DNA of 64,000 nucleotides from contig NZ_CACSIK010000001.1 of the NCBI RefSeq assembly GCF_902705875.1, forward strand, positions 2,661,166 through 2,725,165. The letters run 5' to 3'. Both the position numbers and the translations under genes were made by a program. The DNA comes from Zhongshania aliphaticivorans (lineage in GTDB: Bacteria > Pseudomonadota > Gammaproteobacteria > Pseudomonadales > Spongiibacteraceae). This document shows positions 1 to 64,000 of this stretch, in pieces (position 1 is the first letter of the stretch; every line of letters begins with the position of its first letter). The notes beneath the pieces were generated by a model, which saw only the letters and a program-made list of their open reading frames with translations, ran no database searches and was not told the origin of the DNA.

Positions 1-63
1 AGCGACGACCGCAGCTAGGATAAAAACAAGGAGTAAGATCTTTTTCCAGCTAAATTTCAACAT
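1..63 (-). CDS. 5' end of a membrane-anchored or exported protein (cut by window edge)
   Basis: On the minus strand an ATG at 63 is preceded by AGGATA at a good spacing and opens a frame that runs off the window edge. The 21 visible residues begin MLKFSWKKILLLVFILAAVV: a short basic start followed by a hydrophobic stretch, typical of a signal peptide or signal anchor. Nothing more of the protein is present, so no family can be named. Confidence 0.55.
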   Translation of the reverse strand, partial: MLKFSWKKILLLVFILAAVVA

Positions 64-931
64 ATTATCCTAACCAAGATTTTCAATTATAGAATCATGA
101 AAATAAAATTTACACGAAGTGCACTTTATTTGGTGTACGGTCGTCAGTCTCGAGTATGCTCGAGCAAGCGGCCCCTTCTCGTCTTATTCTAAGTATGATT
201 TAGCTCTTTCTATGCTTTAACTATTATAAATCTTATACACCTCAGAATAGATATAACCCACCACTCCCCGCAAGTATGACATATAGTAATACAATCGCAC
301 AATTACCCGTATTTTCATAGTTGAAAGGCGTCCTATTCCCTAAATCTAGCCCCCGTGCTTATCTTCAGACACCCCATCAATAAGCAATACTGCCACACCC
401 AGAATACTCTCCGCGTGCTGTTGAGCGCTAATCACAAGCTTTTAATCTGCTCTTACTTTACGCCCTCCACAAAGTTTCCGAGAAGGTGTTTGAAACACAA
501 CTCGCCTATAGCGTTACCGCCTTTTAGGACGTAATGGGAGCAGATTCGAGCGGATCTCATCATGGACAATAGTTTTACTTCAAGATAATTGCTTTACAAA
601 AAAACGCTCAATCCAGCGTTGACATATAGTAAGCATTGGTGACAATATAAGCATCATAGATGACAAAATAATCAATACCGATCTATATAAGAGCTCAATA
701 CCAACCCCGGTGAACGCTCTCAATAGGCAAGACAACTTACAACTACGATGCTCAGATACTGGGTCGCTCAATCTATGCCGTCGGCGATATAAATTATAGA
801 TGTAACACCTTGCTTTTTTATGGCCAATATTTCCCAAGTAACTGGCTAATGATTAGAAATAATAAATATAAATTCCTAAGTTTTAAAACATAAATTAGTA
901 GAGAAAACCCAAAAATAATAAAGGTGAGCAA
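64..931. other. Long intergenic region before the first TonB receptor
   Basis: About 870 bases hold no convincing gene. A minus-strand open frame at 580-837 has unlikely composition and no ribosome binding site. Between about 350 and 450 the minus strand has a short open stretch reading LVISAQQHAESILGVAVLLI that could be a gene remnant, but I cannot assign it. A 10-bp palindrome GTTTTAAAAC lies at 880-889, about 40 bases before the receptor start; whether it is an operator is unknown. Confidence 0.4.
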
Positions 932-3265
932 ATGATGAAACTAACTCGATGTAAGCTAGCGTTAACGAACCTGCTGTTATTAACAATACCTCCGGCCATT
1001 GCCGCCCCTCAATTAGAAGAGGTAATAGTAACGGCCCAGAAGCGCGCAGAAAGTGCTCAAGATGTACCTATTTCCGTTACGGCCATGTCCGCGGAATCCC
1101 TTGCAAGAAACGGCCTGACCAATTTAGAAAGCATGTCAGAGATGATTCCCAATTTAAATATGGGATCATCGCCCGATGACAAAAAAATTGTTATGCGAGG
1201 AATCGGCTCGGGGACTGGCACACCCAGCTTTGAACAGTCTGTTGGCTTGTATATAGACGGTATCTATGCCGGTCGCGCAGCGCAATTTCAGGTACCTTTT
1301 TTAGACGTTGCGTCTGTGGAAGTGGTACGTGGCCCGCAAGGCGTGCTATTCGGCAAAAACAGCGTCGCTGGCGCGATTAGTATTATTACCCAAAAACCCG
1401 GCGATGAGTTTGGGGGCTATGTGAATGCCGGTTACAACTCCTTCTCACAACACGACGTTACGACGGTCATTAACTTACCGCTAACTGACAAGCTAGGTGC
1501 AAGGTTCATTGCCAAAAAACAAACCACCGGTGGTTATTTGGAAAACCCCGTGCAAGATACCGACGGCATGAATGCCGACAATGAGGTATTCCGCCTAAGC
1601 TTTAAATGGGATTTAAGTGACCATATATCGATATTTTTTAAGGCTGAGCACGCGGACCAGAATGACGAAAGCAGCAACCTTCAACTAGTGGATTACGACG
1701 CCGACGCACCAGCAAGCGCGCCAACTGGCTCTGCGGCCCCTCCAATCGCGCTAGATCTCATCGCTGAAACGATATACGCGCAGCAAGACGCCGCAGGCGA
1801 GGACTACACAGCCAATGAAACCACTTACAGTAACAAAGCTGACGGCCGACGGCTTATCTCTGACAGCTATACGTTTAAATTAACCGGTATGGTGGGCGAA
1901 CACGAATTGACCTGGCTCAGCGGTTATTCAGAATATGAGAAAAAGAATGACACAGATGCTGATTTTTCAGCCTCCAACTTTGTCCAACTCTACAGCGATG
2001 AATTCTTCGAGCAAACCTCCCACGAGCTGCGTATCGCCTCTCCCGTGGGCGGCACATTTGAATATGTAGCAGGCCTATTCTATGTTGATAGATGGTTCTA
2101 CCAACCCAACTGGCGCTTCGATTTTGATTTGCTATTACTACCTGGACTGCAGGTCTCAGTAAACTCATTATACGAGGAACCCACCGAATCAAAATCCGCC
2201 TTCTTCCAAGGCACTTGGAATATAAATGAGCAATTGAGTTTCACCGCTGGAATACGCCGTACCTTCGAAGAAAAGCTGGGCCGCGCAAGCCAAATTATCA
2301 CGCGCTACGGCAGCAACGACGACCAATCTGATAATCTTGTTATTGTTGAAGGTCTCACTCGCACAACAATGGCAAGCCTCTTGGGATACGAAGCCTATAC
2401 CTTACCATTTCAGACCTCTAAAGAAGCCAATACTGACTACACGGTAAACCTGCAATGGACCCCGTCAGACAACACCATGTTCTACTACACCCACGCCAGA
2501 GCCACCAAGGCAGGTGGCTTCGACGCAGCGGACATCACCGGCAATCCCGACGAGTTTGGATTTAGACCCGAAACTGCCACCAGCCACGAAATAGGCGGCA
2601 AGCTAGAGCTCTTTGATCGACGTCTTAGAGCCAATACCGCCATATTCCGCACCCAATTCGATGACCTACAAGTCGCTAACTTTAATGGCTCAGAACTGAT
2701 CACCGACAATGCCGAGGGTGCTGTGACTCAAGGCGTTGAAATCGAGCTTACCTTCGTTGCCACCGAATCACTATTGATCGGCGGTAATATTGCGCGCCTG
2801 GACGCCACCTATTTGGACTTCCCCGATGCGCCCTGCCCCGGTAACCAAGGCGACTGGAACGCAGAGTGCGAAGCACGCAACGGCGGTGGACGAGACGGCA
2901 CCGGCGACACCTTGGATCAAGCGCCAGAATGGAGTGGTTCGGTTTATTTATCCTACTCTCATCTCTTTTCAGACACCTTTTTTGTCAGCTCACGGCTGGA
3001 CATCATTTACTCTGATGACGTCGCTCTTGACGCATCATTACAGCCCTCAACCATTCAAGAGGCATACACCAAATACAACGCAAGTGTTCGCGTCTCTAGC
3101 GTAGACGAAAAATGGTTTATCACACTGGCCGGCTATAATCTCAGTGATGAGACAACCTTAAATTTTGCCTCACCCGGCGTGCTGGCAACACGCCAGACCA
3201 TAGGCAACTTGGCGCCACCGCGTACTTTTGCGCTATCCGGACAATGGAACTTCGGTGCCTTTTAA
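932..3265 (+). CDS. TonB-dependent outer membrane receptor
   Basis: A 777-residue outer membrane transporter. It has a signal peptide ending near AIAAP (about residue 25), a TonB box of the EEVIVTAQKR type, then the plug domain (about residues 45-155, including VEVVRGPQGVLFGKNSVAGA), and a long beta-barrel ending in an aromatic residue (WNFGAF). An ATGATG pair offers two starts 3 bases apart after AAGGTGAG. Receptors of this TonB-box group are common in catabolic gammaproteobacteria and sphingomonads and are not confined to siderophores. The position 49 bases before a flavin monooxygenase and a Rieske oxygenase suggests that it imports the substrate of those enzymes. The ligand is unknown. 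Confidence 0.93.
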   Translation: MMKLTRCKLALTNLLLLTIPPAIAAPQLEEVIVTAQKRAESAQDVPISVTAMSAESLARNGLTNLESMSEMIPNLNMGSSPDDKKIVMRGIGSGTGTPSFEQSVGLYIDGIYAGRAAQFQVPFLDVASVEVVRGPQGVLFGKNSVAGAISIITQKPGDEFGGYVNAGYNSFSQHDVTTVINLPLTDKLGARFIAKKQTTGGYLENPVQDTDGMNADNEVFRLSFKWDLSDHISIFFKAEHADQNDESSNLQLVDYDADAPASAPTGSAAPPIALDLIAETIYAQQDAAGEDYTANETTYSNKADGRRLISDSYTFKLTGMVGEHELTWLSGYSEYEKKNDTDADFSASNFVQLYSDEFFEQTSHELRIASPVGGTFEYVAGLFYVDRWFYQPNWRFDFDLLLLPGLQVSVNSLYEEPTESKSAFFQGTWNINEQLSFTAGIRRTFEEKLGRASQIITRYGSNDDQSDNLVIVEGLTRTTMASLLGYEAYTLPFQTSKEANTDYTVNLQWTPSDNTMFYYTHARATKAGGFDAADITGNPDEFGFRPETATSHEIGGKLELFDRRLRANTAIFRTQFDDLQVANFNGSELITDNAEGAVTQGVEIELTFVATESLLIGGNIARLDATYLDFPDAPCPGNQGDWNAECEARNGGGRDGTGDTLDQAPEWSGSVYLSYSHLFSDTFFVSSRLDIIYSDDVALDASLQPSTIQEAYTKYNASVRVSSVDEKWFITLAGYNLSDETTLNFASPGVLATRQTIGNLAPPRTFALSGQWNFGAF

Positions 3266-3314
3266 ACGCAAATCGACCTTAGTGGTCCATGATAGAAACT
3301 AATCGGAAATAATT

Positions 3315-4922
3315 ATGACTGTTGAAAATAAATACGATGTACTCATAGTTGGCTGCGGCCCTTCCGGCGCCATTCTCGCCAATTTGCTCAATGCCAAAGG
3401 CCACAAAGTCGCTATCTTCGATAGAGACAAAGATATATTCCACGCACCCCGCGCAATGATGATGGACATGGAAAGCTGCCGCATTGTTAACGGTATGGGA
3501 CTGTATCATCGTTTAATGGAAAAAGACGCCGTACCCTTTCACCACCATCGCTTTGTATCGGGAAAGAAGAAGATGCTGATGGAAATCTCATCACTTGGCG
3601 ACCCTGAGCAGGGTTACGAGCCGGTGATGTTTCATCAACCCGCGCTTGAGGCGATGCTGCGTGAGGAGTTTAAAAAGGGCCCTGGTGTAGACGCCTTTCT
3701 TGGCTACGAGGTGCTAAGCGTTGACGGCGAAGGGCAACACGCCAGCCTACAAGCGAAGAATCTCGACACCGGCGAAGAGCAGTCATTTTCAGCTCAATAT
3801 CTTGTCGGTGCCGACGGGGGAGCGAGCACCTGCAGAAAATACCTCAATGCCAATCGCGTTGACTTGAACTACAGTCGCGACTGGATCGTGATGGACCTCA
3901 TTATCCATGACCGAGACTGGTGGAATGCCTTTCGTGAAGGCAGCGCCTTCACCTGCGAACCCAATGCCGCGGTGGTCGTTGTTAAAGGCCGACACGGCCA
4001 TATCCGCATGGACTTTGAGCAGCCCAGCGTAGAAGCGGCACTAGCGTTCAGCGAAGACGATGCCCATAAGCTGATAGCTGAGTACATCGATGTCGATCCC
4101 CGCCACATAGAAATAATTCGTCGCCAGCCCTATAAATTTTACGCAGGCATGCCTGACCAATGGCGAAAAGGTCGTGTATTTCTGGCCGGTGATGCCGCCC
4201 ACCAAACTTCACCGTTCGCGGGCCAAGGTTTGAACATGGGAATACGGGATGCCGCCAGCTTATCGATAAAGCTCGACATGGTATTGAATGGCTTGGTCAA
4301 TGAATCTTTTTTAGATACCTATCAAGACGAGCGTTGGGAGAATTGCGCCCACATGATCAATGGCGCTACCAAGCGCGGACTGATGCTCAGCACCTCTAGC
4401 AAACGTGAGATTCTAGCTCGCAATCTAAGCTTTATGATTGGCCGACTTAGCAACAAGCTTGCCTACTTATTAACCACCAGAATGTCGGATATTGAGCCTT
4501 ACAAAGATGGTTTGATTGGCAAAACCCACCCTCTCGCCGGCGCACGTTTTTTCCCACCGGTGTTAACAAATTCGGCTGGAAACACGGTTTTGATTGATGA
4601 AATAGTAAAAGAGCGCTTCACCCTGATTTCACGTCAAGCACTTAACGGCGATGCGGTGGAGTGGCTGCAATCAACACTCGGCGGTGTCACGCTCATCATC
4701 GGTACGGATATCGAAGACAGTAGCGGCGTACTAACGAAATATTTGAACGACAATAAGGCCGACGTGCTGTTACTTCGACCTGACTATTACATTTTTGATG
4801 CCGGTAGCGACGCAAACGACATATGCAATGCACTACGTTCTTCATTGATGGCCTATGGACTCAATTCCTCAGCGGCAATGAAAGATGTGGCTCAAACTAA
4901 AACCGCCATCGGCCAAAATTAA
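3315..4922 (+). CDS. Class A FAD-dependent aromatic monooxygenase (MhpA/PheA-like)
   Basis: A 535-residue single-component flavoprotein hydroxylase. The N-terminal FAD-binding motif is VGCGPSGAILA (about residues 12-22), the DG motif is YLVGADGGAS (about 160-170), and the second FAD motif is FLAGDAAHQTSPFAGQGLN (about 290-310). The C-terminal 100 residues resemble the thioredoxin-like tail of phenol and 3-(3-hydroxyphenyl)propionate hydroxylases and end with ADVLLLRPDYYIFDAG. The family inserts one oxygen atom into an activated, usually phenolic ring using NAD(P)H. The gene lies between a TonB receptor and a Rieske oxygenase, all co-directional with gaps of 49 and 60 bases, so they are probably one operon. 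The substrate is not predictable. Confidence 0.88.
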   Translation: MTVENKYDVLIVGCGPSGAILANLLNAKGHKVAIFDRDKDIFHAPRAMMMDMESCRIVNGMGLYHRLMEKDAVPFHHHRFVSGKKKMLMEISSLGDPEQGYEPVMFHQPALEAMLREEFKKGPGVDAFLGYEVLSVDGEGQHASLQAKNLDTGEEQSFSAQYLVGADGGASTCRKYLNANRVDLNYSRDWIVMDLIIHDRDWWNAFREGSAFTCEPNAAVVVVKGRHGHIRMDFEQPSVEAALAFSEDDAHKLIAEYIDVDPRHIEIIRRQPYKFYAGMPDQWRKGRVFLAGDAAHQTSPFAGQGLNMGIRDAASLSIKLDMVLNGLVNESFLDTYQDERWENCAHMINGATKRGLMLSTSSKREILARNLSFMIGRLSNKLAYLLTTRMSDIEPYKDGLIGKTHPLAGARFFPPVLTNSAGNTVLIDEIVKERFTLISRQALNGDAVEWLQSTLGGVTLIIGTDIEDSSGVLTKYLNDNKADVLLLRPDYYIFDAGSDANDICNALRSSLMAYGLNSSAAMKDVAQTKTAIGQN

Positions 4923-4982
4923 TTTAGTTTTGATCAAACATTTAAAGCTATCCAAATAATCCTAATAAAGAGAGGCAATAAC

Positions 4983-6080
4983 ATGAGTGATTTGAAAACC
5001 ATCGTCCGCGACACCCAAAGCTACATCAATCTGCCCTTGTTGTATGAGCACTGGTATGTGGCCGGGCTCAGTGAAGACTTCAGCCGCGAACCCCTTGGCC
5101 GAACCCTGTTGGAAAAATCGATTGTGTTCTACCGCACCGAAGCTGGCGATCTGGTGGCTTTGCAAAACCGCTGCCTGCACCGCTCCTTTCCCCTAGCTGA
5201 AAGTAAACTGAAGGGCGATAATATTGTCTGCGGCTACCACGGCATAGAGTATTCACCTGAAGGGGAAATCAACAACGTTCCCTGCCAAACCCAATGTCCC
5301 AGCGGCAAGCTACGAAAATACCCCACCAAAGAAGCCGGTCCCTTCGTGTTTATCTGGATGGGTAATCCAGAAAATGCCGACGAAAGTAAATTACCCAACC
5401 TCGATTATCTTGAAAATCCCAACTACCTGTCTTTCCACGGCGTCAAATATCTGGAAGGCAATTATCTGCTTATGCAGGAAAACCTGAACGATCTCACCCA
5501 CTTCACATTCTTACACGCCAATACCTTTGGCGCAGACAACAAACTATTAGATGATTCCTTCCTCAAGCTGCCCCTAGAGTACCCAGAAATCAATGGTGTT
5601 ACTGGTTGCTATCGGATTCTGAACAACGCTGAAGTCCTAAAGGCCGAACTTTCACCAGAACAACAGGCCGCCGTCGGGGATAGCGAACTCGTGAACAAAA
5701 ACGGCGGTATCACGCATTCTCCAGGCGTTTGGCTAGGCTCCAATGTGTTGCAGGTGAAAACCCCGGCACCAGGCCAGCCCGAAAGCTATAATATGTATAT
5801 CAACCACTACCTCACGCCCGAAAAACATAATAGCTGCCACTACTGGTACTCTGTGACCGCAGACTACTTGGCGCCAGACCCCGATGTTATCGCCTTGATG
5901 CAACAACTGTTCAGCACAGCGTTTGAAGAAGACGTTTACGCCGTCAAGCACATGCAACACTTGCTGAGCGAAGACACAACTGACTACAAGGAAATCAATA
6001 TCGCCGGTGATAAAGCCGGTGTGCAAATACGCCGAAAAATTCTCGAGTGGGCTAAGGAGGAAAATCCTACGGTTACATAA
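4983..6080 (+). CDS. Rieske non-heme iron oxygenase (VanA-like oxygenase subunit)
   Basis: A 365-residue oxygenase. The Rieske [2Fe-2S] ligands are C64-x-H66 (CLH) and C83-x-x-H86 (CGYH). The mononuclear iron site is in NLNDLTHFTFLH, with H173 and H178, and a later acidic residue in EEDVYAVKHM is the likely third ligand. Length and layout fit the single-subunit vanillate O-demethylase / phenoxybenzoate group rather than alpha-beta ring dioxygenases. The start follows GAGAGG. Such enzymes need a separate ferredoxin reductase (VanB type), and none is encoded in this window, so electrons must come from a partner elsewhere. Demethylation or hydroxylation of an aromatic or terpenoid substrate is an inference. 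Confidence 0.88.
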   Translation: MSDLKTIVRDTQSYINLPLLYEHWYVAGLSEDFSREPLGRTLLEKSIVFYRTEAGDLVALQNRCLHRSFPLAESKLKGDNIVCGYHGIEYSPEGEINNVPCQTQCPSGKLRKYPTKEAGPFVFIWMGNPENADESKLPNLDYLENPNYLSFHGVKYLEGNYLLMQENLNDLTHFTFLHANTFGADNKLLDDSFLKLPLEYPEINGVTGCYRILNNAEVLKAELSPEQQAAVGDSELVNKNGGITHSPGVWLGSNVLQVKTPAPGQPESYNMYINHYLTPEKHNSCHYWYSVTADYLAPDPDVIALMQQLFSTAFEEDVYAVKHMQHLLSEDTTDYKEINIAGDKAGVQIRRKILEWAKEENPTVT

Positions 6081-6444
6081 TCATAGCGCACAGTTCATAG
6101 CTAGTGGCCAGCCAAAAGTTAGCGCTACAAACGCTATCGCCAAGCTACTATTATATCTTGTAATATTGCAGGCTTTACCGTGACCCCTGCAATAGCTTAC
6201 GCCCGCGCCTAGGCTCGGGCGTAAGCTCAGCGATATAATCTGCAGGACAAATTACACAAAAAGCTACTCAAAGAAAGCCCTGTACGAACGCGTTCTTTAA
6301 TAGCTCTAAATCACTACTTATACATGAATCAAGATACCCGCTTCTTTACACAGGCCTGTCAAGATAGATCTGTTTCAAGAATACCGAATCAAACACCAGG
6401 CTTACACACCGCCCTAGGTTGTACACCGAAACAGGACTCAAGAT
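6081..6444. other. Intergenic region before the MarR gene
   Basis: About 360 bases between the oxygenase and the MarR gene. The first half carries two adjacent hairpins, listed separately. The second half should hold the MarR promoter. It contains TGTTT and AAACA arms around 6371-6396 (TGTTTCAAGAATACC then TCAAACA) that might be a MarR-type operator, but the match is weak. Confidence 0.35.
6164..6226. terminator. Two adjacent hairpins after the oxygenase operon
   Basis: TATTGCAGG at 6164-6172 pairs with CCTGCAATA at 6186-6194 (9-bp stem, 13-base loop). Immediately after, GCTTACGCCCG at 6195-6205 pairs perfectly with CGGGCGTAAGC at 6216-6226 (11-bp stem, 10-base loop). Neither is followed by a clear T tract, so simple intrinsic termination is not certain. 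The position just after the last gene of the operon favours a terminator or an RNA-stabilising structure. Confidence 0.55.
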
Positions 6445-6939
6445 ATGGCCCGCACCAATAAACGCGCTAAGGACAATATAACCGAAGAGGCTTTCCAAAA
6501 GTTATTGGATTCTCCACCCCCAGCCAGTCTGCTACCTCTCACCTTGAATGCTTTCTATTGGGTCGATGACAGCCTACAAAATTTACTGAAAAAAAATGGT
6601 TGGCCAAATATTACGCGCCTGCAATCCCAAGTTCTCACGTGTATAGATTACGGCCTGATTCGCACCGCAGACATCGCTCGGCACGGCGGCGTCAGCAGAC
6701 AAGTTGTCAACCGCAGCGTCAACGAACTCGTTAACCTAGGATTTCTTGAGCTGACACCCGACCCCGACGACAAACGCGCAAAGGTCATTGAGCCAACCGA
6801 GGAAGGTAAGCGGATTGTCCTTTGTGCTTTAGAATCACTAAACGAGATAGAAAAAGTACTCGCCGAGCGTATCGGCGCGGACAAATTAAAACTGTTACGA
6901 GATATTCTCGAAATGCCTCGCGGAGCGCCGCTAGAGTAG
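6445..6939 (+). CDS. MarR-family transcriptional regulator
   Basis: A 164-residue winged-helix regulator. The helix-turn-helix region is RTADIARHGGVSRQVVNRSV (about residues 72-91), followed by the wing FLELTPDPDDKRAKVIEPTE with the DxR pattern typical of MarR. Flanking helices would form the dimer. The start follows AGGA. MarR proteins often repress neighbouring aromatic-catabolism or efflux genes and respond to a phenolic or carboxylate ligand. Its position between the oxygenase operon and the DoxX and hydrolase genes makes it a candidate local regulator of these. The effector is unknown. Confidence 0.88.
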   Translation: MARTNKRAKDNITEEAFQKLLDSPPPASLLPLTLNAFYWVDDSLQNLLKKNGWPNITRLQSQVLTCIDYGLIRTADIARHGGVSRQVVNRSVNELVNLGFLELTPDPDDKRAKVIEPTEEGKRIVLCALESLNEIEKVLAERIGADKLKLLRDILEMPRGAPLE

Positions 6940-7001
6940 CTGGCACTCACAAGGTAATTTTTTTTCAACGAAGCACTTAATAACTAATAAGGTTTATCGC
7001 G

Positions 7002-7391
7002 ATGATATATTTAAGCTACGTGGCACTCGTTCTATTTGGCATTTTTTTCACGGGAGCTGCCGCACTGAAACTTAGCCGGCACCCGCATTTTATCGAAGAA
7101 TTCGATAGTATGCGTATACCCTATGTCCTCGCTTACGTATCCGGTAGCGTAGAAATTATCTGTGGCCCAGCGCTGATAGCGGGCATCTGGATTCCCGCTG
7201 CAGCCGGCATCGCTTCAGCAATCTTGTTCTGCGTTATGCTGGGTGCCTCACTGACTAATTTTTTGTCGGTGGGTAGAGGATTAAAAATGGCTATCGGCGT
7301 ACTGGTAGTATTCGCATTACCGATGTTACTGATTGCGCTGTACTACATGGACGCAACAATGAGCGTATTAACAGCGATCACCGGTGCATAA
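7002..7391 (+). CDS. DoxX-family inner membrane protein
   Basis: A 129-residue protein with four predicted membrane segments (about residues 3-20, 40-62, 66-88 and 95-118), the size and layout of the DoxX family. It has the usual early motif FFTGAAALKLSRHP and PALIAGIW in the second helix region. DoxX proteins are often found beside oxidoreductases, and their biochemical role is usually undefined. It follows the MarR gene by 62 bases on the same strand and may be co-transcribed with it. The ATG follows AAGG at suitable spacing. Confidence 0.72.
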   Translation: MIYLSYVALVLFGIFFTGAAALKLSRHPHFIEEFDSMRIPYVLAYVSGSVEIICGPALIAGIWIPAAAGIASAILFCVMLGASLTNFLSVGRGLKMAIGVLVVFALPMLLIALYYMDATMSVLTAITGA

Positions 7392-7615
7392 AATGCTCCC
7401 GAAAATCATTTTCAACATAAGCATTTACAAAAATAGGATGCTAGGAATACCGGCGCATCGATTAGGCCTCGGTTCTGACTTCCCCGCCATTGCAGTCTAT
7501 ATTATGAGTGCTGCCAGTAGTGGGGCACACAGGCCAAGATTTTATGTTTAATGGCGGCTATTGGATTCTCTGGCAAATTCAGCCACATATATTAAGCAAC
7601 ATTAGGTGAATACCG

Positions 7616-8485
7616 TTGAATTACCCTACTTCTCATTATTTTGTATCACAGCGTTTAAAATTGCACTATACCGACTGGGGCAACACCGACGCTCCGCTAC
7701 TGTTGCTAATACATGGCGGCAAAGATCACTGCCGCAGCTGGGACTGGGTTGCCGAGCGACTGAGCAAAGACTGGCACGTTATTGCGCCCGACTGGCGGGG
7801 GCATGGCGATAGTGCCTGGTCTCCCGACGGAAATTACTCATCAAGCGCATTTGTTTATGACTTGGCACAGCTAATACAAAACTTAAGCGGCGATAAAAAA
7901 GTCAGGATTGTGGCCCACTCCATGGGTGGCGCGATGGCCCTGAGGTATACCGGGCTTTATCCCGATAATGTTGAAAAATTAGTAGCCATTGAAGGCTTGC
8001 GGCCACTAAGCCCAGAAGATGGCCTTGTTGAAGACAAACCCTTGCCAGATCGCTTGCGGGAATGGATCGAACATAAGCAAAAAATCACGGCTAAAGGGCC
8101 GAAGTGCTACTCGAGTTTAGACGATGCCTATCAACGTATGAAGGCGGCAAATCAGCAGTTATCTGACGAGCAGGTGATGCATTTAACCTGGCACGGTGTT
8201 AACCAAAACGAAGACGGAAGCTACAGCTGGAAATTTGACTATCACCTGAATGCCTTCTTACCCCTCGACTTACCCTCAGACGAGCTGCATGCCATTTGGG
8301 GAGCTATCACCTGCCCAACGTGGCTAATGTGGGGCGAAGACAGTTGGGCCGGCAACCCCGCCAGCGACGGCCGTCTAGGCTATTTCCGCAACGCCGAGGT
8401 TATCAGCTATGCCAATGCCGGACATTGGCTGCATCACGATCAACTCGATCGCTTTGTCGACGATCTCAATAATATTCTTCCTTGA
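7616..8485 (+). CDS. Alpha/beta hydrolase, TTG start
   Basis: A 289-residue alpha/beta hydrolase. The oxyanion region is LLIHGGKDHCRSWDW (about residues 30-44). The nucleophile elbow is AHSMGG with Ser102. A likely catalytic acid is the Asp of WGEDSW, and the histidine is in NAGHWLHHDQ near the C-terminus. The start is TTG at 7616, supported by AGGTG at 7604-7608; no better in-frame start is seen. The fold covers esterases, C-C bond hydrolases and haloalkane dehalogenases. It ends 170 bases before the convergent carboxylic acid reductase. A close relative is cut by the right edge of the window (63740-64000), with the same GHWLHHDQxDRF tail motif. Confidence 0.85.
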   Translation: MNYPTSHYFVSQRLKLHYTDWGNTDAPLLLLIHGGKDHCRSWDWVAERLSKDWHVIAPDWRGHGDSAWSPDGNYSSSAFVYDLAQLIQNLSGDKKVRIVAHSMGGAMALRYTGLYPDNVEKLVAIEGLRPLSPEDGLVEDKPLPDRLREWIEHKQKITAKGPKCYSSLDDAYQRMKAANQQLSDEQVMHLTWHGVNQNEDGSYSWKFDYHLNAFLPLDLPSDELHAIWGAITCPTWLMWGEDSWAGNPASDGRLGYFRNAEVISYANAGHWLHHDQLDRFVDDLNNILP

Positions 8486-8654
8486 AAAAGGTACTAAAAA
8501 GCAGCGATACCCAGAAGCCCCTATCATGATACGCCTTGCCACTGACTTACCTCGCTCGTGGAAGTTTGCGAGGAATTTAGTCGGACTGAAAGCCAAAACA
8601 CTACACCTTTCGAGTTCCCAAATGAGAGCATTTCCACTTGTAGCTGATTATCAC

Positions 8655-11600
8655 TTAAGCAAGCAAATTTTGTGCTTTCATATCGCGAATACACTTTTGT
8701 ATAAATCGCTGATCAAGGTGTGGGATATCAGGCATTAGCGTTTGGAAATTGTCGCAGTCAGAACCGAAATGATGTGCTGGGTACGGCATATGGAACGCGC
8801 TCATCAATGCGATAACTGAATGCTGCTTACGCTCCTCGGGTAATGACTTAAGTTTTTGCTCGAAGCGCTGCACCCATTCCTGATGGTCATCAATACGAGT
8901 GATGCTATAGCCTTCCGCCTCAATCCAGTCGACAAAGGCATCAAGGGAGCAGCCATCGTCGTAATGGTAATTTGAGATATACACGTTCTTGTAGCCATCG
9001 GTGTTTAGCTTGCGCCCAGCCGTCACAGTCTGTGCCACAATATTAACCGGCAAACCGTTATAGTGGCCTTGTTGGAGCTGCCCCTTATCATCTAACTGAT
9101 AAAATGAGCGCGGTGCCAAGCCCGTTTCAATCACACTGAATAACAAGCGGGTGAACATGTCATCCGTATTGATTTGAGCACCATAGCGATCATGCGCCAA
9201 CATCATGTCGCCACGGAAAACATTAACGGGAATACCGAAATTCGCATGGGCGTCCTGAAGCAAGACCTCCCCTGCCCACTTGCTAATCCCATAGCCTGCC
9301 GCGTAGGAATCAGTCAGTTTTACACACTCACGGAGCGGGGCGTCTTCATTAAAGCCATTGCTGACATCTAAATAGGCATTGGCAGCCACGGAGGACACAA
9401 AATCAATTGGCTTTCTTTTGCTCAATAGCGCCAGCCTGATAATTTCTGCTGTCGCCACCACATTCGCGTAAAAGAAGTTTTGATAAGTCATCATGTGATT
9501 CACCAAGGCCGCCACGTGGACAATACGGTCAAGCTCTTGGGTCAATCGGCGATGGGTGTTTTTGTCTAGCCCCATATCAGGCTCACCCACATCACCCGCG
9601 AGCACTTCAAGGTGTTTGCTCGCCAAATCTGAATAATCCTTATTCAGTGCTGCATCTGTACTGAAAACCGCGTCAAGCCGGCGGCGAGCACTTGCGTCAT
9701 CTTGAGCCCGTATTAAGCACACAACCTTACCACCCACGGCAGCTGCTTTTTGTAACAATTCCATACACACAAAGCGGCCAAGAAAACCATTTGCGCCAGT
9801 CAGTAGAAACACTTTCTCTTCGTCAACCATCGGCTTAGAAGTACTGGCACTTACTAGGTCCTCTTCACTTAAAAATCGGTTGAGCTTCAAGTCAGAAGCA
9901 AAAATTTCTTTTGCATCTTTACCGTGTATTGACTCAAAGCTCACACCACCATCACCACTCAGCGCCTTGTCGATCATCGCCGACCAGCGCGCTATATCGG
10001 CAGTCGGACTCAAGATAAGATCCGCTGGCAGATTAACCCCGAAAACTTCTTCCAATGTAAGTGAAAACGAGACCGCTGCCAGAGAGTCACCGCCAAGGTC
10101 AGTAAAATTGCCGTCGCTGTCAGCCGTAATACTCTCAATATTGAGAGTCACCTTTAAGGTTTCGCTGACTTTCTCTGCCGTCGTCATATTGCTACCGGGA
10201 TCCTTAAGGCGCTTCATTGCCTCGTCCCGCTGGCTACCATCTGCCTCGTACATCGCCTCCAAGCGCTGGCCGTACTTTTTCTTGAGTGCAGGCATCAGGC
10301 GTTTTCTCACACTGGATAATAAGCCGTTTTCCTGCGAGAAAGGTTCTAACTCGATGAGAAAGTCACGGGGAAGCTCAAAGCTTTTAATGTCTTTTTCTTT
10401 CGCGACTCGGGCCATTTCGCGGCGCAGCAAGGCCTTGAGGTCAGCATCAGTGGCATTGACTCCAATCAGTGAGGCCACCGCGTCGAGATCGGGCACAACA
10501 ACAGCCAGTAAATAAGCCTGCAGAGAATTACCGTAGAGAAAAATCTGTTTTATTGCAGCGCTGCCGCTTTCGTACTTTGTCTGTAATGCGCCAAGCGCAA
10601 CATACTCGCCCTGAGACAACTTGAGCACGTCCTTAACGCGGTCGACAACTCTTATTTCGCCGGGACCAATCTCCTCAACAATGTCACCGGTTAATGAAAA
10701 TCCATCTTCATCAAACAAGCCTGCCGTCGCTTTGGGATCTTTGTAATAGCCGGCGATGCCAACCTCACTTTTATAGCAAAGCTCTCCCCTTGGGTATGGC
10801 TTGTCAGAGGTGTAATAACCCAACTCAGGAACGTTGCGCAATTTATACTCTGACACTGAGTTTTCCTGAATTTTGCCATTCAATGAAATACTGCCACTGC
10901 CGGATTCGGTATTGCCATAGCCATCGATCAAGTGAAACTCAAAACACTCTGCCATAAACTCACGAACGGCTGGAGATGTCGGTGCACCGCCCACCATCCC
11001 ACTGAGAAGACGATTACCGAGGAAATTCTCGCCCATATCAGCCTTCACGTCTGCCGCCGCTGACGCCTCATCTTCGCCCTCGCGGACTCGCTTAGCCACT
11101 TCATTCTGATAATGCTGATAGATCAGCTCAAATACTCGGGGAAAGAAACTAAGGCGAGAGGGATTAGTCAGCCTAACATCCTCAAACAAGGTCGACATAT
11201 CAGGCTTTAAAGTAAAGCTACAAAGACCACCAGCGGTTAAACAATAAACCGGCATAGAACGGCCAAGAATATGATTTAACGGCGCATAACACACAGAAAT
11301 TTGTGGATATATGGCAGGAGCTTTTAGCAGGTTTTCCCACATTCGCTTCATAGATTTCTCTAAAAGCATTGCTCCCTTGGGTTTACCGGTACTGCCAGAC
11401 GAATGCAGAATTCCCGCCAGCCTATCTTCCCCTAGTGGGTGTATTGGCAAAGGTTGCCAAGCTTTAGATTTACCCAATTCAAGTAACTCTTGCAGCGACG
11501 TCAAGGAAATCGGTAAACCGGAATCGGCAATCAATGTCTCAACTTCGCGGTATATTTGCAGGTCTGCATCGTCGCGGGGCTCGAAATCAAAAACAACAAG

Positions 11601-12179
11601 ACTCTTAATACCACCGTGACGAATTGTGTGTTCTGCAGCCACTTTTAAGTCGGCCACACTGGCAAAAACCGTGACGGGATTAATATTTGCAATGGTTTCG
11701 TCTAAATCGCTACCCGAGGTCATGCTTTGCATTGGCACGGTCACCGCTTGAGCGTACAGCGTAGCGATATCAATTAGCTGATAGTCAATACTGGCAAAGC
11801 CAATGATAAAGACCATATCGTCTGGTTTTACACGGTGTTCCTTGCTGTGCTGCCAAGCACAGGCTAGGTTGTGAATGCGCTGCTGAAGCTCACGAAATGT
11901 GACGCCGGCAAAGGCCTGCTGATAGTTTCGGTAATGCTTATTCGTGCTGGCATTTTTTTCAATGTTATAAGCACGTTCCTGCAAGGCTGGACGCTCAGCA
12001 TAACGGGAAAAAAGCACTTCAATTTTTTCTACAAGTGATAGCTCCGGGTTTAGTGCTTCATCAATAACGGCTTTATCCGGCATAAACTTAAGAACACTGG
12101 GATCTTGCGCAATAATTTTTTTAGCGCGTGCCTTTAATTTATTAATCCGCTCATCTGAAACACTGGTTCTATCACTCAT
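8655..12179 (-). CDS. car: Carboxylic acid reductase (adenylation-carrier-reductase)
   Basis: A 1174-residue three-domain enzyme that reduces a carboxylic acid to the aldehyde using ATP and NADPH. The adenylation domain (about 1-640) has the phosphate loop HSSGSTGKPKGA (259-270) and the core YGNTESG near 421. The carrier domain has LGGDSL, with Ser699 as the phosphopantetheine site. The thioester reductase domain (about 785-1174) has TGANGFLG (794-801), SSVAANA near 929 and a YGISK pair Tyr963/Lys967. Length and order match known bacterial CARs. Activity requires a phosphopantetheinyl transferase, and none is seen here. The start has AAGGA 8 bases upstream. The SDR upstream could reduce the aldehyde further. 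Aromatic or fatty acid preference cannot be told. Confidence 0.93.
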   Translation of the reverse strand: MSDRTSVSDERINKLKARAKKIIAQDPSVLKFMPDKAVIDEALNPELSLVEKIEVLFSRYAERPALQERAYNIEKNASTNKHYRNYQQAFAGVTFRELQQRIHNLACAWQHSKEHRVKPDDMVFIIGFASIDYQLIDIATLYAQAVTVPMQSMTSGSDLDETIANINPVTVFASVADLKVAAEHTIRHGGIKSLVVFDFEPRDDADLQIYREVETLIADSGLPISLTSLQELLELGKSKAWQPLPIHPLGEDRLAGILHSSGSTGKPKGAMLLEKSMKRMWENLLKAPAIYPQISVCYAPLNHILGRSMPVYCLTAGGLCSFTLKPDMSTLFEDVRLTNPSRLSFFPRVFELIYQHYQNEVAKRVREGEDEASAAADVKADMGENFLGNRLLSGMVGGAPTSPAVREFMAECFEFHLIDGYGNTESGSGSISLNGKIQENSVSEYKLRNVPELGYYTSDKPYPRGELCYKSEVGIAGYYKDPKATAGLFDEDGFSLTGDIVEEIGPGEIRVVDRVKDVLKLSQGEYVALGALQTKYESGSAAIKQIFLYGNSLQAYLLAVVVPDLDAVASLIGVNATDADLKALLRREMARVAKEKDIKSFELPRDFLIELEPFSQENGLLSSVRKRLMPALKKKYGQRLEAMYEADGSQRDEAMKRLKDPGSNMTTAEKVSETLKVTLNIESITADSDGNFTDLGGDSLAAVSFSLTLEEVFGVNLPADLILSPTADIARWSAMIDKALSGDGGVSFESIHGKDAKEIFASDLKLNRFLSEEDLVSASTSKPMVDEEKVFLLTGANGFLGRFVCMELLQKAAAVGGKVVCLIRAQDDASARRRLDAVFSTDAALNKDYSDLASKHLEVLAGDVGEPDMGLDKNTHRRLTQELDRIVHVAALVNHMMTYQNFFYANVVATAEIIRLALLSKRKPIDFVSSVAANAYLDVSNGFNEDAPLRECVKLTDSYAAGYGISKWAGEVLLQDAHANFGIPVNVFRGDMMLAHDRYGAQINTDDMFTRLLFSVIETGLAPRSFYQLDDKGQLQQGHYNGLPVNIVAQTVTAGRKLNTDGYKNVYISNYHYDDGCSLDAFVDWIEAEGYSITRIDDHQEWVQRFEQKLKSLPEERKQHSVIALMSAFHMPYPAHHFGSDCDNFQTLMPDIPHLDQRFIQKCIRDMKAQNLLA

Positions 12180-12365
12180 GATGCAGTCCTTAGTAAGGCA
12201 TTCTTTTGATGCGTCATTTTTTAAGCTCAGCCAAGCTTGTAGGCATATCGACTACAGAATAAATAACGTGATTTAATCGCTAACTAGATTGTTAGTTTTT
12301 ATTATTGGCGGCTCTAATAATTATTATGTACTTAGAAATTTATCAGACCCTATATTGATATTTTT

Positions 12366-13322
12366 CTACTCAATATCTAGGCGCTCACCTAACCACTGCT
12401 CGGCTTGCGCCCAAAGCTGGTCAGCAATTTCAACACTCAGCGCGTGAGGCAGCACCCCGCTAACAAAGTTTGGTTTTTCCACCAATTCTGCCACTTTACA
12501 GTCTTCAAGATATAAACCGCCTTTATCTTGTAACTCCTCGCTCAACGCTGCCCATACGCTTGTGGCCGCGCCACTGGCTATGGTTTTATCGGTGCCCTCG
12601 GCGACAGCAGCAATCTGGGCGATCCCTTTCTCATCCATGCTGCGGGTCAGCCCAGTTTCATGGATCACACCGGGATGAACCGCTAAACAAGTCACTCCGT
12701 ATTTTTGCAGCCGAGTGTGTAAAGCAATAGACAAAAGGCTGCTAGCGGTTTTAGATCGCCCGTAGGCAACCATTGGAATGTAATCCTTTTTCTCGCAATT
12801 AAAATCGTCAAAGTTGATATCGGAAATTTGATGGGCAATCGACGTCAAGGTGATCACTCGAGCGTTTTGTGTCTTTTTCAGCAAAGGAGATAATAGTGCG
12901 GAAAGCAACATATGCCCCAAGTAGTTGACCGCCATCTGGGACTCTAGGCCATCAATCAACTTTTTGGGCACGCCCATAATCCCGGCATTAGAAATCAGTA
13001 CATCTAGCTGTGTATAACGTTCATTGATACGTGCTGCAAAAGCCCGAATACTCGGCTTGGAAGACAAATCCAGCTCTTCAACAATAAAGTTGTCTTTACC
13101 GGTAGACGTGCTTAGCTCTTGAGCCACTTGCAGACCCACCTGCTTATCCCTAACTGTTAAAATCACGGTAGCGCCAGAGCCCCCCAAAACCCGCGCAGTC
13201 TCTTTACCCAGCCCAGTATTTGCACCGGTAACTATCATTATCTTTCCGGTGAGATCGTAATGGCTTGCTACTTCTTGAGCTGTCGTTTTTGCGTTATAGG
13301 GTGTTTCTACGGGGAGCTGCAT
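12366..13322 (-). CDS. Short-chain dehydrogenase (retinol dehydrogenase-like)
   Basis: An SDR of about 318 residues from the chosen start. The cofactor motif is TGANTGLGKE, the NNAG-equivalent is SNAGIMG, and the catalytic pair is in YGRSK. The long form and the VNYLGHMLLSALL stretch resemble the retinol dehydrogenase / WW-domain oxidoreductase group, which act on aldehydes, alcohols and ketones of lipophilic substrates. I start it at the ATG at 13322, because AAAGG lies 8 bases before it, whereas the upstream ATG at 13349 has no such signal. It lies 187 bases upstream of the carboxylic acid reductase on the same strand, so it may act on the aldehyde made by that enzyme (inference). Confidence 0.83.
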   Translation of the reverse strand: MQLPVETPYNAKTTAQEVASHYDLTGKIMIVTGANTGLGKETARVLGGSGATVILTVRDKQVGLQVAQELSTSTGKDNFIVEELDLSSKPSIRAFAARINERYTQLDVLISNAGIMGVPKKLIDGLESQMAVNYLGHMLLSALLSPLLKKTQNARVITLTSIAHQISDINFDDFNCEKKDYIPMVAYGRSKTASSLLSIALHTRLQKYGVTCLAVHPGVIHETGLTRSMDEKGIAQIAAVAEGTDKTIASGAATSVWAALSEELQDKGGLYLEDCKVAELVEKPNFVSGVLPHALSVEIADQLWAQAEQWLGERLDIE

Positions 13323-13571
13323 AATATGAACCTTTAGGACGTCATTCATTTATTGATGGTATGTCGTTATTTTAAACCCTTGGTAATCTGGGAATATCGG
13401 CTAGCCGACAATTGCTTAAATTATTTCAACCCCATCACCTAAACGGATCAAAGCGACATTAACCACCATGCCGGAACACAACAATCATTGAGACTGCGAT
13501 CATTCAATTAATTTTTTATCTGTTTTATTGGTTTTTTTTATTTTTTCGTCACGCTAAAAACAGCATTCCCA

Positions 13572-14282
13572 TTATAAACCTTGCGGCTTACTGGATTCTC
13601 TATTGCTATCAGCCAGCGCGATAAGACGACCGATATCTCGAATTTTTACCCCCCTGTAAACCAACTCGATTATCTCGGCCTCTTCCCAACGCTTCAGTAA
13701 CTGGTTAACGGTTTGTCTAGTAACACCGAGCATATTAGCCAAGTCATCCTGTTTAAGCGCCAACTTAAAGGCTCCGTCACTAATTTTTTCCCCCATCGAG
13801 AACGCCAGGTCGCGTAATCGTCCAGCCAGCCTGGCTTCAATATCTAAAACCGACAAATCCTGCAGAAATTGGTAGAGCCAAAACTGCCGGTAACTGGCAG
13901 CTTTAAGCAGAAGCTCATTGACGGCAGGATATTTTGCACGCAGCTGATCAAAGCTTTCTCGAGGCAAAATCCCTAATTCAGATTTCGCCATAGATGTTGC
14001 AGTGAAAAGGCTTTTTGAATTGGTGATAACGTAAAGATCACCAATGATAGTCGGCGGGTGACAGATATTCAGCACCATCTCATTGCCGTTAAAACCAAAA
14101 GCACTGAGTTTAATACTGCCCGAGCGGATCTCATAAATCCCGGCCAAGAAATCGCCCTTGCTATAGAGCACCTGTCCATTTTTTAAGTCAATAGAACTCA
14201 TTTTGGAACGAAATTCCGAGCGAATTTCCTCAGGAAGTACTTGAATCCAACTGGATTTAAAATGCTCTTTTAGTGTTGGCAT
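13572..14282 (-). CDS. Crp/Fnr-family transcriptional regulator
   Basis: A 236-residue regulator. Its N-terminal cyclic-nucleotide-binding beta-roll (about residues 15-120) contains GQVLYSKGDFLAGIYEIRSG. Its C-terminal winged helix has the recognition region LANMLGVTRQTVNQLLKRW (about 180-200). There is no FNR-type cysteine cluster near the N-terminus, so iron-sulphur oxygen sensing is unlikely. The ligand is unknown. It follows two crotonase genes with only 34 bases between, suggesting co-transcription and possible feedback on that operon. AAGGTGG precedes the ATG. Confidence 0.88.
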   Translation of the reverse strand: MPTLKEHFKSSWIQVLPEEIRSEFRSKMSSIDLKNGQVLYSKGDFLAGIYEIRSGSIKLSAFGFNGNEMVLNICHPPTIIGDLYVITNSKSLFTATSMAKSELGILPRESFDQLRAKYPAVNELLLKAASYRQFWLYQFLQDLSVLDIEARLAGRLRDLAFSMGEKISDGAFKLALKQDDLANMLGVTRQTVNQLLKRWEEAEIIELVYRGVKIRDIGRLIALADSNRESSKPQGL

Positions 14283-14316
14283 TTAATCCACACCACCTTA
14301 CGGCACGCCTCTTGAT

Positions 14317-15081
14317 CTAGCGATTCGATTTTGAGACCTGACTCAATCTGTCATTCATTTCCGAAAAATCCACCTCATTATTGTGCGGCCGTGACCAAGC
14401 ATCTTCAAAGCTCAAGCCTTCAGTAAGGGTGGTGGCCCAACCATTGTTCATTAATTTGCGAATACCCATCACCGCAGAGGTCCGGTTAGCGGCGATTTGT
14501 TTCGCCTTTTCCATGGTCTCTTCTAACAAGCTATCTGGACTGCAGATTTTATTAACCATACCCCAGTCAAAGGCAGTTTGCACATCAATCAACTGACCTG
14601 ACAAACTCATTTCCCGCGCCCGATTAATCCCTACCAGGCGGGAAAGTCTTTGTGACATACCCCATGTTGGCATAACACCCACTTTGGCATGGGTATCACC
14701 AAATCGAGCTGTACTAGAAGCGTAAAGGAAGTCGCAACACATCGCCATTTCTAATCCGCCAGTCACAACTATTCCGTTGATCGCACCAATAAGCGGCTTT
14801 CTACAATTGGCAAATGCAGCAACAAACTCTTTATCGTTGTCCAAAACATTACCTTCACCGGCACCGCTGATTTCTTTCAGATCAACGCCTGCACAGAAAG
14901 CCCGCCCCGCCCCCGTCAGCACAATCGCCTTTACGCTATCATCTTGGTCTGCCTGTTTCATGGCGGCGATCAGCCCAGCGGTCAAACCCGCAGAAATCGC
15001 ATTTAGACTTTCGGGACGGTTTAGGGTAATAAGCATCACCCCATCAGACACTTCTGTTAGGACTGGCTGTTGATCAGACAT
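14317..15081 (-). CDS. Enoyl-CoA hydratase/isomerase family protein
   Basis: A crotonase-fold protein of 254 residues. The CoA/oxyanion motif is RAFCAGVDLKEISGAG. The second oxyanion segment is TGGLEMAMCCD, which keeps the glutamate equivalent to rat crotonase Glu144. The Glu164 position is replaced: the segment reads FGDTHAKVGVMPTWG, with His where Glu is expected. Plain hydration of enoyl-CoA may therefore not be its reaction; isomerase, hydrolase or another CoA chemistry is possible. The ATG at 15081 is chosen because GGAGAAG sits just before it; the frame is open to an ATG at 15093 that overlaps that signal. It sits between another crotonase and a Crp regulator. Confidence 0.86.
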   Translation of the reverse strand: MSDQQPVLTEVSDGVMLITLNRPESLNAISAGLTAGLIAAMKQADQDDSVKAIVLTGAGRAFCAGVDLKEISGAGEGNVLDNDKEFVAAFANCRKPLIGAINGIVVTGGLEMAMCCDFLYASSTARFGDTHAKVGVMPTWGMSQRLSRLVGINRAREMSLSGQLIDVQTAFDWGMVNKICSPDSLLEETMEKAKQIAANRTSAVMGIRKLMNNGWATTLTEGLSFEDAWSRPHNNEVDFSEMNDRLSQVSKSNR

Positions 15082-15125
15082 AAACTTCTCCATTTCTAAT
15101 TAGTATTGCCCAGAACTTAAAAGCC

Positions 15126-15917
15126 CTAGCGGCGATCTTTAAAGTTTGCGGCGCGCTTTTCCATACCAGCACGGACCGATTCAATTTGATTTTCAGACAT
15201 CATCAACTCGCCTTGGAGCTTTTCTTCCATCTGTAGACCCTTGCGATCGTCACCATGCCAGCTGTCGTTGTAGAGGCGCTTGGCCGCACAAACGGCATCA
15301 GGGTTTTTACTCGCTATTTCTTCAGCAATTTTATAAGCATCTTCAAAGGGGGTATCGCTGAGGCGGGTAACAAGGCCTAGGCTCGCACCTTCATCGGCAT
15401 AAAAAACTCTCCCCGTAAAAGTCAGCTCCTTTGCCACATCAATACGTACCAGATCGCGCAGCGTTTGGGTTGCCGACATATCTGGAACCAGCCCCCATTT
15501 CACTTCCATTACCGACAGCCGAGTTTCAGGATGAGCAATGCGTATGTCTGCGCCCAAGGCGATTTGTAGGCCGCCGCCAAAGGCAACGCCATGAAGCGCA
15601 CAAATAACGGGAACAGGCAGTTGCTTCCAGCAATACGCCGACGCCTGCGCTTCGTTGGGATAGCTGCCGTTGCTATTGATGAAGGGATTCGGAGCGTCCT
15701 TATCATCGGCGAAGTTACTCAGGTCTAAACCAGCGCAAAAGGCCCTGCCCTCGCCGGATATCACCGCCACGCGAACTGATCGATTCGATTTAATTGATTC
15801 CGCTGCCGCAACCAAGGCATGCATCAGCTCTATGGTAATCGCATTCATTTTTTCTGGGCGATTCAGGCGCACATCTGCTATGTGGTTTTTAATCGTCACC
15901 GTGACCAATTCAGTCAT
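15126..15917 (-). CDS. Enoyl-CoA hydratase/isomerase family protein
   Basis: A 263-residue crotonase-fold protein. RAFCAGLDLSNF is the first oxyanion and CoA motif. The second segment reads AFGGGLQIALGAD, so the residue equivalent to Glu144 is Gln. The Glu164 position is kept in SVMEVKWGLVPDMSATQ. It is thus the mirror image of its downstream neighbour, which keeps the first glutamate and loses the second. The protein is probably the first gene of a three-gene operon with the second crotonase and the Crp regulator. An operator-like palindrome lies about 80 bases upstream. Substrate and reaction are unknown. Confidence 0.86.
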   Translation of the reverse strand: MTELVTVTIKNHIADVRLNRPEKMNAITIELMHALVAAAESIKSNRSVRVAVISGEGRAFCAGLDLSNFADDKDAPNPFINSNGSYPNEAQASAYCWKQLPVPVICALHGVAFGGGLQIALGADIRIAHPETRLSVMEVKWGLVPDMSATQTLRDLVRIDVAKELTFTGRVFYADEGASLGLVTRLSDTPFEDAYKIAEEIASKNPDAVCAAKRLYNDSWHGDDRKGLQMEEKLQGELMMSENQIESVRAGMEKRAANFKDRR

Positions 15918-15996
15918 CGTTTAGAGTCTCTATTATCTTTATTCACTTAGCAGCACAGCACCAAAAACACTGCATTAACCTGCTAAAAATGTATAA

Positions 15997-16025
15997 CTGT
16001 ATTACAATAAATCCATTGTAATCAG
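15997..16025. promoter_or_regulatory. Operator-like site of the TTGTAWTACAA type
   Basis: CTGTATTACAA at 15997-16007 matches the recurring palindrome TTGTAWTACAA at 10 of 11 positions. A half-like copy, TTGTAATCAGG, follows at 16016 (TTGTAA half-site kept). The site is about 80 bases upstream of the crotonase-crotonase-Crp operon and is therefore placed as a binding site for the same unknown regulator as the perfect copies elsewhere. Confidence 0.5.
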
Positions 16026-16110
16026 GGTCTACACAACCGTCAAACCAAATTCTAAGCCGATCTCCCCCACCTAATTACAATGCCTTTACAGAACTCTGAC
16101 CTCCAAGCCT

Positions 16111-16557
16111 TCAAAGTCGTGTCCCGCGCAACGCTTTGTTCGCTATTAGTTTATTTGAGTCGTCACTTTTAATCGCCCCAATTGCAGCTAAGTTCATTAA
16201 ACGACGAAATCTCGGGCACTCTAAGTGGCTAGGTGCTTTACAAGCTGCAGCATGCTGAAGCCCATCACGCATTGCGGTTAACTTTTGAATTGTTTTATCC
16301 AGCTCTCCGGCTTTGCTTAGCAACAAGTCTCGATCAATTTCAGGGTTATCTTCAGTCCCTAATATTCCAGCTATTTCTTCCAGAGAAAATCCTGCAACGC
16401 GACCCAATGCAATCAGCGCAAGACGCTCGATTATACCGGCCCCAAAAACTCGGCGAATTCCTTGCCTGCCCACAGAATGTATTAAGCCTTTTTCCTCATA
16501 AAAGCGTAACGTTGACGCAGGAACACCAGATTGTTTCGCCACCTGAGAAATATCCAT
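16111..16557 (-). CDS. MerR-family transcriptional regulator
   Basis: A 148-residue MerR protein. The N-terminal winged helix starts ISQVAKQSGVPASTLRFYEE, then the dimerisation helix (about residues 75-110), then a short tail with two cysteines in ACKAPSHLECPRFRRL. That cysteine pair is not the four-cysteine iron-sulphur cluster of SoxR. The gene is divergent from a DUF2938 membrane protein, and between them lies a MerR-type promoter with a 19-bp spacer. AAGGTG precedes the ATG. The signal could be thiol-reactive or a metal, but this is inference. Confidence 0.87.
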   Translation of the reverse strand: MDISQVAKQSGVPASTLRFYEEKGLIHSVGRQGIRRVFGAGIIERLALIALGRVAGFSLEEIAGILGTEDNPEIDRDLLLSKAGELDKTIQKLTAMRDGLQHAAACKAPSHLECPRFRRLMNLAAIGAIKSDDSNKLIANKALRGTRL

Positions 16558-16565
16558 AACGCACC

Positions 16566-16596
16566 TTGACTTAAAGTTGACTTGAGGTTGTACGCT
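16566..16596 (+). promoter_or_regulatory. MerR-type promoter with SoxR-box-like dyad
   Basis: TTGACT (16566-16571) and TACGCT (16591-16596) are separated by 19 bases, the long spacing typical of promoters that MerR proteins untwist. The spacer region contains CTTAAAGTTGACTTGAGG (16570-16587), which matches the classical soxS SoxR box CCTCAAGTTAACTTGAGG at 15 of 18 positions. It would drive the DUF2938 gene and lies next to the start of the MerR gene. Confidence 0.6.
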
Positions 16597-16634
16597 AGCA
16601 CCACTTTAAAATTAATACTAGTTATGGTGCATTT

Positions 16635-17126
16635 ATGAACGAACTGATCTTTACAATTTTAATCGGAATTGGCGCAACGGCCGGGATGGATTTATGGTCT
16701 TTATTAAGGAAACAGATGTTTAACATTCCACCCACCAATTGGGGAATGGTGGGACGCTGGATCGCCTACATGAAATACGGGCAATTTCACCACACGAACA
16801 TTGCAGCATCGGACCCTTTTCGTGGTGAACAGCTCATTGGATGGACGGCGCATTATGCAATAGGCATAGCTTATGCCACCCTATTAGTCATCACTGGTGG
16901 GACGGAGTGGATACACAACCCATCGATTGGCCCTGCTCTCACAGTGGGCATTGCCACCGTTGTCGCTCCCTTCTTTATATTGCAGCCAGGAATGGGAGCA
17001 GGGTTTGCTGCGTGTCGGACGCCCAAGCCAAACTCAGTTAGACTACAAAGCGTCATCAACCATGCCGTATTTGGCTTTGGCTTATTCCTCTCAGCGCTGA
17101 TAATCAAATGTACTTTTTCGCAATAA
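16635..17126 (+). CDS. DUF2938 family membrane protein
   Basis: A 163-residue protein with about four membrane segments (residues 1-20, 75-95, 100-125 and 140-160). It carries the family features GIGATAGMDLWSLLRKQ near the start, GWTAHYAIGIAYA in the middle and PGMGAGFAACRTPKP, LQSVINHAVFGFGL near the end. These fit DUF2938, a family of small membrane proteins without established function that is often found beside MerR-type regulators. An alternative in-frame reading from an ATG at 16624 is not supported by a better ribosome binding site. Expression is probably controlled by the divergent MerR protein. Confidence 0.75.
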   Translation: MNELIFTILIGIGATAGMDLWSLLRKQMFNIPPTNWGMVGRWIAYMKYGQFHHTNIAASDPFRGEQLIGWTAHYAIGIAYATLLVITGGTEWIHNPSIGPALTVGIATVVAPFFILQPGMGAGFAACRTPKPNSVRLQSVINHAVFGFGLFLSALIIKCTFSQ

Positions 17127-17296
17127 TTATTGCACTCAGAATGGTGCGCGAAAAAATCTACAGGTAACGGATGGCAAACACGACGAAGATGCGCTCCGAC
17201 TTAAAAAGCCTTAAGTATGATGCGCTGCCATTGGTGTCAACTTGAGCCCATCCTCAGTTGTTCTGAAAGATATGCGCACGATTTATAAATACCATT

Positions 17297-17986
17297 TTAT
17301 GCAGCAACACCAAATATTCGGCCTACGCCTGCGGTTAGCACCATGGCGAGCGCACCCCAGAAAGTAACTCTAACGGCACCCACAATAATTGACGCGCCGC
17401 CAACACGCGCTGCAATACCGCCAAGTAGAGCGAGAAAAACCAGTGAAGAAATGGCAACAACAGAAATAAGTTGATTACCTGGCACAACCCACGCTACAAG
17501 CAAGGGAAGTGCAGCACCCACTGTAAACGTACCTGCCGACGAAAACGCAGCTTGAATGGGCTGAGGGCTTGCATTCTCCGATATACCTATATCATCTCTT
17601 GCATGCGCACCAAGTGCATCGTGAGCCATTAGCTGCTCGGCAACTTGCTTAGCCAGAACAGCATCCAGCCCCCGGCCTTCGTATATGTCAGCGAGTTCCT
17701 CTTTTTCAGCATCTATATTTTGTTCAAGCGATTTTTTCTCAATTTCGAGGTCTGCATTTTCAGTATCTAACTGCGAACTAACCGACACGTATTCACCCGC
17801 GGCCATAGACATCGCACCGGCAACTAGTCCAGCCACGCCTGCGAGAAGAATCCCTTCATGAGCAGTACTCGCAGCGGCCACACCAATAATAAGACTTGCT
17901 GTAGATACAATTCCGTCGTTTGCACCGAGTACTGCTGCTCGTAACCAACCTGCGCGATTTGATCGATGAATTTCACTATGAATCAT
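17297..17986 (-). CDS. VIT/CCC1-family membrane transporter
   Basis: A 229-residue protein of the VIT1/CCC1 iron and manganese transporter family. Two membrane segments near the N-terminus (GANDGIVSTASLIIGVAAAS and the next helix, with AGAMSMAAGEYVSVSSQLD) are the family signature. An acidic helical region (about residues 75-130, rich in Glu and Asp) is the metal-binding insert, and three further membrane helices follow. Plant and yeast members load iron or manganese into vacuoles; bacterial members probably export or detoxify the metal. Its start overlaps the stop of the upstream GFA gene by 4 bases (ATGA), so the two are translationally coupled. Confidence 0.85.
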   Translation of the reverse strand: MIHSEIHRSNRAGWLRAAVLGANDGIVSTASLIIGVAAASTAHEGILLAGVAGLVAGAMSMAAGEYVSVSSQLDTENADLEIEKKSLEQNIDAEKEELADIYEGRGLDAVLAKQVAEQLMAHDALGAHARDDIGISENASPQPIQAAFSSAGTFTVGAALPLLVAWVVPGNQLISVVAISSLVFLALLGGIAARVGGASIIVGAVRVTFWGALAMVLTAGVGRIFGVAA

Positions 17987-18387
17987 AAGCTTTCCGGAAA
18001 AGCACTAAACTGAGGAATACCTTCATAGGGCTCACACCAATGCGCCTTTGATTCCACATTAATGTGAGCAACAGGCTTCAAATCCAACGCTGTATCCACG
18101 GTTGATAATGAAACGCAAAAAAAGCTTTTTCTATCTGGGGAATAGTTCATTAATCTTGTTCCACATTCAGAACAAAATGCTCGATAACCACCAGCCCCAC
18201 TCTGATGCTCTTTTAAGCACCCATTTTCATCAATGAGCTTAAATGTTGAAGCATCAACTATTGCCATGGTTGCATAGTCCGCGCCATGGGCTTTTCTACA
18301 GAACTTACAATGACAGTTCAGCACATTATCTGGATTGATTTCGACTTGATAGCCAATCTTTCCACAAAGACAACTTCCCTCAACCAT
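17983..18387 (-). CDS. GFA family protein (Zn-binding, Gfa/Mss4-like)
   Basis: A 134-residue protein with the cysteine pattern of the GFA family (glutathione-dependent formaldehyde-activating enzyme-like): SCLCGKIGYQ near the start, NCHCKFCRKAHG around residues 27-38, and FCSECGTRL around 72-80. These are paired structural and exchangeable zinc sites. Most bacterial members have no proven activity, and the formaldehyde-glutathione role is established only for some. It overlaps the VIT gene by 4 bases, so both belong to one small operon. Confidence 0.83.
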   Translation of the reverse strand: MVEGSCLCGKIGYQVEINPDNVLNCHCKFCRKAHGADYATMAIVDASTFKLIDENGCLKEHQSGAGGYRAFCSECGTRLMNYSPDRKSFFCVSLSTVDTALDLKPVAHINVESKAHWCEPYEGIPQFSAFPESL

Positions 18388-18523
18388 GACATATTCCTAG
18401 ATTAGACTTTGAAAGTAATCAGTTAACTGCCCGCACAACCCCATGATATCGGGTTAAAAGGCAGCTAAAATTAGCGACAAAGGAGCAATAACCAGCTGGC
18501 TATTACTCCTTTCACGTGAATTG

Positions 18524-18916
18524 CTAGCTGTATTCCTTTGATTTTTCTAGGCGCCAACCGATGTACGGAAATTGTATCCAAAAAGAAAAATAAAAGAATG
18601 TTAAATACCAATAAGGAATGACAAAACTAATACCTAAATCTTTGTACTTTGCCAACAACAAATAGTCGTATACGAACAAAGGGAATGTTAGATAAAACGC
18701 AAGCCAACATGAATTAATCACATGTTTCCCATCATCCCAATACTTTTTCAGGGAGAATTTAGTTATGGGAAAATACAAAATTGTCACTATAGGTAAAATA
18801 GCTAATTTTGCCCCTATCGGCCATTGCTGATAATACTCAGGCAAGCCGATAAGATAAAAGCTAAGCCAAGTAATAAAACTATAGAAAAGAAGTTGAAAAT
18901 GCTTAGTTATATTCAT
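18524..18916 (-). CDS. Small hypothetical membrane protein
   Basis: About 130 residues with four likely membrane segments separated by short loops: FYSFITWLSFYLIGL, LAILPIVTILYF, FYLTFPLFVYDYLLL and FVIPYWYLTFFYFSFW. It is very rich in Phe, Tyr and Leu and lower in GC than its neighbours, which may indicate recent acquisition. The frame is open to a TTG at 18928, but the ATG at 18916 is the more ordinary start. I do not recognise the family. It stands alone, 136 bases from the GFA gene and 300 bases from the EamA gene. Confidence 0.6.
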   Translation of the reverse strand: MNITKHFQLLFYSFITWLSFYLIGLPEYYQQWPIGAKLAILPIVTILYFPITKFSLKKYWDDGKHVINSCWLAFYLTFPLFVYDYLLLAKYKDLGISFVIPYWYLTFFYFSFWIQFPYIGWRLEKSKEYS

Positions 18917-19220
18917 TGTTATTCTCAATTAAAATCGACATGGAAGCCTTTTGAAGCAGCTAACAGCTTAATATGAAAACTGAAGCTTATATCATATAAG
19001 GCTTCCTATCTAAGACACATAATTCGGAAGGGTATTAACCCCCTAAATATTTCATAGCTTGAGCGTGTGTCGTGGAATCATCTGTCGATGTTAGCAAGAC
19101 TAGCTCCCCCCTATGTTTTCTTAGCCCCCATCTCTTGATCGTAGACCCACATCAATATAAATCACACAACCATACCTCTTACCGGAAATACATCGATCAC
19201 AAGCACATCCTGCAACACAA
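18917..19220. other. Intergenic region
   Basis: About 300 AT-rich bases between the small membrane protein and the EamA transporter. I see no open frame, repeat or clear terminator in it. It must hold the promoter of the small membrane protein on the minus strand. Confidence 0.3.
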
Positions 19221-20180
19221 CTAAGATCGCAAAAGCTGCTTCAAAAACTGCTGTACACTGCGCCAACGATTTACAAGCAGCGCCACAAAAATCAATAGGC
19301 AACCGCATAATTGTATAAGCGTCATACTTTCCTTAAACCACATTGCCGCTATCAATGAGGTCCACACTGGCTCTAACACCATAATGACTACGCCATTATT
19401 ATAAGGGGATAAACTCTGCGCATATGTCTGTACATAAAAGCGCATCGCTGTGCCAACGGTTGCCGACAACATTACCCACAACCATACCATTGGCGATGAA
19501 ATCAGTTTGCCAATATGCCACGTTTCGCTTAACAGAGAAAAGAATCCCGTTACCACTCCCACTATGGCCAACACTAAGGTGGTTAGAGCCAACACCGGCA
19601 CTTGCGGAATACTGGTTGTCTGGCCATCTTTGCCGACTTTAGTTATCGGGTTGGCTGCACGGGTATTGAGATTAAAGTAAATCGCAAACAGCGTCGCAGC
19701 GGCCAATAACAACAATTGAGCAAGCTCTAACTTAAGTGCCTGATTAAGCGATAACAGCGCAAGCCCAGAACAGGCGATAGGCAGAGCCACCCATGTACTG
19801 CCTGGAACAGGTTCATTGAAAAAAAGCTTGCCGACTACTGGCACTACCACCACCGCCAAACTCACCAAAAAAGCAGCCTCCCCAACATGACTCGACGCAG
19901 CAAGACCAAGTACCCACAGGCTCATTGCAATACCAAAAACAACACCAACCTTAACGCAGCGGTACAAACTCGCCGCTGACAAGGCTCGCAGTTGATGGTG
20001 AGCAATTAGTGCTAAAAACGCAGCGGCAATAAGAAAACGTGCCGACATAAATAATAGTGGCGGCATAATGGCAACCGCTTCTTTAGAAAATATCCAGCTA
20101 ATGGCCGCAAGCAGAGTAACAATGACAAAAAGCAAATCTGCAGACTGTTTGCCTTTAACTGACGCTAGGCTGAAATTCAT
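19221..20180 (-). CDS. EamA/DMT-family transporter
   Basis: A 319-residue inner membrane protein with about ten hydrophobic helices in two EamA repeats. The first repeat covers about residues 15-150, the second about 160-310 after a short polar linker (NTRAANPITKVGKDGQ). Motifs PPLLFMSARFLIAAAFLAL and LEPVWTSLIAAMWFKE are typical of the drug/metabolite exporter superfamily. Substrates in this group range from amino acids to small metabolites and cannot be predicted. It is divergent from the acyl-CoA ligase operon and shares a 227-base promoter region containing a palindromic operator-like site. Confidence 0.82.
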   Translation of the reverse strand: MNFSLASVKGKQSADLLFVIVTLLAAISWIFSKEAVAIMPPLLFMSARFLIAAAFLALIAHHQLRALSAASLYRCVKVGVVFGIAMSLWVLGLAASSHVGEAAFLVSLAVVVVPVVGKLFFNEPVPGSTWVALPIACSGLALLSLNQALKLELAQLLLLAAATLFAIYFNLNTRAANPITKVGKDGQTTSIPQVPVLALTTLVLAIVGVVTGFFSLLSETWHIGKLISSPMVWLWVMLSATVGTAMRFYVQTYAQSLSPYNNGVVIMVLEPVWTSLIAAMWFKESMTLIQLCGCLLIFVALLVNRWRSVQQFLKQLLRS

Positions 20181-20351
20181 ATGCGGCTACTCGGATTTCC
20201 AAAAAAACAAGCTAACAAAACTAACTCTTGTGTATAGCGGCTTGGTATTGCGCCCAAACCTACTGACGGGCTAACAAGAAAACACAAGCTCACTTCACTG
20301 CTGCCGATCAAATTGCATGGTCAATATTAAAATCCCCTTGAATATTTTGTC

Positions 20352-20372
20352 TTACAATATTACATTGTAATA
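20352..20372. promoter_or_regulatory. Variant palindrome between EamA and the ligase operon
   Basis: TTACAAT (20352-20358) and ATTGTAA (20364-20370) form an inverted repeat around ATTAC. Overlapping it, TATTACATTGTAATA (20358-20372) is a 15-bp palindrome. These are the same TTGTAA/TTACAA half-sites as in the recurring ATTGTAWTACAAT element but in a different order. The site ends 35 bases before the ligase start. Confidence 0.5.
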
Positions 20373-20407
20373 AATTCAGTAAAGACAAAGCGATAAATTG
20401 GTACAGT

Positions 20408-22006
20408 ATGAACAATAATAACGCGCCCTCTCACGACGCAACAGACATAGATTTTAGCTGGCAGCCTCCAGCCACATTCAATTTTGCTAGCGACGTGGTC
20501 GATCGTTGGGCCGCAGACCCCAGCAAATTGGCTCTGATTGCCGAAAATGCTAAGGGCGCACAGCAAACCTATAGCTTTGCCGAGGTTGCCAAGCAATCTT
20601 GTCAGTTGGCTAATTTACTAAAGGACAGCGGAATTGTTCAGGGCGACCGCGTCATTGTTATGCTTCCACGCATTCCACAATGGCAAATTGCGATGGTCGC
20701 GGTATTACGAATGGGTGCCATCCCTATTCCCTGCATTACAATGCTGACCACCAAGGACCTCGACTATCGCGCCAGCCACGCTGGCGTTAAGGGGGTAATT
20801 ACCACCTCAGCCGAATGCGCAAAATTTGACGATATTAGCGGTATCCCGACCCGAATCTGCGTAGGTGATGCACCCGCCGGCTGGACCAGCCTGAGCGAAG
20901 CCAAGGCACTGCCAGCGAATTTTCCCGCCGCCGTCGTCGGCATTAATGATGCGGCGATTATTTATTACACATCGGGATCTACCGGCTCCCCTAAGGGCGT
21001 TACTCACGCCTCACGCGCACTATGGGCGTGGGAAAATTCAGCCGAACACTGGTTACAACTAAACCCAAGTGACCGTATCTGGTGTACCGCAGATACCGGC
21101 TGGTCTAAAGCTGGCACCAGTATTCTTTTTGGGCCATGGAGTCGCGGCAGCGCAGTATTATTTTACGATGGCCCTTTTGAACCGGCTAAGCGCTTTGATT
21201 TACTGTCTCGTCACCAAGTCACCTGCTTTTGTGCGGCGGCAACCGAGCTGCGCCAGCTGGTACTAGAAGACGCATCGGGCTATGACTTAAGCCATTTACG
21301 CCAGACCGTATCCGCCGGCGAATCGGTTAACCCAGAAATTCTGACCCGCTGGAAAACCTTAACCGGCACCGACGTGCTTGATGGCTACGGTCAAACCGAA
21401 ACCCTTATGACGATCACCAATCGCCCCGGCCGGCCGATAAAAGCGGGTTCAATGGGCCGGCCACTGCCGGGCATCAATATCGCCGTACGCACCAGCGACG
21501 GCGAAGCAAAACCAATTTCTGCTACCGGCGAATTGCTGATCGGCCTACCCAATCCTCAGGTCATGCTGAGCTACTGGCAAGACCCCGAGCGCACCGCCGG
21601 AACCCGCATAGAACTCAACGGTAAAGAGTGGTTTGCCACCGGAGACAATGTAGAAATCGACAGTGATGGCTATGTGTTTTTTACCGGCCGCGCCGACGAC
21701 ATTATCAACTCATCCGGCTATCGCATTGGCCCCCAGGAAGTTGAAAACGCCCTGAGCAGTCATCCCGCGGTTAAAGAATGCGCCGTGGTCGGCATCCCCG
21801 ATGAAGAACGGGGTGAATTAGTCAAAGCTTGGGTCACGCTAAAGAATGGCACAGAGGGTGATGAAGCCCTCATCAAAGAACTTCAAAATCATGTGAAAGC
21901 AAGCACCGCGCCGTATAAATACCCACGCCGCATTGCCTTCACCGACGAGCTGCCCAAAACAGTCACCGGCAAAATTCGCAGAAACATTCTCCGCGAACAA
22001 AATTAA
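20408..22006 (+). CDS. Acyl-CoA synthetase (AMP-forming, medium-chain type)
   Basis: A 532-residue ligase that activates a carboxylic acid to its CoA thioester through an acyl-adenylate. The phosphate loop is YYTSGSTGSPKG (about 187-198), followed by DGYGQTE (near 325) and TGDNVEIDSDGYVFFTGRAD with the hinge region (near 415-430). The C-terminal catalytic lysine is Lys522 in KTVTGKIRRN. The sequence style fits the ACSM / medium-chain acyl-CoA synthetase group. It is the first gene of a co-directional set with an SDR, an acyl-CoA dehydrogenase and an iron-type dehydrogenase, comparable in kind to LvaE of the levulinate operon. An operator-like palindrome lies just upstream. Confidence 0.9.
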   Translation: MNNNNAPSHDATDIDFSWQPPATFNFASDVVDRWAADPSKLALIAENAKGAQQTYSFAEVAKQSCQLANLLKDSGIVQGDRVIVMLPRIPQWQIAMVAVLRMGAIPIPCITMLTTKDLDYRASHAGVKGVITTSAECAKFDDISGIPTRICVGDAPAGWTSLSEAKALPANFPAAVVGINDAAIIYYTSGSTGSPKGVTHASRALWAWENSAEHWLQLNPSDRIWCTADTGWSKAGTSILFGPWSRGSAVLFYDGPFEPAKRFDLLSRHQVTCFCAAATELRQLVLEDASGYDLSHLRQTVSAGESVNPEILTRWKTLTGTDVLDGYGQTETLMTITNRPGRPIKAGSMGRPLPGINIAVRTSDGEAKPISATGELLIGLPNPQVMLSYWQDPERTAGTRIELNGKEWFATGDNVEIDSDGYVFFTGRADDIINSSGYRIGPQEVENALSSHPAVKECAVVGIPDEERGELVKAWVTLKNGTEGDEALIKELQNHVKASTAPYKYPRRIAFTDELPKTVTGKIRRNILREQN

Positions 22007-22051
22007 TACACGCCCTAGCCACAGCGCTCCACTAAAAAGCGGATTAATACA

Positions 22052-22792
22052 ATGACAGTAGAAATAAGCCTACAGGGCAAAACGGCCTTAGTTGCTGGAG
22101 GTTCCAGCGGGATTGGCCTAGGCATCGCTCACAAACTGCTAGACGCTGGCGCGACCGTACATATTACCGGCACCCGCGCCACCGCAGCGGACTACGACGA
22201 ACAAGCTCTAGACGGTCTCACATTCCACTCCCTAGACGTGGCAGATAGCGCCGCGGTAGATGCCTTTGCAGCGAGCTTTCAGGCCTTAGACATTTTGGTG
22301 TCTAGCGTCGGGATTGTCGCCTATGGCGGTACGGAGTATCAGATTGAGACCTTCCGCAAGGTGATGGATGTCAATCTAAACGGCGTTATGCACCTGTGCA
22401 CCAGTTTTCGCGACTTATTGCAGGGCAATGATGAGCGGGAAGGCACCATCGTCTTGGTCGGTTCAACATCCAGCTTTATCGCCACCCCCGGCCAGCCCGC
22501 TTACAGCGCCAGTAAAGGCGCTCTGTTAACCCTGACTAAATCCCTGGCCCAAGCTTGGGCTCGCAAGGGCATTCGGGTTAATGGCATTGCCCCGGGTTTT
22601 GTTAAAACCAAGCTGACCCAACGCAGCTGGCAAGATGAAAATGTCTACAAAGAATCGTCTGCACGAATTCCCCTTAAGCGCTGGGGCGAACCCGAGGAAA
22701 TGGGTAATGCCACCCTCTTTCTCGCCTCGCCAATGGCGTCATATGTCACAGGTCAGATGCTGCTAGTCGATGGCGGCATCACCCTAATGTAA
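22052..22792 (+). CDS. SDR-family oxidoreductase
   Basis: A 246-residue classical short-chain dehydrogenase. The cofactor motif is AGGSSGIGLGIAH (about 15-27), the middle motif is SSVGIVA in place of NNAG, the catalytic serine is in VGSTSSF, and the YSASK pair follows near 152-156. The C-terminal LLVDGGI is typical of FabG-like enzymes. It would interconvert a hydroxy and a keto group on a CoA-linked or free substrate with NAD(P)H. It lies 45 bases after the ligase and 18 bases before the acyl-CoA dehydrogenase. By analogy with LvaD it could reduce a 4-keto acyl-CoA, though a 3-hydroxyacyl-CoA role is equally possible. Confidence 0.88.
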   Translation: MTVEISLQGKTALVAGGSSGIGLGIAHKLLDAGATVHITGTRATAADYDEQALDGLTFHSLDVADSAAVDAFAASFQALDILVSSVGIVAYGGTEYQIETFRKVMDVNLNGVMHLCTSFRDLLQGNDEREGTIVLVGSTSSFIATPGQPAYSASKGALLTLTKSLAQAWARKGIRVNGIAPGFVKTKLTQRSWQDENVYKESSARIPLKRWGEPEEMGNATLFLASPMASYVTGQMLLVDGGITLM

Positions 22793-22810
22793 CGGTACAG
22801 GAACAGCAAA

Positions 22811-23986
22811 ATGATTAATTTTGATTTAACAGAAGATCAAATCGAACTCCAACTACGTGTTAAACAGTTTGTGGTCGACAAGGTCATTCCCTTTGAGAAA
22901 GACCCGCGCTTGACCTCCCATGGGCCAACCGACGAGCTGCGTGTAGAGCTAAATGATTTGGCCAGAGAAGCTGGCTTGTTTGCGCCCCACGTACCCACAG
23001 AATGGGGTGGAATGGGGTTAGACCATACAACCCTCGCGGTGGTATTTGATGCCGCAGGTTACTCCCCCTTAGGACCGATTGCACTGCACTGCGCGGCGCC
23101 CGATGAAGCCAATATGAACCTGCTGCATCGCGTTGCAACCCAGGCGCAAAAAGAGCGCTGGTTAAAGCCTTTTGCCGCGGGTGAAATTCGTTCAAACTTT
23201 TGTATGACCGAACCCGGCGGTGCCGGCGCTGACCCATCGGGCATGCTGACCAAAGCCCACTACGACGGCGATGATTTCATTGTTAGCGGCGTAAAGTGGC
23301 TTATTACTGGCGCTAAAGGCTCGTCTTTCACCATTATTTTCTGCGACGTACAGGCTGACGGCGATAAGCCCGGCGGGCCAACGATGTTAATCTCTGACAT
23401 GGATCAGCCCGGTATTAAAATCAGCCGTGAGCTAGATACTATCGACAATAGCTTCACCGGTGGTCACGCCGAAGTCACTTTTGAAAACCTCCGTATTCCC
23501 CCCGAGAATGTTCTTGGCGAAGTCGGCGAAGGTTTCCGCTATGTGCAAGTACGGCTTGCTCCTGCGCGACTCACCCACTGTATGCGGTGGCTTGGTGCGG
23601 CGCGCCGAGTACATGAAATTGCCTGCGACTACGCACGTAATCGCCACGCGTTTGGCAAGCCCATTGGCGAGCACGAAGGCATTGGTTTTATGCTTGCAGA
23701 CAATGAGATCGACATCCAGCAAAGCCAATTAATGATTTGGTGGACGGCCGCGGCGCTAGACAAAGGCGAAAAAGGTCGTCATGAATCCAGCGTCACCAAA
23801 ACAGCTGTGTCCGAGGCCGTATTCCGAGTCGCCGATCGCTGCGTACAAATCTTGGGCGGCTCAGGTATTACCCAAGATACGGTAGTAGAATGGGTCTTCC
23901 GCGAAGCCCGTGCCTTCCGTATTTACGATGGCCCGTCTGAAGTACACCGCTGGGCAATTGCCAAACGGATACTCAGAAACGGATAA
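22811..23986 (+). CDS. Acyl-CoA dehydrogenase (ACAD11-like active site)
   Basis: A 391-residue FAD-dependent acyl-CoA dehydrogenase with the N-terminal helical domain, the beta-barrel motif FCMTEPGGAGADPS (about residues 137-150) and the C-terminal helical domain. The usual catalytic base segment YEGT is YDGPSEVHR here, with Asp where medium-chain acyl-CoA dehydrogenase has Glu376. The same DGPxEVH form is found in ACAD10/ACAD11 and the related bacterial enzymes that work with an APH-type kinase on 4-hydroxyacyl-CoA. Such a kinase lies further along (26930-27976). AGGA precedes the start. It is the third gene of the ligase-led operon. Confidence 0.9.
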   Translation: MINFDLTEDQIELQLRVKQFVVDKVIPFEKDPRLTSHGPTDELRVELNDLAREAGLFAPHVPTEWGGMGLDHTTLAVVFDAAGYSPLGPIALHCAAPDEANMNLLHRVATQAQKERWLKPFAAGEIRSNFCMTEPGGAGADPSGMLTKAHYDGDDFIVSGVKWLITGAKGSSFTIIFCDVQADGDKPGGPTMLISDMDQPGIKISRELDTIDNSFTGGHAEVTFENLRIPPENVLGEVGEGFRYVQVRLAPARLTHCMRWLGAARRVHEIACDYARNRHAFGKPIGEHEGIGFMLADNEIDIQQSQLMIWWTAAALDKGEKGRHESSVTKTAVSEAVFRVADRCVQILGGSGITQDTVVEWVFREARAFRIYDGPSEVHRWAIAKRILRNG

Positions 23987-24035
23987 TCCGACCGGCACTG
24001 AGCACTAAATAAAAAGAGATATCAGGAAACTGACA

Positions 24036-25211
24036 ATGATAAAAAACGGCGAATATTTCTTCCTCGACCAAAAGCGGGTGATCTTTGGACAGGAAGCCGG
24101 CAAGGCCGCCGCCGCAGAGGCAGAGCGGCGAAATGCTAGCCGTGTTCTTGTGGTTTCGTCGCGCTCTATTAATCGACGTCTTGGCGCTACTGAAAGTTTA
24201 CGGGAGCAGCTCGGCGAGCGTTTGATAGATGTTTACGATGAGATTGAGCCTCATGCTCCCTTGGACAGTATTCTGGAGTTGCGCCGGACTCTTGCCAGCG
24301 AGAAGCCTGATCTTATCGTCTCCATTGGCGGCGGCAGCGTCATTGATACGGTAAAGGTCGCCACCCTCGCCGATGCCGCTGATGCGCAAAGCACCGACGA
24401 AATCGCCGCCCTGCGGGTTGCCATGAATGAACACGGTGAGCAGGTGGCACCGTTTACACCCGACGCAATATTACGCCAAGTGGCAATACCAACGACCTTA
24501 TCTGGCGCTGAATTTGGCACCATAGGTGGCGCGGTAGATACCCAGCGCAATATCAAAGACATCTACACCCATCCACAGATGTGCTCCGATAGTATTATTT
24601 ACGATGCCGAGCTATGCAGACTAACCCCAAATGAACTGTGGATAGCCACTGCTATGCGCGCCGTGGATCACGCCGTAGAAACCATTTTATCGCTTGGCGC
24701 CACGCCGTTTACCGATGGCCCAGCCCTGCATGCCTTGCGCCTGTTTGGGCAGTCTCTTCAAGCTGGCGACCAGAAAACCATGAGCTTAGAGGCTATTCAA
24801 AATTGCCAGTTTGCGGTTTGGGCTGCCACCATCGGCCTGATGCGCGCACCCTACGGTGCCAGCCACGGTATTGGCCATCAAGTCGGCGCGGTAGCGGGGG
24901 TACAACATGGCATTTGTTCCTGCGCCATGCTGCCGTCCGTATTGCGGTATAACGCTGAAATTTCTGGCGAGCGCGACGCGTGGATTGCCGAAGCCTTGGG
25001 TGCTCCGCAAAGCAGTGCTGCAGACGCCGTACTTGCCCTGATAAGACGTTTGGGCTTACCGGACAGCCTCAAGGCCGCTGGCGCTAAGAAAGACCAATTT
25101 GAACAAATGGCCAAGGCGGCACTGCCCAGCTATTTTGTTCGCAATAACCCCCGACCCATTACCGATGCCAGCCAAATAATGGACATCCTAGAAATGGCTT
25201 GGGAAACCTAG
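24036..25211 (+). CDS. Iron-containing alcohol dehydrogenase family protein
   Basis: A 391-residue group III (iron-type) dehydrogenase. The NAD-binding motif is SIGGGSVIDTVKVA (about residues 96-109). Likely metal ligands lie in MRAVDHAVE and GASHGIGHQVGAVAGVQHG, the usual Asp/His/His/His positions. Members include maleylacetate reductase, 4-hydroxybutyrate dehydrogenase and hydroxyacid-oxoacid transhydrogenase. In this operon with a CoA ligase and an acyl-CoA dehydrogenase, oxidation or reduction of a hydroxy/keto acid is the natural suggestion. AGGA precedes the ATG by 8 bases, and a T-tailed terminator follows. Confidence 0.85.
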   Translation: MIKNGEYFFLDQKRVIFGQEAGKAAAAEAERRNASRVLVVSSRSINRRLGATESLREQLGERLIDVYDEIEPHAPLDSILELRRTLASEKPDLIVSIGGGSVIDTVKVATLADAADAQSTDEIAALRVAMNEHGEQVAPFTPDAILRQVAIPTTLSGAEFGTIGGAVDTQRNIKDIYTHPQMCSDSIIYDAELCRLTPNELWIATAMRAVDHAVETILSLGATPFTDGPALHALRLFGQSLQAGDQKTMSLEAIQNCQFAVWAATIGLMRAPYGASHGIGHQVGAVAGVQHGICSCAMLPSVLRYNAEISGERDAWIAEALGAPQSSAADAVLALIRRLGLPDSLKAAGAKKDQFEQMAKAALPSYFVRNNPRPITDASQIMDILEMAWET

Positions 25212-25277
25212 CAATACTGCGGCAGACGCGAATATCTTAACTTGGCAGCGATATCGCCACGTTAAACTCGCGCACTT

Positions 25278-25299
25278 GGCGTCCTTTGGCGCCTTTTTT
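25278..25299 (+). terminator. Intrinsic terminator after the dehydrogenase
   Basis: GGCGTCC, a TTT loop and GGCGCC form a short GC-rich hairpin with one bulge, followed directly by six T residues. It lies 66 bases after the iron-type dehydrogenase and before the transporter, so it should separate the two transcriptionally. Confidence 0.65.
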
Positions 25300-25362
25300 A
25301 TTCCCGTAGACGAAGCCCACTGACAGGCGCTAGGATTAAGGCGAATAGCTGAGGTTATTATA

Positions 25363-26712
25363 ATGAAAATCCCCTCTTGGTTGATTAAGCCCTTCACCAC
25401 GTTTGTAGAGCGCTACTACCCAGACCCCTTTGTGTTTGCGGTACTCATGTCATTACTGACCTTTTGCTTGGCTGTCGCTGTTACCGACGCAACCCCTGCA
25501 GTTGCATTACAAGCCTGGGGCGACGGCTTGCCAAGCCTGCTATCTTTTACCGCACAATTGAGTATCACCCTGTTAGGCGCCCACGCCCTTGCCCATACCG
25601 ACCGCGTGCAGCGCGTGCTCGCCTTCATTGGCGCACTGCCCCGCAGCGCAGCCGCCGCCTACGCCCTAGTTGCGCTAACAGCAGGTATAGGGTCATTGAT
25701 TGCATGGTCTCTGGGCTTGGTTGCCGGCGCGACAATTGCCCGCCAAGTCGCCATCCAGTGTAATAAGCGCGGCATTCGTGTGCACTACCCCTTACTGGTC
25801 GCCTCTGCCTATGCAGGCTTCGTTGTTTGGCACATGGGCTACTCGGCCTCCGCCGCCTTATTTGTGGCAACACCGGGCCATTCCTTAGAAGCAGAAATGG
25901 GCATCTTGCCAATTACCGAAACAATATTCACAGCAGAAAATGGCATTCTTGTCCTGATCACCCTTGCCGCAATCGCCGTGCTCTGCCCAATGATGCGACC
26001 AACAGAAGATGAAATCCTAGAAATTGACCCCGCCTTATTAAAGGATTCAAATCAACCAGAACAAGTCAGTAACAACATCGAAACCCCCGCTCAAAAACTT
26101 GAAAATATGCGCGCCTTATCATCAATACTGGGGCTCGCCTTATTACTTTATATTGCTTATAGCTATTACCAAAAAGGCTTTTTCTTAACGCTGGATATTG
26201 TTAATTGGTCTTTTGTTGGCGCTGGATTACTACTCGCCCGCTCACCACTGCATTACGTTCGCTTAATAGAAAATGCCAGCGCCACCGTTGGCCCCATTAT
26301 TCTGCAATACCCCTTTTACGCCGGTATTCTCGGTATGATGATAGGCACAGGGCTGGTCACCGTTATCTCAGACTGGTTTGTGTCCGCAGCCACCGCAGAA
26401 ACACTTGGCATTGGCGCCTTTTTGTCTGCAGGCCTAGTTAATCTTTTTATTCCTTCCGGCGGCGGCCAGTGGGCAGTACAGGGCCCAATCTTTATCGAGG
26501 CGGCCAATCAATTACAGGTAGATCACTCTGTTATTGTTCTCGCCATCGCCTATGGCGATCAATGGACCAACATGATCCAGCCCTTTTGGACAATCCCCTT
26601 GTTGGCGATTGCCGGTCTTCATCTGCGCCAAATCATGGCGTATACCGTGATGATATTTATCGTTACCGGCGTCATCTTTATTAGTGGCCTATTATTAATG
26701 GGCGCGGGCTAA
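25363..26712 (+). CDS. AtoE-type short-chain fatty acid transporter
   Basis: A 449-residue membrane protein with about eleven hydrophobic helices, similar in layout to AtoE, the short-chain fatty acid permease of the Escherichia coli ato operon. It has the family start FERYYPDPFVFAVLMSLLTF-like region, the GIGSLIAWSLGLVAGA segment and the conserved late region NLFIPSGGGQWAVQGP followed by YGDQWTNMIQPFWTIP. It probably imports the short acid used by the preceding ligase operon, or a related keto acid. GAGG precedes the ATG. Confidence 0.87.
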   Translation: MKIPSWLIKPFTTFVERYYPDPFVFAVLMSLLTFCLAVAVTDATPAVALQAWGDGLPSLLSFTAQLSITLLGAHALAHTDRVQRVLAFIGALPRSAAAAYALVALTAGIGSLIAWSLGLVAGATIARQVAIQCNKRGIRVHYPLLVASAYAGFVVWHMGYSASAALFVATPGHSLEAEMGILPITETIFTAENGILVLITLAAIAVLCPMMRPTEDEILEIDPALLKDSNQPEQVSNNIETPAQKLENMRALSSILGLALLLYIAYSYYQKGFFLTLDIVNWSFVGAGLLLARSPLHYVRLIENASATVGPIILQYPFYAGILGMMIGTGLVTVISDWFVSAATAETLGIGAFLSAGLVNLFIPSGGGQWAVQGPIFIEAANQLQVDHSVIVLAIAYGDQWTNMIQPFWTIPLLAIAGLHLRQIMAYTVMIFIVTGVIFISGLLLMGAG

Positions 26713-26854
26713 CACCCCGCTCTGCAGTTTTTAATTGCGCGGCTTAATGCAGCCGTTTTACTGCATCCTCCCATTGCCCATCAAGCATATTAAACAACCC
26801 CAAATACTATGAGCTAGTCTAATCTAATACTTTATTTTCTTGAATTTATGTATT

Positions 26855-26867
26855 ATTGTAATACAAT
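26855..26867. promoter_or_regulatory. Perfect ATTGTAWTACAAT operator-like site
   Basis: ATTGTAATACAAT is one of five perfect copies of this 13-bp palindrome in the window. It lies 63 bases before the kinase start. The form tTGTnnnACAa agrees with the general FadR-subfamily GntR consensus (TnGTnnnACnA), but TetR-type binding cannot be excluded. Confidence 0.7.
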
Positions 26868-26929
26868 ATAAAAATAAACAAGAGGTAAGTGCCTCTCGAG
26901 TACATCAGGCAACAGACCCGGAGCGCAAT

Positions 26930-27976
26930 TTGAACACCATTAGTGAAGCAGTTGACCTAAATGCATTAACACACTGGATGGACTCCCAAAATTTGGGCAG
27001 CGGAGACATTAGCAATGCGCACCTGCTAACCGGTGGTACGCAAAATATACTATTGCAATTTGATCGAGCGGGCCGCTCCTATGTTCTTCGTCGCCCGCCA
27101 GTCCACACCCGAGTAAATTCCAACAAAACCATGCAGAGAGAGGCGAAAGTACTCTCTGCTCTGGCCGGCTCCAAGGTGCCGCATCCGGGATTTATCGCCG
27201 CCTGCGAGGATACCGAGGTACTGGGTGCCAATTTCTATTTAATGGAACCCATCATCGGGTTTAATGTGCTCAATAGCTTGCCGGAACTACACAAGTCCAG
27301 CGAAGAAATGCAACGCAGAATGGCCTTCTCACATATTGAGGCCCTAACCGCACTCGGCGAGGTTGACTACAAAGCGGTTGGCCTAGAGGACTTCGGCAAA
27401 ATTGAAGGTTACCTAACAAGACAGGCGCCGCGCTGGCTAGACCAATTAGAGCGCTACAAGAAATACCCCGAATGGCCCGGCCTCGGCAATGCCGAGAGCA
27501 TTGATACTATCGCTCGCTGGTTGGATGACAACTGCCCTTCAACCTTCGAACCCGGCGTACTTCATGGCGATGCTCATTTCGGCAATGTCATGTTCAAGTT
27601 TGACAGCGGCGAAGTCGCGGCTTTAATTGACTGGGAACTTGCCACCATCGGCGACCCACTCATCGACCTTGGTTGGATCATCGCTACTTGGCCAGAGCCA
27701 GACGGCACAGACACACTGGTTCTGGAAGGCGCAGACTGGGATGTGCGGCCAAGTATTGAAGAGTTGATCGAACACTATGGCAAACATTCACACCGTGACC
27801 TGAGCAATATCACTTGGTACGGTGTTTTGGGCTGTTTCAAACTGGCCATCATATTGGAAGGCACTTACGCACGATACTGCGCCGGCAAAGCGCCCAAAGA
27901 CGTGGCCGAGCGGCTGCACGACTCTGCGCTCAGACTCATCGCCCGCGCGTTAAAATTAATCGGCGAATCGAAATAG
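26930..27976 (+). CDS. APH-type phosphotransferase (ACAD11/LvaA-like kinase)
   Basis: A 348-residue member of the aminoglycoside phosphotransferase-fold family of the kind that accompanies acyl-CoA dehydrogenases. The catalytic loop is VLHGDAHFGNVMF, and the metal-binding segment is ALIDWELATIGDPLIDLGW. The N-terminal nucleotide-binding part includes GGTQNILLQF. In mammalian ACAD10/11 this domain is fused to the dehydrogenase, and in Pseudomonas LvaA it phosphorylates a 4-hydroxyacyl-CoA. The TTG at 26930 is chosen because GGAG lies 6 bases upstream; the frame is open to a TTG at 26840, but that reading runs through the operator site. It is followed by a VOC gene after 54 bases. Confidence 0.85.
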   Translation: MNTISEAVDLNALTHWMDSQNLGSGDISNAHLLTGGTQNILLQFDRAGRSYVLRRPPVHTRVNSNKTMQREAKVLSALAGSKVPHPGFIAACEDTEVLGANFYLMEPIIGFNVLNSLPELHKSSEEMQRRMAFSHIEALTALGEVDYKAVGLEDFGKIEGYLTRQAPRWLDQLERYKKYPEWPGLGNAESIDTIARWLDDNCPSTFEPGVLHGDAHFGNVMFKFDSGEVAALIDWELATIGDPLIDLGWIIATWPEPDGTDTLVLEGADWDVRPSIEELIEHYGKHSHRDLSNITWYGVLGCFKLAIILEGTYARYCAGKAPKDVAERLHDSALRLIARALKLIGESK

Positions 27977-28030
27977 CGCATTAAGCAGAACCGGCTAAAA
28001 CAATAAAACAGCAATAATGGGATAACAGTT

Positions 28031-28720
28031 ATGACACAACCAAATGCACTTCACCATATCGCCATTTCTACCGGCAACATTAAAACGCAGATCGAGTTCT
28101 TTAGTGATGTGTTAGGTATGGAGCTTATCGCACTATATTGGATGCATGGCGCAGAAGGCGCATGGCATGGCTTTATGCGCCTCGGACAATCCTCAGTTGC
28201 ATTTGTATTTGTGCCCGGAAACGAAAAAGTCGACACTAAAATTGGTGAAACCCACTCCGGTCACGGCGCAGGTATTTCTGCCCCCGGTACCATGCAACAC
28301 TTAGCCCTAAGCGTTGACACTCAAGAAGACATGTTAGCGCTGCGTGACCGCATTCGCTCTCGCGGCGTTCCCGTTATGGGCCCCATTCACCACGGTTTCT
28401 GCTCTTCAATCTATTTCGCAGGGCCAGAGAATCTAACACTCGAAATTTCAACCAGTGATCAGGCCAATGCCCCTTTAGACCTAGATGGAACGTGGATAGA
28501 CAGCGAAGTTGTCACTCAAGCAGGTATATCTGAGGAAGAGCTCGCGCGTTATCGTAACCCTGCGAAGTATGACAGCCCCGAGACACCGGTCCAGAATCCA
28601 CCTGTAGATGGTTCAAAACCTCAATTCATGCTGCCTCAAGAAATGCTAAAGGCCATGTTTGAAACACCAGACCACATCCTTACCGAAGCGGCAAGCGATA
28701 CAACGCCCCCAGCTAAATAA
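28031..28720 (+). CDS. VOC/glyoxalase-family protein
   Basis: A 229-residue protein with two vicinal oxygen chelate modules. Likely metal ligands are His in LHHIAIS (residue about 8), His in MQHLALSV (about 94) and Glu in LTLEISTS (about 140). The C-terminal 70 residues are extended and proline-rich (SPETPVQNPPVDGSKP). The fold serves glyoxalases, epimerases and extradiol dioxygenases, so the reaction is open. Co-direction with the kinase suggests that it works on the same CoA or keto-acid pathway, perhaps as an epimerase (inference). Confidence 0.78.
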   Translation: MTQPNALHHIAISTGNIKTQIEFFSDVLGMELIALYWMHGAEGAWHGFMRLGQSSVAFVFVPGNEKVDTKIGETHSGHGAGISAPGTMQHLALSVDTQEDMLALRDRIRSRGVPVMGPIHHGFCSSIYFAGPENLTLEISTSDQANAPLDLDGTWIDSEVVTQAGISEEELARYRNPAKYDSPETPVQNPPVDGSKPQFMLPQEMLKAMFETPDHILTEAASDTTPPAK

Positions 28721-28872
28721 GCCTCTGTTATTAGGCGCAGCTTAATTATCATTCGGGAAGGTCTCGATCAGTTTGTTATAAAGTAGTACTCAACACACCA
28801 ATTGAAACCTGCTTTAACACCGTGACCGCCCCCAAGCGGATAAAAAGGGAATACCCTAGCCGCAAAGATTGG

Positions 28873-29868
28873 CTATATAACAAATTGCTCTGCGCCAAAG
28901 GCCTTAACCGTATTAGAATAAATATCTGCACTAGGCTGAACACAAGAAATAATCTGAGTGTGTACGCCTTGATCTGCGCACCATGAAATATTTTGCTGAC
29001 ATTCACCCGCAGAACCGATAAAGGCAATATCATCCACTAATTCATCAGGCAACGCGGCAGCGGTACGCTCTCGGTCTTTGCTCGCCCAACCTTCACGGAT
29101 CTCACGAGCGGCATCTTCATAACCACACCAAGCAAGAAATTTATTGTACACAGGCGTTGAATAATAGGCGCTGAATGTGGCTCTAAACGCCGCCCTAGCA
29201 CTCGCTTTATCCTCAGTTACGACAGTCATCTGCCTGCTGACGATTTCCACTGTATCTGGGTTCTTACCAGCGCGTTCAGCACCAACACGTATATGATCAA
29301 TAATCTTCGGCAAGGCGCCGCGAGGATACAAATTTAAAATCACACCGTCGCCAATCTCTGCCGCCGTTTCCAGCATGCGCGGACGTAAAGCAGCAAGATA
29401 GACCGGCACATCAATAGCGGCTTGACGATAACCATGACTACGCAATATCTCACCGCTGTAATGGGTTTTTTCACCGGCCAATATCGTTCTCAACAGCGCC
29501 ATTGTTTCCCGTGTGCGAGATACCGGCTTTTCAAAAGGCAGGCCGTGCCAGCCCTCAATAATCGCGTGGCTCGAAGTGCCCAAACCAGGTATAAAGCGAC
29601 CGGGATAAGCTTGCGCCAAAACAGAAAATGTCGACGCTAACACCGCAGGTGTGCGAGTAAATATGGGAATCACCGCTATGCCAACACGTAATGTTTTAGT
29701 GTGTTCCAGTAGCAGTGGCGCGAGTGTCAGTGCATCCAAGCCACCGGCATCAGCCAGCCAAACGTCTTGATAACCAAGGGCTTCAGCCTGCTGAGCAGCG
29801 GCGATTGAACCTGCTACTGTGCCGTCTGGCGACGGTAGTGTCAGGGCAAGACGTTTGTTTGGCGTCAC
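28873..29868 (-). CDS. LLM-class flavin-dependent oxidoreductase
   Basis: A 331-residue luciferase-like monooxygenase family protein with a TIM-barrel sequence. The conserved stretches are AEALGYQDVWLADAGG near residue 30, FIPGLGTSSHAIIEGWHG near 95-110 and VYLAALRPRMLE near 165. The start is GTG at 29868 with GGGAGGCAC just before it. Many relatives are annotated as F420-dependent, but I see no F420 genes here, so FMN as the cofactor is equally possible. It converges with the VOC gene and lies upstream of nothing obvious on its own strand. Confidence 0.8.
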   Translation of the reverse strand: MTPNKRLALTLPSPDGTVAGSIAAAQQAEALGYQDVWLADAGGLDALTLAPLLLEHTKTLRVGIAVIPIFTRTPAVLASTFSVLAQAYPGRFIPGLGTSSHAIIEGWHGLPFEKPVSRTRETMALLRTILAGEKTHYSGEILRSHGYRQAAIDVPVYLAALRPRMLETAAEIGDGVILNLYPRGALPKIIDHIRVGAERAGKNPDTVEIVSRQMTVVTEDKASARAAFRATFSAYYSTPVYNKFLAWCGYEDAAREIREGWASKDRERTAAALPDELVDDIAFIGSAGECQQNISWCADQGVHTQIISCVQPSADIYSNTVKAFGAEQFVI

Positions 29869-29928
29869 GATGTGCCTCCCTTATTATTCATTATTACTAT
29901 GTGATCACAGAGATTGATAAGAAGCTCA

Positions 29929-30783
29929 TCAAGATTTATTGATTAGCCCTTCTTGAGTTGTGTTTGCAAGCAAGACACCGTCTTGAGAATAGATTCGACC
30001 GACACTAAACCCCCGTCCGCCCCCAGTCGACTCCGCTCGGCAATCATAAAAAATCCAATCATTAACGTTTAATGGCCGGTGAAACCAAATCGCATGATCT
30101 AAGGAGGCAACCGAGTAACCCAATGGCGTCAAAACATCGCCACTCATCCCCGATAATTCCGGCTCATGAGGATGGATCATCGACATAATGACGCCCATAT
30201 CAGAGATATAGGCGAGAGCCGAAAGGTGTATATGCTGCGCCTTAGGTAAGGGCGATTTAGCCTTCACCCACATTTGAAAAGAACCCGGTGACGTTCTTTC
30301 ATCGGGATCAAGAATGTAGGCATCAAAATATTCAGCTTGAAATTGCGATGGCACTAGCGGTGTTGCAGCGACTTTTTTTGCCAACAAATCAACCGGGACT
30401 GAAGATTCCCGGCTGTACTCAGGGCAAGCATTAGGCAATTGAAATGAGGCCGACAGATGAAAAATTTGTTTGCCATTTTGAACAGCAACCACCCGCCGCG
30501 AAGAGAAATTGCGACCATCTCGACAGCGCTCAACTTGGTATTCAACAGGCTGACTAGAGTCCCCCATACGCAAAAAATAGGCGTGGGCTGAATGCAATAC
30601 CCGCACATCATCTACCGTATCATTTGCCGCTTCGAGTGCTTGTGCCATTACTTGACCGCCATATATGCGGCCACCACCAAACTCCTGACTCTGCCCCAAA
30701 TAACAATTTTCATCGCGCTTTTCACAGCTAATAAAGTTCAACAGATCTTGATGGCCTAACACTTGATTAACGCCTGTTTTCAT
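29929..30783 (-). CDS. Acyl-CoA thioesterase II (TesB family)
   Basis: A 284-residue double-hotdog thioesterase. GGRIYGGQVMAQALEAA (about residues 34-50) is the TesB signature. The second hotdog carries the catalytic triad region SLDHAIWFHRP (Asp), AESTGGGRGF (Ser/Thr) and TTQEGLI (Gln), as in Escherichia coli TesB. It releases free acid from medium- to long-chain acyl-CoA. AGGGG precedes the ATG. It is followed by the LLM gene after 60 bases and preceded by an acyltransferase, both on the same strand, so a lipid-metabolism cluster is likely. Confidence 0.9.
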   Translation of the reverse strand: MKTGVNQVLGHQDLLNFISCEKRDENCYLGQSQEFGGGRIYGGQVMAQALEAANDTVDDVRVLHSAHAYFLRMGDSSQPVEYQVERCRDGRNFSSRRVVAVQNGKQIFHLSASFQLPNACPEYSRESSVPVDLLAKKVAATPLVPSQFQAEYFDAYILDPDERTSPGSFQMWVKAKSPLPKAQHIHLSALAYISDMGVIMSMIHPHEPELSGMSGDVLTPLGYSVASLDHAIWFHRPLNVNDWIFYDCRAESTGGGRGFSVGRIYSQDGVLLANTTQEGLINKS

Positions 30784-30877
30784 AAAACCCCTATGCGTTC
30801 AATATTATACTGAACATGCCCGATTTTTTTTTGCCACTCATCAATGCTCTGTTAAAACAGTCACCGAAATTATGCTT

Positions 30878-31771
30878 TCAATCCTTGTTTAATAATTTTG
30901 AAATTATACCTTTTTTAGAACTTTTCAGCTCTTCTCGCAAGGACAACATTTTCTCAATCACAGACTCCAAACCTTCCTTTGCCTGATCACGAATTTTGAA
31001 CTGGCTTGCCTGGCTAATATTTTTGCCCTTGAAGCGCCCCGTCTTGATCGGCTTACCAAAATGAATAAAAACTTGCTGTGGCTTCGGCAACAAGGTCCCC
31101 ATAAAACCACGGGGTATTGGCGGCGCTAGATCCGACTGAAGAAACGCCTTAGATACTCCTGCGCGCTGTAATAACTTGCCCAAAGCAGACTCGGCTAGAT
31201 CGTCCCTCTCCAAATAACGATCATACCAGTCATCTGGCCCCACTATGCCCACCGGCACAATAGGAATACCGTGCTTTGCAGCAAGGCGCACAAAACCAGT
31301 ACGCTCCTTCCACTGCACGGTATAGCGTAGATCAACATTTTTATTCGCTTCGTAAGCCCCGCCGGGAAACACCAGAATATCTTTACCGGCCGCAAACAAG
31401 GCAGAGCCAATTGCTGGATGGCCCATGACACCACCACTTTTTACCGACCAATCACACAGGCGTGGATTTTGATAGAACATCCTATCATTCATACCTCGCA
31501 CCAATCGACCCGCGGCCTCGGCAAGCAGAGGCATAACAACAACGGTATCTCCTGCCATAGTGGAATGATTAGCTACAAATAACGTGGGGGTGGTGGGGAT
31601 ATTCTCCTGTCCTGTAACAATAGGTTTTGAGAAGCTACGCAATACAGAGAGATACTTATCTGCAATCTTCAGCATTGCGTCGTCATCCAAAGCCAAAGTC
31701 TGATCAATAATCTTATTTACCAATGCCTCATCGGTCTGGGGCATTGTCTTTTCATCGCTTCCTTTGCGCAT
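30878..31771 (-). CDS. Phospholipid/glycerol acyltransferase (PlsC-like)
   Basis: About 297 residues. The acyltransferase block I is FVANHSTMAGD, which gives the HX4D motif, block II includes MNDRMFYQNPR, and block III is LVFPGGAYEANK in place of FPEGTR. The family transfers an acyl group to lysophospholipid or a related acceptor at the inner membrane. The frame is open to a TTG at 31807, but the ATG at 31771 has GAGAG upstream and is preferred. It is divergent from an acyl-CoA ligase, and a near-perfect operator palindrome lies in the shared promoter region. Confidence 0.82.
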   Translation of the reverse strand: MRKGSDEKTMPQTDEALVNKIIDQTLALDDDAMLKIADKYLSVLRSFSKPIVTGQENIPTTPTLFVANHSTMAGDTVVVMPLLAEAAGRLVRGMNDRMFYQNPRLCDWSVKSGGVMGHPAIGSALFAAGKDILVFPGGAYEANKNVDLRYTVQWKERTGFVRLAAKHGIPIVPVGIVGPDDWYDRYLERDDLAESALGKLLQRAGVSKAFLQSDLAPPIPRGFMGTLLPKPQQVFIHFGKPIKTGRFKGKNISQASQFKIRDQAKEGLESVIEKMLSLREELKSSKKGIISKLLNKD

Positions 31772-31862
31772 TATCACACTCTCAAATAAATAACTGTTTT
31801 CCGCCAATTAAGCAGACAAACAAGGACCGCCGTAAAGCAAGGTAAATAGGTTAAAACAAACC

Positions 31863-31875
31863 ATTGTATTACATT
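31863..31875. promoter_or_regulatory. Near-perfect operator in a divergent promoter
   Basis: ATTGTATTACATT differs from the recurring palindrome ATTGTAWTACAAT at a single position (TTACAT for TTACAA). It sits 92 bases from the acyltransferase start and 146 bases from the ligase start, so it could control both directions. Confidence 0.6.
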
Positions 31876-32020
31876 AGTACATTATGCAACATACTACCAA
31901 CTGCAAGGTATAATAGGCGGGTATTTAGGTACGATAACCGTCGCCAAAACCGGCAAGCCTTAGTTATAATCTTGCTGACGCGAGCAAAAATACTTAATAA
32001 ATATAACAAGGATCTTCGCC

Positions 32021-33556
32021 ATGCCTCATATCAGCACTACCGCAAAATCTCACCCCAATAAATCCGCATTTTTAATTGCCGAAACAGGGGAGTCGGTCAG
32101 CTACCTAGAGTTAGATCAGGAATCCAATCGCATTGCGCATTTATTTCGTTCGCTGGGATTGCGTAAAGGCGACCATATTGCCTTGATGCTGGAGAATCGC
32201 CGAGAACTCCTTGAAGTCGCCCAAGCGGCAAACCGCAGTGGTATTATTTTTACGCCCATCAGCACCCACCTTCGCTGGTCAGAAATCTCCTATATTTTGG
32301 AAAACTGTACCGCCAAGCTGCTGGTGACATCCAATAAATTTCTCGATGAACTGTCCCCACTTAGCGAGTCACTACTCGAGCTAAAGAATCTCTACAATGT
32401 CGACGGAGAAGCTAATAATAAAACCCCCTTTGCAAGCTGGCGAAATGAGTTAGATCGCCAGCCTACCACGCCCATAAGCGACGAATGCTTGGGTATGCCG
32501 ATGCTTTACTCCTCAGGCACCACTGGGCAACCCAAGGGCATATTAGGGGTGCTGCCCATTGACAGCATTCATGACATCCACCCCAGTATGGCGGCATTGG
32601 CCGCCGCATTCGGCTTCAATGAAAACATGGTTTATTTATCTCCGGCCCCGCTTTATCACGCCGCGCCGCTGCACTACAGCCTGCTTGTCATGCAGCTTGG
32701 TGGCAGCTGTGTTGTTATGCAGCAATTTGATCCAGAACAAGCCTTAAAAAACATAGAAAAATATCAGGTCACCCACAGCCAGTGGGTGCCCATTATGTTT
32801 ATTCGGATGCTTAAGCTCCCTGCCGAAGTGCGCAATCAATACGACATCAGCAGTTTACAATTTGCGATACATGCCGCCGCACCCTGCCCAGTGGCAATCA
32901 AGCAACAAATGATCGATTGGTGGGGGCCTATTATTGTCGAATATTATTCTGGCTCAGAAGGCTCCGGCATAACCATGATTGATTCTGCATCCTGGTTGAC
33001 CCATAAGGGCTCGGTTGGGCAAGCCTTAGTGGGAGAAATTCGCATTGTCAGTGATACCGGCCAGGTATTACCCGCAAACGAAATTGGGACAATGTATTTT
33101 GCCAACGGGGTGGAATTTGAATATTTTGACGAACCCGAAAAAACCGCCAGCGCCCATGATAAAAATGGTTGGTCAACGCTAGGCGATGTGGGTTACACCG
33201 ATGACGATGGCTTTCTGTATTTAACAGATCGTAAGAACTTTATGATCATCAGTGGTGGCGTCAATATTTACCCTCAAGAAATTGAGAACTTGCTTATTAC
33301 CCACCCCCAAGTGGCCGATGTGGCTGTTTTCGGTATACCAAGCGAGGAGTTTGGCGAAGAAGTAAAAGCGGTGGTTCAATTACTGCACCCAGAAGAGGCC
33401 TCACCGACACTGGCTGAATCATTAAGAGAGTGGACGCGAGAACGGCTCAGTAAAATTAAGACACCGCGGTCCATTGATTTCACCGCCGAACTACCAAGAA
33501 TGGACAATGGCAAACTCTATAAAAAACGTTTGGTAGAACAATACAAAGCACAATAA
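32021..33556 (+). CDS. AMP-dependent acyl-CoA synthetase
   Basis: A 511-residue acyl-CoA or aryl-CoA ligase. The phosphate loop is MLYSSGTTGQPKG (about residues 156-168), the adenine-binding stretch is VEYYSGSEGSG (about 306-316), the hinge region is LTDRKNFMIISGGVNIYP (about 404-421), and the C-terminal lysine is in MDNGKLYKKR. The FACL-type SGGVNIYP motif fits fatty acid or phenylalkanoate ligases such as those of long-chain and bile-acid type. AAGGATC precedes the ATG. It stands alone on its strand opposite the acyltransferase-thioesterase-LLM cluster, under a shared operator. Confidence 0.9.
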   Translation: MPHISTTAKSHPNKSAFLIAETGESVSYLELDQESNRIAHLFRSLGLRKGDHIALMLENRRELLEVAQAANRSGIIFTPISTHLRWSEISYILENCTAKLLVTSNKFLDELSPLSESLLELKNLYNVDGEANNKTPFASWRNELDRQPTTPISDECLGMPMLYSSGTTGQPKGILGVLPIDSIHDIHPSMAALAAAFGFNENMVYLSPAPLYHAAPLHYSLLVMQLGGSCVVMQQFDPEQALKNIEKYQVTHSQWVPIMFIRMLKLPAEVRNQYDISSLQFAIHAAAPCPVAIKQQMIDWWGPIIVEYYSGSEGSGITMIDSASWLTHKGSVGQALVGEIRIVSDTGQVLPANEIGTMYFANGVEFEYFDEPEKTASAHDKNGWSTLGDVGYTDDDGFLYLTDRKNFMIISGGVNIYPQEIENLLITHPQVADVAVFGIPSEEFGEEVKAVVQLLHPEEASPTLAESLREWTRERLSKIKTPRSIDFTAELPRMDNGKLYKKRLVEQYKAQ

Positions 33557-33672
33557 GTAGTCAGCCGCCTCGCTTCTTTAGCTGAAAGTTCTCGCTTCGG
33601 CACGCAAAGCGCTATACTTGCCACCTCTGCGAATAAGGTAGCAATGATGAGCGAGCTAGGAGTGAGGCGGTT

Positions 33673-33693
33673 ATGGACGGGCAGTTGCCATGA
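33673..33693 (+). CDS. Possible six-codon leader peptide before the Crp-like gene
   Basis: ATG at 33673, preceded by AGGAG at 33658-33662, opens MDGQLP and ends in TGA at 33691-33693. That stop overlaps the ATG of the Crp-like gene by 4 bases (ATGA). The main gene has only a weak signal of its own, so its translation may be coupled to this leader. Confidence 0.35.
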   Translation: MDGQLP

Positions 33694-34295
33694 CAATGAC
33701 TGAACAACAGATACTGGCCAATATGCGCCAACATTTCGACCAGCTATTAGACTTCCCAGAAGATCAATGGAAGCTAACACTGCCACACTTGAGCGTAAAA
33801 ACAGTTCCTGCAAAATACTCGCTGCAATCTGTGGGAGAAAAATCCACCCGTCACTATTACATCGTCGATGGCCTAGTGCGGTTCTACTACATCACCCCCG
33901 ACGGCAAAGAATTAAACAAAGGCTTCTACAAAAACAACCATATAGTCGGCAGCCTCAGCGCAATCATCCTAGATGAGCCATGCCGCTTCGCCATAGAAAC
34001 ACTGGAACCCAGCACCCTGGTCAGTATCGACCTAGGCGGTATTTCAGCCACCGCCACAGATACCTCGCCCGCATGGCAGCGCCTCCATAAATACAGCTGC
34101 GAAATGATGCTGATACGCAATGAACGACGTGAGGCAGAACTACTCACCATGACGACAAAGCAGCGTTTTCAGCAGTTTGTTCGCAACTTTCCCGATTTAT
34201 TTGAACGTATCCCGCAATACCACATCGCCTCTTATCTGGGGATCACGCCGGTTGCCTTATCTAAATACAAGCAACAGTGGCTTGTGAACCAATAA
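33690..34295 (+). CDS. Crp/Fnr-like regulator
   Basis: A 201-residue protein. The N-terminal part (about residues 30-120) is a cyclic-nucleotide-binding beta-roll with VPAKYSLQSVGEKSTRHYYIVDGLVRFYYI. The C-terminal 50 residues contain a reduced helix-turn-helix, IASYLGITPVALSKYKQQW, as in the YeiL/PrfA-like minor groups of the family. The overall size is shorter than Crp. The ligand and targets are unknown. It follows the ligase by 133 bases; that gap contains inverted arms GCCGCCTCGCT and AGTGAGGCGGT. Confidence 0.8.
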   Translation: MTMTEQQILANMRQHFDQLLDFPEDQWKLTLPHLSVKTVPAKYSLQSVGEKSTRHYYIVDGLVRFYYITPDGKELNKGFYKNNHIVGSLSAIILDEPCRFAIETLEPSTLVSIDLGGISATATDTSPAWQRLHKYSCEMMLIRNERREAELLTMTTKQRFQQFVRNFPDLFERIPQYHIASYLGITPVALSKYKQQWLVNQ

Positions 34296-34355
34296 GGTCT
34301 AAATGGCGGAGTGGAGACCTAGACGGGAGATATTGCCTGCACGTCTTAGCAACGA

Positions 34356-34706
34356 TTAAAACACCATGGCGTGATCTACTAAGAAACGACCATCTTCATA
34401 AACCAAGACCATTTCTGCCACATGCTCTCCCGGCGCTTTTGTGTAATATTGCTTCCATATAATAGCGGCGGATTCGGGCCTTCTAAATACCGCAACGGGC
34501 TCTCGTTGTGCAAAGAAACCTTTCTCTGCCTGATACTTCACACAGACTTCATGTAGATAATCTCTTGTAACGATCCTTAGCATTCTCTTATTAAAGTCTT
34601 GAACATGTCCCTCATAGTCAATATTTGTTGACGCCTTCATCAGCCTATCCATGATGGGATTGGCTATTTCAAGTATTTCTTGCTCGGACATTTCTTCGAA
34701 ATTCAT
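34356..34706 (-). CDS. Hypothetical protein, 116 residues
   Basis: A soluble-looking acidic N-terminus (MNFEEMSEQEILEIANPIMD) followed by a beta-rich C-terminal half (KQYYTKAPGEHVAEMVLVYE). The composition resembles small NTF2-like or cystatin-like folds, but I cannot place it in a family. The ribosome binding site AAGGAG lies 6 bases before the ATG and strongly supports a real gene. It is 97 bases downstream of the peroxiredoxin on the same strand, so the two may share a transcript. Confidence 0.65.
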   Translation of the reverse strand: MNFEEMSEQEILEIANPIMDRLMKASTNIDYEGHVQDFNKRMLRIVTRDYLHEVCVKYQAEKGFFAQREPVAVFRRPESAAIIWKQYYTKAPGEHVAEMVLVYEDGRFLVDHAMVF

Positions 34707-34803
34707 CTCAACTCCTTATGAGTACTAACGCTTACATAAGTGGAAAATGATAGTTACGTAAATGTTATGGAACAAAAACCGTCAACAACTTTAACTATTA
34801 AGA

Positions 34804-35457
34804 TTATGCTCTCGTTGTTTTCAATACTTCAATAATGTCATCTGGCTCTGAGCGAGTGCGATAATCAACATCGACATATCGCCATAGGACCTTTCCGTCA
34901 CGCCCTATGATAAACGTGGCCGGAATAGGTAAGATATTACCGTTGCCATTATTGATAACATCAAGATCGAGCTTACGATCTACTCGCATATGCTCAGCAA
35001 GAAACTCTGGCACTTCCCATGCCACACCAAATTGTGACGCAACTCTTGCGTCTTGGTCTGACAATACTAAAAAGTCCAATTCATCAATCTCATCACTTGT
35101 CATTGAACCATCCGGCACCTGAGGGCTGATGGCAAGCAACTGTGCGCCTAAGGTATGAATTTCCTGCAACCTTGCCTGTAATGCCCTGAGCTGTAAATTG
35201 CAATAAGGGCACCAACTACCACGATAAAATGTAACAACAAGGGGGCCTTCAGCTAGTAAATCACCCAACGATATTAATTTACCTTCAGGATCAGGTAATG
35301 AGAAATCAGGAGCGGTTTGGTCCAGTTCGAGTGCATTACTGCCTTGCTGAAATGCCTTAGCTTTTTCAATAATCTCATCCACGGTTTTCATGAACTCAGG
35401 GTTAGCTTGTCGTCCTGCTTTAATTTTGGCATCCGTTTGTTTTTTTAAAGTCCCCAT
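34804..35457 (-). CDS. Peroxiredoxin-like protein (AhpC/TSA family)
   Basis: About 217 residues. The thioredoxin-fold motif TFYRGSWCPYCNLQLRALQ has the peroxidatic-type cysteine followed by a second cysteine as CPYC, the form found in alkyl hydroperoxide reductase-like and bacterial thiol-specific antioxidant relatives. The downstream ISPQVPDGSM and DQDARVASQFGVAWEVPE stretches are also typical. The ATG at 35457 is chosen because GGAGG lies 5 bases before it; the frame is open to an ATG at 35490 without such a signal. Role: reduction of peroxides, or a thiol oxidoreductase. Confidence 0.84.
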   Translation of the reverse strand: MGTLKKQTDAKIKAGRQANPEFMKTVDEIIEKAKAFQQGSNALELDQTAPDFSLPDPEGKLISLGDLLAEGPLVVTFYRGSWCPYCNLQLRALQARLQEIHTLGAQLLAISPQVPDGSMTSDEIDELDFLVLSDQDARVASQFGVAWEVPEFLAEHMRVDRKLDLDVINNGNGNILPIPATFIIGRDGKVLWRYVDVDYRTRSEPDDIIEVLKTTRA

Positions 35458-35509
35458 ATTTTCCTCCAATATATTAATTGCCTTACTCATACTTAAAGCC
35501 AGTTTATCA

Positions 35510-35557
35510 ATCTAACACCGCAATCACCCGCTTGTCGGGCGCATTGCCTTGTTAACT
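35510..35557. repeat. Imperfect hairpin with attC-like ends
   Basis: ATCTAAC (35510-35516) fits the inverse core RYYYAAC of integron attC sites. GTTAACT (35551-35557) matches the GTTRRRY core at 6 of 7 positions. Between them GCAATcaCCCG and CGGGcgcATTGC pair around CTTGT. It is shorter than most attC sites and lacks a second clear partner, so a cassette recombination site is only a possibility. Confidence 0.3.
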
Positions 35558-35861
35558 GCCTATGGCTGCGCGTCATAGACCGCTGCCCCTTCTAGTATCC
35601 GTTACCAGTCTTGTTTTTCGCTGCACCAAACATGGCTAGTCGGTTTTATTATACTGGTATGGGCTTACGTTGAGGGCTTCAACATAATATGTCGTGGGTT
35701 GCAGTGGTGGATGTGATTTGGCGCGAGCAAACGGGAAAAGAATTTGCCACTCTTGGTTATTCTACGCCACTCCATCAATTTCAATAGCATTTGAAAGACG
35801 CGGCGGTGAAACCGCCCTATTGCTTTACATACTATGCGCGGATAAAATAAGTACGATTTTT

Positions 35862-35873
35862 TGTACATGTACA
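35862..35873. promoter_or_regulatory. Autoregulatory operator of yefM-yoeB
   Basis: Two adjacent TGTACA hexamers (TGTACATGTACA) lie 11 bases before the antitoxin start. TGTACA is the core of the YefM operator palindromes in Escherichia coli. A TAAAAT -10-like element lies at about 35843-35848. The site agrees with autorepression by antitoxin and toxin-antitoxin complex. Confidence 0.7.
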
Positions 35874-35883
35874 GGATTATAGA

Positions 35884-36135
35884 ATGGAAAGCATAAGCTA
35901 TACCTCCGCCCGAAGCAACCTTGCCAAAACTATGAAGCAGGTATGTAACGACCATGCGCCGATCGCGATTACCCGCAAGGGCGAAGGTGCCGTGGTAATG
36001 ATTTCGATGGCCGACTATCAGGCATTGGAAGAAACCGCCTATTTGTTGCGAAGCCCTAAAAATACACGTCGTTTGATTGAATCAATTGCTGAACTTGAGG
36101 ATGGACAAGGCCAAGCCAAGGAATTGATTGAGTGA
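35884..36135 (+). CDS. yefM: YefM-type antitoxin (Phd/YefM family)
   Basis: An 83-residue antitoxin. It has the family start SISYTSARSNLAKTMKQVCND, a middle ITRKGEGAVVMISMADYQAL that forms the DNA-binding and dimer core, and an acidic C-terminal tail (AELEDGQGQAKELIE) that would wrap the toxin. It should neutralise the downstream YoeB and repress its own promoter at the TGTACA repeats. AGGA lies 7 bases upstream. The stop overlaps the toxin start by 4 bases, which keeps production coupled. Confidence 0.92.
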   Translation: MESISYTSARSNLAKTMKQVCNDHAPIAITRKGEGAVVMISMADYQALEETAYLLRSPKNTRRLIESIAELEDGQGQAKELIE

Positions 36136-36386
36136 AGCTCATTTTTGCTGAGAAGGCATGGGAAGATTATCTATATTGGCAAAAGACCGATAAGCAGATG
36201 CTAAAACGGATTAACGCGCTTGTTAAGGAAATTCAGCGAGAGCCATTCGAAGGAATTGGAAAACCTGAACCTTTGAAGCATGCTCTTTCCGGATATTGGT
36301 CTCGGCGCATTAATGACGAACACCGCATTATTTATAAAATACATCAAGATTCCATTCTTATTGCCCAATTACGATACCACTACTGA
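36132..36386 (+). CDS. yoeB: YoeB-type mRNA interferase toxin
   Basis: An 84-residue RelE-fold ribosome-dependent endoribonuclease. It starts at GTG 36132 inside the antitoxin stop. The residues important in Escherichia coli YoeB are all present at the same positions: Glu46 (KPEPLK), Arg65 (DEHRIIY), and the terminal His83 and Tyr84 (RYHY). The length equals that of E. coli YoeB. It cuts mRNA in the ribosome A site when the antitoxin is degraded. The toxin therefore looks functional. Confidence 0.93.
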   Translation: MKLIFAEKAWEDYLYWQKTDKQMLKRINALVKEIQREPFEGIGKPEPLKHALSGYWSRRINDEHRIIYKIHQDSILIAQLRYHY

Positions 36387-36629
36387 GCGAAGATAATAAC
36401 GCCAAGTTTTAGACGCAGACGCGGGCTTATAATCGCGAAGCGGTCCCGGTTATGCGCCCAAGCAACCGCAGCGAGTGCAAACAGCACATCCTTAGCTTTT
36501 ATTAATACGACCTCTATTGTTTAGAATTTTGATTAAGTCTCTAAACGTGTTTGCTGTCGACGAGCAAAAAAAAGAGCCCCTATTAAGAAGCGCTTATTGG
36601 CTTACTACTCATTGCTTACTCAGCGTATT

Positions 36630-37022
36630 TCATTTATTGGCGAGCGCTGCGCCCATTTGCTGGTGAATGATTTGGATAGCCTTTAGGGGCCGCACCATCA
36701 CTTTAAAGTCAATAATTTTGCCGTCGTCATCCCAGTGAATCATGTCGACGCCGTTAATCTTTATACCCTCAATTTCATTGGTGAACTCCAATACTGCATC
36801 ACGTTCACCAATGACCTCACGCACATAGGTGAAGTTCTCGTCACCGAGTACCTTGCCTGCGGCATCGAGATACATGCAAACCAGGTCTTTGCCCTTGAGG
36901 GGCGTGTGCACAACGGGCGACCAAAACACCGCGTCATCGTGAATAAGATCACGCATACGCTGCGAGTCGCCGCTTTTTACAACGTCATGCCATGTGTCAA
37001 TAAAGCTGGGAGTTGAACTCAT
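36630..37022 (-). CDS. SnoaL/NTF2-like protein
   Basis: A 130-residue alpha+beta barrel protein. Its helical start SFIDTWHDVVKSGDSQRMRD is followed by DLIHDDAVFWSPVVHTPLKG and a later IHWDDDGKIIDFKVMVRP strand-turn typical of SnoaL-like and nuclear transport factor 2-like folds. These proteins often bind or isomerise small hydrophobic ligands, but many have no known activity. It is 18 bases downstream of the nitronate monooxygenase and is probably co-transcribed with it. Confidence 0.8.
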   Translation of the reverse strand: MSSTPSFIDTWHDVVKSGDSQRMRDLIHDDAVFWSPVVHTPLKGKDLVCMYLDAAGKVLGDENFTYVREVIGERDAVLEFTNEIEGIKINGVDMIHWDDDGKIIDFKVMVRPLKAIQIIHQQMGAALANK

Positions 37023-37040
37023 CGCAGTATTCTCTTATTG

Positions 37041-38012
37041 TTAGGCGATTTTAGACTGCAAGGATTGTTTGGCTTGTTCAAACTCAGCTGACAATCTTGC
37101 CACCAAGTCTGCGGCCTTAACCACCTTCTTCACAGGACCTATACCCTGTCCTGCACCCCAGATATTTTTCCAGGCTTTTACATCGTCGCCGGTATTACTG
37201 AGCTTCGCTAATTGGGAAGGGTCACCGTTCTCTAAGGTCGCAGGATCAACGCCAGCAGCAACAATAGATGGCAGCAAGTAATTGCCATGGACACCCGAAA
37301 ACGCACTGGTATAGAAAATATCATCCGCGCCAGACTCAGTAATCATCTGCTTATACTCGTCAACCGCGTTCGCCTCTTCGGTCGCGATAAAAGCCGAGCC
37401 CATATAGGCGAGGTCTGCACCCATGGCCAAGGCGCCCAGAATCGCAGGGCCTGTCGACATAGAGCCGCTTAACAGCAGTGGGCCATCAAACCATTCACGA
37501 ATCTCTTGTACCAGGGCAAACGGCGAAATCGTACCGGCATGGCCACCCGCACCAGCGGCAACGGCAATAATGCCATCGGCGCCTTTTTGCACGGCCTTTT
37601 TAGCAAATTTATTGTTGATCACATCATGAAAGGTAATACCGCCGTAGCTGTGTACAGCCTCGTTGACGTCTTCCCTTGCACCCAAGGAGGTAATAATAAT
37701 CGGCACCTTATATTTCACACACAGGGCCAAATCTTCCTCAACACGAGGATTGGTTCTATGAACAATTAAATTAACGGCAAAGGGCGCTGCTGGGGCCTCG
37801 GGATGCTCGGCATCATAGGCCGCTAATTCAGCAACAATGTATTGCAGCCACTCTTCAAATGCCTCGGTGGTGCGCGCATTCAGCGAAGGAAAAGAGCCAA
37901 CAATACCCGCCTTACACTGGGCAACGACCAGTTCCTTAGTAGATACAATAAACATCGGTGACGCCACCATGGGTAGGCGTAATTTCTGGGCGAGCAATTC
38001 TGGTAATGCCAT
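37041..38012 (-). CDS. Nitronate monooxygenase / FMN-dependent enoyl reductase-like protein
   Basis: A 323-residue TIM-barrel flavoprotein of the NPD/2-nitropropane dioxygenase family. Typical parts are LRLPMVASPMFIVSTKELV near the start, the phosphate and FMN region VAAGAGGHAGTISPFAL (about 160-176), LLSGSMSTGPAILGALAMGAD (about 188-208) and the C-terminal IWGAGQGIGPV. The GAGGHAG motif marks the nitronate monooxygenase class. Related proteins act on nitroalkanes, propionate-3-nitronate or quinones. GGAG precedes the ATG. A weak operator-like site lies about 100 bases upstream, and the SnoaL-like gene follows. Confidence 0.86.
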   Translation of the reverse strand: MALPELLAQKLRLPMVASPMFIVSTKELVVAQCKAGIVGSFPSLNARTTEAFEEWLQYIVAELAAYDAEHPEAPAAPFAVNLIVHRTNPRVEEDLALCVKYKVPIIITSLGAREDVNEAVHSYGGITFHDVINNKFAKKAVQKGADGIIAVAAGAGGHAGTISPFALVQEIREWFDGPLLLSGSMSTGPAILGALAMGADLAYMGSAFIATEEANAVDEYKQMITESGADDIFYTSAFSGVHGNYLLPSIVAAGVDPATLENGDPSQLAKLSNTGDDVKAWKNIWGAGQGIGPVKKVVKAADLVARLSAEFEQAKQSLQSKIA

Positions 38013-38114
38013 TATTCTAATCTCCGCTTTAATTATGTTTTACATCTTATTAATCGAAATAATTTTCTTTGAGCGCCTAGGATTAATGTAGGCTAGTCCT
38101 CAAGCAGGTTCTTA

Positions 38115-38125
38115 CGGTATTACAA
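38115..38125. promoter_or_regulatory. Weak operator-like site upstream of nitronate monooxygenase
   Basis: CGGTATTACAA matches TTGTAWTACAA at 9 of 11 positions with one half-site intact. It is located about 100 bases upstream of the monooxygenase gene. It is the least certain of the series. Confidence 0.35.
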
Positions 38126-38202
38126 CACTGTTTACAAATTCTCATCAAGAATACCGAGCAGCTCTCTAAACAACCCAGCAACTCGCTCGAAAACCGCTGC
38201 AA

Positions 38203-38625
38203 TCAAAGAGTAAAAGCCACTCCCTTGCTTTGACAATCCATTAACAGCTGCCCCTCAAGACCAGCGTTACGATGTGGCAACGCCTTTTGATAGTTCGGAT
38301 CACGCATCATATCTAACAACACTTGCGCACTCGGGTACTCAATAATCGCCACTTCATCCCACAGCTCGCTACCCTCGCCAATCACTAGCCCCTGTGGCTC
38401 ACCGGCAAAAATCACCCTAACCCCTTTGGGTTCCATCAGTTTGCGGAAGGCCTTTGCATACAGCAGGTAGGCCTCTTTGCCACTCAGCTCGCTCGCGCGA
38501 CCATCCTCGTACTCGGCACGCTCTCTAAATTTAAGTAAGTTGAGCATGGCAACCGCTTCGCCATTGGCGCGGTCGCGCAGAGCCCGAACTTGCTCTTTGC
38601 TTGGATGAGGTTGATTCAAAATCAT
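38203..38625 (-). CDS. DUF1330 family protein
   Basis: A 140-residue small ferredoxin-like fold protein. The segments AVAMLNLLKFRERAEYED, EAYLLYAKAFRKLMEPKG and VAIIEYPSAQVLLDMMRDP fit the DUF1330 family, as does the closing pattern NYQKALPHRNAGL. The family has no settled function; some members resemble dimeric alpha-beta barrel enzymes. GAAGG precedes the ATG. It lies 124 bases after the malic enzyme on the same strand. Confidence 0.75.
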   Translation of the reverse strand: MILNQPHPSKEQVRALRDRANGEAVAMLNLLKFRERAEYEDGRASELSGKEAYLLYAKAFRKLMEPKGVRVIFAGEPQGLVIGEGSELWDEVAIIEYPSAQVLLDMMRDPNYQKALPHRNAGLEGQLLMDCQSKGVAFTL

Positions 38626-38749
38626 TGCTGGCCTTCAATATTTATTTGGGCTTGGATATGAGTTTGACAGAATGCCTGTACACCTAGGCTCATGTCTAGC
38701 GCTATGAAACCCTAAACCCAGACACGGACCTAACTCCAATAAAAGCCAC

Positions 38750-40144
38750 TCAGCGACCCTCAACACAGGCTTGATTAACCGCCTCAGCCACATTTCTGGC
38801 AACATTTTTATCAAATACACTGGGGATAATATAGTCTGCTGATACCTCTTCGTCCGGTATCGTCTCTGCAATAGCGCGAGCTGCCGCCATTTTAATCGCC
38901 TCGGTGATATTCTTTGCACGCGCATCCAACACACCCCGGAACAGGCCTGGAAAGCACAGCACATTGTTGAGCTGGTTGGGGTAATCGCTGCGACCGGTGG
39001 CCATGACCGCAACGTGTGGCCAAGCCAGTTCCGGCATGATTTCCGGCGTGGGGTTACTCATGGCAAAGACGATGGGGTCTGCCGCCATGGTTTTTAGATG
39101 CTCCACCGTCAGTATATTCGGCCCAGACAATCCTACAAACAAATCAGCACCAGCAATGGCCTCGGTCATGCCGCCTGTAATGTCCTCGGGGTTAGATATG
39201 TCGCAATAAGCCTGCTTTGAGGAGTTCAGGTCAGTTCGCCCTTTATGCAATATCCCCGTTCTATCCAAGCCAATAATATTATTAATACCTAAATCCCGCA
39301 TCATTCGGGTACAGGCAGTGCCGGCGGCGCCAACCCCTGCTACAACGGCCTTTATATCTGACGGCGACTTGTCGACCACTTTTAAAGCATTGATCAAGCC
39401 CGCAATCATCACGACTGCGGTACCGTGCTGATCATCGTGAAAGACCGGAATATCGAGCTCGTTTATCAAGCGCTGCTCAATCTCAAAACAGCGTGGCGCT
39501 GAAATATCCTCCAGGTTAATTCCGCCAAAACCCGGGGCAATCGCTTTTACAACTTTAATAATTTCCTCGGTATCTTTGGTATCCAAGCAAATAGGAAAGC
39601 CATCCACCCCGCCAAACTCTTTGAACAACATAGCTTTGCCCTCCATCACCGGCATTGCCGCTTCGGGACCGATATCACCCATACCCAGTACGGCGGTGCC
39701 ATCACTAACAATGGCCACGGTGTTCTTTTTAATCGTTAAGTTATATGCCTTGCTCACATCGTCGTGAATGGCTTGGCATACTCTTGCCACACCCGGCGTG
39801 TATGCCATCGACAAGTCGTCGCGGGTTTTAAGCGGCGACTTGCTGGTGACTTCGATTTTCCCTCCCAAATGCATCACAAATACGCGGTCAGAAACATGTT
39901 CTACCGTCACGCCGTTGAGGGCTGTCAATTTTTCTGCAACCTCTGCCGCCTGCTCGGTGCCGCTAGTTTCTACAGTGACATCACGCACCACAAAGTCGCC
40001 TTCGTAGCGCACAATATCGATAGCACCTATATTGCCCCCAACCCGACCTATCTCCGCTACCACGCTGGCAAGAATACCCGGCAGATTTTGAAGGCGTAAA
40101 CGTAGAATAATAGAATTGCTGGCGTTGGTAGGTATTTCGTTCAT
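38750..40144 (-). CDS. NAD-type malic enzyme with N-terminal ACT domain
   Basis: A 464-residue malic enzyme that oxidatively decarboxylates malate to pyruvate. The first 80 residues form an ACT domain (LRLQNLPGILASVVAEIGRVG), followed by the malic enzyme N-domain with KNTVAIVSDGTAVLGMGDIG and PVMEGKAMLFKEFGGVDG, and the Rossmann domain with VVAGVGAAGTACTRMM. The conserved FAMSNPTPE is also present. The ATG at 40144 is preferred because AGGAG lies 8 bases before it, whereas the upstream ATG at 40168 has no signal. It would feed pyruvate and reducing power during growth on acetyl-CoA-yielding substrates. A perfect operator palindrome lies 165 bases upstream. Confidence 0.92.
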   Translation of the reverse strand: MNEIPTNASNSIILRLRLQNLPGILASVVAEIGRVGGNIGAIDIVRYEGDFVVRDVTVETSGTEQAAEVAEKLTALNGVTVEHVSDRVFVMHLGGKIEVTSKSPLKTRDDLSMAYTPGVARVCQAIHDDVSKAYNLTIKKNTVAIVSDGTAVLGMGDIGPEAAMPVMEGKAMLFKEFGGVDGFPICLDTKDTEEIIKVVKAIAPGFGGINLEDISAPRCFEIEQRLINELDIPVFHDDQHGTAVVMIAGLINALKVVDKSPSDIKAVVAGVGAAGTACTRMMRDLGINNIIGLDRTGILHKGRTDLNSSKQAYCDISNPEDITGGMTEAIAGADLFVGLSGPNILTVEHLKTMAADPIVFAMSNPTPEIMPELAWPHVAVMATGRSDYPNQLNNVLCFPGLFRGVLDARAKNITEAIKMAAARAIAETIPDEEVSADYIIPSVFDKNVARNVAEAVNQACVEGR

Positions 40145-40308
40145 ATAGCGCGCTCCTGCTGTTCTCATGTGCGAATTATTTGTAAATCTTATTCATTAAG
40201 ACCATTGTGACTGCTAAAAATAGTTATTTGCTAACGACAAAGACCCTGTGACCAAAAGGAAAACCTCTTAGGCTAATACCGAAATGACCAATGTCGAAAC
40301 TTTGATAT

Positions 40309-40321
40309 ATTGTATTACAAT
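40309..40321. promoter_or_regulatory. Perfect ATTGTAWTACAAT operator-like site
   Basis: ATTGTATTACAAT lies in the divergent region between the malic enzyme (start 40144) and the first pirin gene (start 40485), at similar distance from both. It is a perfect 13-bp copy of the recurring element. Confidence 0.68.
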
Positions 40322-40484
40322 ACTGCAAATTATATAGTAGCCACAAGCCGATAGCATCTAATATCAAGGTTGCGACCATTCCAGTAATTTCAGCGCAAAA
40401 CAATCGCTTATGAATTAGCGGCAAGCTGGTCTTTACACGCGCTCCAAGCTCCCTAGCCTTTATCAATTAATACAGGTTCAGTTA

Positions 40485-41546
40485 ATGACCGTGATTTACA
40501 ACCTACAAAAGCTACAACCCTTGTGGCAAACAGTAGACCCGTTTTTACTTTGTGCTCACCATGTTGACCACTACCCCACAGGCAACGAGCAATTGGGACC
40601 AAATGCGTCCCTATCAGGGCATCAGCTAGGGCAAGATTTCATACCGCTCAAGGACAACTGGCGAATGTACCACGGCCATACGGTGCCGGGGTTTCCCGCC
40701 CATCCCCACCGAGGTTTTGAAACAGTCACCATTAGCCGCAAAGGCAGCATCGATCATTTCGACTCCATGGGGGCAACCGGGCGCTACGGCGATGGCGATG
40801 TGCAATGGCTTACCGCGGGCAATGGCATCCAGCATTCAGAGATGTTTCCGCTGCTAAATCCAAACAATGAAAATCCGCTAGAGCTCTTCCAAATCTGGTT
40901 AAACCTGCCCGCCAAAGACAAGCTCTGCGCACCGATGTTCACAATGTTTTGGCATGAATCCCTGCCAATTTTTCGCCATCGAGATAGCCATCAACGAGAA
41001 ACACAGGTGGACATTATCGCTGGCACACTAGCGAACACCACACCGCTTTCGCCCCCACCAAACTCCTGGGCCGCAGAAGATCACAACCATGTCGCCATCT
41101 GGCATATTCATATGGATGCAGAAGCAGAATGGCAAATGCCGCCCTGCCCGCAGGGTGTTAATCGACGGGTTTACTATTACCAAGGACAATCTCTAACAGC
41201 CGGCCAGAGTCGCGTAACGCAAGGCCATTGTTTTGATGTTGAGCCTCAGCAAAACCTGTCGATTGTCAACCACGCTGAACCCAGCCACATGCTAGTATTG
41301 CAGGGCCGCAGCATTAACGAAGCCATTGCTCAGCAAGGTCCGTTTGTAATGAACAAACAATCTGAATTGATGGAAGCGTTTAACGATTATCAAAAAACAC
41401 AATTTGGCGGCTGGCCTTGGCCGCAAGCCGATACCACACATCCGCGTCATCAAGCGCGCTTTATCAGTGTTGGCGGCAAACAAGATTTTCCGCCTTCTGA
41501 CGATGGCGATACTCCCTGCAGCCCAAGTAAACCTAATGCAACTTAG
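40485..41546 (+). CDS. Pirin family bicupin protein
   Basis: A 353-residue pirin-like protein with two cupin domains. The N-terminal metal site lies in FPAHPHRGFETVTI and IQHSEMFP, which supply the expected histidines, with VQWLTAGNGIQHSE as the conserved strand. The C-terminal cupin is less conserved. Bacterial pirins bind iron or other metals; some have quercetinase activity and others regulate pyruvate metabolism. Only 9 bases separate it from a second pirin gene, so the two form an operon. Confidence 0.86.
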   Translation: MTVIYNLQKLQPLWQTVDPFLLCAHHVDHYPTGNEQLGPNASLSGHQLGQDFIPLKDNWRMYHGHTVPGFPAHPHRGFETVTISRKGSIDHFDSMGATGRYGDGDVQWLTAGNGIQHSEMFPLLNPNNENPLELFQIWLNLPAKDKLCAPMFTMFWHESLPIFRHRDSHQRETQVDIIAGTLANTTPLSPPPNSWAAEDHNHVAIWHIHMDAEAEWQMPPCPQGVNRRVYYYQGQSLTAGQSRVTQGHCFDVEPQQNLSIVNHAEPSHMLVLQGRSINEAIAQQGPFVMNKQSELMEAFNDYQKTQFGGWPWPQADTTHPRHQARFISVGGKQDFPPSDDGDTPCSPSKPNAT

Positions 41547-41555
41547 GACAATAGC

Positions 41556-42389
41556 GTGAAAATATTGCAAGCCCAGCACACTCTAGAAGGCGGCGGTATC
41601 AGTATCGCAAGGCCCATTCCCATGCCGTCCTGCGAAGCCGTCGGCCCCTTTATTCTGCTCGACCATATTGGGCCTCTTATTGCGCCTCCCGGCCAGTCAG
41701 CCGGCTTCCCTCCCCATCCCCATTCAGGTATTGAAACACTGTCGTATTTTCTCGACGGCGAAGGTTTTCACCAAGACAGCCTCGGCAATAAAGCCACCAC
41801 AGGTGCGGGCGAAGTACAGTGGATGCGCTCAGGCCGTGGCATAGTGCACAGCGAGGGGCCGGGCAAATCGCTGATTGAACACGGCGGCCGTGTTCATGCG
41901 ATACAGCTGTGGCTCAATATGCCCGGCGATAGCAAATTTTCTGATCCATGCTATAAGAGCTTTCGTCAAAGTGATATACCAAAATATAGCAAGGTAAAAG
42001 GCTTGGAGATTCGTATCATCGCGGGGCAATACGACGACCTCACCGGGCCCTTAACAACCTTCTCCGAACCCCTACTGTTGCACTTACTCATAAAGAGCAA
42101 TACACCGCTCTCCCTAGAACTACCACACACCGAAGAGTTAGGCGTCTTTACTTTAGAGGGAGCCTGTACCCTCAATGACAATCTCGTCGCCGCAAACCAA
42201 TTGGCCTTGCTAGGTGAAAATAAAAAAATACTCAATATTGCCTGCCAAACTGATACTCAATTACTAATACTCGGTGGTCCTAAAATTAAAGAAGAACTCG
42301 TTCGCTACGGGCCCTTCGTGGCAAACAGTGATGGAGATATGCGCAACACCGTTGAGCGCTATTCAAAAGGGCAGTTTGGGAATTTATAA
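41556..42389 (+). CDS. Pirin family protein
   Basis: A 277-residue pirin with GTG start at 41556 preceded by TTAGGA. The metal-binding cupin motif is FPPHPHSGIETLSYFLDGEG, with the later VQWMRSGRGIVHSEGPG. It is closer to the classical pirin length than its upstream neighbour. The pairing of two pirins suggests either a heteromeric complex or successive use of one substrate class (inference). Some pirins bind pyruvate dehydrogenase E1, which would fit the nearby malic enzyme. Confidence 0.86.
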   Translation: MKILQAQHTLEGGGISIARPIPMPSCEAVGPFILLDHIGPLIAPPGQSAGFPPHPHSGIETLSYFLDGEGFHQDSLGNKATTGAGEVQWMRSGRGIVHSEGPGKSLIEHGGRVHAIQLWLNMPGDSKFSDPCYKSFRQSDIPKYSKVKGLEIRIIAGQYDDLTGPLTTFSEPLLLHLLIKSNTPLSLELPHTEELGVFTLEGACTLNDNLVAANQLALLGENKKILNIACQTDTQLLILGGPKIKEELVRYGPFVANSDGDMRNTVERYSKGQFGNL

Positions 42390-42739
42390 GACAGAATCAT
42401 CAAGCGACTTTAGCGACAAAATCAAAGGAGAAATGCATTGGGGCATTTAAGTTTTCTACAGAACAACTAATGAAAACCTATAATAAATAATCACTTAATC
42501 GCCACCTCTGGCTGATCAATCCACACGAATACTCACTAACTTCCATAAGAAGTAGCCGTGGTTAAAATGCTGTGCATATTGCCCATCACCGTCATATAAC
42601 CGCCTTCTAAAATTTAGCCCTGGCCACGATCGAAGCAAACACTAAATTGTGGAAAACACCTACTTGTATTGTAATACAATATAGCTATACTAAATCTTAG
42701 TAATACAACAATACAATAATCATAAAAGGCTAGCTTAAT
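42390..42739. other. Intergenic region before the second TonB receptor
   Basis: About 350 bases. At 42425-42430 AAGGAG stands before an ATG that opens only four further codons (MHWGI), possibly a leader or a relic. The last 80 bases carry two tandem operator-like sites. No other structure was seen. Confidence 0.4.
42668..42708. promoter_or_regulatory. Tandem operator-like sites upstream of TonB receptor
   Basis: A perfect ATTGTAATACAAT at 42668-42680 is followed by TAGTAATACAA at 42698-42708 (10 of 11 matches). Their centres are 29 bases apart, close to three helical turns, so both would face the same side of the DNA. The receptor starts 31 bases after the second copy. Confidence 0.68.
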
Positions 42740-44980
42740 ATGGACTCACGTAAACGTTCCCTGTTTTCAAGTGCGCTACTCACTACGGCAGGAGTGGCAA
42801 CAATTTTCAGCTCGCAAATCCATGCCAAAGAACTCGAAGAAGTTCTGGTTACCGCTCAAAAACGAACAGAAAGCGTTCAAGACATTCCTCTAACCGTGGC
42901 AGTTGTAGACGGTGAAACCCTGCAAGAATTTTCAATTAACAACGCCACTGATTTAGCGAATAACGTGCCTGGGTTGACCTTATCCCCAGCACCACAAGGG
43001 CTGTCGGCACCCAATATACGGGGACTTGGCACAGGCGTGGGCGCCGAGAACATAGAACAATCTGTCGGCCTATTTATTGATGGCGTATGGACGGGTAAAG
43101 TCCGAAATCTACAAACCGCACTCCACGATGTCGAGCGTGTCGAGGTAATCAAAGGGACTCAAACGTCTCAACTAGGCAAAAACACCAGCCTGGGTGCCAT
43201 CATGCTGCACTCAAAACGTCCCGAAAATGAGAATGGCGGTTTCGTTCAAGGCGAATACGACTTTGAACTAGAAACCAATACCCTCTCTGGCGTGGGCAAC
43301 TGGGGAACCGAGTTCGGCAATTATCGTGTGTCCTATAAGCGTGTTGGCGAGGGCGAAGGTTATGTTGAAAACACCCGCTTAGGCGGAACCGAGCCTAAAC
43401 TAGAACAGCAATCTTTGCGCTTAAGCGGGCTTTGGGACCCAAGCGACCGTCTCAGCATTTTTCTAACCTATACCTACGACGATAGAGATTCACCTGGTTA
43501 TGCCTTCCAAGTCAGCGCAGATCCTTTCGGTTGGTATAGCGCCATAACCGGCGATAACGATGTAAGCCTAGATGACCAACGCAAGTCGTCGAATACCTAC
43601 GGCAACAACGGCAGGGACTTTGATGAACAGAGCGGACACTGGGCAGTGGCGGAAGTTAGCTACTCTGTCAGCGACCTCACAACCCTTGTGTCAGTAACTG
43701 GCTACAATGAGTACGAAAACGAACGATACTACGATGCCGATTTCTCGAATGCCGATTGGCTAGAGGAATATAAAGACTCGGATTTTGAGCAGTTCAGCCA
43801 AGAGTTCCGCATTAACAGCTCGGCTTTTGACGGTAAGGTGAACTACCTAGCTGGTCTTTATTATGTGCAACATAATTTCAAAAGCTTTGAGGAAACTCAT
43901 TTCGCTCAAAACTTAGACTATTTCCCACTTGGTAATGGTGCTTTTGCTTCTACCGGCCCAGCACGTGGTTACAGTAACTACGAGCAAGATGTTGACTCTT
44001 GGTCCTTCTTCACCAATACCGCTATTGAGCTCAGCGAACGCTGGTTATTAACCGTGGGCTTACGCTACTCCGATGAATCACAGAACCTAGTATGGGAAAG
44101 AGTCTATACTCAAGACGACAGTGCTATATTCGTTGGCAACCCAAATACCGACCCTGCCGCGTTCCAAACACCTTCCACATTTATCAGCACTGTTCTTAGC
44201 CCCCCGTTTGCCGAAACAGAGCTAGAACAAAGCAAAGATAATATCGACGGCTCCATAAACCTCCAATATCAATTTGGAGAGACAGGTAATGTCTACGCAT
44301 CATGGGCAACAGGCAGTAAAAGTGGCGGTTTCACTACATCGGCCTCTTCACCCGCTGACGCCGAGTTTGATACCGAAAAAGCCGAGACCGCTGAAGTGGG
44401 CTTTAAGACAGAGCTACTCAATGGCAGCATGCGCATGAACGCCGCGCTGTTCCGTACTGAAATTGAGGACTTTCAATCGGTTACTTTTGTTGGCACTGGC
44501 TTTTTGACGTCAACCATACCCGTTGAAAGCAAAGGTGTAGAGTTCGAAAGTATGTGGGCAGCCACAGAAAAATTGACTATCTCTGGTTCAGCCACCTACG
44601 CCGATGCAAAAAACACCGATACAAACACCACACCGGCAGGTGCTCCGAGATGGACTGCAGCGGTAAGCTTGTCTCACGTTGAACCCATTAGCCAAAAATA
44701 CACATTACAATCTAATATATCGGCAAACTATCAGCACGAACGCTTTGTCCAGGGCGGCGAGACATTTGAGGCACCGTCAATCACCCTAGTCGACACTCGT
44801 GTCGCTCTGCTACCAACGAGTGAAAAATGGGAAGTCGCGCTGATGGTTAGAAACCTGTTCAATGAACAGGAAATGAACTTTGGTTTCGCCCTTCCCTTCT
44901 ACGGCGCGGTATACGGAACCGAAATTGCATCCGAAAACAGTCCAAGAACCGTATCGCTACAAGCGCGCTGGAACTTCTAA
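42740..44980 (+). CDS. TonB-dependent outer membrane receptor
   Basis: A 746-residue outer membrane transporter with a signal peptide ending near IHAKE (about residue 29), TonB box ELEEVLVTAQKR, plug domain (about 45-160, with VERVEVIKGTQTSQLGKNTS) and a beta-barrel closing with LQARWNF. AAAAGG precedes the ATG. It has the same TonB-box type as the first receptor but clearly different plug and barrel sequence. Its promoter carries two copies of the palindrome found before several lipid and acyl-CoA genes, so its ligand is likely the hydrophobic substrate of that regulon (inference). Confidence 0.93.
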   Translation: MDSRKRSLFSSALLTTAGVATIFSSQIHAKELEEVLVTAQKRTESVQDIPLTVAVVDGETLQEFSINNATDLANNVPGLTLSPAPQGLSAPNIRGLGTGVGAENIEQSVGLFIDGVWTGKVRNLQTALHDVERVEVIKGTQTSQLGKNTSLGAIMLHSKRPENENGGFVQGEYDFELETNTLSGVGNWGTEFGNYRVSYKRVGEGEGYVENTRLGGTEPKLEQQSLRLSGLWDPSDRLSIFLTYTYDDRDSPGYAFQVSADPFGWYSAITGDNDVSLDDQRKSSNTYGNNGRDFDEQSGHWAVAEVSYSVSDLTTLVSVTGYNEYENERYYDADFSNADWLEEYKDSDFEQFSQEFRINSSAFDGKVNYLAGLYYVQHNFKSFEETHFAQNLDYFPLGNGAFASTGPARGYSNYEQDVDSWSFFTNTAIELSERWLLTVGLRYSDESQNLVWERVYTQDDSAIFVGNPNTDPAAFQTPSTFISTVLSPPFAETELEQSKDNIDGSINLQYQFGETGNVYASWATGSKSGGFTTSASSPADAEFDTEKAETAEVGFKTELLNGSMRMNAALFRTEIEDFQSVTFVGTGFLTSTIPVESKGVEFESMWAATEKLTISGSATYADAKNTDTNTTPAGAPRWTAAVSLSHVEPISQKYTLQSNISANYQHERFVQGGETFEAPSITLVDTRVALLPTSEKWEVALMVRNLFNEQEMNFGFALPFYGAVYGTEIASENSPRTVSLQARWNF

Positions 44981-44997
44981 AGAGCACAAAAAAACCT

Positions 44998-45026
44998 GCT
45001 GCCGGTGTCATAATCGGCAGCTTTTT
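44998..45026 (+). terminator. Intrinsic terminator after the TonB receptor
   Basis: GCTGCCG (44998-45004) and CGGCAGC (45015-45021) form a perfect 7-bp GC-rich stem followed at once by TTTTT. It lies 17 bases after the receptor stop codon. Confidence 0.82.
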
Positions 45027-45136
45027 CTGTAATACCCCATAAATTAGCCCAAAATCGCTAGCCATAGAATGACCAGCGAACTTACTTTTTCAAACACCCG
45101 AAATGCCCATAGTTCCCTGCCAAAAACCTTCACACC

Positions 45137-45150
45137 TTAAACTAGTTTAA
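45137..45150. promoter_or_regulatory. Palindrome TTAAACTAGTTTAA (copy 1)
   Basis: A perfect 14-bp palindrome, identical in core to copies at 51356 and 60429. It lies 271 bases upstream of the MDR dehydrogenase in a 440-base gap that otherwise holds only the receptor terminator. It probably marks an operator of a second regulon. Confidence 0.55.
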
Positions 45151-45420
45151 CGACACCCCTCAGCCCCTCGAATAAGCTGTACCCTAACGATAACTGAAGA
45201 TTTTCAGTGATAAGCAGAATCGCACTAGCGGCTGCACTAACAATAATTTACGCCAACAAAGACTATGATGATGTCCAGCTGTGCACCAAAAAGAACAGCA
45301 CCACAATACAGGCATCAGCATATAACTTTGCACGAGTAACTATATGACCAGCGGTATACTGGCCTTTAATGGCAGCACGCTTATCAAATAAACACTTTTG
45401 GCAAAGCTAGGGAGAATAAG

Positions 45421-46425
45421 ATGAAACGCTACCAAGTAATAAAACCAGGCGGATTAGACAAACTCTGTATCACCAACACTGAGATACCTGAACCAAACGC
45501 AGGTGAAGTACTCGTGCGCTGGCGTGCAAGCTCTTTGAACTATCACGACTACATGGTCATTCTCGGCCACATTCCCAGTGAAGACGGTCGCATACCGATG
45601 TCAGATGGCGCCGGTGAAGTGGTCGCAGTGGGAGCTGGCGTCACTAAATGGAATACTGGCGACAAAGTCGTCAGCCTCTTCTTCCCCGACTGGCTAGAAG
45701 GCAAACCTTCATTAAGCAAAACCCTAGGAGTCACCGGCGACAGCATCGATGGCTGCGCCGTAGAGTACGCCTGCGTTAACGCCCAAGCGTTGACCGCCAT
45801 GCCCAACAACTACAGCTTTGAACAAGCGGCAACCCTGCCTTGTGCAGCGCTTACTGCGTGGCGCGCACTGATTGTGGAAGGCAATCTACAAGCTGGAGAC
45901 TCCGTGTTAGTTCAAGGCACTGGCGGCATGTCGATGTTTGCCCTGCAAATTGCCAAAGCGGCCGGAGCCTATGTCTATGCGACCTCCTCCTCAGAAGAAA
46001 AAATGGAGCGACTGAAAGCTATGGGCGCAGACGAGGTTTTAAACTATAGAACTGACGAGAACTGGGGCATCACCCTCGCCAAACGATCTGGCGGCATCGA
46101 CCATGTACTGGATATTGGTGCGGATGCCACACTCGACCATTCTCTTAACGCCGTTGCAGTGGGTGGCAATGTCACTTTAATCGGTGTCCTCGGTGGACTA
46201 ACGGCAAAACTGATGGTGCCCAAGACATTCGGTAAACAAGTCCATATGAACGGAATTGCTGTAGGCAGCCGCGAGATGCAAGAGAAAATGATCACCGCTA
46301 TCAACACCAATCATATTGTTCCCGTCATCGACAAAAGCTTTGGCTTTGATAACCTGAAGGAAGCTTTTGAGCATCAAGCGTCTGGTGCGCATTTCGGCAA
46401 AATTGTGCTGAACTACGAGAAATGA
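45421..46425 (+). CDS. MDR-family quinone oxidoreductase-like dehydrogenase
   Basis: A 334-residue medium-chain dehydrogenase/reductase. The GroES-like domain contains WRASSLNYHDYMVILG and SDGAGEVVAVGAGVTKWNTGDKV. The NAD(P)-binding motif is VQGTGGMSMFALQIAKAAGA (about 150-169). The structural zinc cysteines of classical alcohol dehydrogenases are absent, which favours the quinone oxidoreductase / enoyl reductase branch. GGGAG precedes the ATG. It stands alone between the TonB receptor terminator and a gene remnant, downstream of the TTAAACTAGTTTAA palindrome. Confidence 0.88.
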   Translation: MKRYQVIKPGGLDKLCITNTEIPEPNAGEVLVRWRASSLNYHDYMVILGHIPSEDGRIPMSDGAGEVVAVGAGVTKWNTGDKVVSLFFPDWLEGKPSLSKTLGVTGDSIDGCAVEYACVNAQALTAMPNNYSFEQAATLPCAALTAWRALIVEGNLQAGDSVLVQGTGGMSMFALQIAKAAGAYVYATSSSEEKMERLKAMGADEVLNYRTDENWGITLAKRSGGIDHVLDIGADATLDHSLNAVAVGGNVTLIGVLGGLTAKLMVPKTFGKQVHMNGIAVGSREMQEKMITAINTNHIVPVIDKSFGFDNLKEAFEHQASGAHFGKIVLNYEK

Positions 46426-46451
46426 GCAGCCTTTACACCACTTGATGTATT

Positions 46452-46464
46452 ATTGTAATACAAT
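46452..46464. promoter_or_regulatory. Perfect ATTGTAWTACAAT operator-like site
   Basis: ATTGTAATACAAT lies 27 bases after the MDR gene and about 110 bases before the thiolase/crotonase remnant that precedes the ligase-dehydrogenase-kinase operon. It probably was the operator of the intact operon and may still serve the ligase. Confidence 0.66.
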
Positions 46465-46570
46465 TATGATCGTACTCTAGAAAATACTGACCTGAATAAC
46501 GGGGTGACAAGCCAAGCTGTCATCCCTGCAAGCCCCAAATAGGGCCGGGCAATAAAAATTGAAAACGACA

Positions 46571-46784
46571 ATGACAAACCACGCTTATATTTACGATGGG
46601 GTCCGCACCTCAAGCAAGGGCAAAAGGTCCGCAAGCAAATCATGCGGGCAAAACACACCCGCAGCGTCGAAGAGACCTAATCTTGAAACCGAAACGGCAA
46701 GTCAATTGCTCCAACAGTAAAGATGCCATGACCGCCGTAAAAGCTTTTTTTGGTAACACAAAACCGGTATTTATCGGAAAGTAA
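46571..46784 (+). pseudogene. Remnant: thiolase start joined to enoyl-CoA hydratase end
   Basis: The ATG at 46571 opens a frame beginning MTNHAYIYDGVRT, the unmistakable N-terminus of a thiolase (AYIYDAVRTPRGKG pattern). After about 16 codons the similarity stops, and the frame ends at 46720. A shifted frame then reads DAMTAVKAFFGNTKPVFIGK and stops at 46784; this is the C-terminal pattern of an enoyl-CoA hydratase (regvxAFleKRkPvFxGK). The stretch LETETASQLLQQ just before the first stop probably belongs to the hydratase as well. The simplest explanation is a deletion of some 2 kb that fused a thiolase gene to a following crotonase gene, plus a frameshift. Not functional. Confidence 0.7.
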
Positions 46785-46852
46785 TCAGGCCGATGCAAGG
46801 GGTAGAAGCCTGCACACGACAATAACGAATGACTCATGATAGGAGCATCACT

Positions 46853-48406
46853 ATGCTAGTCCACCATTATCTGGAATTTTACACACAGACCTCGGCTGAC
46901 GCCCCCTGCTATAGCTTTAATGGCACCACCTTAAGCTACCAAGACACCAACGACAGCGTAAACCGTTTAGCCAATGGCTTGCTTGACCTTGGCGTTAAGC
47001 AAGAGCAGCGTGTTGCCATTCTCGGTGAAAACAGCCTTGAGCATTGCTTGCTTTTTATGGCGACCAGTAAAATCGGCGCCGTTGCGGTGCCCCTTAACTA
47101 CCGCTTGGCGGCGGCAGAGCTGGCATATATTATCAATGACTCCGAGACGCACGTTTTGATTGTGCTGGACTCAATGGCGGACACGCTTGCAGCCCTGCGC
47201 CCTCACCTATCACCGTCAATACACCTTATTACCGAAAGCCAGAACGACAGTCTGCATTGGTCGGAATGGCTAGAAAAATACCCGACCACGAAACCACAAA
47301 TAGATGTAGACCAATACGCCCCCTTCCTACAGCTATACACCAGCGGCACCACAGGCAACCCTAAGGGTGTGGTCATCAACCACTTCAATGTGGTGCAATT
47401 AAGCACAATGAGCTTACTCGGTTCGCCAACGCGGGTCAGCAGAGGCAGCGCCGGCATTGTGGTGGCACCCCTGTTCCATATCGGTGGCGTAGGATCAGCC
47501 ATTATGGGTGTTTGTTTTGGTCAGCACACACTGGTTCATCAGACGTTTGATCCCATAAAACTGCTGGATGATATCGAGAAATACCCAGTGGGAAATATGT
47601 TTATGGTACCTGCCATGATTATGTTCTTGCTGCAAATGCCCGGTATCGAAAAGCGGGACTTCAGTAAGCTTGAAATCGTCTCCTATGGCGCCTCACCGAT
47701 TTCTGAAACCGTATTGCGCCAGGCCATTGACGTGTTTCAATGCGAATTTATGCAGCTCTACGGCATGACCGAAACTACCGGAGGCGGGGTCGCCCTGCTA
47801 CCCAGTGACCACCGTCGTGCCTTGGCTGGCAGGCCCGAATTACTCCGTTCCTGCGGTAAGCCCATGGTCGGGGCAGAAATCAAGATTGTCGACGAAGCCG
47901 GTAACAGTGTCGCTGCCGACGAAGTTGGAGAGATCTGGATTAAATCTGATACCAATATGATGCGCTATCACAATCTGCCAGAAGCTACCGCCAAAGATCT
48001 GACTGATGGCTGGGTTCACACTGGCGACGCAGGCTACTTAGACAGCGAGGGTTATCTCTACCTCAAAGACCGCATCAAAGACATGGTGGTGAGCGGCGGC
48101 GAGAATATCTACCCCGTTGAAGTAGAGAACGCGGTAGCCAAGCACGAGGCTGTTGCCGACGTTGCCGTGATTGGCATACCCGACGATAAATTTGGCGAAG
48201 CCCTGCTGGCCGTTGTGGTGCTCAAACCGGAACACACCCTGACCGCCGAAGAAATGGTCGAGTTCTGTCGAGATAAAATTGCTGGCTACAAGATTCCTAG
48301 ACAACTCGACATTATTGCAGAACTGCCGCGCAACCCATCAGGCAAAATATTGAAGAAGATCCTTAGAGAGCCCTATTGGAAAAATTCAGAGCGAGGGATT
48401 GGCTGA
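46853..48406 (+). CDS. Long-chain-type acyl-CoA synthetase
   Basis: An AMP-forming ligase of 517 residues from the chosen start. Its phosphate loop LYTSGTTGNPKGVV, adenine motif QLYGMTETTGG, TGDAGYLDSEGYLYLKDRIKD hinge and the SGGENIYPVEVENA segment are complete. The C-terminal lysine lies in NPSGKILKKILR. The ATG at 46853 is taken, since AGGAG precedes it; the frame is open to 46829. The SGGENIYP form fits fatty-acid and related ligases. With the acyl-CoA dehydrogenase (58 bases on) and the APH kinase (1-base overlap after that) it forms a second ligase-dehydrogenase-kinase set. Confidence 0.9.
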   Translation: MLVHHYLEFYTQTSADAPCYSFNGTTLSYQDTNDSVNRLANGLLDLGVKQEQRVAILGENSLEHCLLFMATSKIGAVAVPLNYRLAAAELAYIINDSETHVLIVLDSMADTLAALRPHLSPSIHLITESQNDSLHWSEWLEKYPTTKPQIDVDQYAPFLQLYTSGTTGNPKGVVINHFNVVQLSTMSLLGSPTRVSRGSAGIVVAPLFHIGGVGSAIMGVCFGQHTLVHQTFDPIKLLDDIEKYPVGNMFMVPAMIMFLLQMPGIEKRDFSKLEIVSYGASPISETVLRQAIDVFQCEFMQLYGMTETTGGGVALLPSDHRRALAGRPELLRSCGKPMVGAEIKIVDEAGNSVAADEVGEIWIKSDTNMMRYHNLPEATAKDLTDGWVHTGDAGYLDSEGYLYLKDRIKDMVVSGGENIYPVEVENAVAKHEAVADVAVIGIPDDKFGEALLAVVVLKPEHTLTAEEMVEFCRDKIAGYKIPRQLDIIAELPRNPSGKILKKILREPYWKNSERGIG

Positions 48407-48464
48407 GTCAGAAGTCATCACATACTGTTCCGAAAACCAAAAAAACAACAATGAGTAGACACTA

Positions 48465-49730
48465 ATGGATTTTACTATTCCAGCAGAAATCACTAGTTTT
48501 CTAGAGGAAGTCGATCAATTTATTGACGCCAAAATTAAACCTCTGGAACAGCAAGACGACAATATCCGCTTTTTTGACCATCGCCGCGAAAATGCTCGTA
48601 CCGACTGGGAACGGGATGGCCTGCCCAACGAAGAATGGGAAGAACTACTGGCCAAGGCCAAAACCCTGGCCATTGAAGCGGGCATATTTAGCTACCCCTT
48701 CCCCAAAGAACACGGCGGTCGCGACGGCAGCAATTTAGGCATGGCGCTTATCCGTGAGCACCTTGCGGTGAAAGGCTTGGGGCTACACAACGACCTACAG
48801 AACGAGCACTCGGTAGTAGGCAATAACGTCGGCCTGCTATTGATGCTGGAATACGGCACCGAGGCCCAAAAGGCTGAATGGCTGGAGGGACTTAAATCCG
48901 CCAAGGCTGCTTTTGCCTTCGGCATAACCGAACCCGAGCACGGCTCCGACGCAACTTGGATGGAAACCGGTGCGGTGAAAGATGGCGATCACTGGATCAT
49001 CAACGGTGAAAAAACCTGGAACACCGGTGTTCACATTGCGCAAGCCGACCTAGTCATGGCCCGCACCAGCGGTAATCCCGGCGAAGGCCTAGGCATTACC
49101 GCTTTTCTGGTGCCTATGAATGCACCCGGCGTAAAGGTCGAGGAATACCTATGGACCTTTAATATGCCCTCTGACCATGCGCGGGTCAGCTTTACCGACG
49201 TGCGGGTACCAGACACGTCGATCTTCGGTGGCGAAGGTAAAGGCCTGCAAATTGTCCAACATTTCTTTAATGAAAACCGTATTCGTCAAGCCGCATCAAG
49301 TTTGGGCGCCGCGCAGTTTTGTATCAATGAATCAGTCGCGCACGCCAATGCCCGCAAACCTTTTGGTAAGCCACTATCTAGTAATCAGGGCATTCAATTT
49401 CCGCTGGTAGATCTGCAAGCACGGGCAGAAATGCTGCGCGCACTGATCCACAAAACAGCATGGTTAATGGACAAAGACGGCGCGTTCTCGGTGTCCGACA
49501 AAGTATCTATCTGTAATTATCAGGCTAACCGCCTGTGCTGCGAGGCGGCTGATTTTGCTATGCAGGTACACGGCGGCATGGGCTATTCACGCTACAAGCC
49601 CTTTGAACATATCTATCGCCACCACCGCCGCTACCGCATTACCGAAGGCGCGGATGAAATACAGATGCGCCGCGTCGCCGGTTATCTATTTGGCTTTATG
49701 AAACAGAGTAAACCCAAGGGGGTGAGCTAA
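48465..49730 (+). CDS. Acyl-CoA dehydrogenase
   Basis: A 421-residue acyl-CoA dehydrogenase with the signatures FGITEPEHGSDATWMET (about residues 148-164), INGEKTWNTGVHIAQ, and the C-terminal QVHGGMGYSRYKPFEHIYRHHR. The catalytic-base segment is ITEGADEIQMR, with Glu in the standard position. The N-terminus is longer than in the short/medium-chain type. It overlaps the start of the kinase gene by one base, so translation is coupled. This enzyme is not closely similar to the acyl-CoA dehydrogenase at 22811 but occupies an equivalent place beside a ligase and a kinase. Confidence 0.92.
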   Translation: MDFTIPAEITSFLEEVDQFIDAKIKPLEQQDDNIRFFDHRRENARTDWERDGLPNEEWEELLAKAKTLAIEAGIFSYPFPKEHGGRDGSNLGMALIREHLAVKGLGLHNDLQNEHSVVGNNVGLLLMLEYGTEAQKAEWLEGLKSAKAAFAFGITEPEHGSDATWMETGAVKDGDHWIINGEKTWNTGVHIAQADLVMARTSGNPGEGLGITAFLVPMNAPGVKVEEYLWTFNMPSDHARVSFTDVRVPDTSIFGGEGKGLQIVQHFFNENRIRQAASSLGAAQFCINESVAHANARKPFGKPLSSNQGIQFPLVDLQARAEMLRALIHKTAWLMDKDGAFSVSDKVSICNYQANRLCCEAADFAMQVHGGMGYSRYKPFEHIYRHHRRYRITEGADEIQMRRVAGYLFGFMKQSKPKGVS

Positions 49731-51124
49731 TGTCTGCGGAAAAAAGTTTTACAGACAGCCTGAGTGAAACCCTATCACGCGCACTACCGAACTTCGAAGC
49801 ACTCATCGATTGCCGGCAGCTAACCGCTGGGGCAAGCCAGGAAACATACCGTATCACCTACCGCAGCACCGAGGGTGAAACCAAAGTGGCTTTGCGACGG
49901 GCTCAGCCCACCTCCGACTCTGAATCCAGTGTCGGCGGAATCAGCCTAGAATCCGAAGCGCGCTTATTTAAACTGGCCAAGCAATACGATATCCCCAGCC
50001 CTGCTGTACTCTATGAATTACAGCCCGAAGATGGCCTTGGCTCCGGCTTTATAATGAATTGGCTAGACGGCGAAACCATGGGGCACCGCATTAATCGTCG
50101 CCCAGAGTTAGCAGAAATACGCCCCCAGCTAGCGCGTAAATGCGGTGAAATTCTGGGCCGCATTCACAACATCGATTGGCGTGCCGAGAAGCTAGACAGT
50201 TTCCTAGAAGTCCTTGACACCCAATCGCTGATCCAAAAGTCATGGGATGAATACTTAGAGCTTAATATCCCGGTTCCAATGATTGATTTCACCGCCCGCT
50301 GGTTAATGGAAAATCAGCCTGAACAGCGACGCCAAACCCTAGTCCACACCGACTTTCGCAATGGCAATTTGATGGTTAATGCTGCCGGTATCGAAGCCGT
50401 TCTCGACTGGGAGCTAGCTCATATCGGCGACCCGATTCAAGACCTTGGCTGGCTGTGCGTTAATTCATGGCGCTTTGGTAATCGCGACTTAGTCGTTGGC
50501 GGCTTTGGTCATCTTGAAGACCTATTAGCCGGCTACCACGACGCAACGGGCATTACCGTAACAGAACAAGAAGTCGCGTTTTGGCAAGTTTTAGGCTCGT
50601 TCTGGTGGTCAGTAGGCACCTTGCGTATGGCGAATACTTGGCGAACCGGCGAGACGCCGAGTTTAGAGCGTCCAGTAATTGGTCGCCGTTCTTCTGAAGC
50701 GCAAATGGATTGTGTCAACGTTCTTATACCCGGTGATTTCACACTACCAGAGACGCCAGCATTAGATGCTGGTACACAACTTCCTATGCCTGCGGAACTT
50801 CTTGAAGGTGTTATCAAATTTTTGAAAGAAGATGCCGCAGTAAACCTTGCAGCACATTCAAGCTTTCTTGCTAAAGTCGCGGCCAATTCACTCAGTATCG
50901 CTCAGCGAGAATTATTGATTGGGCCAACCGTGGAGGTACAAGAGCAGCAACGCCTGCAAACCCTACTGGGAAAAAGTGGCGACCTTAACTCTCTAAGAGC
51001 CTCACTCAGCAATAGCTTGCGATATGGCATGCCACTGGACACGCCGTTGTTAGCAGAACATTTGCGACAGACCGTTGCCAATCAATTGGCGATAGACCAA
51101 CCAAACTATTCGGCATTGCAATGA
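49730..51124 (+). CDS. APH-type phosphotransferase with C-terminal extension
   Basis: A 464-residue protein. The N-terminal 330 residues are an APH-type kinase: nucleotide-binding region LTAGASQETYRI, catalytic loop LVHTDFRNGNLMV, and metal segment VLDWELAHIGDPIQDLGW. Here the catalytic HGD is HTD, as in several family members. The C-terminal 100 residues (from about 360) form an additional helical domain often seen in the acyl-CoA dehydrogenase-associated kinases. GGGGG precedes the ATG, and the start overlaps the dehydrogenase stop (TAATG). The context suggests phosphorylation of a hydroxyacyl-CoA that the neighbouring dehydrogenase then handles. Confidence 0.85.
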   Translation: MSAEKSFTDSLSETLSRALPNFEALIDCRQLTAGASQETYRITYRSTEGETKVALRRAQPTSDSESSVGGISLESEARLFKLAKQYDIPSPAVLYELQPEDGLGSGFIMNWLDGETMGHRINRRPELAEIRPQLARKCGEILGRIHNIDWRAEKLDSFLEVLDTQSLIQKSWDEYLELNIPVPMIDFTARWLMENQPEQRRQTLVHTDFRNGNLMVNAAGIEAVLDWELAHIGDPIQDLGWLCVNSWRFGNRDLVVGGFGHLEDLLAGYHDATGITVTEQEVAFWQVLGSFWWSVGTLRMANTWRTGETPSLERPVIGRRSSEAQMDCVNVLIPGDFTLPETPALDAGTQLPMPAELLEGVIKFLKEDAAVNLAAHSSFLAKVAANSLSIAQRELLIGPTVEVQEQQRLQTLLGKSGDLNSLRASLSNSLRYGMPLDTPLLAEHLRQTVANQLAIDQPNYSALQ

Positions 51125-51126
51125 GC

Positions 51127-51164
51127 ATAACCGCGCAAATTATCACCATAATTTGCGCGGTTAT
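51127..51164 (+). terminator. Strong hairpin after the kinase
   Basis: A 17-bp perfect stem, 51127-51143 with 51148-51164, closes a 4-base loop CACC and begins 2 bases after the kinase stop codon. The arms are rich in GC at the centre (CCGCGC). A T run does not follow directly, so it may act as a terminator together with downstream AT-rich DNA, or protect the mRNA end. Confidence 0.7.
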
Positions 51165-51353
51165 ATCCTCACTATTACTCTACAAGCACACATTGTTTAT
51201 GTGCCCAAATTCTACATACAAATAGTAGATTAGCGAATAAGTTTTATGCAGCGTTATCGGTTTTTTTTAAGTAATATCCCTTTTTAAAACTCTGCAAAAA
51301 CGACGTATTACGACCCTAATTTTATAAAAACTAAATACCGTAATAATAGCTAG

Positions 51354-53482
<2,129 letters not shown>

Positions 53483-53506
53483 AAAATAAGAAGAAAGGAC
53501 AACATA

Positions 53507-54325
53507 ATGAACGAGTTTGAACCACAGGCTACGCCCTACGAGACGATTTTAGTAACGCAAGAGCAGGACATGGAAGTTGTCACGCTGAATCGTCCTAAAG
53601 CATTGAACTCAATGAATCCATTGATGATGCTGGAGCTTCAGCATTACTTTGCCAGCCTGCGCTACCGCCAGGAAGTGCGGGTGGTATTACTAAAATCAGA
53701 GGGCAAACACTTCTGCGCGGGACTCGACATTTCACCCGAATTTGCCGTCGACATTAGCAGTGGCTCCGAAGGAATGCGCATTCAAAATCGCGTCGCTGAA
53801 ATCATTAAACTGATGCGCGCTTGTCCGCAACCTATTATCGCAATGATTCAAGGCGCTGCCTGTGGTGGCGGCTTCTCGCTGGCTCTGGCAGCAGATGTGC
53901 GTATTGCCGAACCGCAAACTAAAATGAATACCGCGTTTACCCAAGTTGGATTTTCCGCCTGCGACGTGGGAAGCAGCTACTTCCTCACTCGTATGCTGGG
54001 TACATCGGTTGCCTCAGAGTTAATGTTGACAGGTCGTTATCTACTGGCAGATCGTGCCCTTAGCTTAGGCTTTGTGTCCGCAGTAGTTGAAAAAGATCAA
54101 ATGGAAAACGAAGCCCGCGCCATCGCTGCCGACATGTTAAAAGTATCGCCGATGGGACTGCGTCTCACCAAAGATGGCATCAATGTTAACGTTGATGCCG
54201 GCAGTTTGAGCGCGGCCATTTCGCTAGAAGACCGCCAACAAATTTTATGTGGTCTTTCCGACGACCATCACGAAGCCCTAGCCGCATTCCGTGAAAAACG
54301 CACGCCTGACTATTCGGATAAATAA
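53507..54325 (+). CDS. Crotonase-family protein lacking both classical glutamates
   Basis: A 272-residue crotonase-fold protein. The first oxyanion motif is HFCAGLDISPEF. The second segment reads ACGGGFSLALAAD, with Ser where rat crotonase has Glu144, and the Glu164 position lies in MNTAFTQVGFSACDVGSSY without Glu. The Asp of CDVG aligns with Asp204 of delta3,5-delta2,4-dienoyl-CoA isomerase. So a simple hydratase is unlikely, and an isomerase, hydrolase or C-C bond role is more plausible. It is clearly paralogous to the gene at 59355. Placed after the FadH-like reductase and before an SDR; AAAGGA precedes the ATG. Confidence 0.87.
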   Translation: MNEFEPQATPYETILVTQEQDMEVVTLNRPKALNSMNPLMMLELQHYFASLRYRQEVRVVLLKSEGKHFCAGLDISPEFAVDISSGSEGMRIQNRVAEIIKLMRACPQPIIAMIQGAACGGGFSLALAADVRIAEPQTKMNTAFTQVGFSACDVGSSYFLTRMLGTSVASELMLTGRYLLADRALSLGFVSAVVEKDQMENEARAIAADMLKVSPMGLRLTKDGINVNVDAGSLSAAISLEDRQQILCGLSDDHHEALAAFREKRTPDYSDK

Positions 54326-54408
54326 ACGGTATTCACAAATCCATAATGACGCTTGGCATTAAACAAGATTGACCCTCGTGCTAATCGTCCCATAAAAAAG
54401 GAAGAAAG

Positions 54409-55182
54409 ATGAGCTATTTAACACAGCAGTTTTCATTGCAAGGAAAAACCGCACTGGTAACCGGTGGCGCACGCGGCATAGGTGAAATGATTGCCGAGGG
54501 TTTAATTAAGGCTGGTGCAAAAGTGTATATCACCTCTCGCAAGCAAGAAGACCTTGATGAGAAAGTGGCCGCGTTCAACCAATACGGTGAATGCATTGGT
54601 ATTATTGCCGACGTCGCCAGCACCGCAGGAATAGAAGCACTAGCCGCTAGCATTACCGAAAAAGAATCTCAGTTGGATATTCTCATCAATAACGCCGGTA
54701 AAACTTGGGGAGCGCCACTAGACAGCTTTCCAGAAAAAGGCTGGGATGATGTGATGACCATCAACGTCAAAGCGCCCTTTCTGCTAGTGCAAAAATTACT
54801 GCCTTTATTACGTAATGGCGTCACGGCCAAGAAACCCCACCATATTATTAATATTGGCTCGATTGCTGGCTTAAGCAGCGACAGTTTAAGCGCCTACTCT
54901 TATGGCACCTCTAAAGCAGCTATTCACCATTTGACGGGCGTACTGGCAAAAGGTTTGGTTAAAGATCACATCAATGTCAACGCCATTGCCCCTGGCAGCT
55001 TTCCCAGCAAAATGACCGCCGGCATTATGAAAACAGACGAAGCCAAACAAGCGGTTTTGGCCACCATACCAATGGGGCGTATGGGTGACCCCGAAGACAT
55101 TGCCAATCTAGCTATTTACCTGTGTTCTAGCAGTTATATGACCGGCAATATCGTTCCTATTGATGGCGGTTCACTTTTATAA
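54409..55182 (+). CDS. SDR-family oxidoreductase
   Basis: A 257-residue classical SDR. The cofactor motif is TGGARGIGEMIAEG, NNAG is intact (ILINNAGKTWG), the catalytic serine is in NIGSIAGLSSD and the YGTSK pair lies near 165-169. The closing IVPIDGGSLL is typical. It would be a 3-hydroxyacyl-CoA or other alcohol dehydrogenase in the reductase-crotonase operon. AAGGAAG precedes the ATG. A degraded fragment of a different SDR follows 77 bases later. Confidence 0.88.
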   Translation: MSYLTQQFSLQGKTALVTGGARGIGEMIAEGLIKAGAKVYITSRKQEDLDEKVAAFNQYGECIGIIADVASTAGIEALAASITEKESQLDILINNAGKTWGAPLDSFPEKGWDDVMTINVKAPFLLVQKLLPLLRNGVTAKKPHHIINIGSIAGLSSDSLSAYSYGTSKAAIHHLTGVLAKGLVKDHINVNAIAPGSFPSKMTAGIMKTDEAKQAVLATIPMGRMGDPEDIANLAIYLCSSSYMTGNIVPIDGGSLL

Positions 55183-55259
55183 AAAGTATTAAGTGCCAGA
55201 AAATTCAACCATTTAAAAAAGTCATATTTAATTTTTTGTTATCTCGTTTAAAAGGAAAA

Positions 55260-55527
55260 ATAGAGATATTCATTAAAGTCGCGGTTATAACTGGTGGCGC
55301 ATCTGGTTTAGGTCAAGCAATGGCAGGGCTCCTTGTCTGCAAAGGTGCGAAGGTTGCCCTGCTTGACTTAAAACATAGCGGCTGGTGAAGAACTTGCCGC
55401 CAAGCTCGGCGAAAACGCGATCTACCAAAATGTAAACGTCAGCGATGAAGAGTCGGTAAAAGAAACACTAGCCGCCACTTGCGAAGCCATTCATAGGCGG
55501 CTAAGTTATTTAATCAACTTGATTTGA
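55260..55527 (+). pseudogene. Truncated, frameshifted SDR gene
   Basis: From about 55260 a frame without a normal start codon (ATA follows AAAGG) encodes IKVAVITGGASGLGQAMAGL and CKGAKVALLDL, the N-terminal Rossmann motif of an SDR of the 3-hydroxyacyl-CoA dehydrogenase type 2 kind. The frame closes at TGA near 55395. A +1 frame from 55378 continues AAGEELAAKLGENAIYQNVN and VSDEESVKETLAATCEAI, the next expected part of the same protein, and stops at 55527. Everything after residue about 85 is missing. It is a relic that once extended the upstream operon. Confidence 0.75.
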
Positions 55528-55858
55528 TACCTGAGAAAGCCTGTATGACGGGACCAATGCCTGCTAATTGAGAAAAATTTAGTAGGTATTGGCCCGCTTC
55601 TGTAACGTGACTATAAATTACACTATTCACATTAAATTAAAATGCACTGCATTAAGATATTCATACCTGTGCTTTAATCACCGAAGACACAGGTTAATAC
55701 TCTAAAGTATCCTCCATGACCCCACAAAACGAAGCCGATTCTAATCGAAGCACTTATGCCGCATTTAATTGATCAAGCATCCACTATCCTCTAATATGAC
55801 TAGACTCTCCACACGGCACACACCTATCCCAGTAATAAGTAAGGAACGAATACAAATT
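55528..55858. other. Region between the SDR relic and the WG-repeat gene
   Basis: About 330 bases. It begins with a large imperfect hairpin (listed separately), then AT-rich DNA with no gene. The last part must hold the promoter of the WG-repeat gene. AAGGA at 55841-55845 is the only candidate ribosome binding site, with a rather long 13-base gap to the ATG at 55859. Confidence 0.4.
55550..55595. repeat. Imperfect 18-bp inverted repeat
   Basis: GGGACCAATGCCTGCTAA (55550-55567) pairs with TTTAGTAGGTATTGGCCC (55578-55595) with few mismatches around a 10-base loop. It lies 22 bases after the end of the SDR relic. It could be an old terminator or the scar of a mobile element. Confidence 0.5.
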
Positions 55859-57391
55859 ATGCGTTTACGATTTATTGCAGTATTTCTGGTAGTTCTTACC
55901 CCTACCCCCAGCCTTGCAGCGATAAACACCATAGTCGCAGACGTGTACTCGTACAACAGCAACGACTACTTACGCGTGGCCATTCAGCCCGAGATATCTG
56001 CTGATATCCTCATGGGCGAACCACTTATTGCATGCCGGGCTAAATGGTCGATTAAATCGGCTCATATTGACGGGGAAAATTATCCGCTCAGTTTTTTTCC
56101 TCCTGAAGCGCAAAAGGATATAAACCTATTTTCACTACAACTTATTTTTCAAATTGATAGTCCAGCGGGCTTTAACGCGATCGCCTGTGATCCAGGCCAC
56201 CTCGAAGCACCTGGGAGCAATAAATGGAGTTTCACTGTTACTGGTAGCCCTTCGTGGGAAAAATTAATCCGTAAAGATATTAAAAACACCTACACCAACA
56301 GTCTACAGTCTCAATTCAATCTTCGCTCAATCCGCAGTCCGCAGTACCTAGACGCAGATTCCGCCAAAACAACGTATCGTCAATCTATTATGGAGGCATC
56401 ACCCCTAACCGGAACTTGGGTGCGAACCGCTGCCATTGAAAAAGGCGAGGTCAATCTGTGGCCCTTGCGTAATATTGTGCTGAAAAAACGCCTAGCCGAC
56501 AGCGAAAAGGTTACCACCAAACCCAATGCAGCCGAAAAGGTTGTGACTGTTGAAGATATAGACTCATTGTTTAGCGATGCCGCGTTTGATACCCAATTGA
56601 AAGCCATCAGTAAATCTGTTGATGATCAAGCCGCACTAACTTCCATGCGCGACGACATTAAAAACGGCGAGGAGCAATCAAAAAGTAAGAGTTATGCGTT
56701 ATTTCGAGAATACCTCCGCGTCAAACGCGTCAGTAAAGCCTGCTCTGAACAGACACCAGAAAACCTCCAAGCCCTATTAGCCCAAACTCAAGAATGTCAG
56801 AAAAAATGGCAAGGACTTGAACCCTTCGATGTGCATGGTCGCTACGGCTATAAACTAAACGGCGAAGTCGTTATTGAAGCGCAATACTCAGACGCAACCA
56901 GCTTTAAAAATGGCTATGCACTGGTAGTAAAGAACGACCGCCTACTGTCGATTACTCCCAGCGGTGACGAACATAACCAACGCTATGATATCAGCCTAGA
57001 ATCAGGCTACTTTTCTACACTAGGTCTAATACTCGCCAAAGAAGACGAGCTCTATGGCTATATTAATTCCAAGGGCGAGACGATCATAGATTTTCAGTAC
57101 AGCGCCGCAGAATCTTTTGATGACTTAGATCGAGCAATTGTAAAAAAGAATCGAGGAGCCCAGCTGATTGACGAAAACGGCACTGTTTTAGCGCGCAGTC
57201 CAATTAATTTCGAGTTAAAAGATGGTCATTACATAAGCAGTGAGACATATGATTTCGAAAGAGGAAACTGTTCTGAAGACGACGTAATAAGCGGTTCTAC
57301 ACAGGCTTACACGGCCGACGGACAGCCGATCGGCGAAGAAAAATACTACAGCTATCGTCAGAGGCATATATGCCTACTACGATCAAATTAA
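55859..57391 (+). CDS. Exported WG-repeat protein
   Basis: About 510 residues from the chosen ATG, which opens a signal peptide MRLRFIAVFLVVLTPTPSLA with a cleavage site near LAA. The frame is open to 55769, but that reading has no signal peptide. The C-terminal third has WG/KWG-like repeats (LNGEVVIEAQYSDATSFKNG, then YGYINSKGETIIDFQYSAAE). Such repeats occur in exported bacterial proteins of mostly unknown role. Near the end a shifted frame reads GIYAYYDQINTKVHIDDDTG and stops at 57440, which looks like the natural C-terminus, so a frameshift around 57360 may have replaced the last 25 residues. It precedes a lipoprotein gene. Confidence 0.75.
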   Translation: MRLRFIAVFLVVLTPTPSLAAINTIVADVYSYNSNDYLRVAIQPEISADILMGEPLIACRAKWSIKSAHIDGENYPLSFFPPEAQKDINLFSLQLIFQIDSPAGFNAIACDPGHLEAPGSNKWSFTVTGSPSWEKLIRKDIKNTYTNSLQSQFNLRSIRSPQYLDADSAKTTYRQSIMEASPLTGTWVRTAAIEKGEVNLWPLRNIVLKKRLADSEKVTTKPNAAEKVVTVEDIDSLFSDAAFDTQLKAISKSVDDQAALTSMRDDIKNGEEQSKSKSYALFREYLRVKRVSKACSEQTPENLQALLAQTQECQKKWQGLEPFDVHGRYGYKLNGEVVIEAQYSDATSFKNGYALVVKNDRLLSITPSGDEHNQRYDISLESGYFSTLGLILAKEDELYGYINSKGETIIDFQYSAAESFDDLDRAIVKKNRGAQLIDENGTVLARSPINFELKDGHYISSETYDFERGNCSEDDVISGSTQAYTADGQPIGEEKYYSYRQRHICLLRSN

Positions 57392-57514
57392 TACTAAGGT
57401 GCATATTGATGACGACACAGGTAAATACACTCCTTGGTAAACTTACACAGCAGATCGAAACGCGGTCAGTAACAACGAGTAGTCCGGCTCTCAATGGAAA
57501 CGCGATAAACAATT

Positions 57515-58495
57515 ATGAATAAACCTACAACACTAGCCGCTAAGATTCTAATCGCTATCGCCGTGTTAATGACGTTACAGGCATGTACCACGCGCCCATC
57601 TCGGCACATTGAATTCAAAACAGAATATATCGGTATAGAGCAACGCTGGGATAGCGACTCTAAGGCAAAGGAAGAAAATGTTCGCAACATCGAGTTCGGC
57701 AATTTCAATGTCATTAATGGCTCTTTACACTTCTCTCCACAGACACATTATATTCTGCAAGAATACAACTTTGAGCATTATGAGGAGTACGATCGTACGC
57801 ACTTCGGTCCAAAATGGAACTTTATTCTATTTCCCGTCATAGGCTGGATGGCCTGCCTTTTTGATATTACTGAGTGCTTTGGCTGGACCACAGATTGGAG
57901 CGACTGGTCGAGTAGTAAAAGTAAAAACGAACAGCCGAATGGCAATATTCAGGAAAAAACATACTCAAAACTGCCTTACGACACTACTGTCAGTTTGGCA
58001 TTTTCTGGGCAACTGCCTTCAGGAAAGGTATATACGAGCCCCTCAGAAAAACTATGGCGTGGGGTAGGACCAGTTGATGTCAAAAGAAAAGTGCAAAAAT
58101 GGCCTGAAAAACCGACAACATTAAGCGTGCAATTTAATATCGCGCATAAAGAGGAAAGCTATGACACCAGGTATGATTTTACGGATACAGAAATAGCCTC
58201 CCTCACACTCGAGTCCGACAGCTGGAATAGCCATGATGAGAATAGACACAAATATTTCTACCAATTGACCTCTGCATTAAAGGCAGAAAATCATTCAGCG
58301 GCCCTCGCTGCGTTTAAAAAACTTGAAGATATGGATTTTGAAAAACCAGAATCCTTTTGGTATCGTTATGCTCTTAGTGCAAAAAAAGCGGGAAAACCTG
58401 ATATTGCCGCTACGAAAGCACGGCAATATTTAAAGGTCGCAATAAAACGCACATACGAAAAAGAGGCCACCGTAATGATTCCCGATATTAAATAG
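57515..58495 (+). CDS. Hypothetical lipoprotein
   Basis: A 326-residue protein. Its signal peptide LAAKILIAIAVLMTLQAC ends in a lipobox (LQAC), so Cys24 would be lipidated. The mature part has a Trp-rich middle (WTTDWSDWSSS), a region that looks beta-rich, and a C-terminal helical stretch (about residues 255-315: YYQLTSALKAENHSAALAAF-like) that resembles a TPR pair. No family recognised. It starts 123 bases after the WG-repeat gene on the same strand and may form a cell-envelope pair with it. Confidence 0.72.
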   Translation: MNKPTTLAAKILIAIAVLMTLQACTTRPSRHIEFKTEYIGIEQRWDSDSKAKEENVRNIEFGNFNVINGSLHFSPQTHYILQEYNFEHYEEYDRTHFGPKWNFILFPVIGWMACLFDITECFGWTTDWSDWSSSKSKNEQPNGNIQEKTYSKLPYDTTVSLAFSGQLPSGKVYTSPSEKLWRGVGPVDVKRKVQKWPEKPTTLSVQFNIAHKEESYDTRYDFTDTEIASLTLESDSWNSHDENRHKYFYQLTSALKAENHSAALAAFKKLEDMDFEKPESFWYRYALSAKKAGKPDIAATKARQYLKVAIKRTYEKEATVMIPDIK

Positions 58496-58676
58496 ATTGT
58501 TAATTGAATGACTATTTTTAATCTGATTTCACTGCCGCCTCTAAAGAACAATAGCGAAATTTAACAAGAGGCATTCACGAATAATTATTATAATAACGTG
58601 ATACTAGCCTCTTCCATGGGCTTTAAAACAAGCCCTTTTTGCTAATAAACTAACCGAAAATATAATCCAATCGGTT

Positions 58677-58987
<311 letters not shown>

Positions 58988-59354
58988 AACAATTCCTTCT
59001 ACTTTCTCATTCCAAAATATTCAATTGAAATTAACTCAACTGAACCCTTTTACTCACAGCATTTTTGACTACTGTTCTTTTAAATTATTTTGAATTAGAA
59101 AACACGAACCCATATCGCTTACTTAGCTAACTCAATGATTACAATTTTCCGCGTTCGCACTGATTCTAGTTACGCCTTAAGCTGCTTAGACAGGTCAACA
59201 ATAATTCCATCTGGACGACCGAGATAGCATAAGCAAACAAACCTAGTCGCGTTTTATCTGAATATTTGATTCCCGCTCTTAGCCAAACCCCGTCGTACAC
59301 TCCCCCATGATCACAGGCAATTGCACAATCTCTCAGGCTCTTACAAATACACCC
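58988..59354. other. Gap between crotonase and thiolase relic
   Basis: About 370 bases downstream of the crotonase gene on the minus strand. Apart from the short VOC-like tail at 59170-59241 and a possible extension of it to about 59310 (frames reading HGGVYDGVWLRAGIKY), I see no structure. Confidence 0.35.
59170..59241 (-). pseudogene. C-terminal fragment of a VOC-family protein
   Basis: On the minus strand a short frame reads FVCLCYLGRPDGIIVDLSKQ and stops at 59170. YLRDPDGIIVEL is the typical last strand of VOC/glyoxalase proteins, with the metal-binding acidic residue. A neighbouring frame upstream, WLRAGIKYSDKTRLG, could be the preceding part, separated by a frameshift. Only about 24-45 codons are recognisable, so the call is tentative. 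Confidence 0.4.
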
Positions 59355-60158
59355 TTAGATATCGCGATAGTGTGGCGCTCGCCGCTCTGTAAATGCAACT
59401 AGCCCTTCTTTGCTATCTTCGGTCAAACTACAGAGAATTTGATTGCGATCCTCTAGTGCGATGGCGGCCTCCAAAGAAGCGGTATCGATATTAACGTTCA
59501 GGGCTTCTTTAGATAGTCGCAACCCCAACGGGGAATTGCTCAACATCAATTTAAGATCTTCTTCAACTGCATTTTCCAACTGACCTAGCTCCACCACTTG
59601 TGACACCAAGCCTATATCGAGCGCACGCTGGGCGAGAATAAACTTACCTGTAAGTATCAGTTCTGCCGCAAGTGATGCACCCACTAAACGCGGCAAGAAA
59701 TAGGATGAACCCATATCACAGCCGCTGAGACCGATACGTATATAGGCACAGTTCATTTTCGCGGTGGTGTCGGCAATACGGATATCCGATGCCAATGCCA
59801 AAGATAGTCCACCCCCGCACGCAGCTCCGCTAATCAAAGAAATTATGGGCTGAGGACAGCGACGCATGGCAATGTAGATTTCAGCAATAGAACGCTGGAA
59901 TGCCAATCCCTGTTGTGGGGAGTTCAGGTCTTGCGTTTCTTCTTCCTTAAGATCCAAGCCGGCACAAAAGGCACGACCTGCGCCTCTTAACACAATGATA
60001 CGACGCTCGGGGCGAGTAGCCATTCCGCGAAAATAATCTCTTAAGGCTGTTACCATCTCTAAATTAAGTGCGTTCAATGAATCAGGACGGTTCAATATTA
60101 CCCAGTCGACTGCGCCTTTCTCTTCAATAATTAAATGTTCGTTTTTTTTATTTTCCAT
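59355..60158 (-). CDS. Crotonase-family protein (paralogue of the 53507 gene)
   Basis: A 267-residue crotonase-fold protein. AFCAGLDLKEEE is the first oxyanion motif. ACGGGLSLALASD has Ser at the Glu144 position, and MNCAYIRIGLSGCDMGSSYFL lacks Glu164 but keeps the Asp in CDMG. The same changes occur in the gene at 53507, and the two proteins share long stretches, including the C-terminal LGLRLSKEALNVNIDTASLE-like region. The ATG at 60158 is chosen with GGGGAG upstream. It stands alone between the 36-bp palindrome upstream and the thiolase relic downstream. Confidence 0.87.
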   Translation of the reverse strand: MENKKNEHLIIEEKGAVDWVILNRPDSLNALNLEMVTALRDYFRGMATRPERRIIVLRGAGRAFCAGLDLKEEETQDLNSPQQGLAFQRSIAEIYIAMRRCPQPIISLISGAACGGGLSLALASDIRIADTTAKMNCAYIRIGLSGCDMGSSYFLPRLVGASLAAELILTGKFILAQRALDIGLVSQVVELGQLENAVEEDLKLMLSNSPLGLRLSKEALNVNIDTASLEAAIALEDRNQILCSLTEDSKEGLVAFTERRAPHYRDI

Positions 60159-60708
60159 CAATTAATCTCCCCTCTGCTCGCTTGAGCAAAATAGTCTACT
60201 AAGAATGCGTAGACCGTTATTAATTAGCCTTTTGGCCAGCCTCAGTCATTTATGATGTTAAGGATTCCTTGTTCAGTATCTATTTTTTATTTTTCAATTT
60301 TCAAACTTGAGTTCTCACCATCAATTGAATAAGCATCAATTAAATCTCAAGAAAAACCGCTAACCTTATTCATTAATTGAGCTCTATTTTCCACATTAAC
60401 AGCATAAAAGAATAGCTAGCTAGGGTCATTAAACTAGTTTAATGACCCTAGCTTTTAAGTGATGGTGATATCTTTTAAGTTCACAATCGATGCGCTAGGG
60501 GTTTACCTCCCCCTGTAGGAAAAATAGTCAACTGAACATTAAGTGTAGAAAATTTAAAAAAATCAGATTTTATTTTTATTCATAACTCACCACTAAAGCC
60601 AAGTATTAGCCTAGCAATGAAGTCATTTTATTTACGAGCATCAATAATATTAGGGAAGTATTTATCAATCAGACCATGCCAATCACGCCTGCCAACCTCC
60701 CTCACGCT
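60159..60708. other. Intergenic region with the long palindrome
   Basis: About 550 AT-rich bases. The only strong element is the 36-bp palindrome at 60418-60453. Open frames here are short, and 60617-60880 is a shadow of the FAD oxidoreductase gene. No remnant could be identified with confidence. Confidence 0.4.
60418..60453. promoter_or_regulatory. 36-bp perfect palindrome with TTAAACTAGTTTAA core (copy 3)
   Basis: The palindrome is perfect over 36 bases: arms AGCTAGGGTCATTAAACT and AGTTTAATGACCCTAGCT. The centre TTAAACTAGTTTAA (60429-60442) equals that at 45137 and 51356. It lies 260 bases upstream of the crotonase gene. The long arms could also form a hairpin in RNA and act as a terminator of the FAD oxidoreductase transcript, whose stop is at 60709. 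Confidence 0.62.
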
Positions 60709-61800
60709 TTATTTGAGACGCAGCTGCTTGCGGTATTTAGGAATAAACAACTCCTTACCTTTTATTTTTGACGTAAAAAAATGGCCCACGGCCATGCCCT
60801 GCTTTCCGAAAGGTAAGGCAGTGGCGCCAAAATTGGAGCCCAGCGGCACAAGAATCGGGGCCACTGGCCAGGGCGTATAGGGTTTTAAACTTGTTACTGA
60901 TTTGCCAGCCAACACGACCTTAATGGTCTTTTCCAACCAAGGCACTTGGCGAGCTAGGGCGACGATGGTCATGGCATCACCCGATGCCAGTACATCACCC
61001 ACCGCAAAGAGATTCGGTCGCAATTGGCTCGGGCGCATCCAACCGTCGTGTTCCACGCGGCCATCGGTAGCGAGCTTCACTCCATCAACTTTGGCCAGCA
61101 ATTCAGACTGTGGACGAGAACCTACCACCGGGAATACAAGATCGGCTTCGATCTGCTGACCGCCTTCTAGAGTGACCTTTCCCGCATAGGGCTCTGAAAG
61201 GGATTGTAAATCCTCCACAGCCTTACCGGTATGTAATTGCACACCCAGTTTGAGCAGGTCTGCCTCCAGCTTCTTCGCCAAGTTCGGTGTGTAAGTGGGA
61301 AATAAGTGATCTTCATTGGTGACCAAATGAATCGCTTTGCTCGGGTATTTACAGGCAATCTCGCCTGCCAGCTCCGTACCCACTGGGCCGGCACCCACAA
61401 TAACCACCGTATTAGCGGCATTAAGAGATGCCGCCACCTCCTTCTGAGCAGCGCGATAGTCATCTAAACCAGCGTCAGAATGCTTAAAAGGTTTGGCATA
61501 CGTTGAGCCTGTGGCCACCACAATAATGTCTGCGGGCAATTCACGACCATCAGTTAGCTCTACGCCATCTTCTTTGATGTTTGCTACCCAACCCTGTACG
61601 ACCTTACCGCGCGCTAATAAGTTGTCGTAAGGCATAATTAACTGATCCAACAACGCCGGCTCGGCAAGCGCTCTGATCGCGGCTGGGGTATGCACAAAGC
61701 AGGACTTGCCGTCGATCATCGTGACAATCGCCACGGAATCCAATTTTTTAGCGAGGTCTATCCCGCCGTGCCCGCCACCGATGATTACGACATTCTTCAT
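60709..61800 (-). CDS. NAD(P)H-quinone oxidoreductase (AIFM2/FSP1-like)
   Basis: A 363-residue FAD-dependent pyridine nucleotide oxidoreductase. The FAD motif is VVIIGGGHGGIDLAKKL at the start, the ATG motif is VVATGSTYAKPF, the NAD(P) motif is VIVGAGPVGTELAGEIA, and the second FAD motif is LFAVGDVLASGD. Size and motif spacing match the AIF/FSP1-like group that reduces quinones; NDH-2 type enzymes are longer. The ATG at 61800 is chosen with GAAGG upstream; the frame is open to 61842, but that reading runs through a perfect operator palindrome. No membrane anchor is visible. Confidence 0.86.
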   Translation of the reverse strand: MKNVVIIGGGHGGIDLAKKLDSVAIVTMIDGKSCFVHTPAAIRALAEPALLDQLIMPYDNLLARGKVVQGWVANIKEDGVELTDGRELPADIIVVATGSTYAKPFKHSDAGLDDYRAAQKEVAASLNAANTVVIVGAGPVGTELAGEIACKYPSKAIHLVTNEDHLFPTYTPNLAKKLEADLLKLGVQLHTGKAVEDLQSLSEPYAGKVTLEGGQQIEADLVFPVVGSRPQSELLAKVDGVKLATDGRVEHDGWMRPSQLRPNLFAVGDVLASGDAMTIVALARQVPWLEKTIKVVLAGKSVTSLKPYTPWPVAPILVPLGSNFGATALPFGKQGMAVGHFFTSKIKGKELFIPKYRKQLRLK

Positions 61801-61830
61801 TAACGATATTACCTTCGTTGCATACACCAA

Positions 61831-61843
61831 ATTGTAATACAAT
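61831..61843. promoter_or_regulatory. Perfect ATTGTAWTACAAT operator-like site
   Basis: ATTGTAATACAAT lies 31 bases upstream of the FAD oxidoreductase start, in a position where binding would block transcription. It is one of five perfect copies. Confidence 0.7.
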
Positions 61844-62018
61844 ATATCAAATATTTAGTGGGGGCAAAGAGCTTATTTTACCGCAACCCCTCACGATAGA
61901 ACGCTCACGCAGGTTCTACCGATACCTAGATGGATATATACTCATCCAAAGCTGACCTAACAGCCAAATCCTGCCAAAAAGAAATTCAGCTTAGTTCTAA
62001 TAATCAGTCTTAAGGACA

Positions 62019-62450
62019 TTAATCTACTTTTCGAGACAACTTTCCTACAGACGTCCCTGTCGCCGTAAGCACACCATCAGAAGTGTAGAGCTTGGCCTCA
62101 AAAAAGCCGGTTTTATAACCCGCCTTAACGATTTTACCCTCTGCCAGTATTTTGCCTGCACGGGTGGGTTCTAAATAGGTGGTGTGTATCTCAAGAGACG
62201 ACATATTAACAATGCTATGATCCAAGCCCCACAATACATGGCTCATTGCCGCGTCTAGCATGGCGGTGACAAAGCCACCCTGCACCACGTCGACAGAATG
62301 GCAAAGTTGAGTATCGACGTTAAATTCCATTTTGCAGGTTTGCTCAATGGGATCTAAGTCGAGCACCTTGGCACCAAGCAATATCAAAAAGGGCAATTGA
62401 TCACGGTTAAGATCAGCTATGCTTTCCTGTATCGTTTTAGTCATTAGCAT
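62019..62450 (-). CDS. PaaI-type hotdog thioesterase
   Basis: About 143 residues of single-hotdog fold. The motif VVQGGFVTAMLDAAMSHVLW (about residues 55-74) corresponds to the PaaI / YbgC-like HGG-and-Asp region, and SLEIHTTYLEPTRAGKILAE is the next conserved strand. It would hydrolyse acyl-CoA or aryl-CoA, releasing CoA from dead-end intermediates. The frame extends to 62471, but AGGAG overlaps that part, so the ATG at 62450 is chosen. It is 60 bases downstream of the lipase-like gene on the same strand. Confidence 0.85.
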   Translation of the reverse strand: MLMTKTIQESIADLNRDQLPFLILLGAKVLDLDPIEQTCKMEFNVDTQLCHSVDVVQGGFVTAMLDAAMSHVLWGLDHSIVNMSSLEIHTTYLEPTRAGKILAEGKIVKAGYKTGFFEAKLYTSDGVLTATGTSVGKLSRKVD

Positions 62451-62510
62451 TAATTGGTTTTCTCCTACCACAGATCATCATTGCCTAGCTTACAACTACT
62501 AAATCTACCA

Positions 62511-63602
62511 CTAAGAATTTGCGGCCATAAATTTCTCTATTTCTAACATCGCTTCATCACCCTCTGGCACCTGATCATGAAAAATATGCCAAACGTGCAA
62601 CATATGCGGCCATACCTGCAGTAACGCTGTCGTGCCACTCTGTTTAGCCTTATTAACGTAGCGACAGGCGTCGTCGAAAAACATCTCTGCCGAACTGACG
62701 TGAACAAGTATGGGCGGCAAGTTCGAGAGGTCGCCATGAATAGGCGACAACCACGGTTCATGAGGGCGGGCGCGATTGCTAAAAAGACTAAACCACAAAA
62801 GCAACGAACGTGGGATTTTCATCAGCTTGCCAAAATCAGGCCCTAGCATTGGATCTGTGGGAATATTTTCACGCATGCTTTTACTAGAACAGGTGCCGTC
62901 AACAGGCGGCGACAGCGCAACCGCGGCATTAACCGGACGCAAACCCTCATCCCGCGCCCAAGCCACCAGCGCTAAAAGCAACAAAGCTCCAGCTGAATCC
63001 CCCGCTGCAAAAAAAGTTTTTACTGAAGACGTCCCCTCAGGGCCATTTTCCAAAATCCAACGATAGCTCGTCTGGCAATCTGCCATACAATCCATTCTGC
63101 GGTGCTCTGGTAGCAAGCGGTAATTAATTGCCAATACAGATGTTCCTTGAGATTTTGCTAATCGCGTAGTAATAGCACGATGGCTGAGCGCACTACCTGC
63201 CATAAACCCGCCTCCGTGGAGATAGAGCAAGCGACGATTTGGATCGGCATTGTCGGCAAGCACCCACTCCGCAGCGACACCATCAACATCCACGGGCTGT
63301 ATACGCACTCCGTCTAGCGGGACCTCGCTACCCAAGGCATCGATAGTTTCGCGCATAGTGGGGACTACTTCCCTGAAGGAGCCCTTGGGCTGAGATTTTC
63401 GCCGTTCGTTCAACATATTCAGCGCATCAACGTGGCCCTGACTGGGCGCAAGATTGGCAGGCCTCATCACTGTTTCAGGTGCACCGTCATAGCGACTAAG
63501 GTTTTCTCCACCCAGATAGAAGTGAGTAAATACCCAAAGCAATACCAATAAGATTAAGGCACTTATTAAAATAATTTCGGCAGACAAGACGGTAAACCTC
63601 AA
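62511..63602 (-). CDS. Membrane-anchored esterase of the hormone-sensitive lipase family
   Basis: A 363-residue alpha/beta hydrolase. An N-terminal hydrophobic helix (SAEIILISALILLVLLWVF) would anchor it in the inner membrane or act as a signal. The HSL oxyanion motif is YLHGGGFMAG, the nucleophile is in GDSAGALLLL, and a histidine near the end is in HMLHVWHIF. The acid lies in the SSAEMFFDD region. It likely hydrolyses short or branched esters. The start is TTG at 63602, or more probably TTG at 63587, which has GAGG 9 bases upstream; no ATG is available before the membrane helix. Confidence 0.83.
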   Translation of the reverse strand: MRFTVLSAEIILISALILLVLLWVFTHFYLGGENLSRYDGAPETVMRPANLAPSQGHVDALNMLNERRKSQPKGSFREVVPTMRETIDALGSEVPLDGVRIQPVDVDGVAAEWVLADNADPNRRLLYLHGGGFMAGSALSHRAITTRLAKSQGTSVLAINYRLLPEHRRMDCMADCQTSYRWILENGPEGTSSVKTFFAAGDSAGALLLLALVAWARDEGLRPVNAAVALSPPVDGTCSSKSMRENIPTDPMLGPDFGKLMKIPRSLLLWFSLFSNRARPHEPWLSPIHGDLSNLPPILVHVSSAEMFFDDACRYVNKAKQSGTTALLQVWPHMLHVWHIFHDQVPEGDEAMLEIEKFMAANS

Positions 63603-63739
63603 TATTAATTTAACTGTTACAAGCTTACAGGCGCCAACAGCGGAAACAAAATCCCGCTTCCTGAATCATTCAAAGCCAAGCTGACACTGCATTTATAAAA
63701 GAGATATTACTGACAAAAATACAACCCCGCATGGCATCA

Positions 63740-64000
63740 TCACTTGGCAAGAAAGCCTTCGACCTCGGTCATAAAACGATCAAACTGATCATGGTGCAAC
63801 CAATGCCCTGCCTGTGGAATATTAACAGTAGAAACATTTTGAAAATGCTTTATTCGCCCATCAACTTCTGGATCAACGGCGAAAGAATCTTCACCACGCA
63901 ACATTAATATGGGACAACTAATACGCTGCCAAAGTGAATACAAATCAATATATTCATGATCCGGGTAAAGTGCGTGAATGTAGTTGTCGTATTTCCAAGA
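63740..64000 (-). CDS. Alpha/beta hydrolase, C-terminal part (cut by window edge)
   Basis: The minus-strand frame enters from the right edge and ends at 63740, giving 86 C-terminal residues. It begins SWKYDNYIHALYPDHEYIDL and includes LWQRISCPILMLRGEDSF (acid region) and NIPQAGHWLHHDQFDRFMTE (catalytic histidine). The same order, SWKFDYHLNAF, CPTWLMWGEDSW, NAGHWLHHDQLDRF, occurs in the hydrolase at 7616, so the two are paralogues. An ATG at 63943 inside the frame is not the real start, since homology continues upstream to the edge. Confidence 0.85.
   Translation of the reverse strand, partial: SWKYDNYIHALYPDHEYIDLYSLWQRISCPILMLRGEDSFAVDPEVDGRIKHFQNVSTVNIPQAGHWLHHDQFDRFMTEVEGFLAK

Follow-up and report, generated by a model that had tools for sequence, protein, structure and literature searches.

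Regulators of the FadR subfamily of GntR recognize A/T-rich palindromes composed of TKGT and ACMA boxes, with a spacing of 2-3 nt between GT and AC; 36 FadR groups are distinguished (PMC4494728). The regulons of DgoR, GlcC, LldR, PdhR, and ExuR combine a regulator carrying a winged helix and an FCD domain with operators that show a GT-N3-AC palindrome core and extra half-sites next to the main sites (PMC4494728). These features are shared by a regulon from Zhongshania aliphaticivorans, in which the 13-bp palindrome ATTGTAWTACAAT is very probably the operator of one GntR-FCD factor (C1:2650557-2651294) governing an accessory catabolic island. Unlike those regulons, it encompasses about a dozen separate promoters distributed along 74 kb of the island, and its regulator is not an orthologue of the named groups. 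The regulon is new, the kind of gene switch is known. No title or abstract opening naming this regulator or motif was found in the literature search; hits to literal motif strings, in seven papers, include primers of a Staphylococcus aureus norA promoter construct.

The palindrome and its distribution

The window, i.e. the whole 64-kb stretch of DNA that was analyzed, harbors five exact copies of the palindrome, each at the position given in a preliminary description (Table 1). Among the weaker copies listed there, 31863 was placed correctly, while 15996, 38114, and 42697 had each been set one base off; the site at 283 and the pair 20346/20364 are additional to that list. The chance expectation quoted earlier, about 0.002 copies per 64 kb, is close to the 0.0027 exact copies obtained from base composition. 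No exact copy occurred in 100 order-2 Markov sequences, and among the 15 commonest 13-bp palindromes of the same form in the window only ATTGTAWTACAAT is present more than once. The motif is real. Sites with two or three mismatches are not significant alone, since their counts lie near background both in the window (24 matches with up to three mismatches, 20.7 expected) and in the genome (85 sites with up to two mismatches vs 68 for a reversed-pattern control), and they were dropped as stand-alone evidence.

The 3.98-Mb genome contains six exact copies in total, all within 69 kb (C1:2653833-2723008), and none of the reversed pattern. The preliminary description had named a random spread inside genes as the observation that would speak against a regulon; the genome scan instead returned exact copies that are all intergenic and confined to a single segment. 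With one mismatch allowed, 14 sites are found (six exact, eight with one mismatch), 11 of them inside one 74-kb segment that also holds gntR (binomial 3e-17, the segment having been drawn after the sites were seen), and all 11 are intergenic. The claim that every site is intergenic thus holds for exact and one-mismatch sites, provided that the first 90 bp of mechanically called open reading frames (ORFs) are set aside: two exact sites overlap such ORFs (26840 TTG; 61842 TTG). Alignment of orthologues places the kinase start at TTG 26930, and the start of the FAD oxidoreductase also lies beyond its site.

Table 1. Palindrome sites and associated genes (coordinates refer to the window; mm, mismatches)
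Feature	Coordinates	Strand	Context
Regulator gene and three further sites	before window		
Site ATAGTAATACAAT, 1 mm	283..295		232 bp before sulfatase gene (-); not found at G019 orthologue
Site ACTGTATTACAAT, 1 mm	15996..16008		before crotonase gene 15126-15917 (-)
Weak pair 20346 + 20364, 2 mm each	20346..20376		before CoA ligase 20408
Target operon(s)	20408..27976	+	CoA ligase, SDR, acyl-CoA dehydrogenase, Fe-ADH, TIGR00366-like protein, APH-type kinase
Exact site	26855..26867		75 bp before kinase start; in 4/4 orthologous promoters (0, 1, 0, 2 mm)
Site ATTGTATTACATT, 1 mm	31863..31875		between acyltransferase (-) and CoA ligase (+); not found at acyltransferase orthologues
Weak site, 3 mm	38114..38126		114 bp before nitronate monooxygenase 37041-38012 (-)
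Exact site	40309..40321		between malic enzyme (-) and pirin (+); orthologues without it (best 4 and 5 mm)
Exact site	42668..42680		72 bp before TonB receptor 42740; G173 also has an exact site, at 80 bp
Weak second site, 3 mm	42697..42709		before TonB receptor 42740
Exact site	46452..46464		377 bp before CoA ligase 46829
Exact site	61831..61843		before FAD oxidoreductase (-); core TATTGT-NN-TACA in 4/4 aligned loci

The genes of the target operon(s) form a levulinate-like module. The combination of CoA ligase, SDR, acyl-CoA dehydrogenase, and APH-type kinase is shared with the lva operon of Pseudomonas putida, from which the target operon differs by the additional Fe-ADH and TIGR00366-like protein; the regulator of the former, LvaR, is not known to be related to the island GntR. 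For the kinase, matches to ACAD11 and to chain 9o56 were obtained. Spongiibacteraceae include steroid degraders (PMC5790920). Steroid degradation was set aside as the role of the island, as no match read as KstD or HsaC was found among the genes scanned, which cover part of the island.

The GntR-FCD regulator and its close orthologues

A regulator encoded elsewhere, of the GntR or TetR type, had been anticipated, and a GntR-FCD (FadR-subfamily) gene is located about 10 kb before the window; no TetR is needed. Its product shows an N-terminal GntR winged helix (PF00392, E 8e-18, residues 16-78) and a C-terminal FCD domain (PF07729, E 5e-23, residues 103-224). The anticipated resemblance to the subfamily consensus is borne out, as ATTGTAWTACAAT reads TTGT-N3-ACAA, in which 3 nt separate GT from AC. 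Metal-type FCD domains are marked by the metal-site residues D/N/E-H-H-H, which are absent in FadR itself. In the regulator, H156, H200, and H222 are invariant in 16/16 aligned rows, and residue 152 is D in the four close orthologues and E in a clade with 44-47% identity. The spacing of D152-H156-H200-H222 (4, 44, 22) equals that of N144-H148-H192-H214 in the metal-binding FCD regulator Ps5454 (PDB 3c7j; numbering from PMC7674646), although the overall similarity is weak (E 3e-4). For the named groups NanR, PdhR, LldR, GlcC, and FadR, scores stayed far below the NCBIfam curated cut-offs, with NanR being the best (97 of 260 bits), ahead of PdhR (62/330), LldR (57/311), and FadR (21/189).

Three close GntR orthologues (82-88%) were found, in Spongiibacter thalassae, a genome of another family, and a Halioglobus metagenome-assembled genome (MAG), and the motif lies near gntR in all three carriers. 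Across 390 genomes of the order, the three with an orthologue of at least 83% hold six, four, and three exact copies, all around the gene, vs one to three copies in 16 of the other 387 (Fisher 1e-4), the latter being similar to the reversed control, for which 18 genomes have one copy. Inspection of one 3-kb locus with the exact motif in each of these 16 genomes revealed a GntR-like fragment (E<=1e-4) in one. MAG L028 (GntR 88%) has sites with 0, 1, 1, and 2 mismatches inside 12 kb. A class-wide search for the regulator (369 genomes drawn, E 1e-50) gave G000 as its sole match. Because the islands that harbor the four close GntR genes are related, the co-occurrence represents few independent events.

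A simple present/absent test of sites before orthologues was not significant (3/7 in G019 and 3/6 in G173; Fisher p 0.14 and 0.07), after which promoter alignments and a weight matrix were used. At a threshold of at least 10 bits, the matrix detected sites at 6/9 target orthologues in G019 and 5/8 in G173, compared with 3/30 and 5/23 non-targets (p 0.053 and 0.019, respectively). The alignments revealed shared palindrome cores in the promoters of the hydrolase (3/3 genomes), the kinase, the CoA ligase, and the FAD oxidoreductase (4/4 each), and distances to the start codon are kept for the hydrolase (41, 41, and 40 bp) and the kinase (75, 75, 77, and 86 bp). In the 20346/20364 pair, the core TGT-M-T-W-ACAATATTAC is common to four loci. 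The weak site at 38114 gains support from an exact site 97 bp before the orthologous nitronate monooxygenase gene in G019, the best match in G173 having four mismatches. Orthologues of CoA ligase 46829 show a two-mismatch site at 189 bp in G019 and none in G173 (best four). Conservation before orthologues, another point on which the preliminary description had staked its regulon, is therefore partial: several sites are kept despite scrambled gene order, and many are not.

The same site had also been expected in the regulator's own promoter. No good one is present in G000, G019, or G173 (best three, four, and six mismatches), and ATTGTCATACAAT, located 161 bp before gntR in L028, may serve the divergent neighbor rather than gntR. 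The expectation holds instead, in sister form, for a more distant clade.

A sister clade beside icmF

Twelve further GntR homologues of the order are 44-47% identical to the island regulator. In 11 of the 12 loci, nine of them exactly, a sister palindrome, ATTGTC-N-GACAAT, lies 66-110 bp before the own gntR, and the gene adjoins icmF in 7/7 tested; we know of no name for this regulator. The sister palindrome is present somewhere in 12/12 genomes with a sister GntR vs 99/378 others (Fisher 2e-7). Only its position speaks for it, since it is no more numerous in a genome than the reversed control (one exact copy in each of nine tested genomes vs 0-7); in three of these nine, the exact copy is 2.3-2.7 kb away from gntR. 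The icmF-adjacent and the island regulators share protein family, the 13-bp length of the palindrome, and its outer bases. They differ in the pair beside the center (C:G form ATTGTCCGACAAT vs A:T form ATTGTAATACAAT in the island), in the operator at the own promoter, and in the recognition helix, where Ser or Thr replaces Pro.

This last difference concerns residue 53, which is Pro in 4/4 proteins with an A:T operator and Ser or Thr in 12/12 of the C:G clade, and which corresponds to helix-turn-helix (HTH) position 39 in our alignment. An independent study reports that HTH position 39 correlates with site positions 9/11 and that Thr at this position leans, not significantly, to A/T (PMC4494728); G131 has Thr yet a C/G operator, opposite to this lean. 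Consistent differences between the two clades are also seen at nine other residues among the first 84. It is conceivable, if rather doubtful, that Pro53 vs Ser/Thr53 alone switches the inner operator pair from C:G to A:T, which would let an icmF/branched acyl-CoA-type regulator take over as the dedicated master switch of a large catabolic island that moves among marine families, with no cross-talk to the older network.

Alternative readings, mechanism, and meaning

Binding of the palindrome by a different regulatory protein of the island, with the MarR encoded at window 6445-6939 as the foremost candidate, is improbable. The MarR gene is kept in all three fetched islands, with orthologues of 80% and 72% in those of G019 and G173, and its distribution among close relatives matches that of GntR; the best palindrome matches in the three MarR promoters, however, have four to five mismatches, and the palindrome fits the GntR FadR-subfamily consensus. 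No conserved palindrome of MarR's own was seen in these three promoters. The distribution beyond close relatives also argues against MarR. In a search of 371 drawn genomes, for which the non-matching genomes are not all named and G019 was evidently outside the draw, the 14 genomes with a MarR match (E<=1e-30) include none of the 12 sister-GntR genomes, which carry the sister palindrome, and 12 family-f28 genomes with a MarR match lack a GntR match at 1e-40. The segment's AraC, MerR, and Crp-type genes gave no reciprocal match of at least 45% in the fetched regions of either relative.

The resemblance of TACAAT to a -10 box on both strands raises the question of whether the palindrome is a core promoter element rather than an operator. 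Sigma-70 matches of at least 9/12 accompany six of 11 site/orientation cases (nine window sites), five of them with the -10 inside the site or within 13 bp, vs 5% of random windows, which were not matched for A+T content. The -10 is the palindrome's own TACAAT in only two of the six (26855 and 40309 +), the sister C:G form keeps the palindrome without such likeness, and a core promoter element would occur genome-wide, whereas all six exact copies lie in one segment; this reading is thus very unlikely. Several exact copies in one region could likewise suggest a dispersed repeat or mobile palindrome that plays no part in regulation, but the sequences flanking the copies diverge after a few bases, the block conserved between species consists of the palindrome plus a few adjoining bases, and distances to start codons are kept for hydrolase and kinase, which makes such a repeat hardly credible.

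As the operator of the GntR factor, the palindrome would be bound by a dimer, each winged helix contacting one ATTGTA half-site. Such binding would take place at roughly a dozen promoters across some 74 kb of the island. Repression is the most likely outcome, since the distance to the start codon is 40-80 bp for many sites, and some contain or abut a -10-like hexamer. Release would be triggered by a carboxylate or acyl-CoA arising as an intermediate of the pathway, upon its binding to the presumably metal-containing FCD domain.

An uncharacterized accessory catabolic island thereby gains a putative regulator together with its operator and a set of target promoters, and its substrate can be sought via what induces them. 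Since the A:T and C:G operators are paired with a matching change in the recognition helix, they lend themselves to testing how DNA is selected by GntR proteins. The sister GntR-icmF pair yields a second prediction, namely control of coenzyme-B12 mutase metabolism.

Clustering of the palindrome and its candidate regulator

The five exact copies of the 13-bp palindrome ATTGTAWTACAAT reported for the window in the preliminary description lie at the positions it gave; three of its weaker copies had been placed one base out. Base composition predicts 0.0027 exact copies per 64 kb versus the five observed, and a simulation of 100 sequences based on trinucleotides of the window yielded none. The whole-genome scan proposed there returned six exact copies in 3.98 Mb, all within C1:2653833-2723008 (C1 being the window's contig, on which window base 1 is C1:2661166), and no copy of the reversed control pattern. 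Eight one-mismatch sites were found besides, five inside the cluster, whose boundary they push out to C1:2649334, and three outside it, one of these within an ORF. With as many as two mismatches allowed, 85 sites are found genome-wide versus 68 in the control, so two-mismatch sites are no proof on their own. The sites had been described as intergenic, and the cluster's 11 sites of zero or one mismatch do all lie outside genes if 90 bp is trimmed from the start of each called ORF. Under that rule, coding sequence fills about 77% of the segment; for two sites overlapping called ORF starts, the starts were checked individually by promoter/orthologue comparison.

The regulator was expected to lie outside the window, and a GntR gene was located in the 20 kb preceding it (see table). 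Three sites in this upstream DNA were counted in the motif set. By the NCBIfam cut-offs, the GntR is no orthologue of any named FadR-subfamily group. The gntR promoter itself harbors a segment, TGYACTWWTGTWTACWARTRT (L024:9321-9341, in the locus before the window), common to the window's genome (G000), a genome of another family of the order (G173) and a 12-kb Halioglobus MAG locus (L028). This segment departs from the 13-bp operator, contains GT-N2-AC, the other FadR-subfamily spacing, and might be a weak autoregulatory site.

Coordinates of the regulator, the sites before the window, selected island genes and the icmF-linked loci
Feature	Position	Strand	Details
gntR	C1:2650557-2651294 = L024:9392-10129	+	245 residues, GntR and FCD domains
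Site CTTGTAATACAAT	C1:2649334		1 mismatch; between TonB receptor and a/b hydrolase genes
Site ATTGTATTACATT	C1:2649459		1 mismatch; 41 bp before a/b hydrolase gene
Exact site	C1:2653833		78 bp before SDR gene, 2.5 kb past gntR
Carboxylic-acid-reductase-like protein	window 8655-12179		1174 aa; AMP-binding, PP-binding, NAD_binding_4
Levulinate-like operon	window 20408-27976		CoA ligase, SDR, acyl-CoA dehydrogenase, Fe-ADH, TIGR00366-like protein, APH-type kinase
FGE/sulfatase-modifying-factor-like gene	L024:17205-20000 and window 1-63		adjoins sulfatase; site at 283 in front
GntR-FCD gene divergent from IcmF-build mutase	L098:10823, L100:10396, L104:9558, L105:9559, L106:10636, L107:9455, L108:1395		ATTGTC-N-GACAAT between the genes

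Distribution among genomes and turnover of sites

Close orthologues of the GntR are rare. In the family, two of 21 genomes carry one, the window's own and Spongiibacter thalassae (G019, 83%; strain KMU-166 has a close orthologue), the remainder giving matches below 70 bits. The 390 genomes of the order add one, G173 (86%), and L028 encodes an orthologue at 88%; a class-wide draw of 369 genomes (E 1e-50) matched the window's own genome only. The exact motif occurs six times in G000, four in G019 and three in G173; 16 other genomes of the order hold one to three copies each and look like background, since the reversed control occurs once in each of 18 genomes. Allowing one mismatch, G019 has 10 sites versus 0 in the control, seven of them around its GntR (C1:107554-208107 of that genome), and G173 has four versus two, three of them around its own (C1:1492138-1558536). 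Two genus members lacking a close orthologue, G013 and G017, hold one and two such sites, equal to their controls. L028 has four sites at up to two mismatches.

The islands of G000, G019 and G173 have many genes in common, in differing order. Conservation of the sites before orthologous genes, which the preliminary description took as a mark of a regulon, held in part. The palindrome core is the conserved block in promoter alignments before the hydrolase (three genomes) and, across four loci each, before the kinase, the CoA ligase (window 20408) and the FAD oxidoreductase (window 60709), with three mismatches in some aligned G173 copies; no counterpart was found at orthologues for the acyltransferase, pirin, malic-enzyme and sulfatase sites. 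Spacing from site to start is maintained, at 41, 41 and 40 bp for the hydrolase and 75, 75, 77 and 86 bp for the kinase. Orthologues place the true start of the window's kinase gene at TTG 26930, the mechanically called ORF (26840-27976) being over-extended. At window 20346-20376, two operator-like sites stand 18 bp apart in a block common to four loci, which may bind more than one dimer.

Scored as yes or no, conservation was non-significant (3/7, p 0.14; 3/6, p 0.07). With a weight matrix built from 12 G000 sites, target orthologues scored above non-targets in G019 (9 versus 30 genes, p 0.053) and G173 (8 versus 23, p 0.019; combined p = 0.008), the target list being hand-set from the G000 sites and one G019 gene with a mis-called start being given a wider window. 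Strong sites also precede some non-target orthologues, e.g. nitronate monooxygenase in G019, which suggests that operator sites come and go within a single regulon.

Recognition helix and a sister operator

Twelve GntR homologues at 44-47% identity (families f9, f41 and f46 of the order) accompany a related palindrome, ATTGTC-N-GACAAT, found 66-110 bp upstream of the homologue's own gene at 11 of the 12 loci (nine exact, two differing at one base); near gntR, L053 lacks it, and its genome holds a copy 2.4 kb off. ATTGTMNKACAAT occurs exactly once in each of nine searched genomes, directly before gntR in six and 2.3-2.7 kb away in three (G028, G130, G179). As the reversed control gives 0-7 copies per genome, the evidence for this operator is place, not number. 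ATTGTCNGACAAT is common in the order (111/390 genomes), yet it is present in 12/12 genomes with a sister GntR versus 99/378 others. Of two more distant homologues (35%), L061 shows the C:G form with one mismatch at 122 bp, and the best match in L062 has three.

The motif VTRPTVREA accompanies the A:T operator in all four proteins, and the C:G clade has VTR-S/T-T-x-REA (Ser 11, Thr 1). By gapless alignment to the table of PMC4494728, made in this analysis and using its HTH numbering, this variable residue (Pro or Ser/Thr) maps to position 39 (FadR Thr46), which that paper correlates with site positions 9/11 beside the centre; these are the bases that differ between the two operators. Position 28 (FadR Arg35), which the paper links to G at 6/14, corresponds to Thr42 of this GntR, and the motif has T at that place. 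Since the position-39 trends in that paper concern Asn and Thr, without Pro, the residue-base link is positional; nine more residues among the first 84 are fixed differently between the clades.

Of the 12 loci, seven were tested for the gene divergent from gntR, and all seven encode there a fused B12-dependent acyl-CoA mutase of IcmF build; L099, with its called ORF on the wrong strand, gave no match. The sister protein is thus likely an icmF regulator; a literature search on isobutyryl-CoA mutase with GntR found no paper.

Predicted control and island functions

A GntR dimer would occupy the palindrome with one subunit per ATTGTA arm. Repression is the most likely mode of control, because about half of the sites are 40-80 bp upstream of a start codon (the others 114-377) and some at -10-like places: 6/11 cases reach 9 of 12 sigma-70 matches, five of these inside the site or no more than 13 bp from it, compared with 5% of random windows reaching at least 9/12, a comparison in which composition bias is still present. 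The FCD domain has D152-H156-H200-H222, spaced as in the Ps5454 metal site (PMC7674646), so its ligand is likely of carboxylate type and held through a metal ion.

The segment encodes CoA ligases, crotonases, acyl-CoA dehydrogenases, Rieske oxygenases, TonB receptors, pirins, a sulfatase and an MhpA-like flavin monooxygenase (scoring below its cut-off), and sites precede some, not all, of these genes; none (at up to two mismatches) lies ahead of the carboxylic-acid-reductase-like gene. The operon at 20408-27976, its gene order retained in G019, resembles the levulinate (lva) set; for its kinase, the matches are ACAD11 and chain 9o56. The kinases of lva operons act on 4-hydroxyacyl-CoA. Given the FGE-like gene, the sulfatase and the site in front, the island's substrate may carry sulfate esters. 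No paper naming the regulator or motif was found among the open-licence literature searched. As read from sequence, the palindromes most likely mark a new FadR-subfamily regulon.
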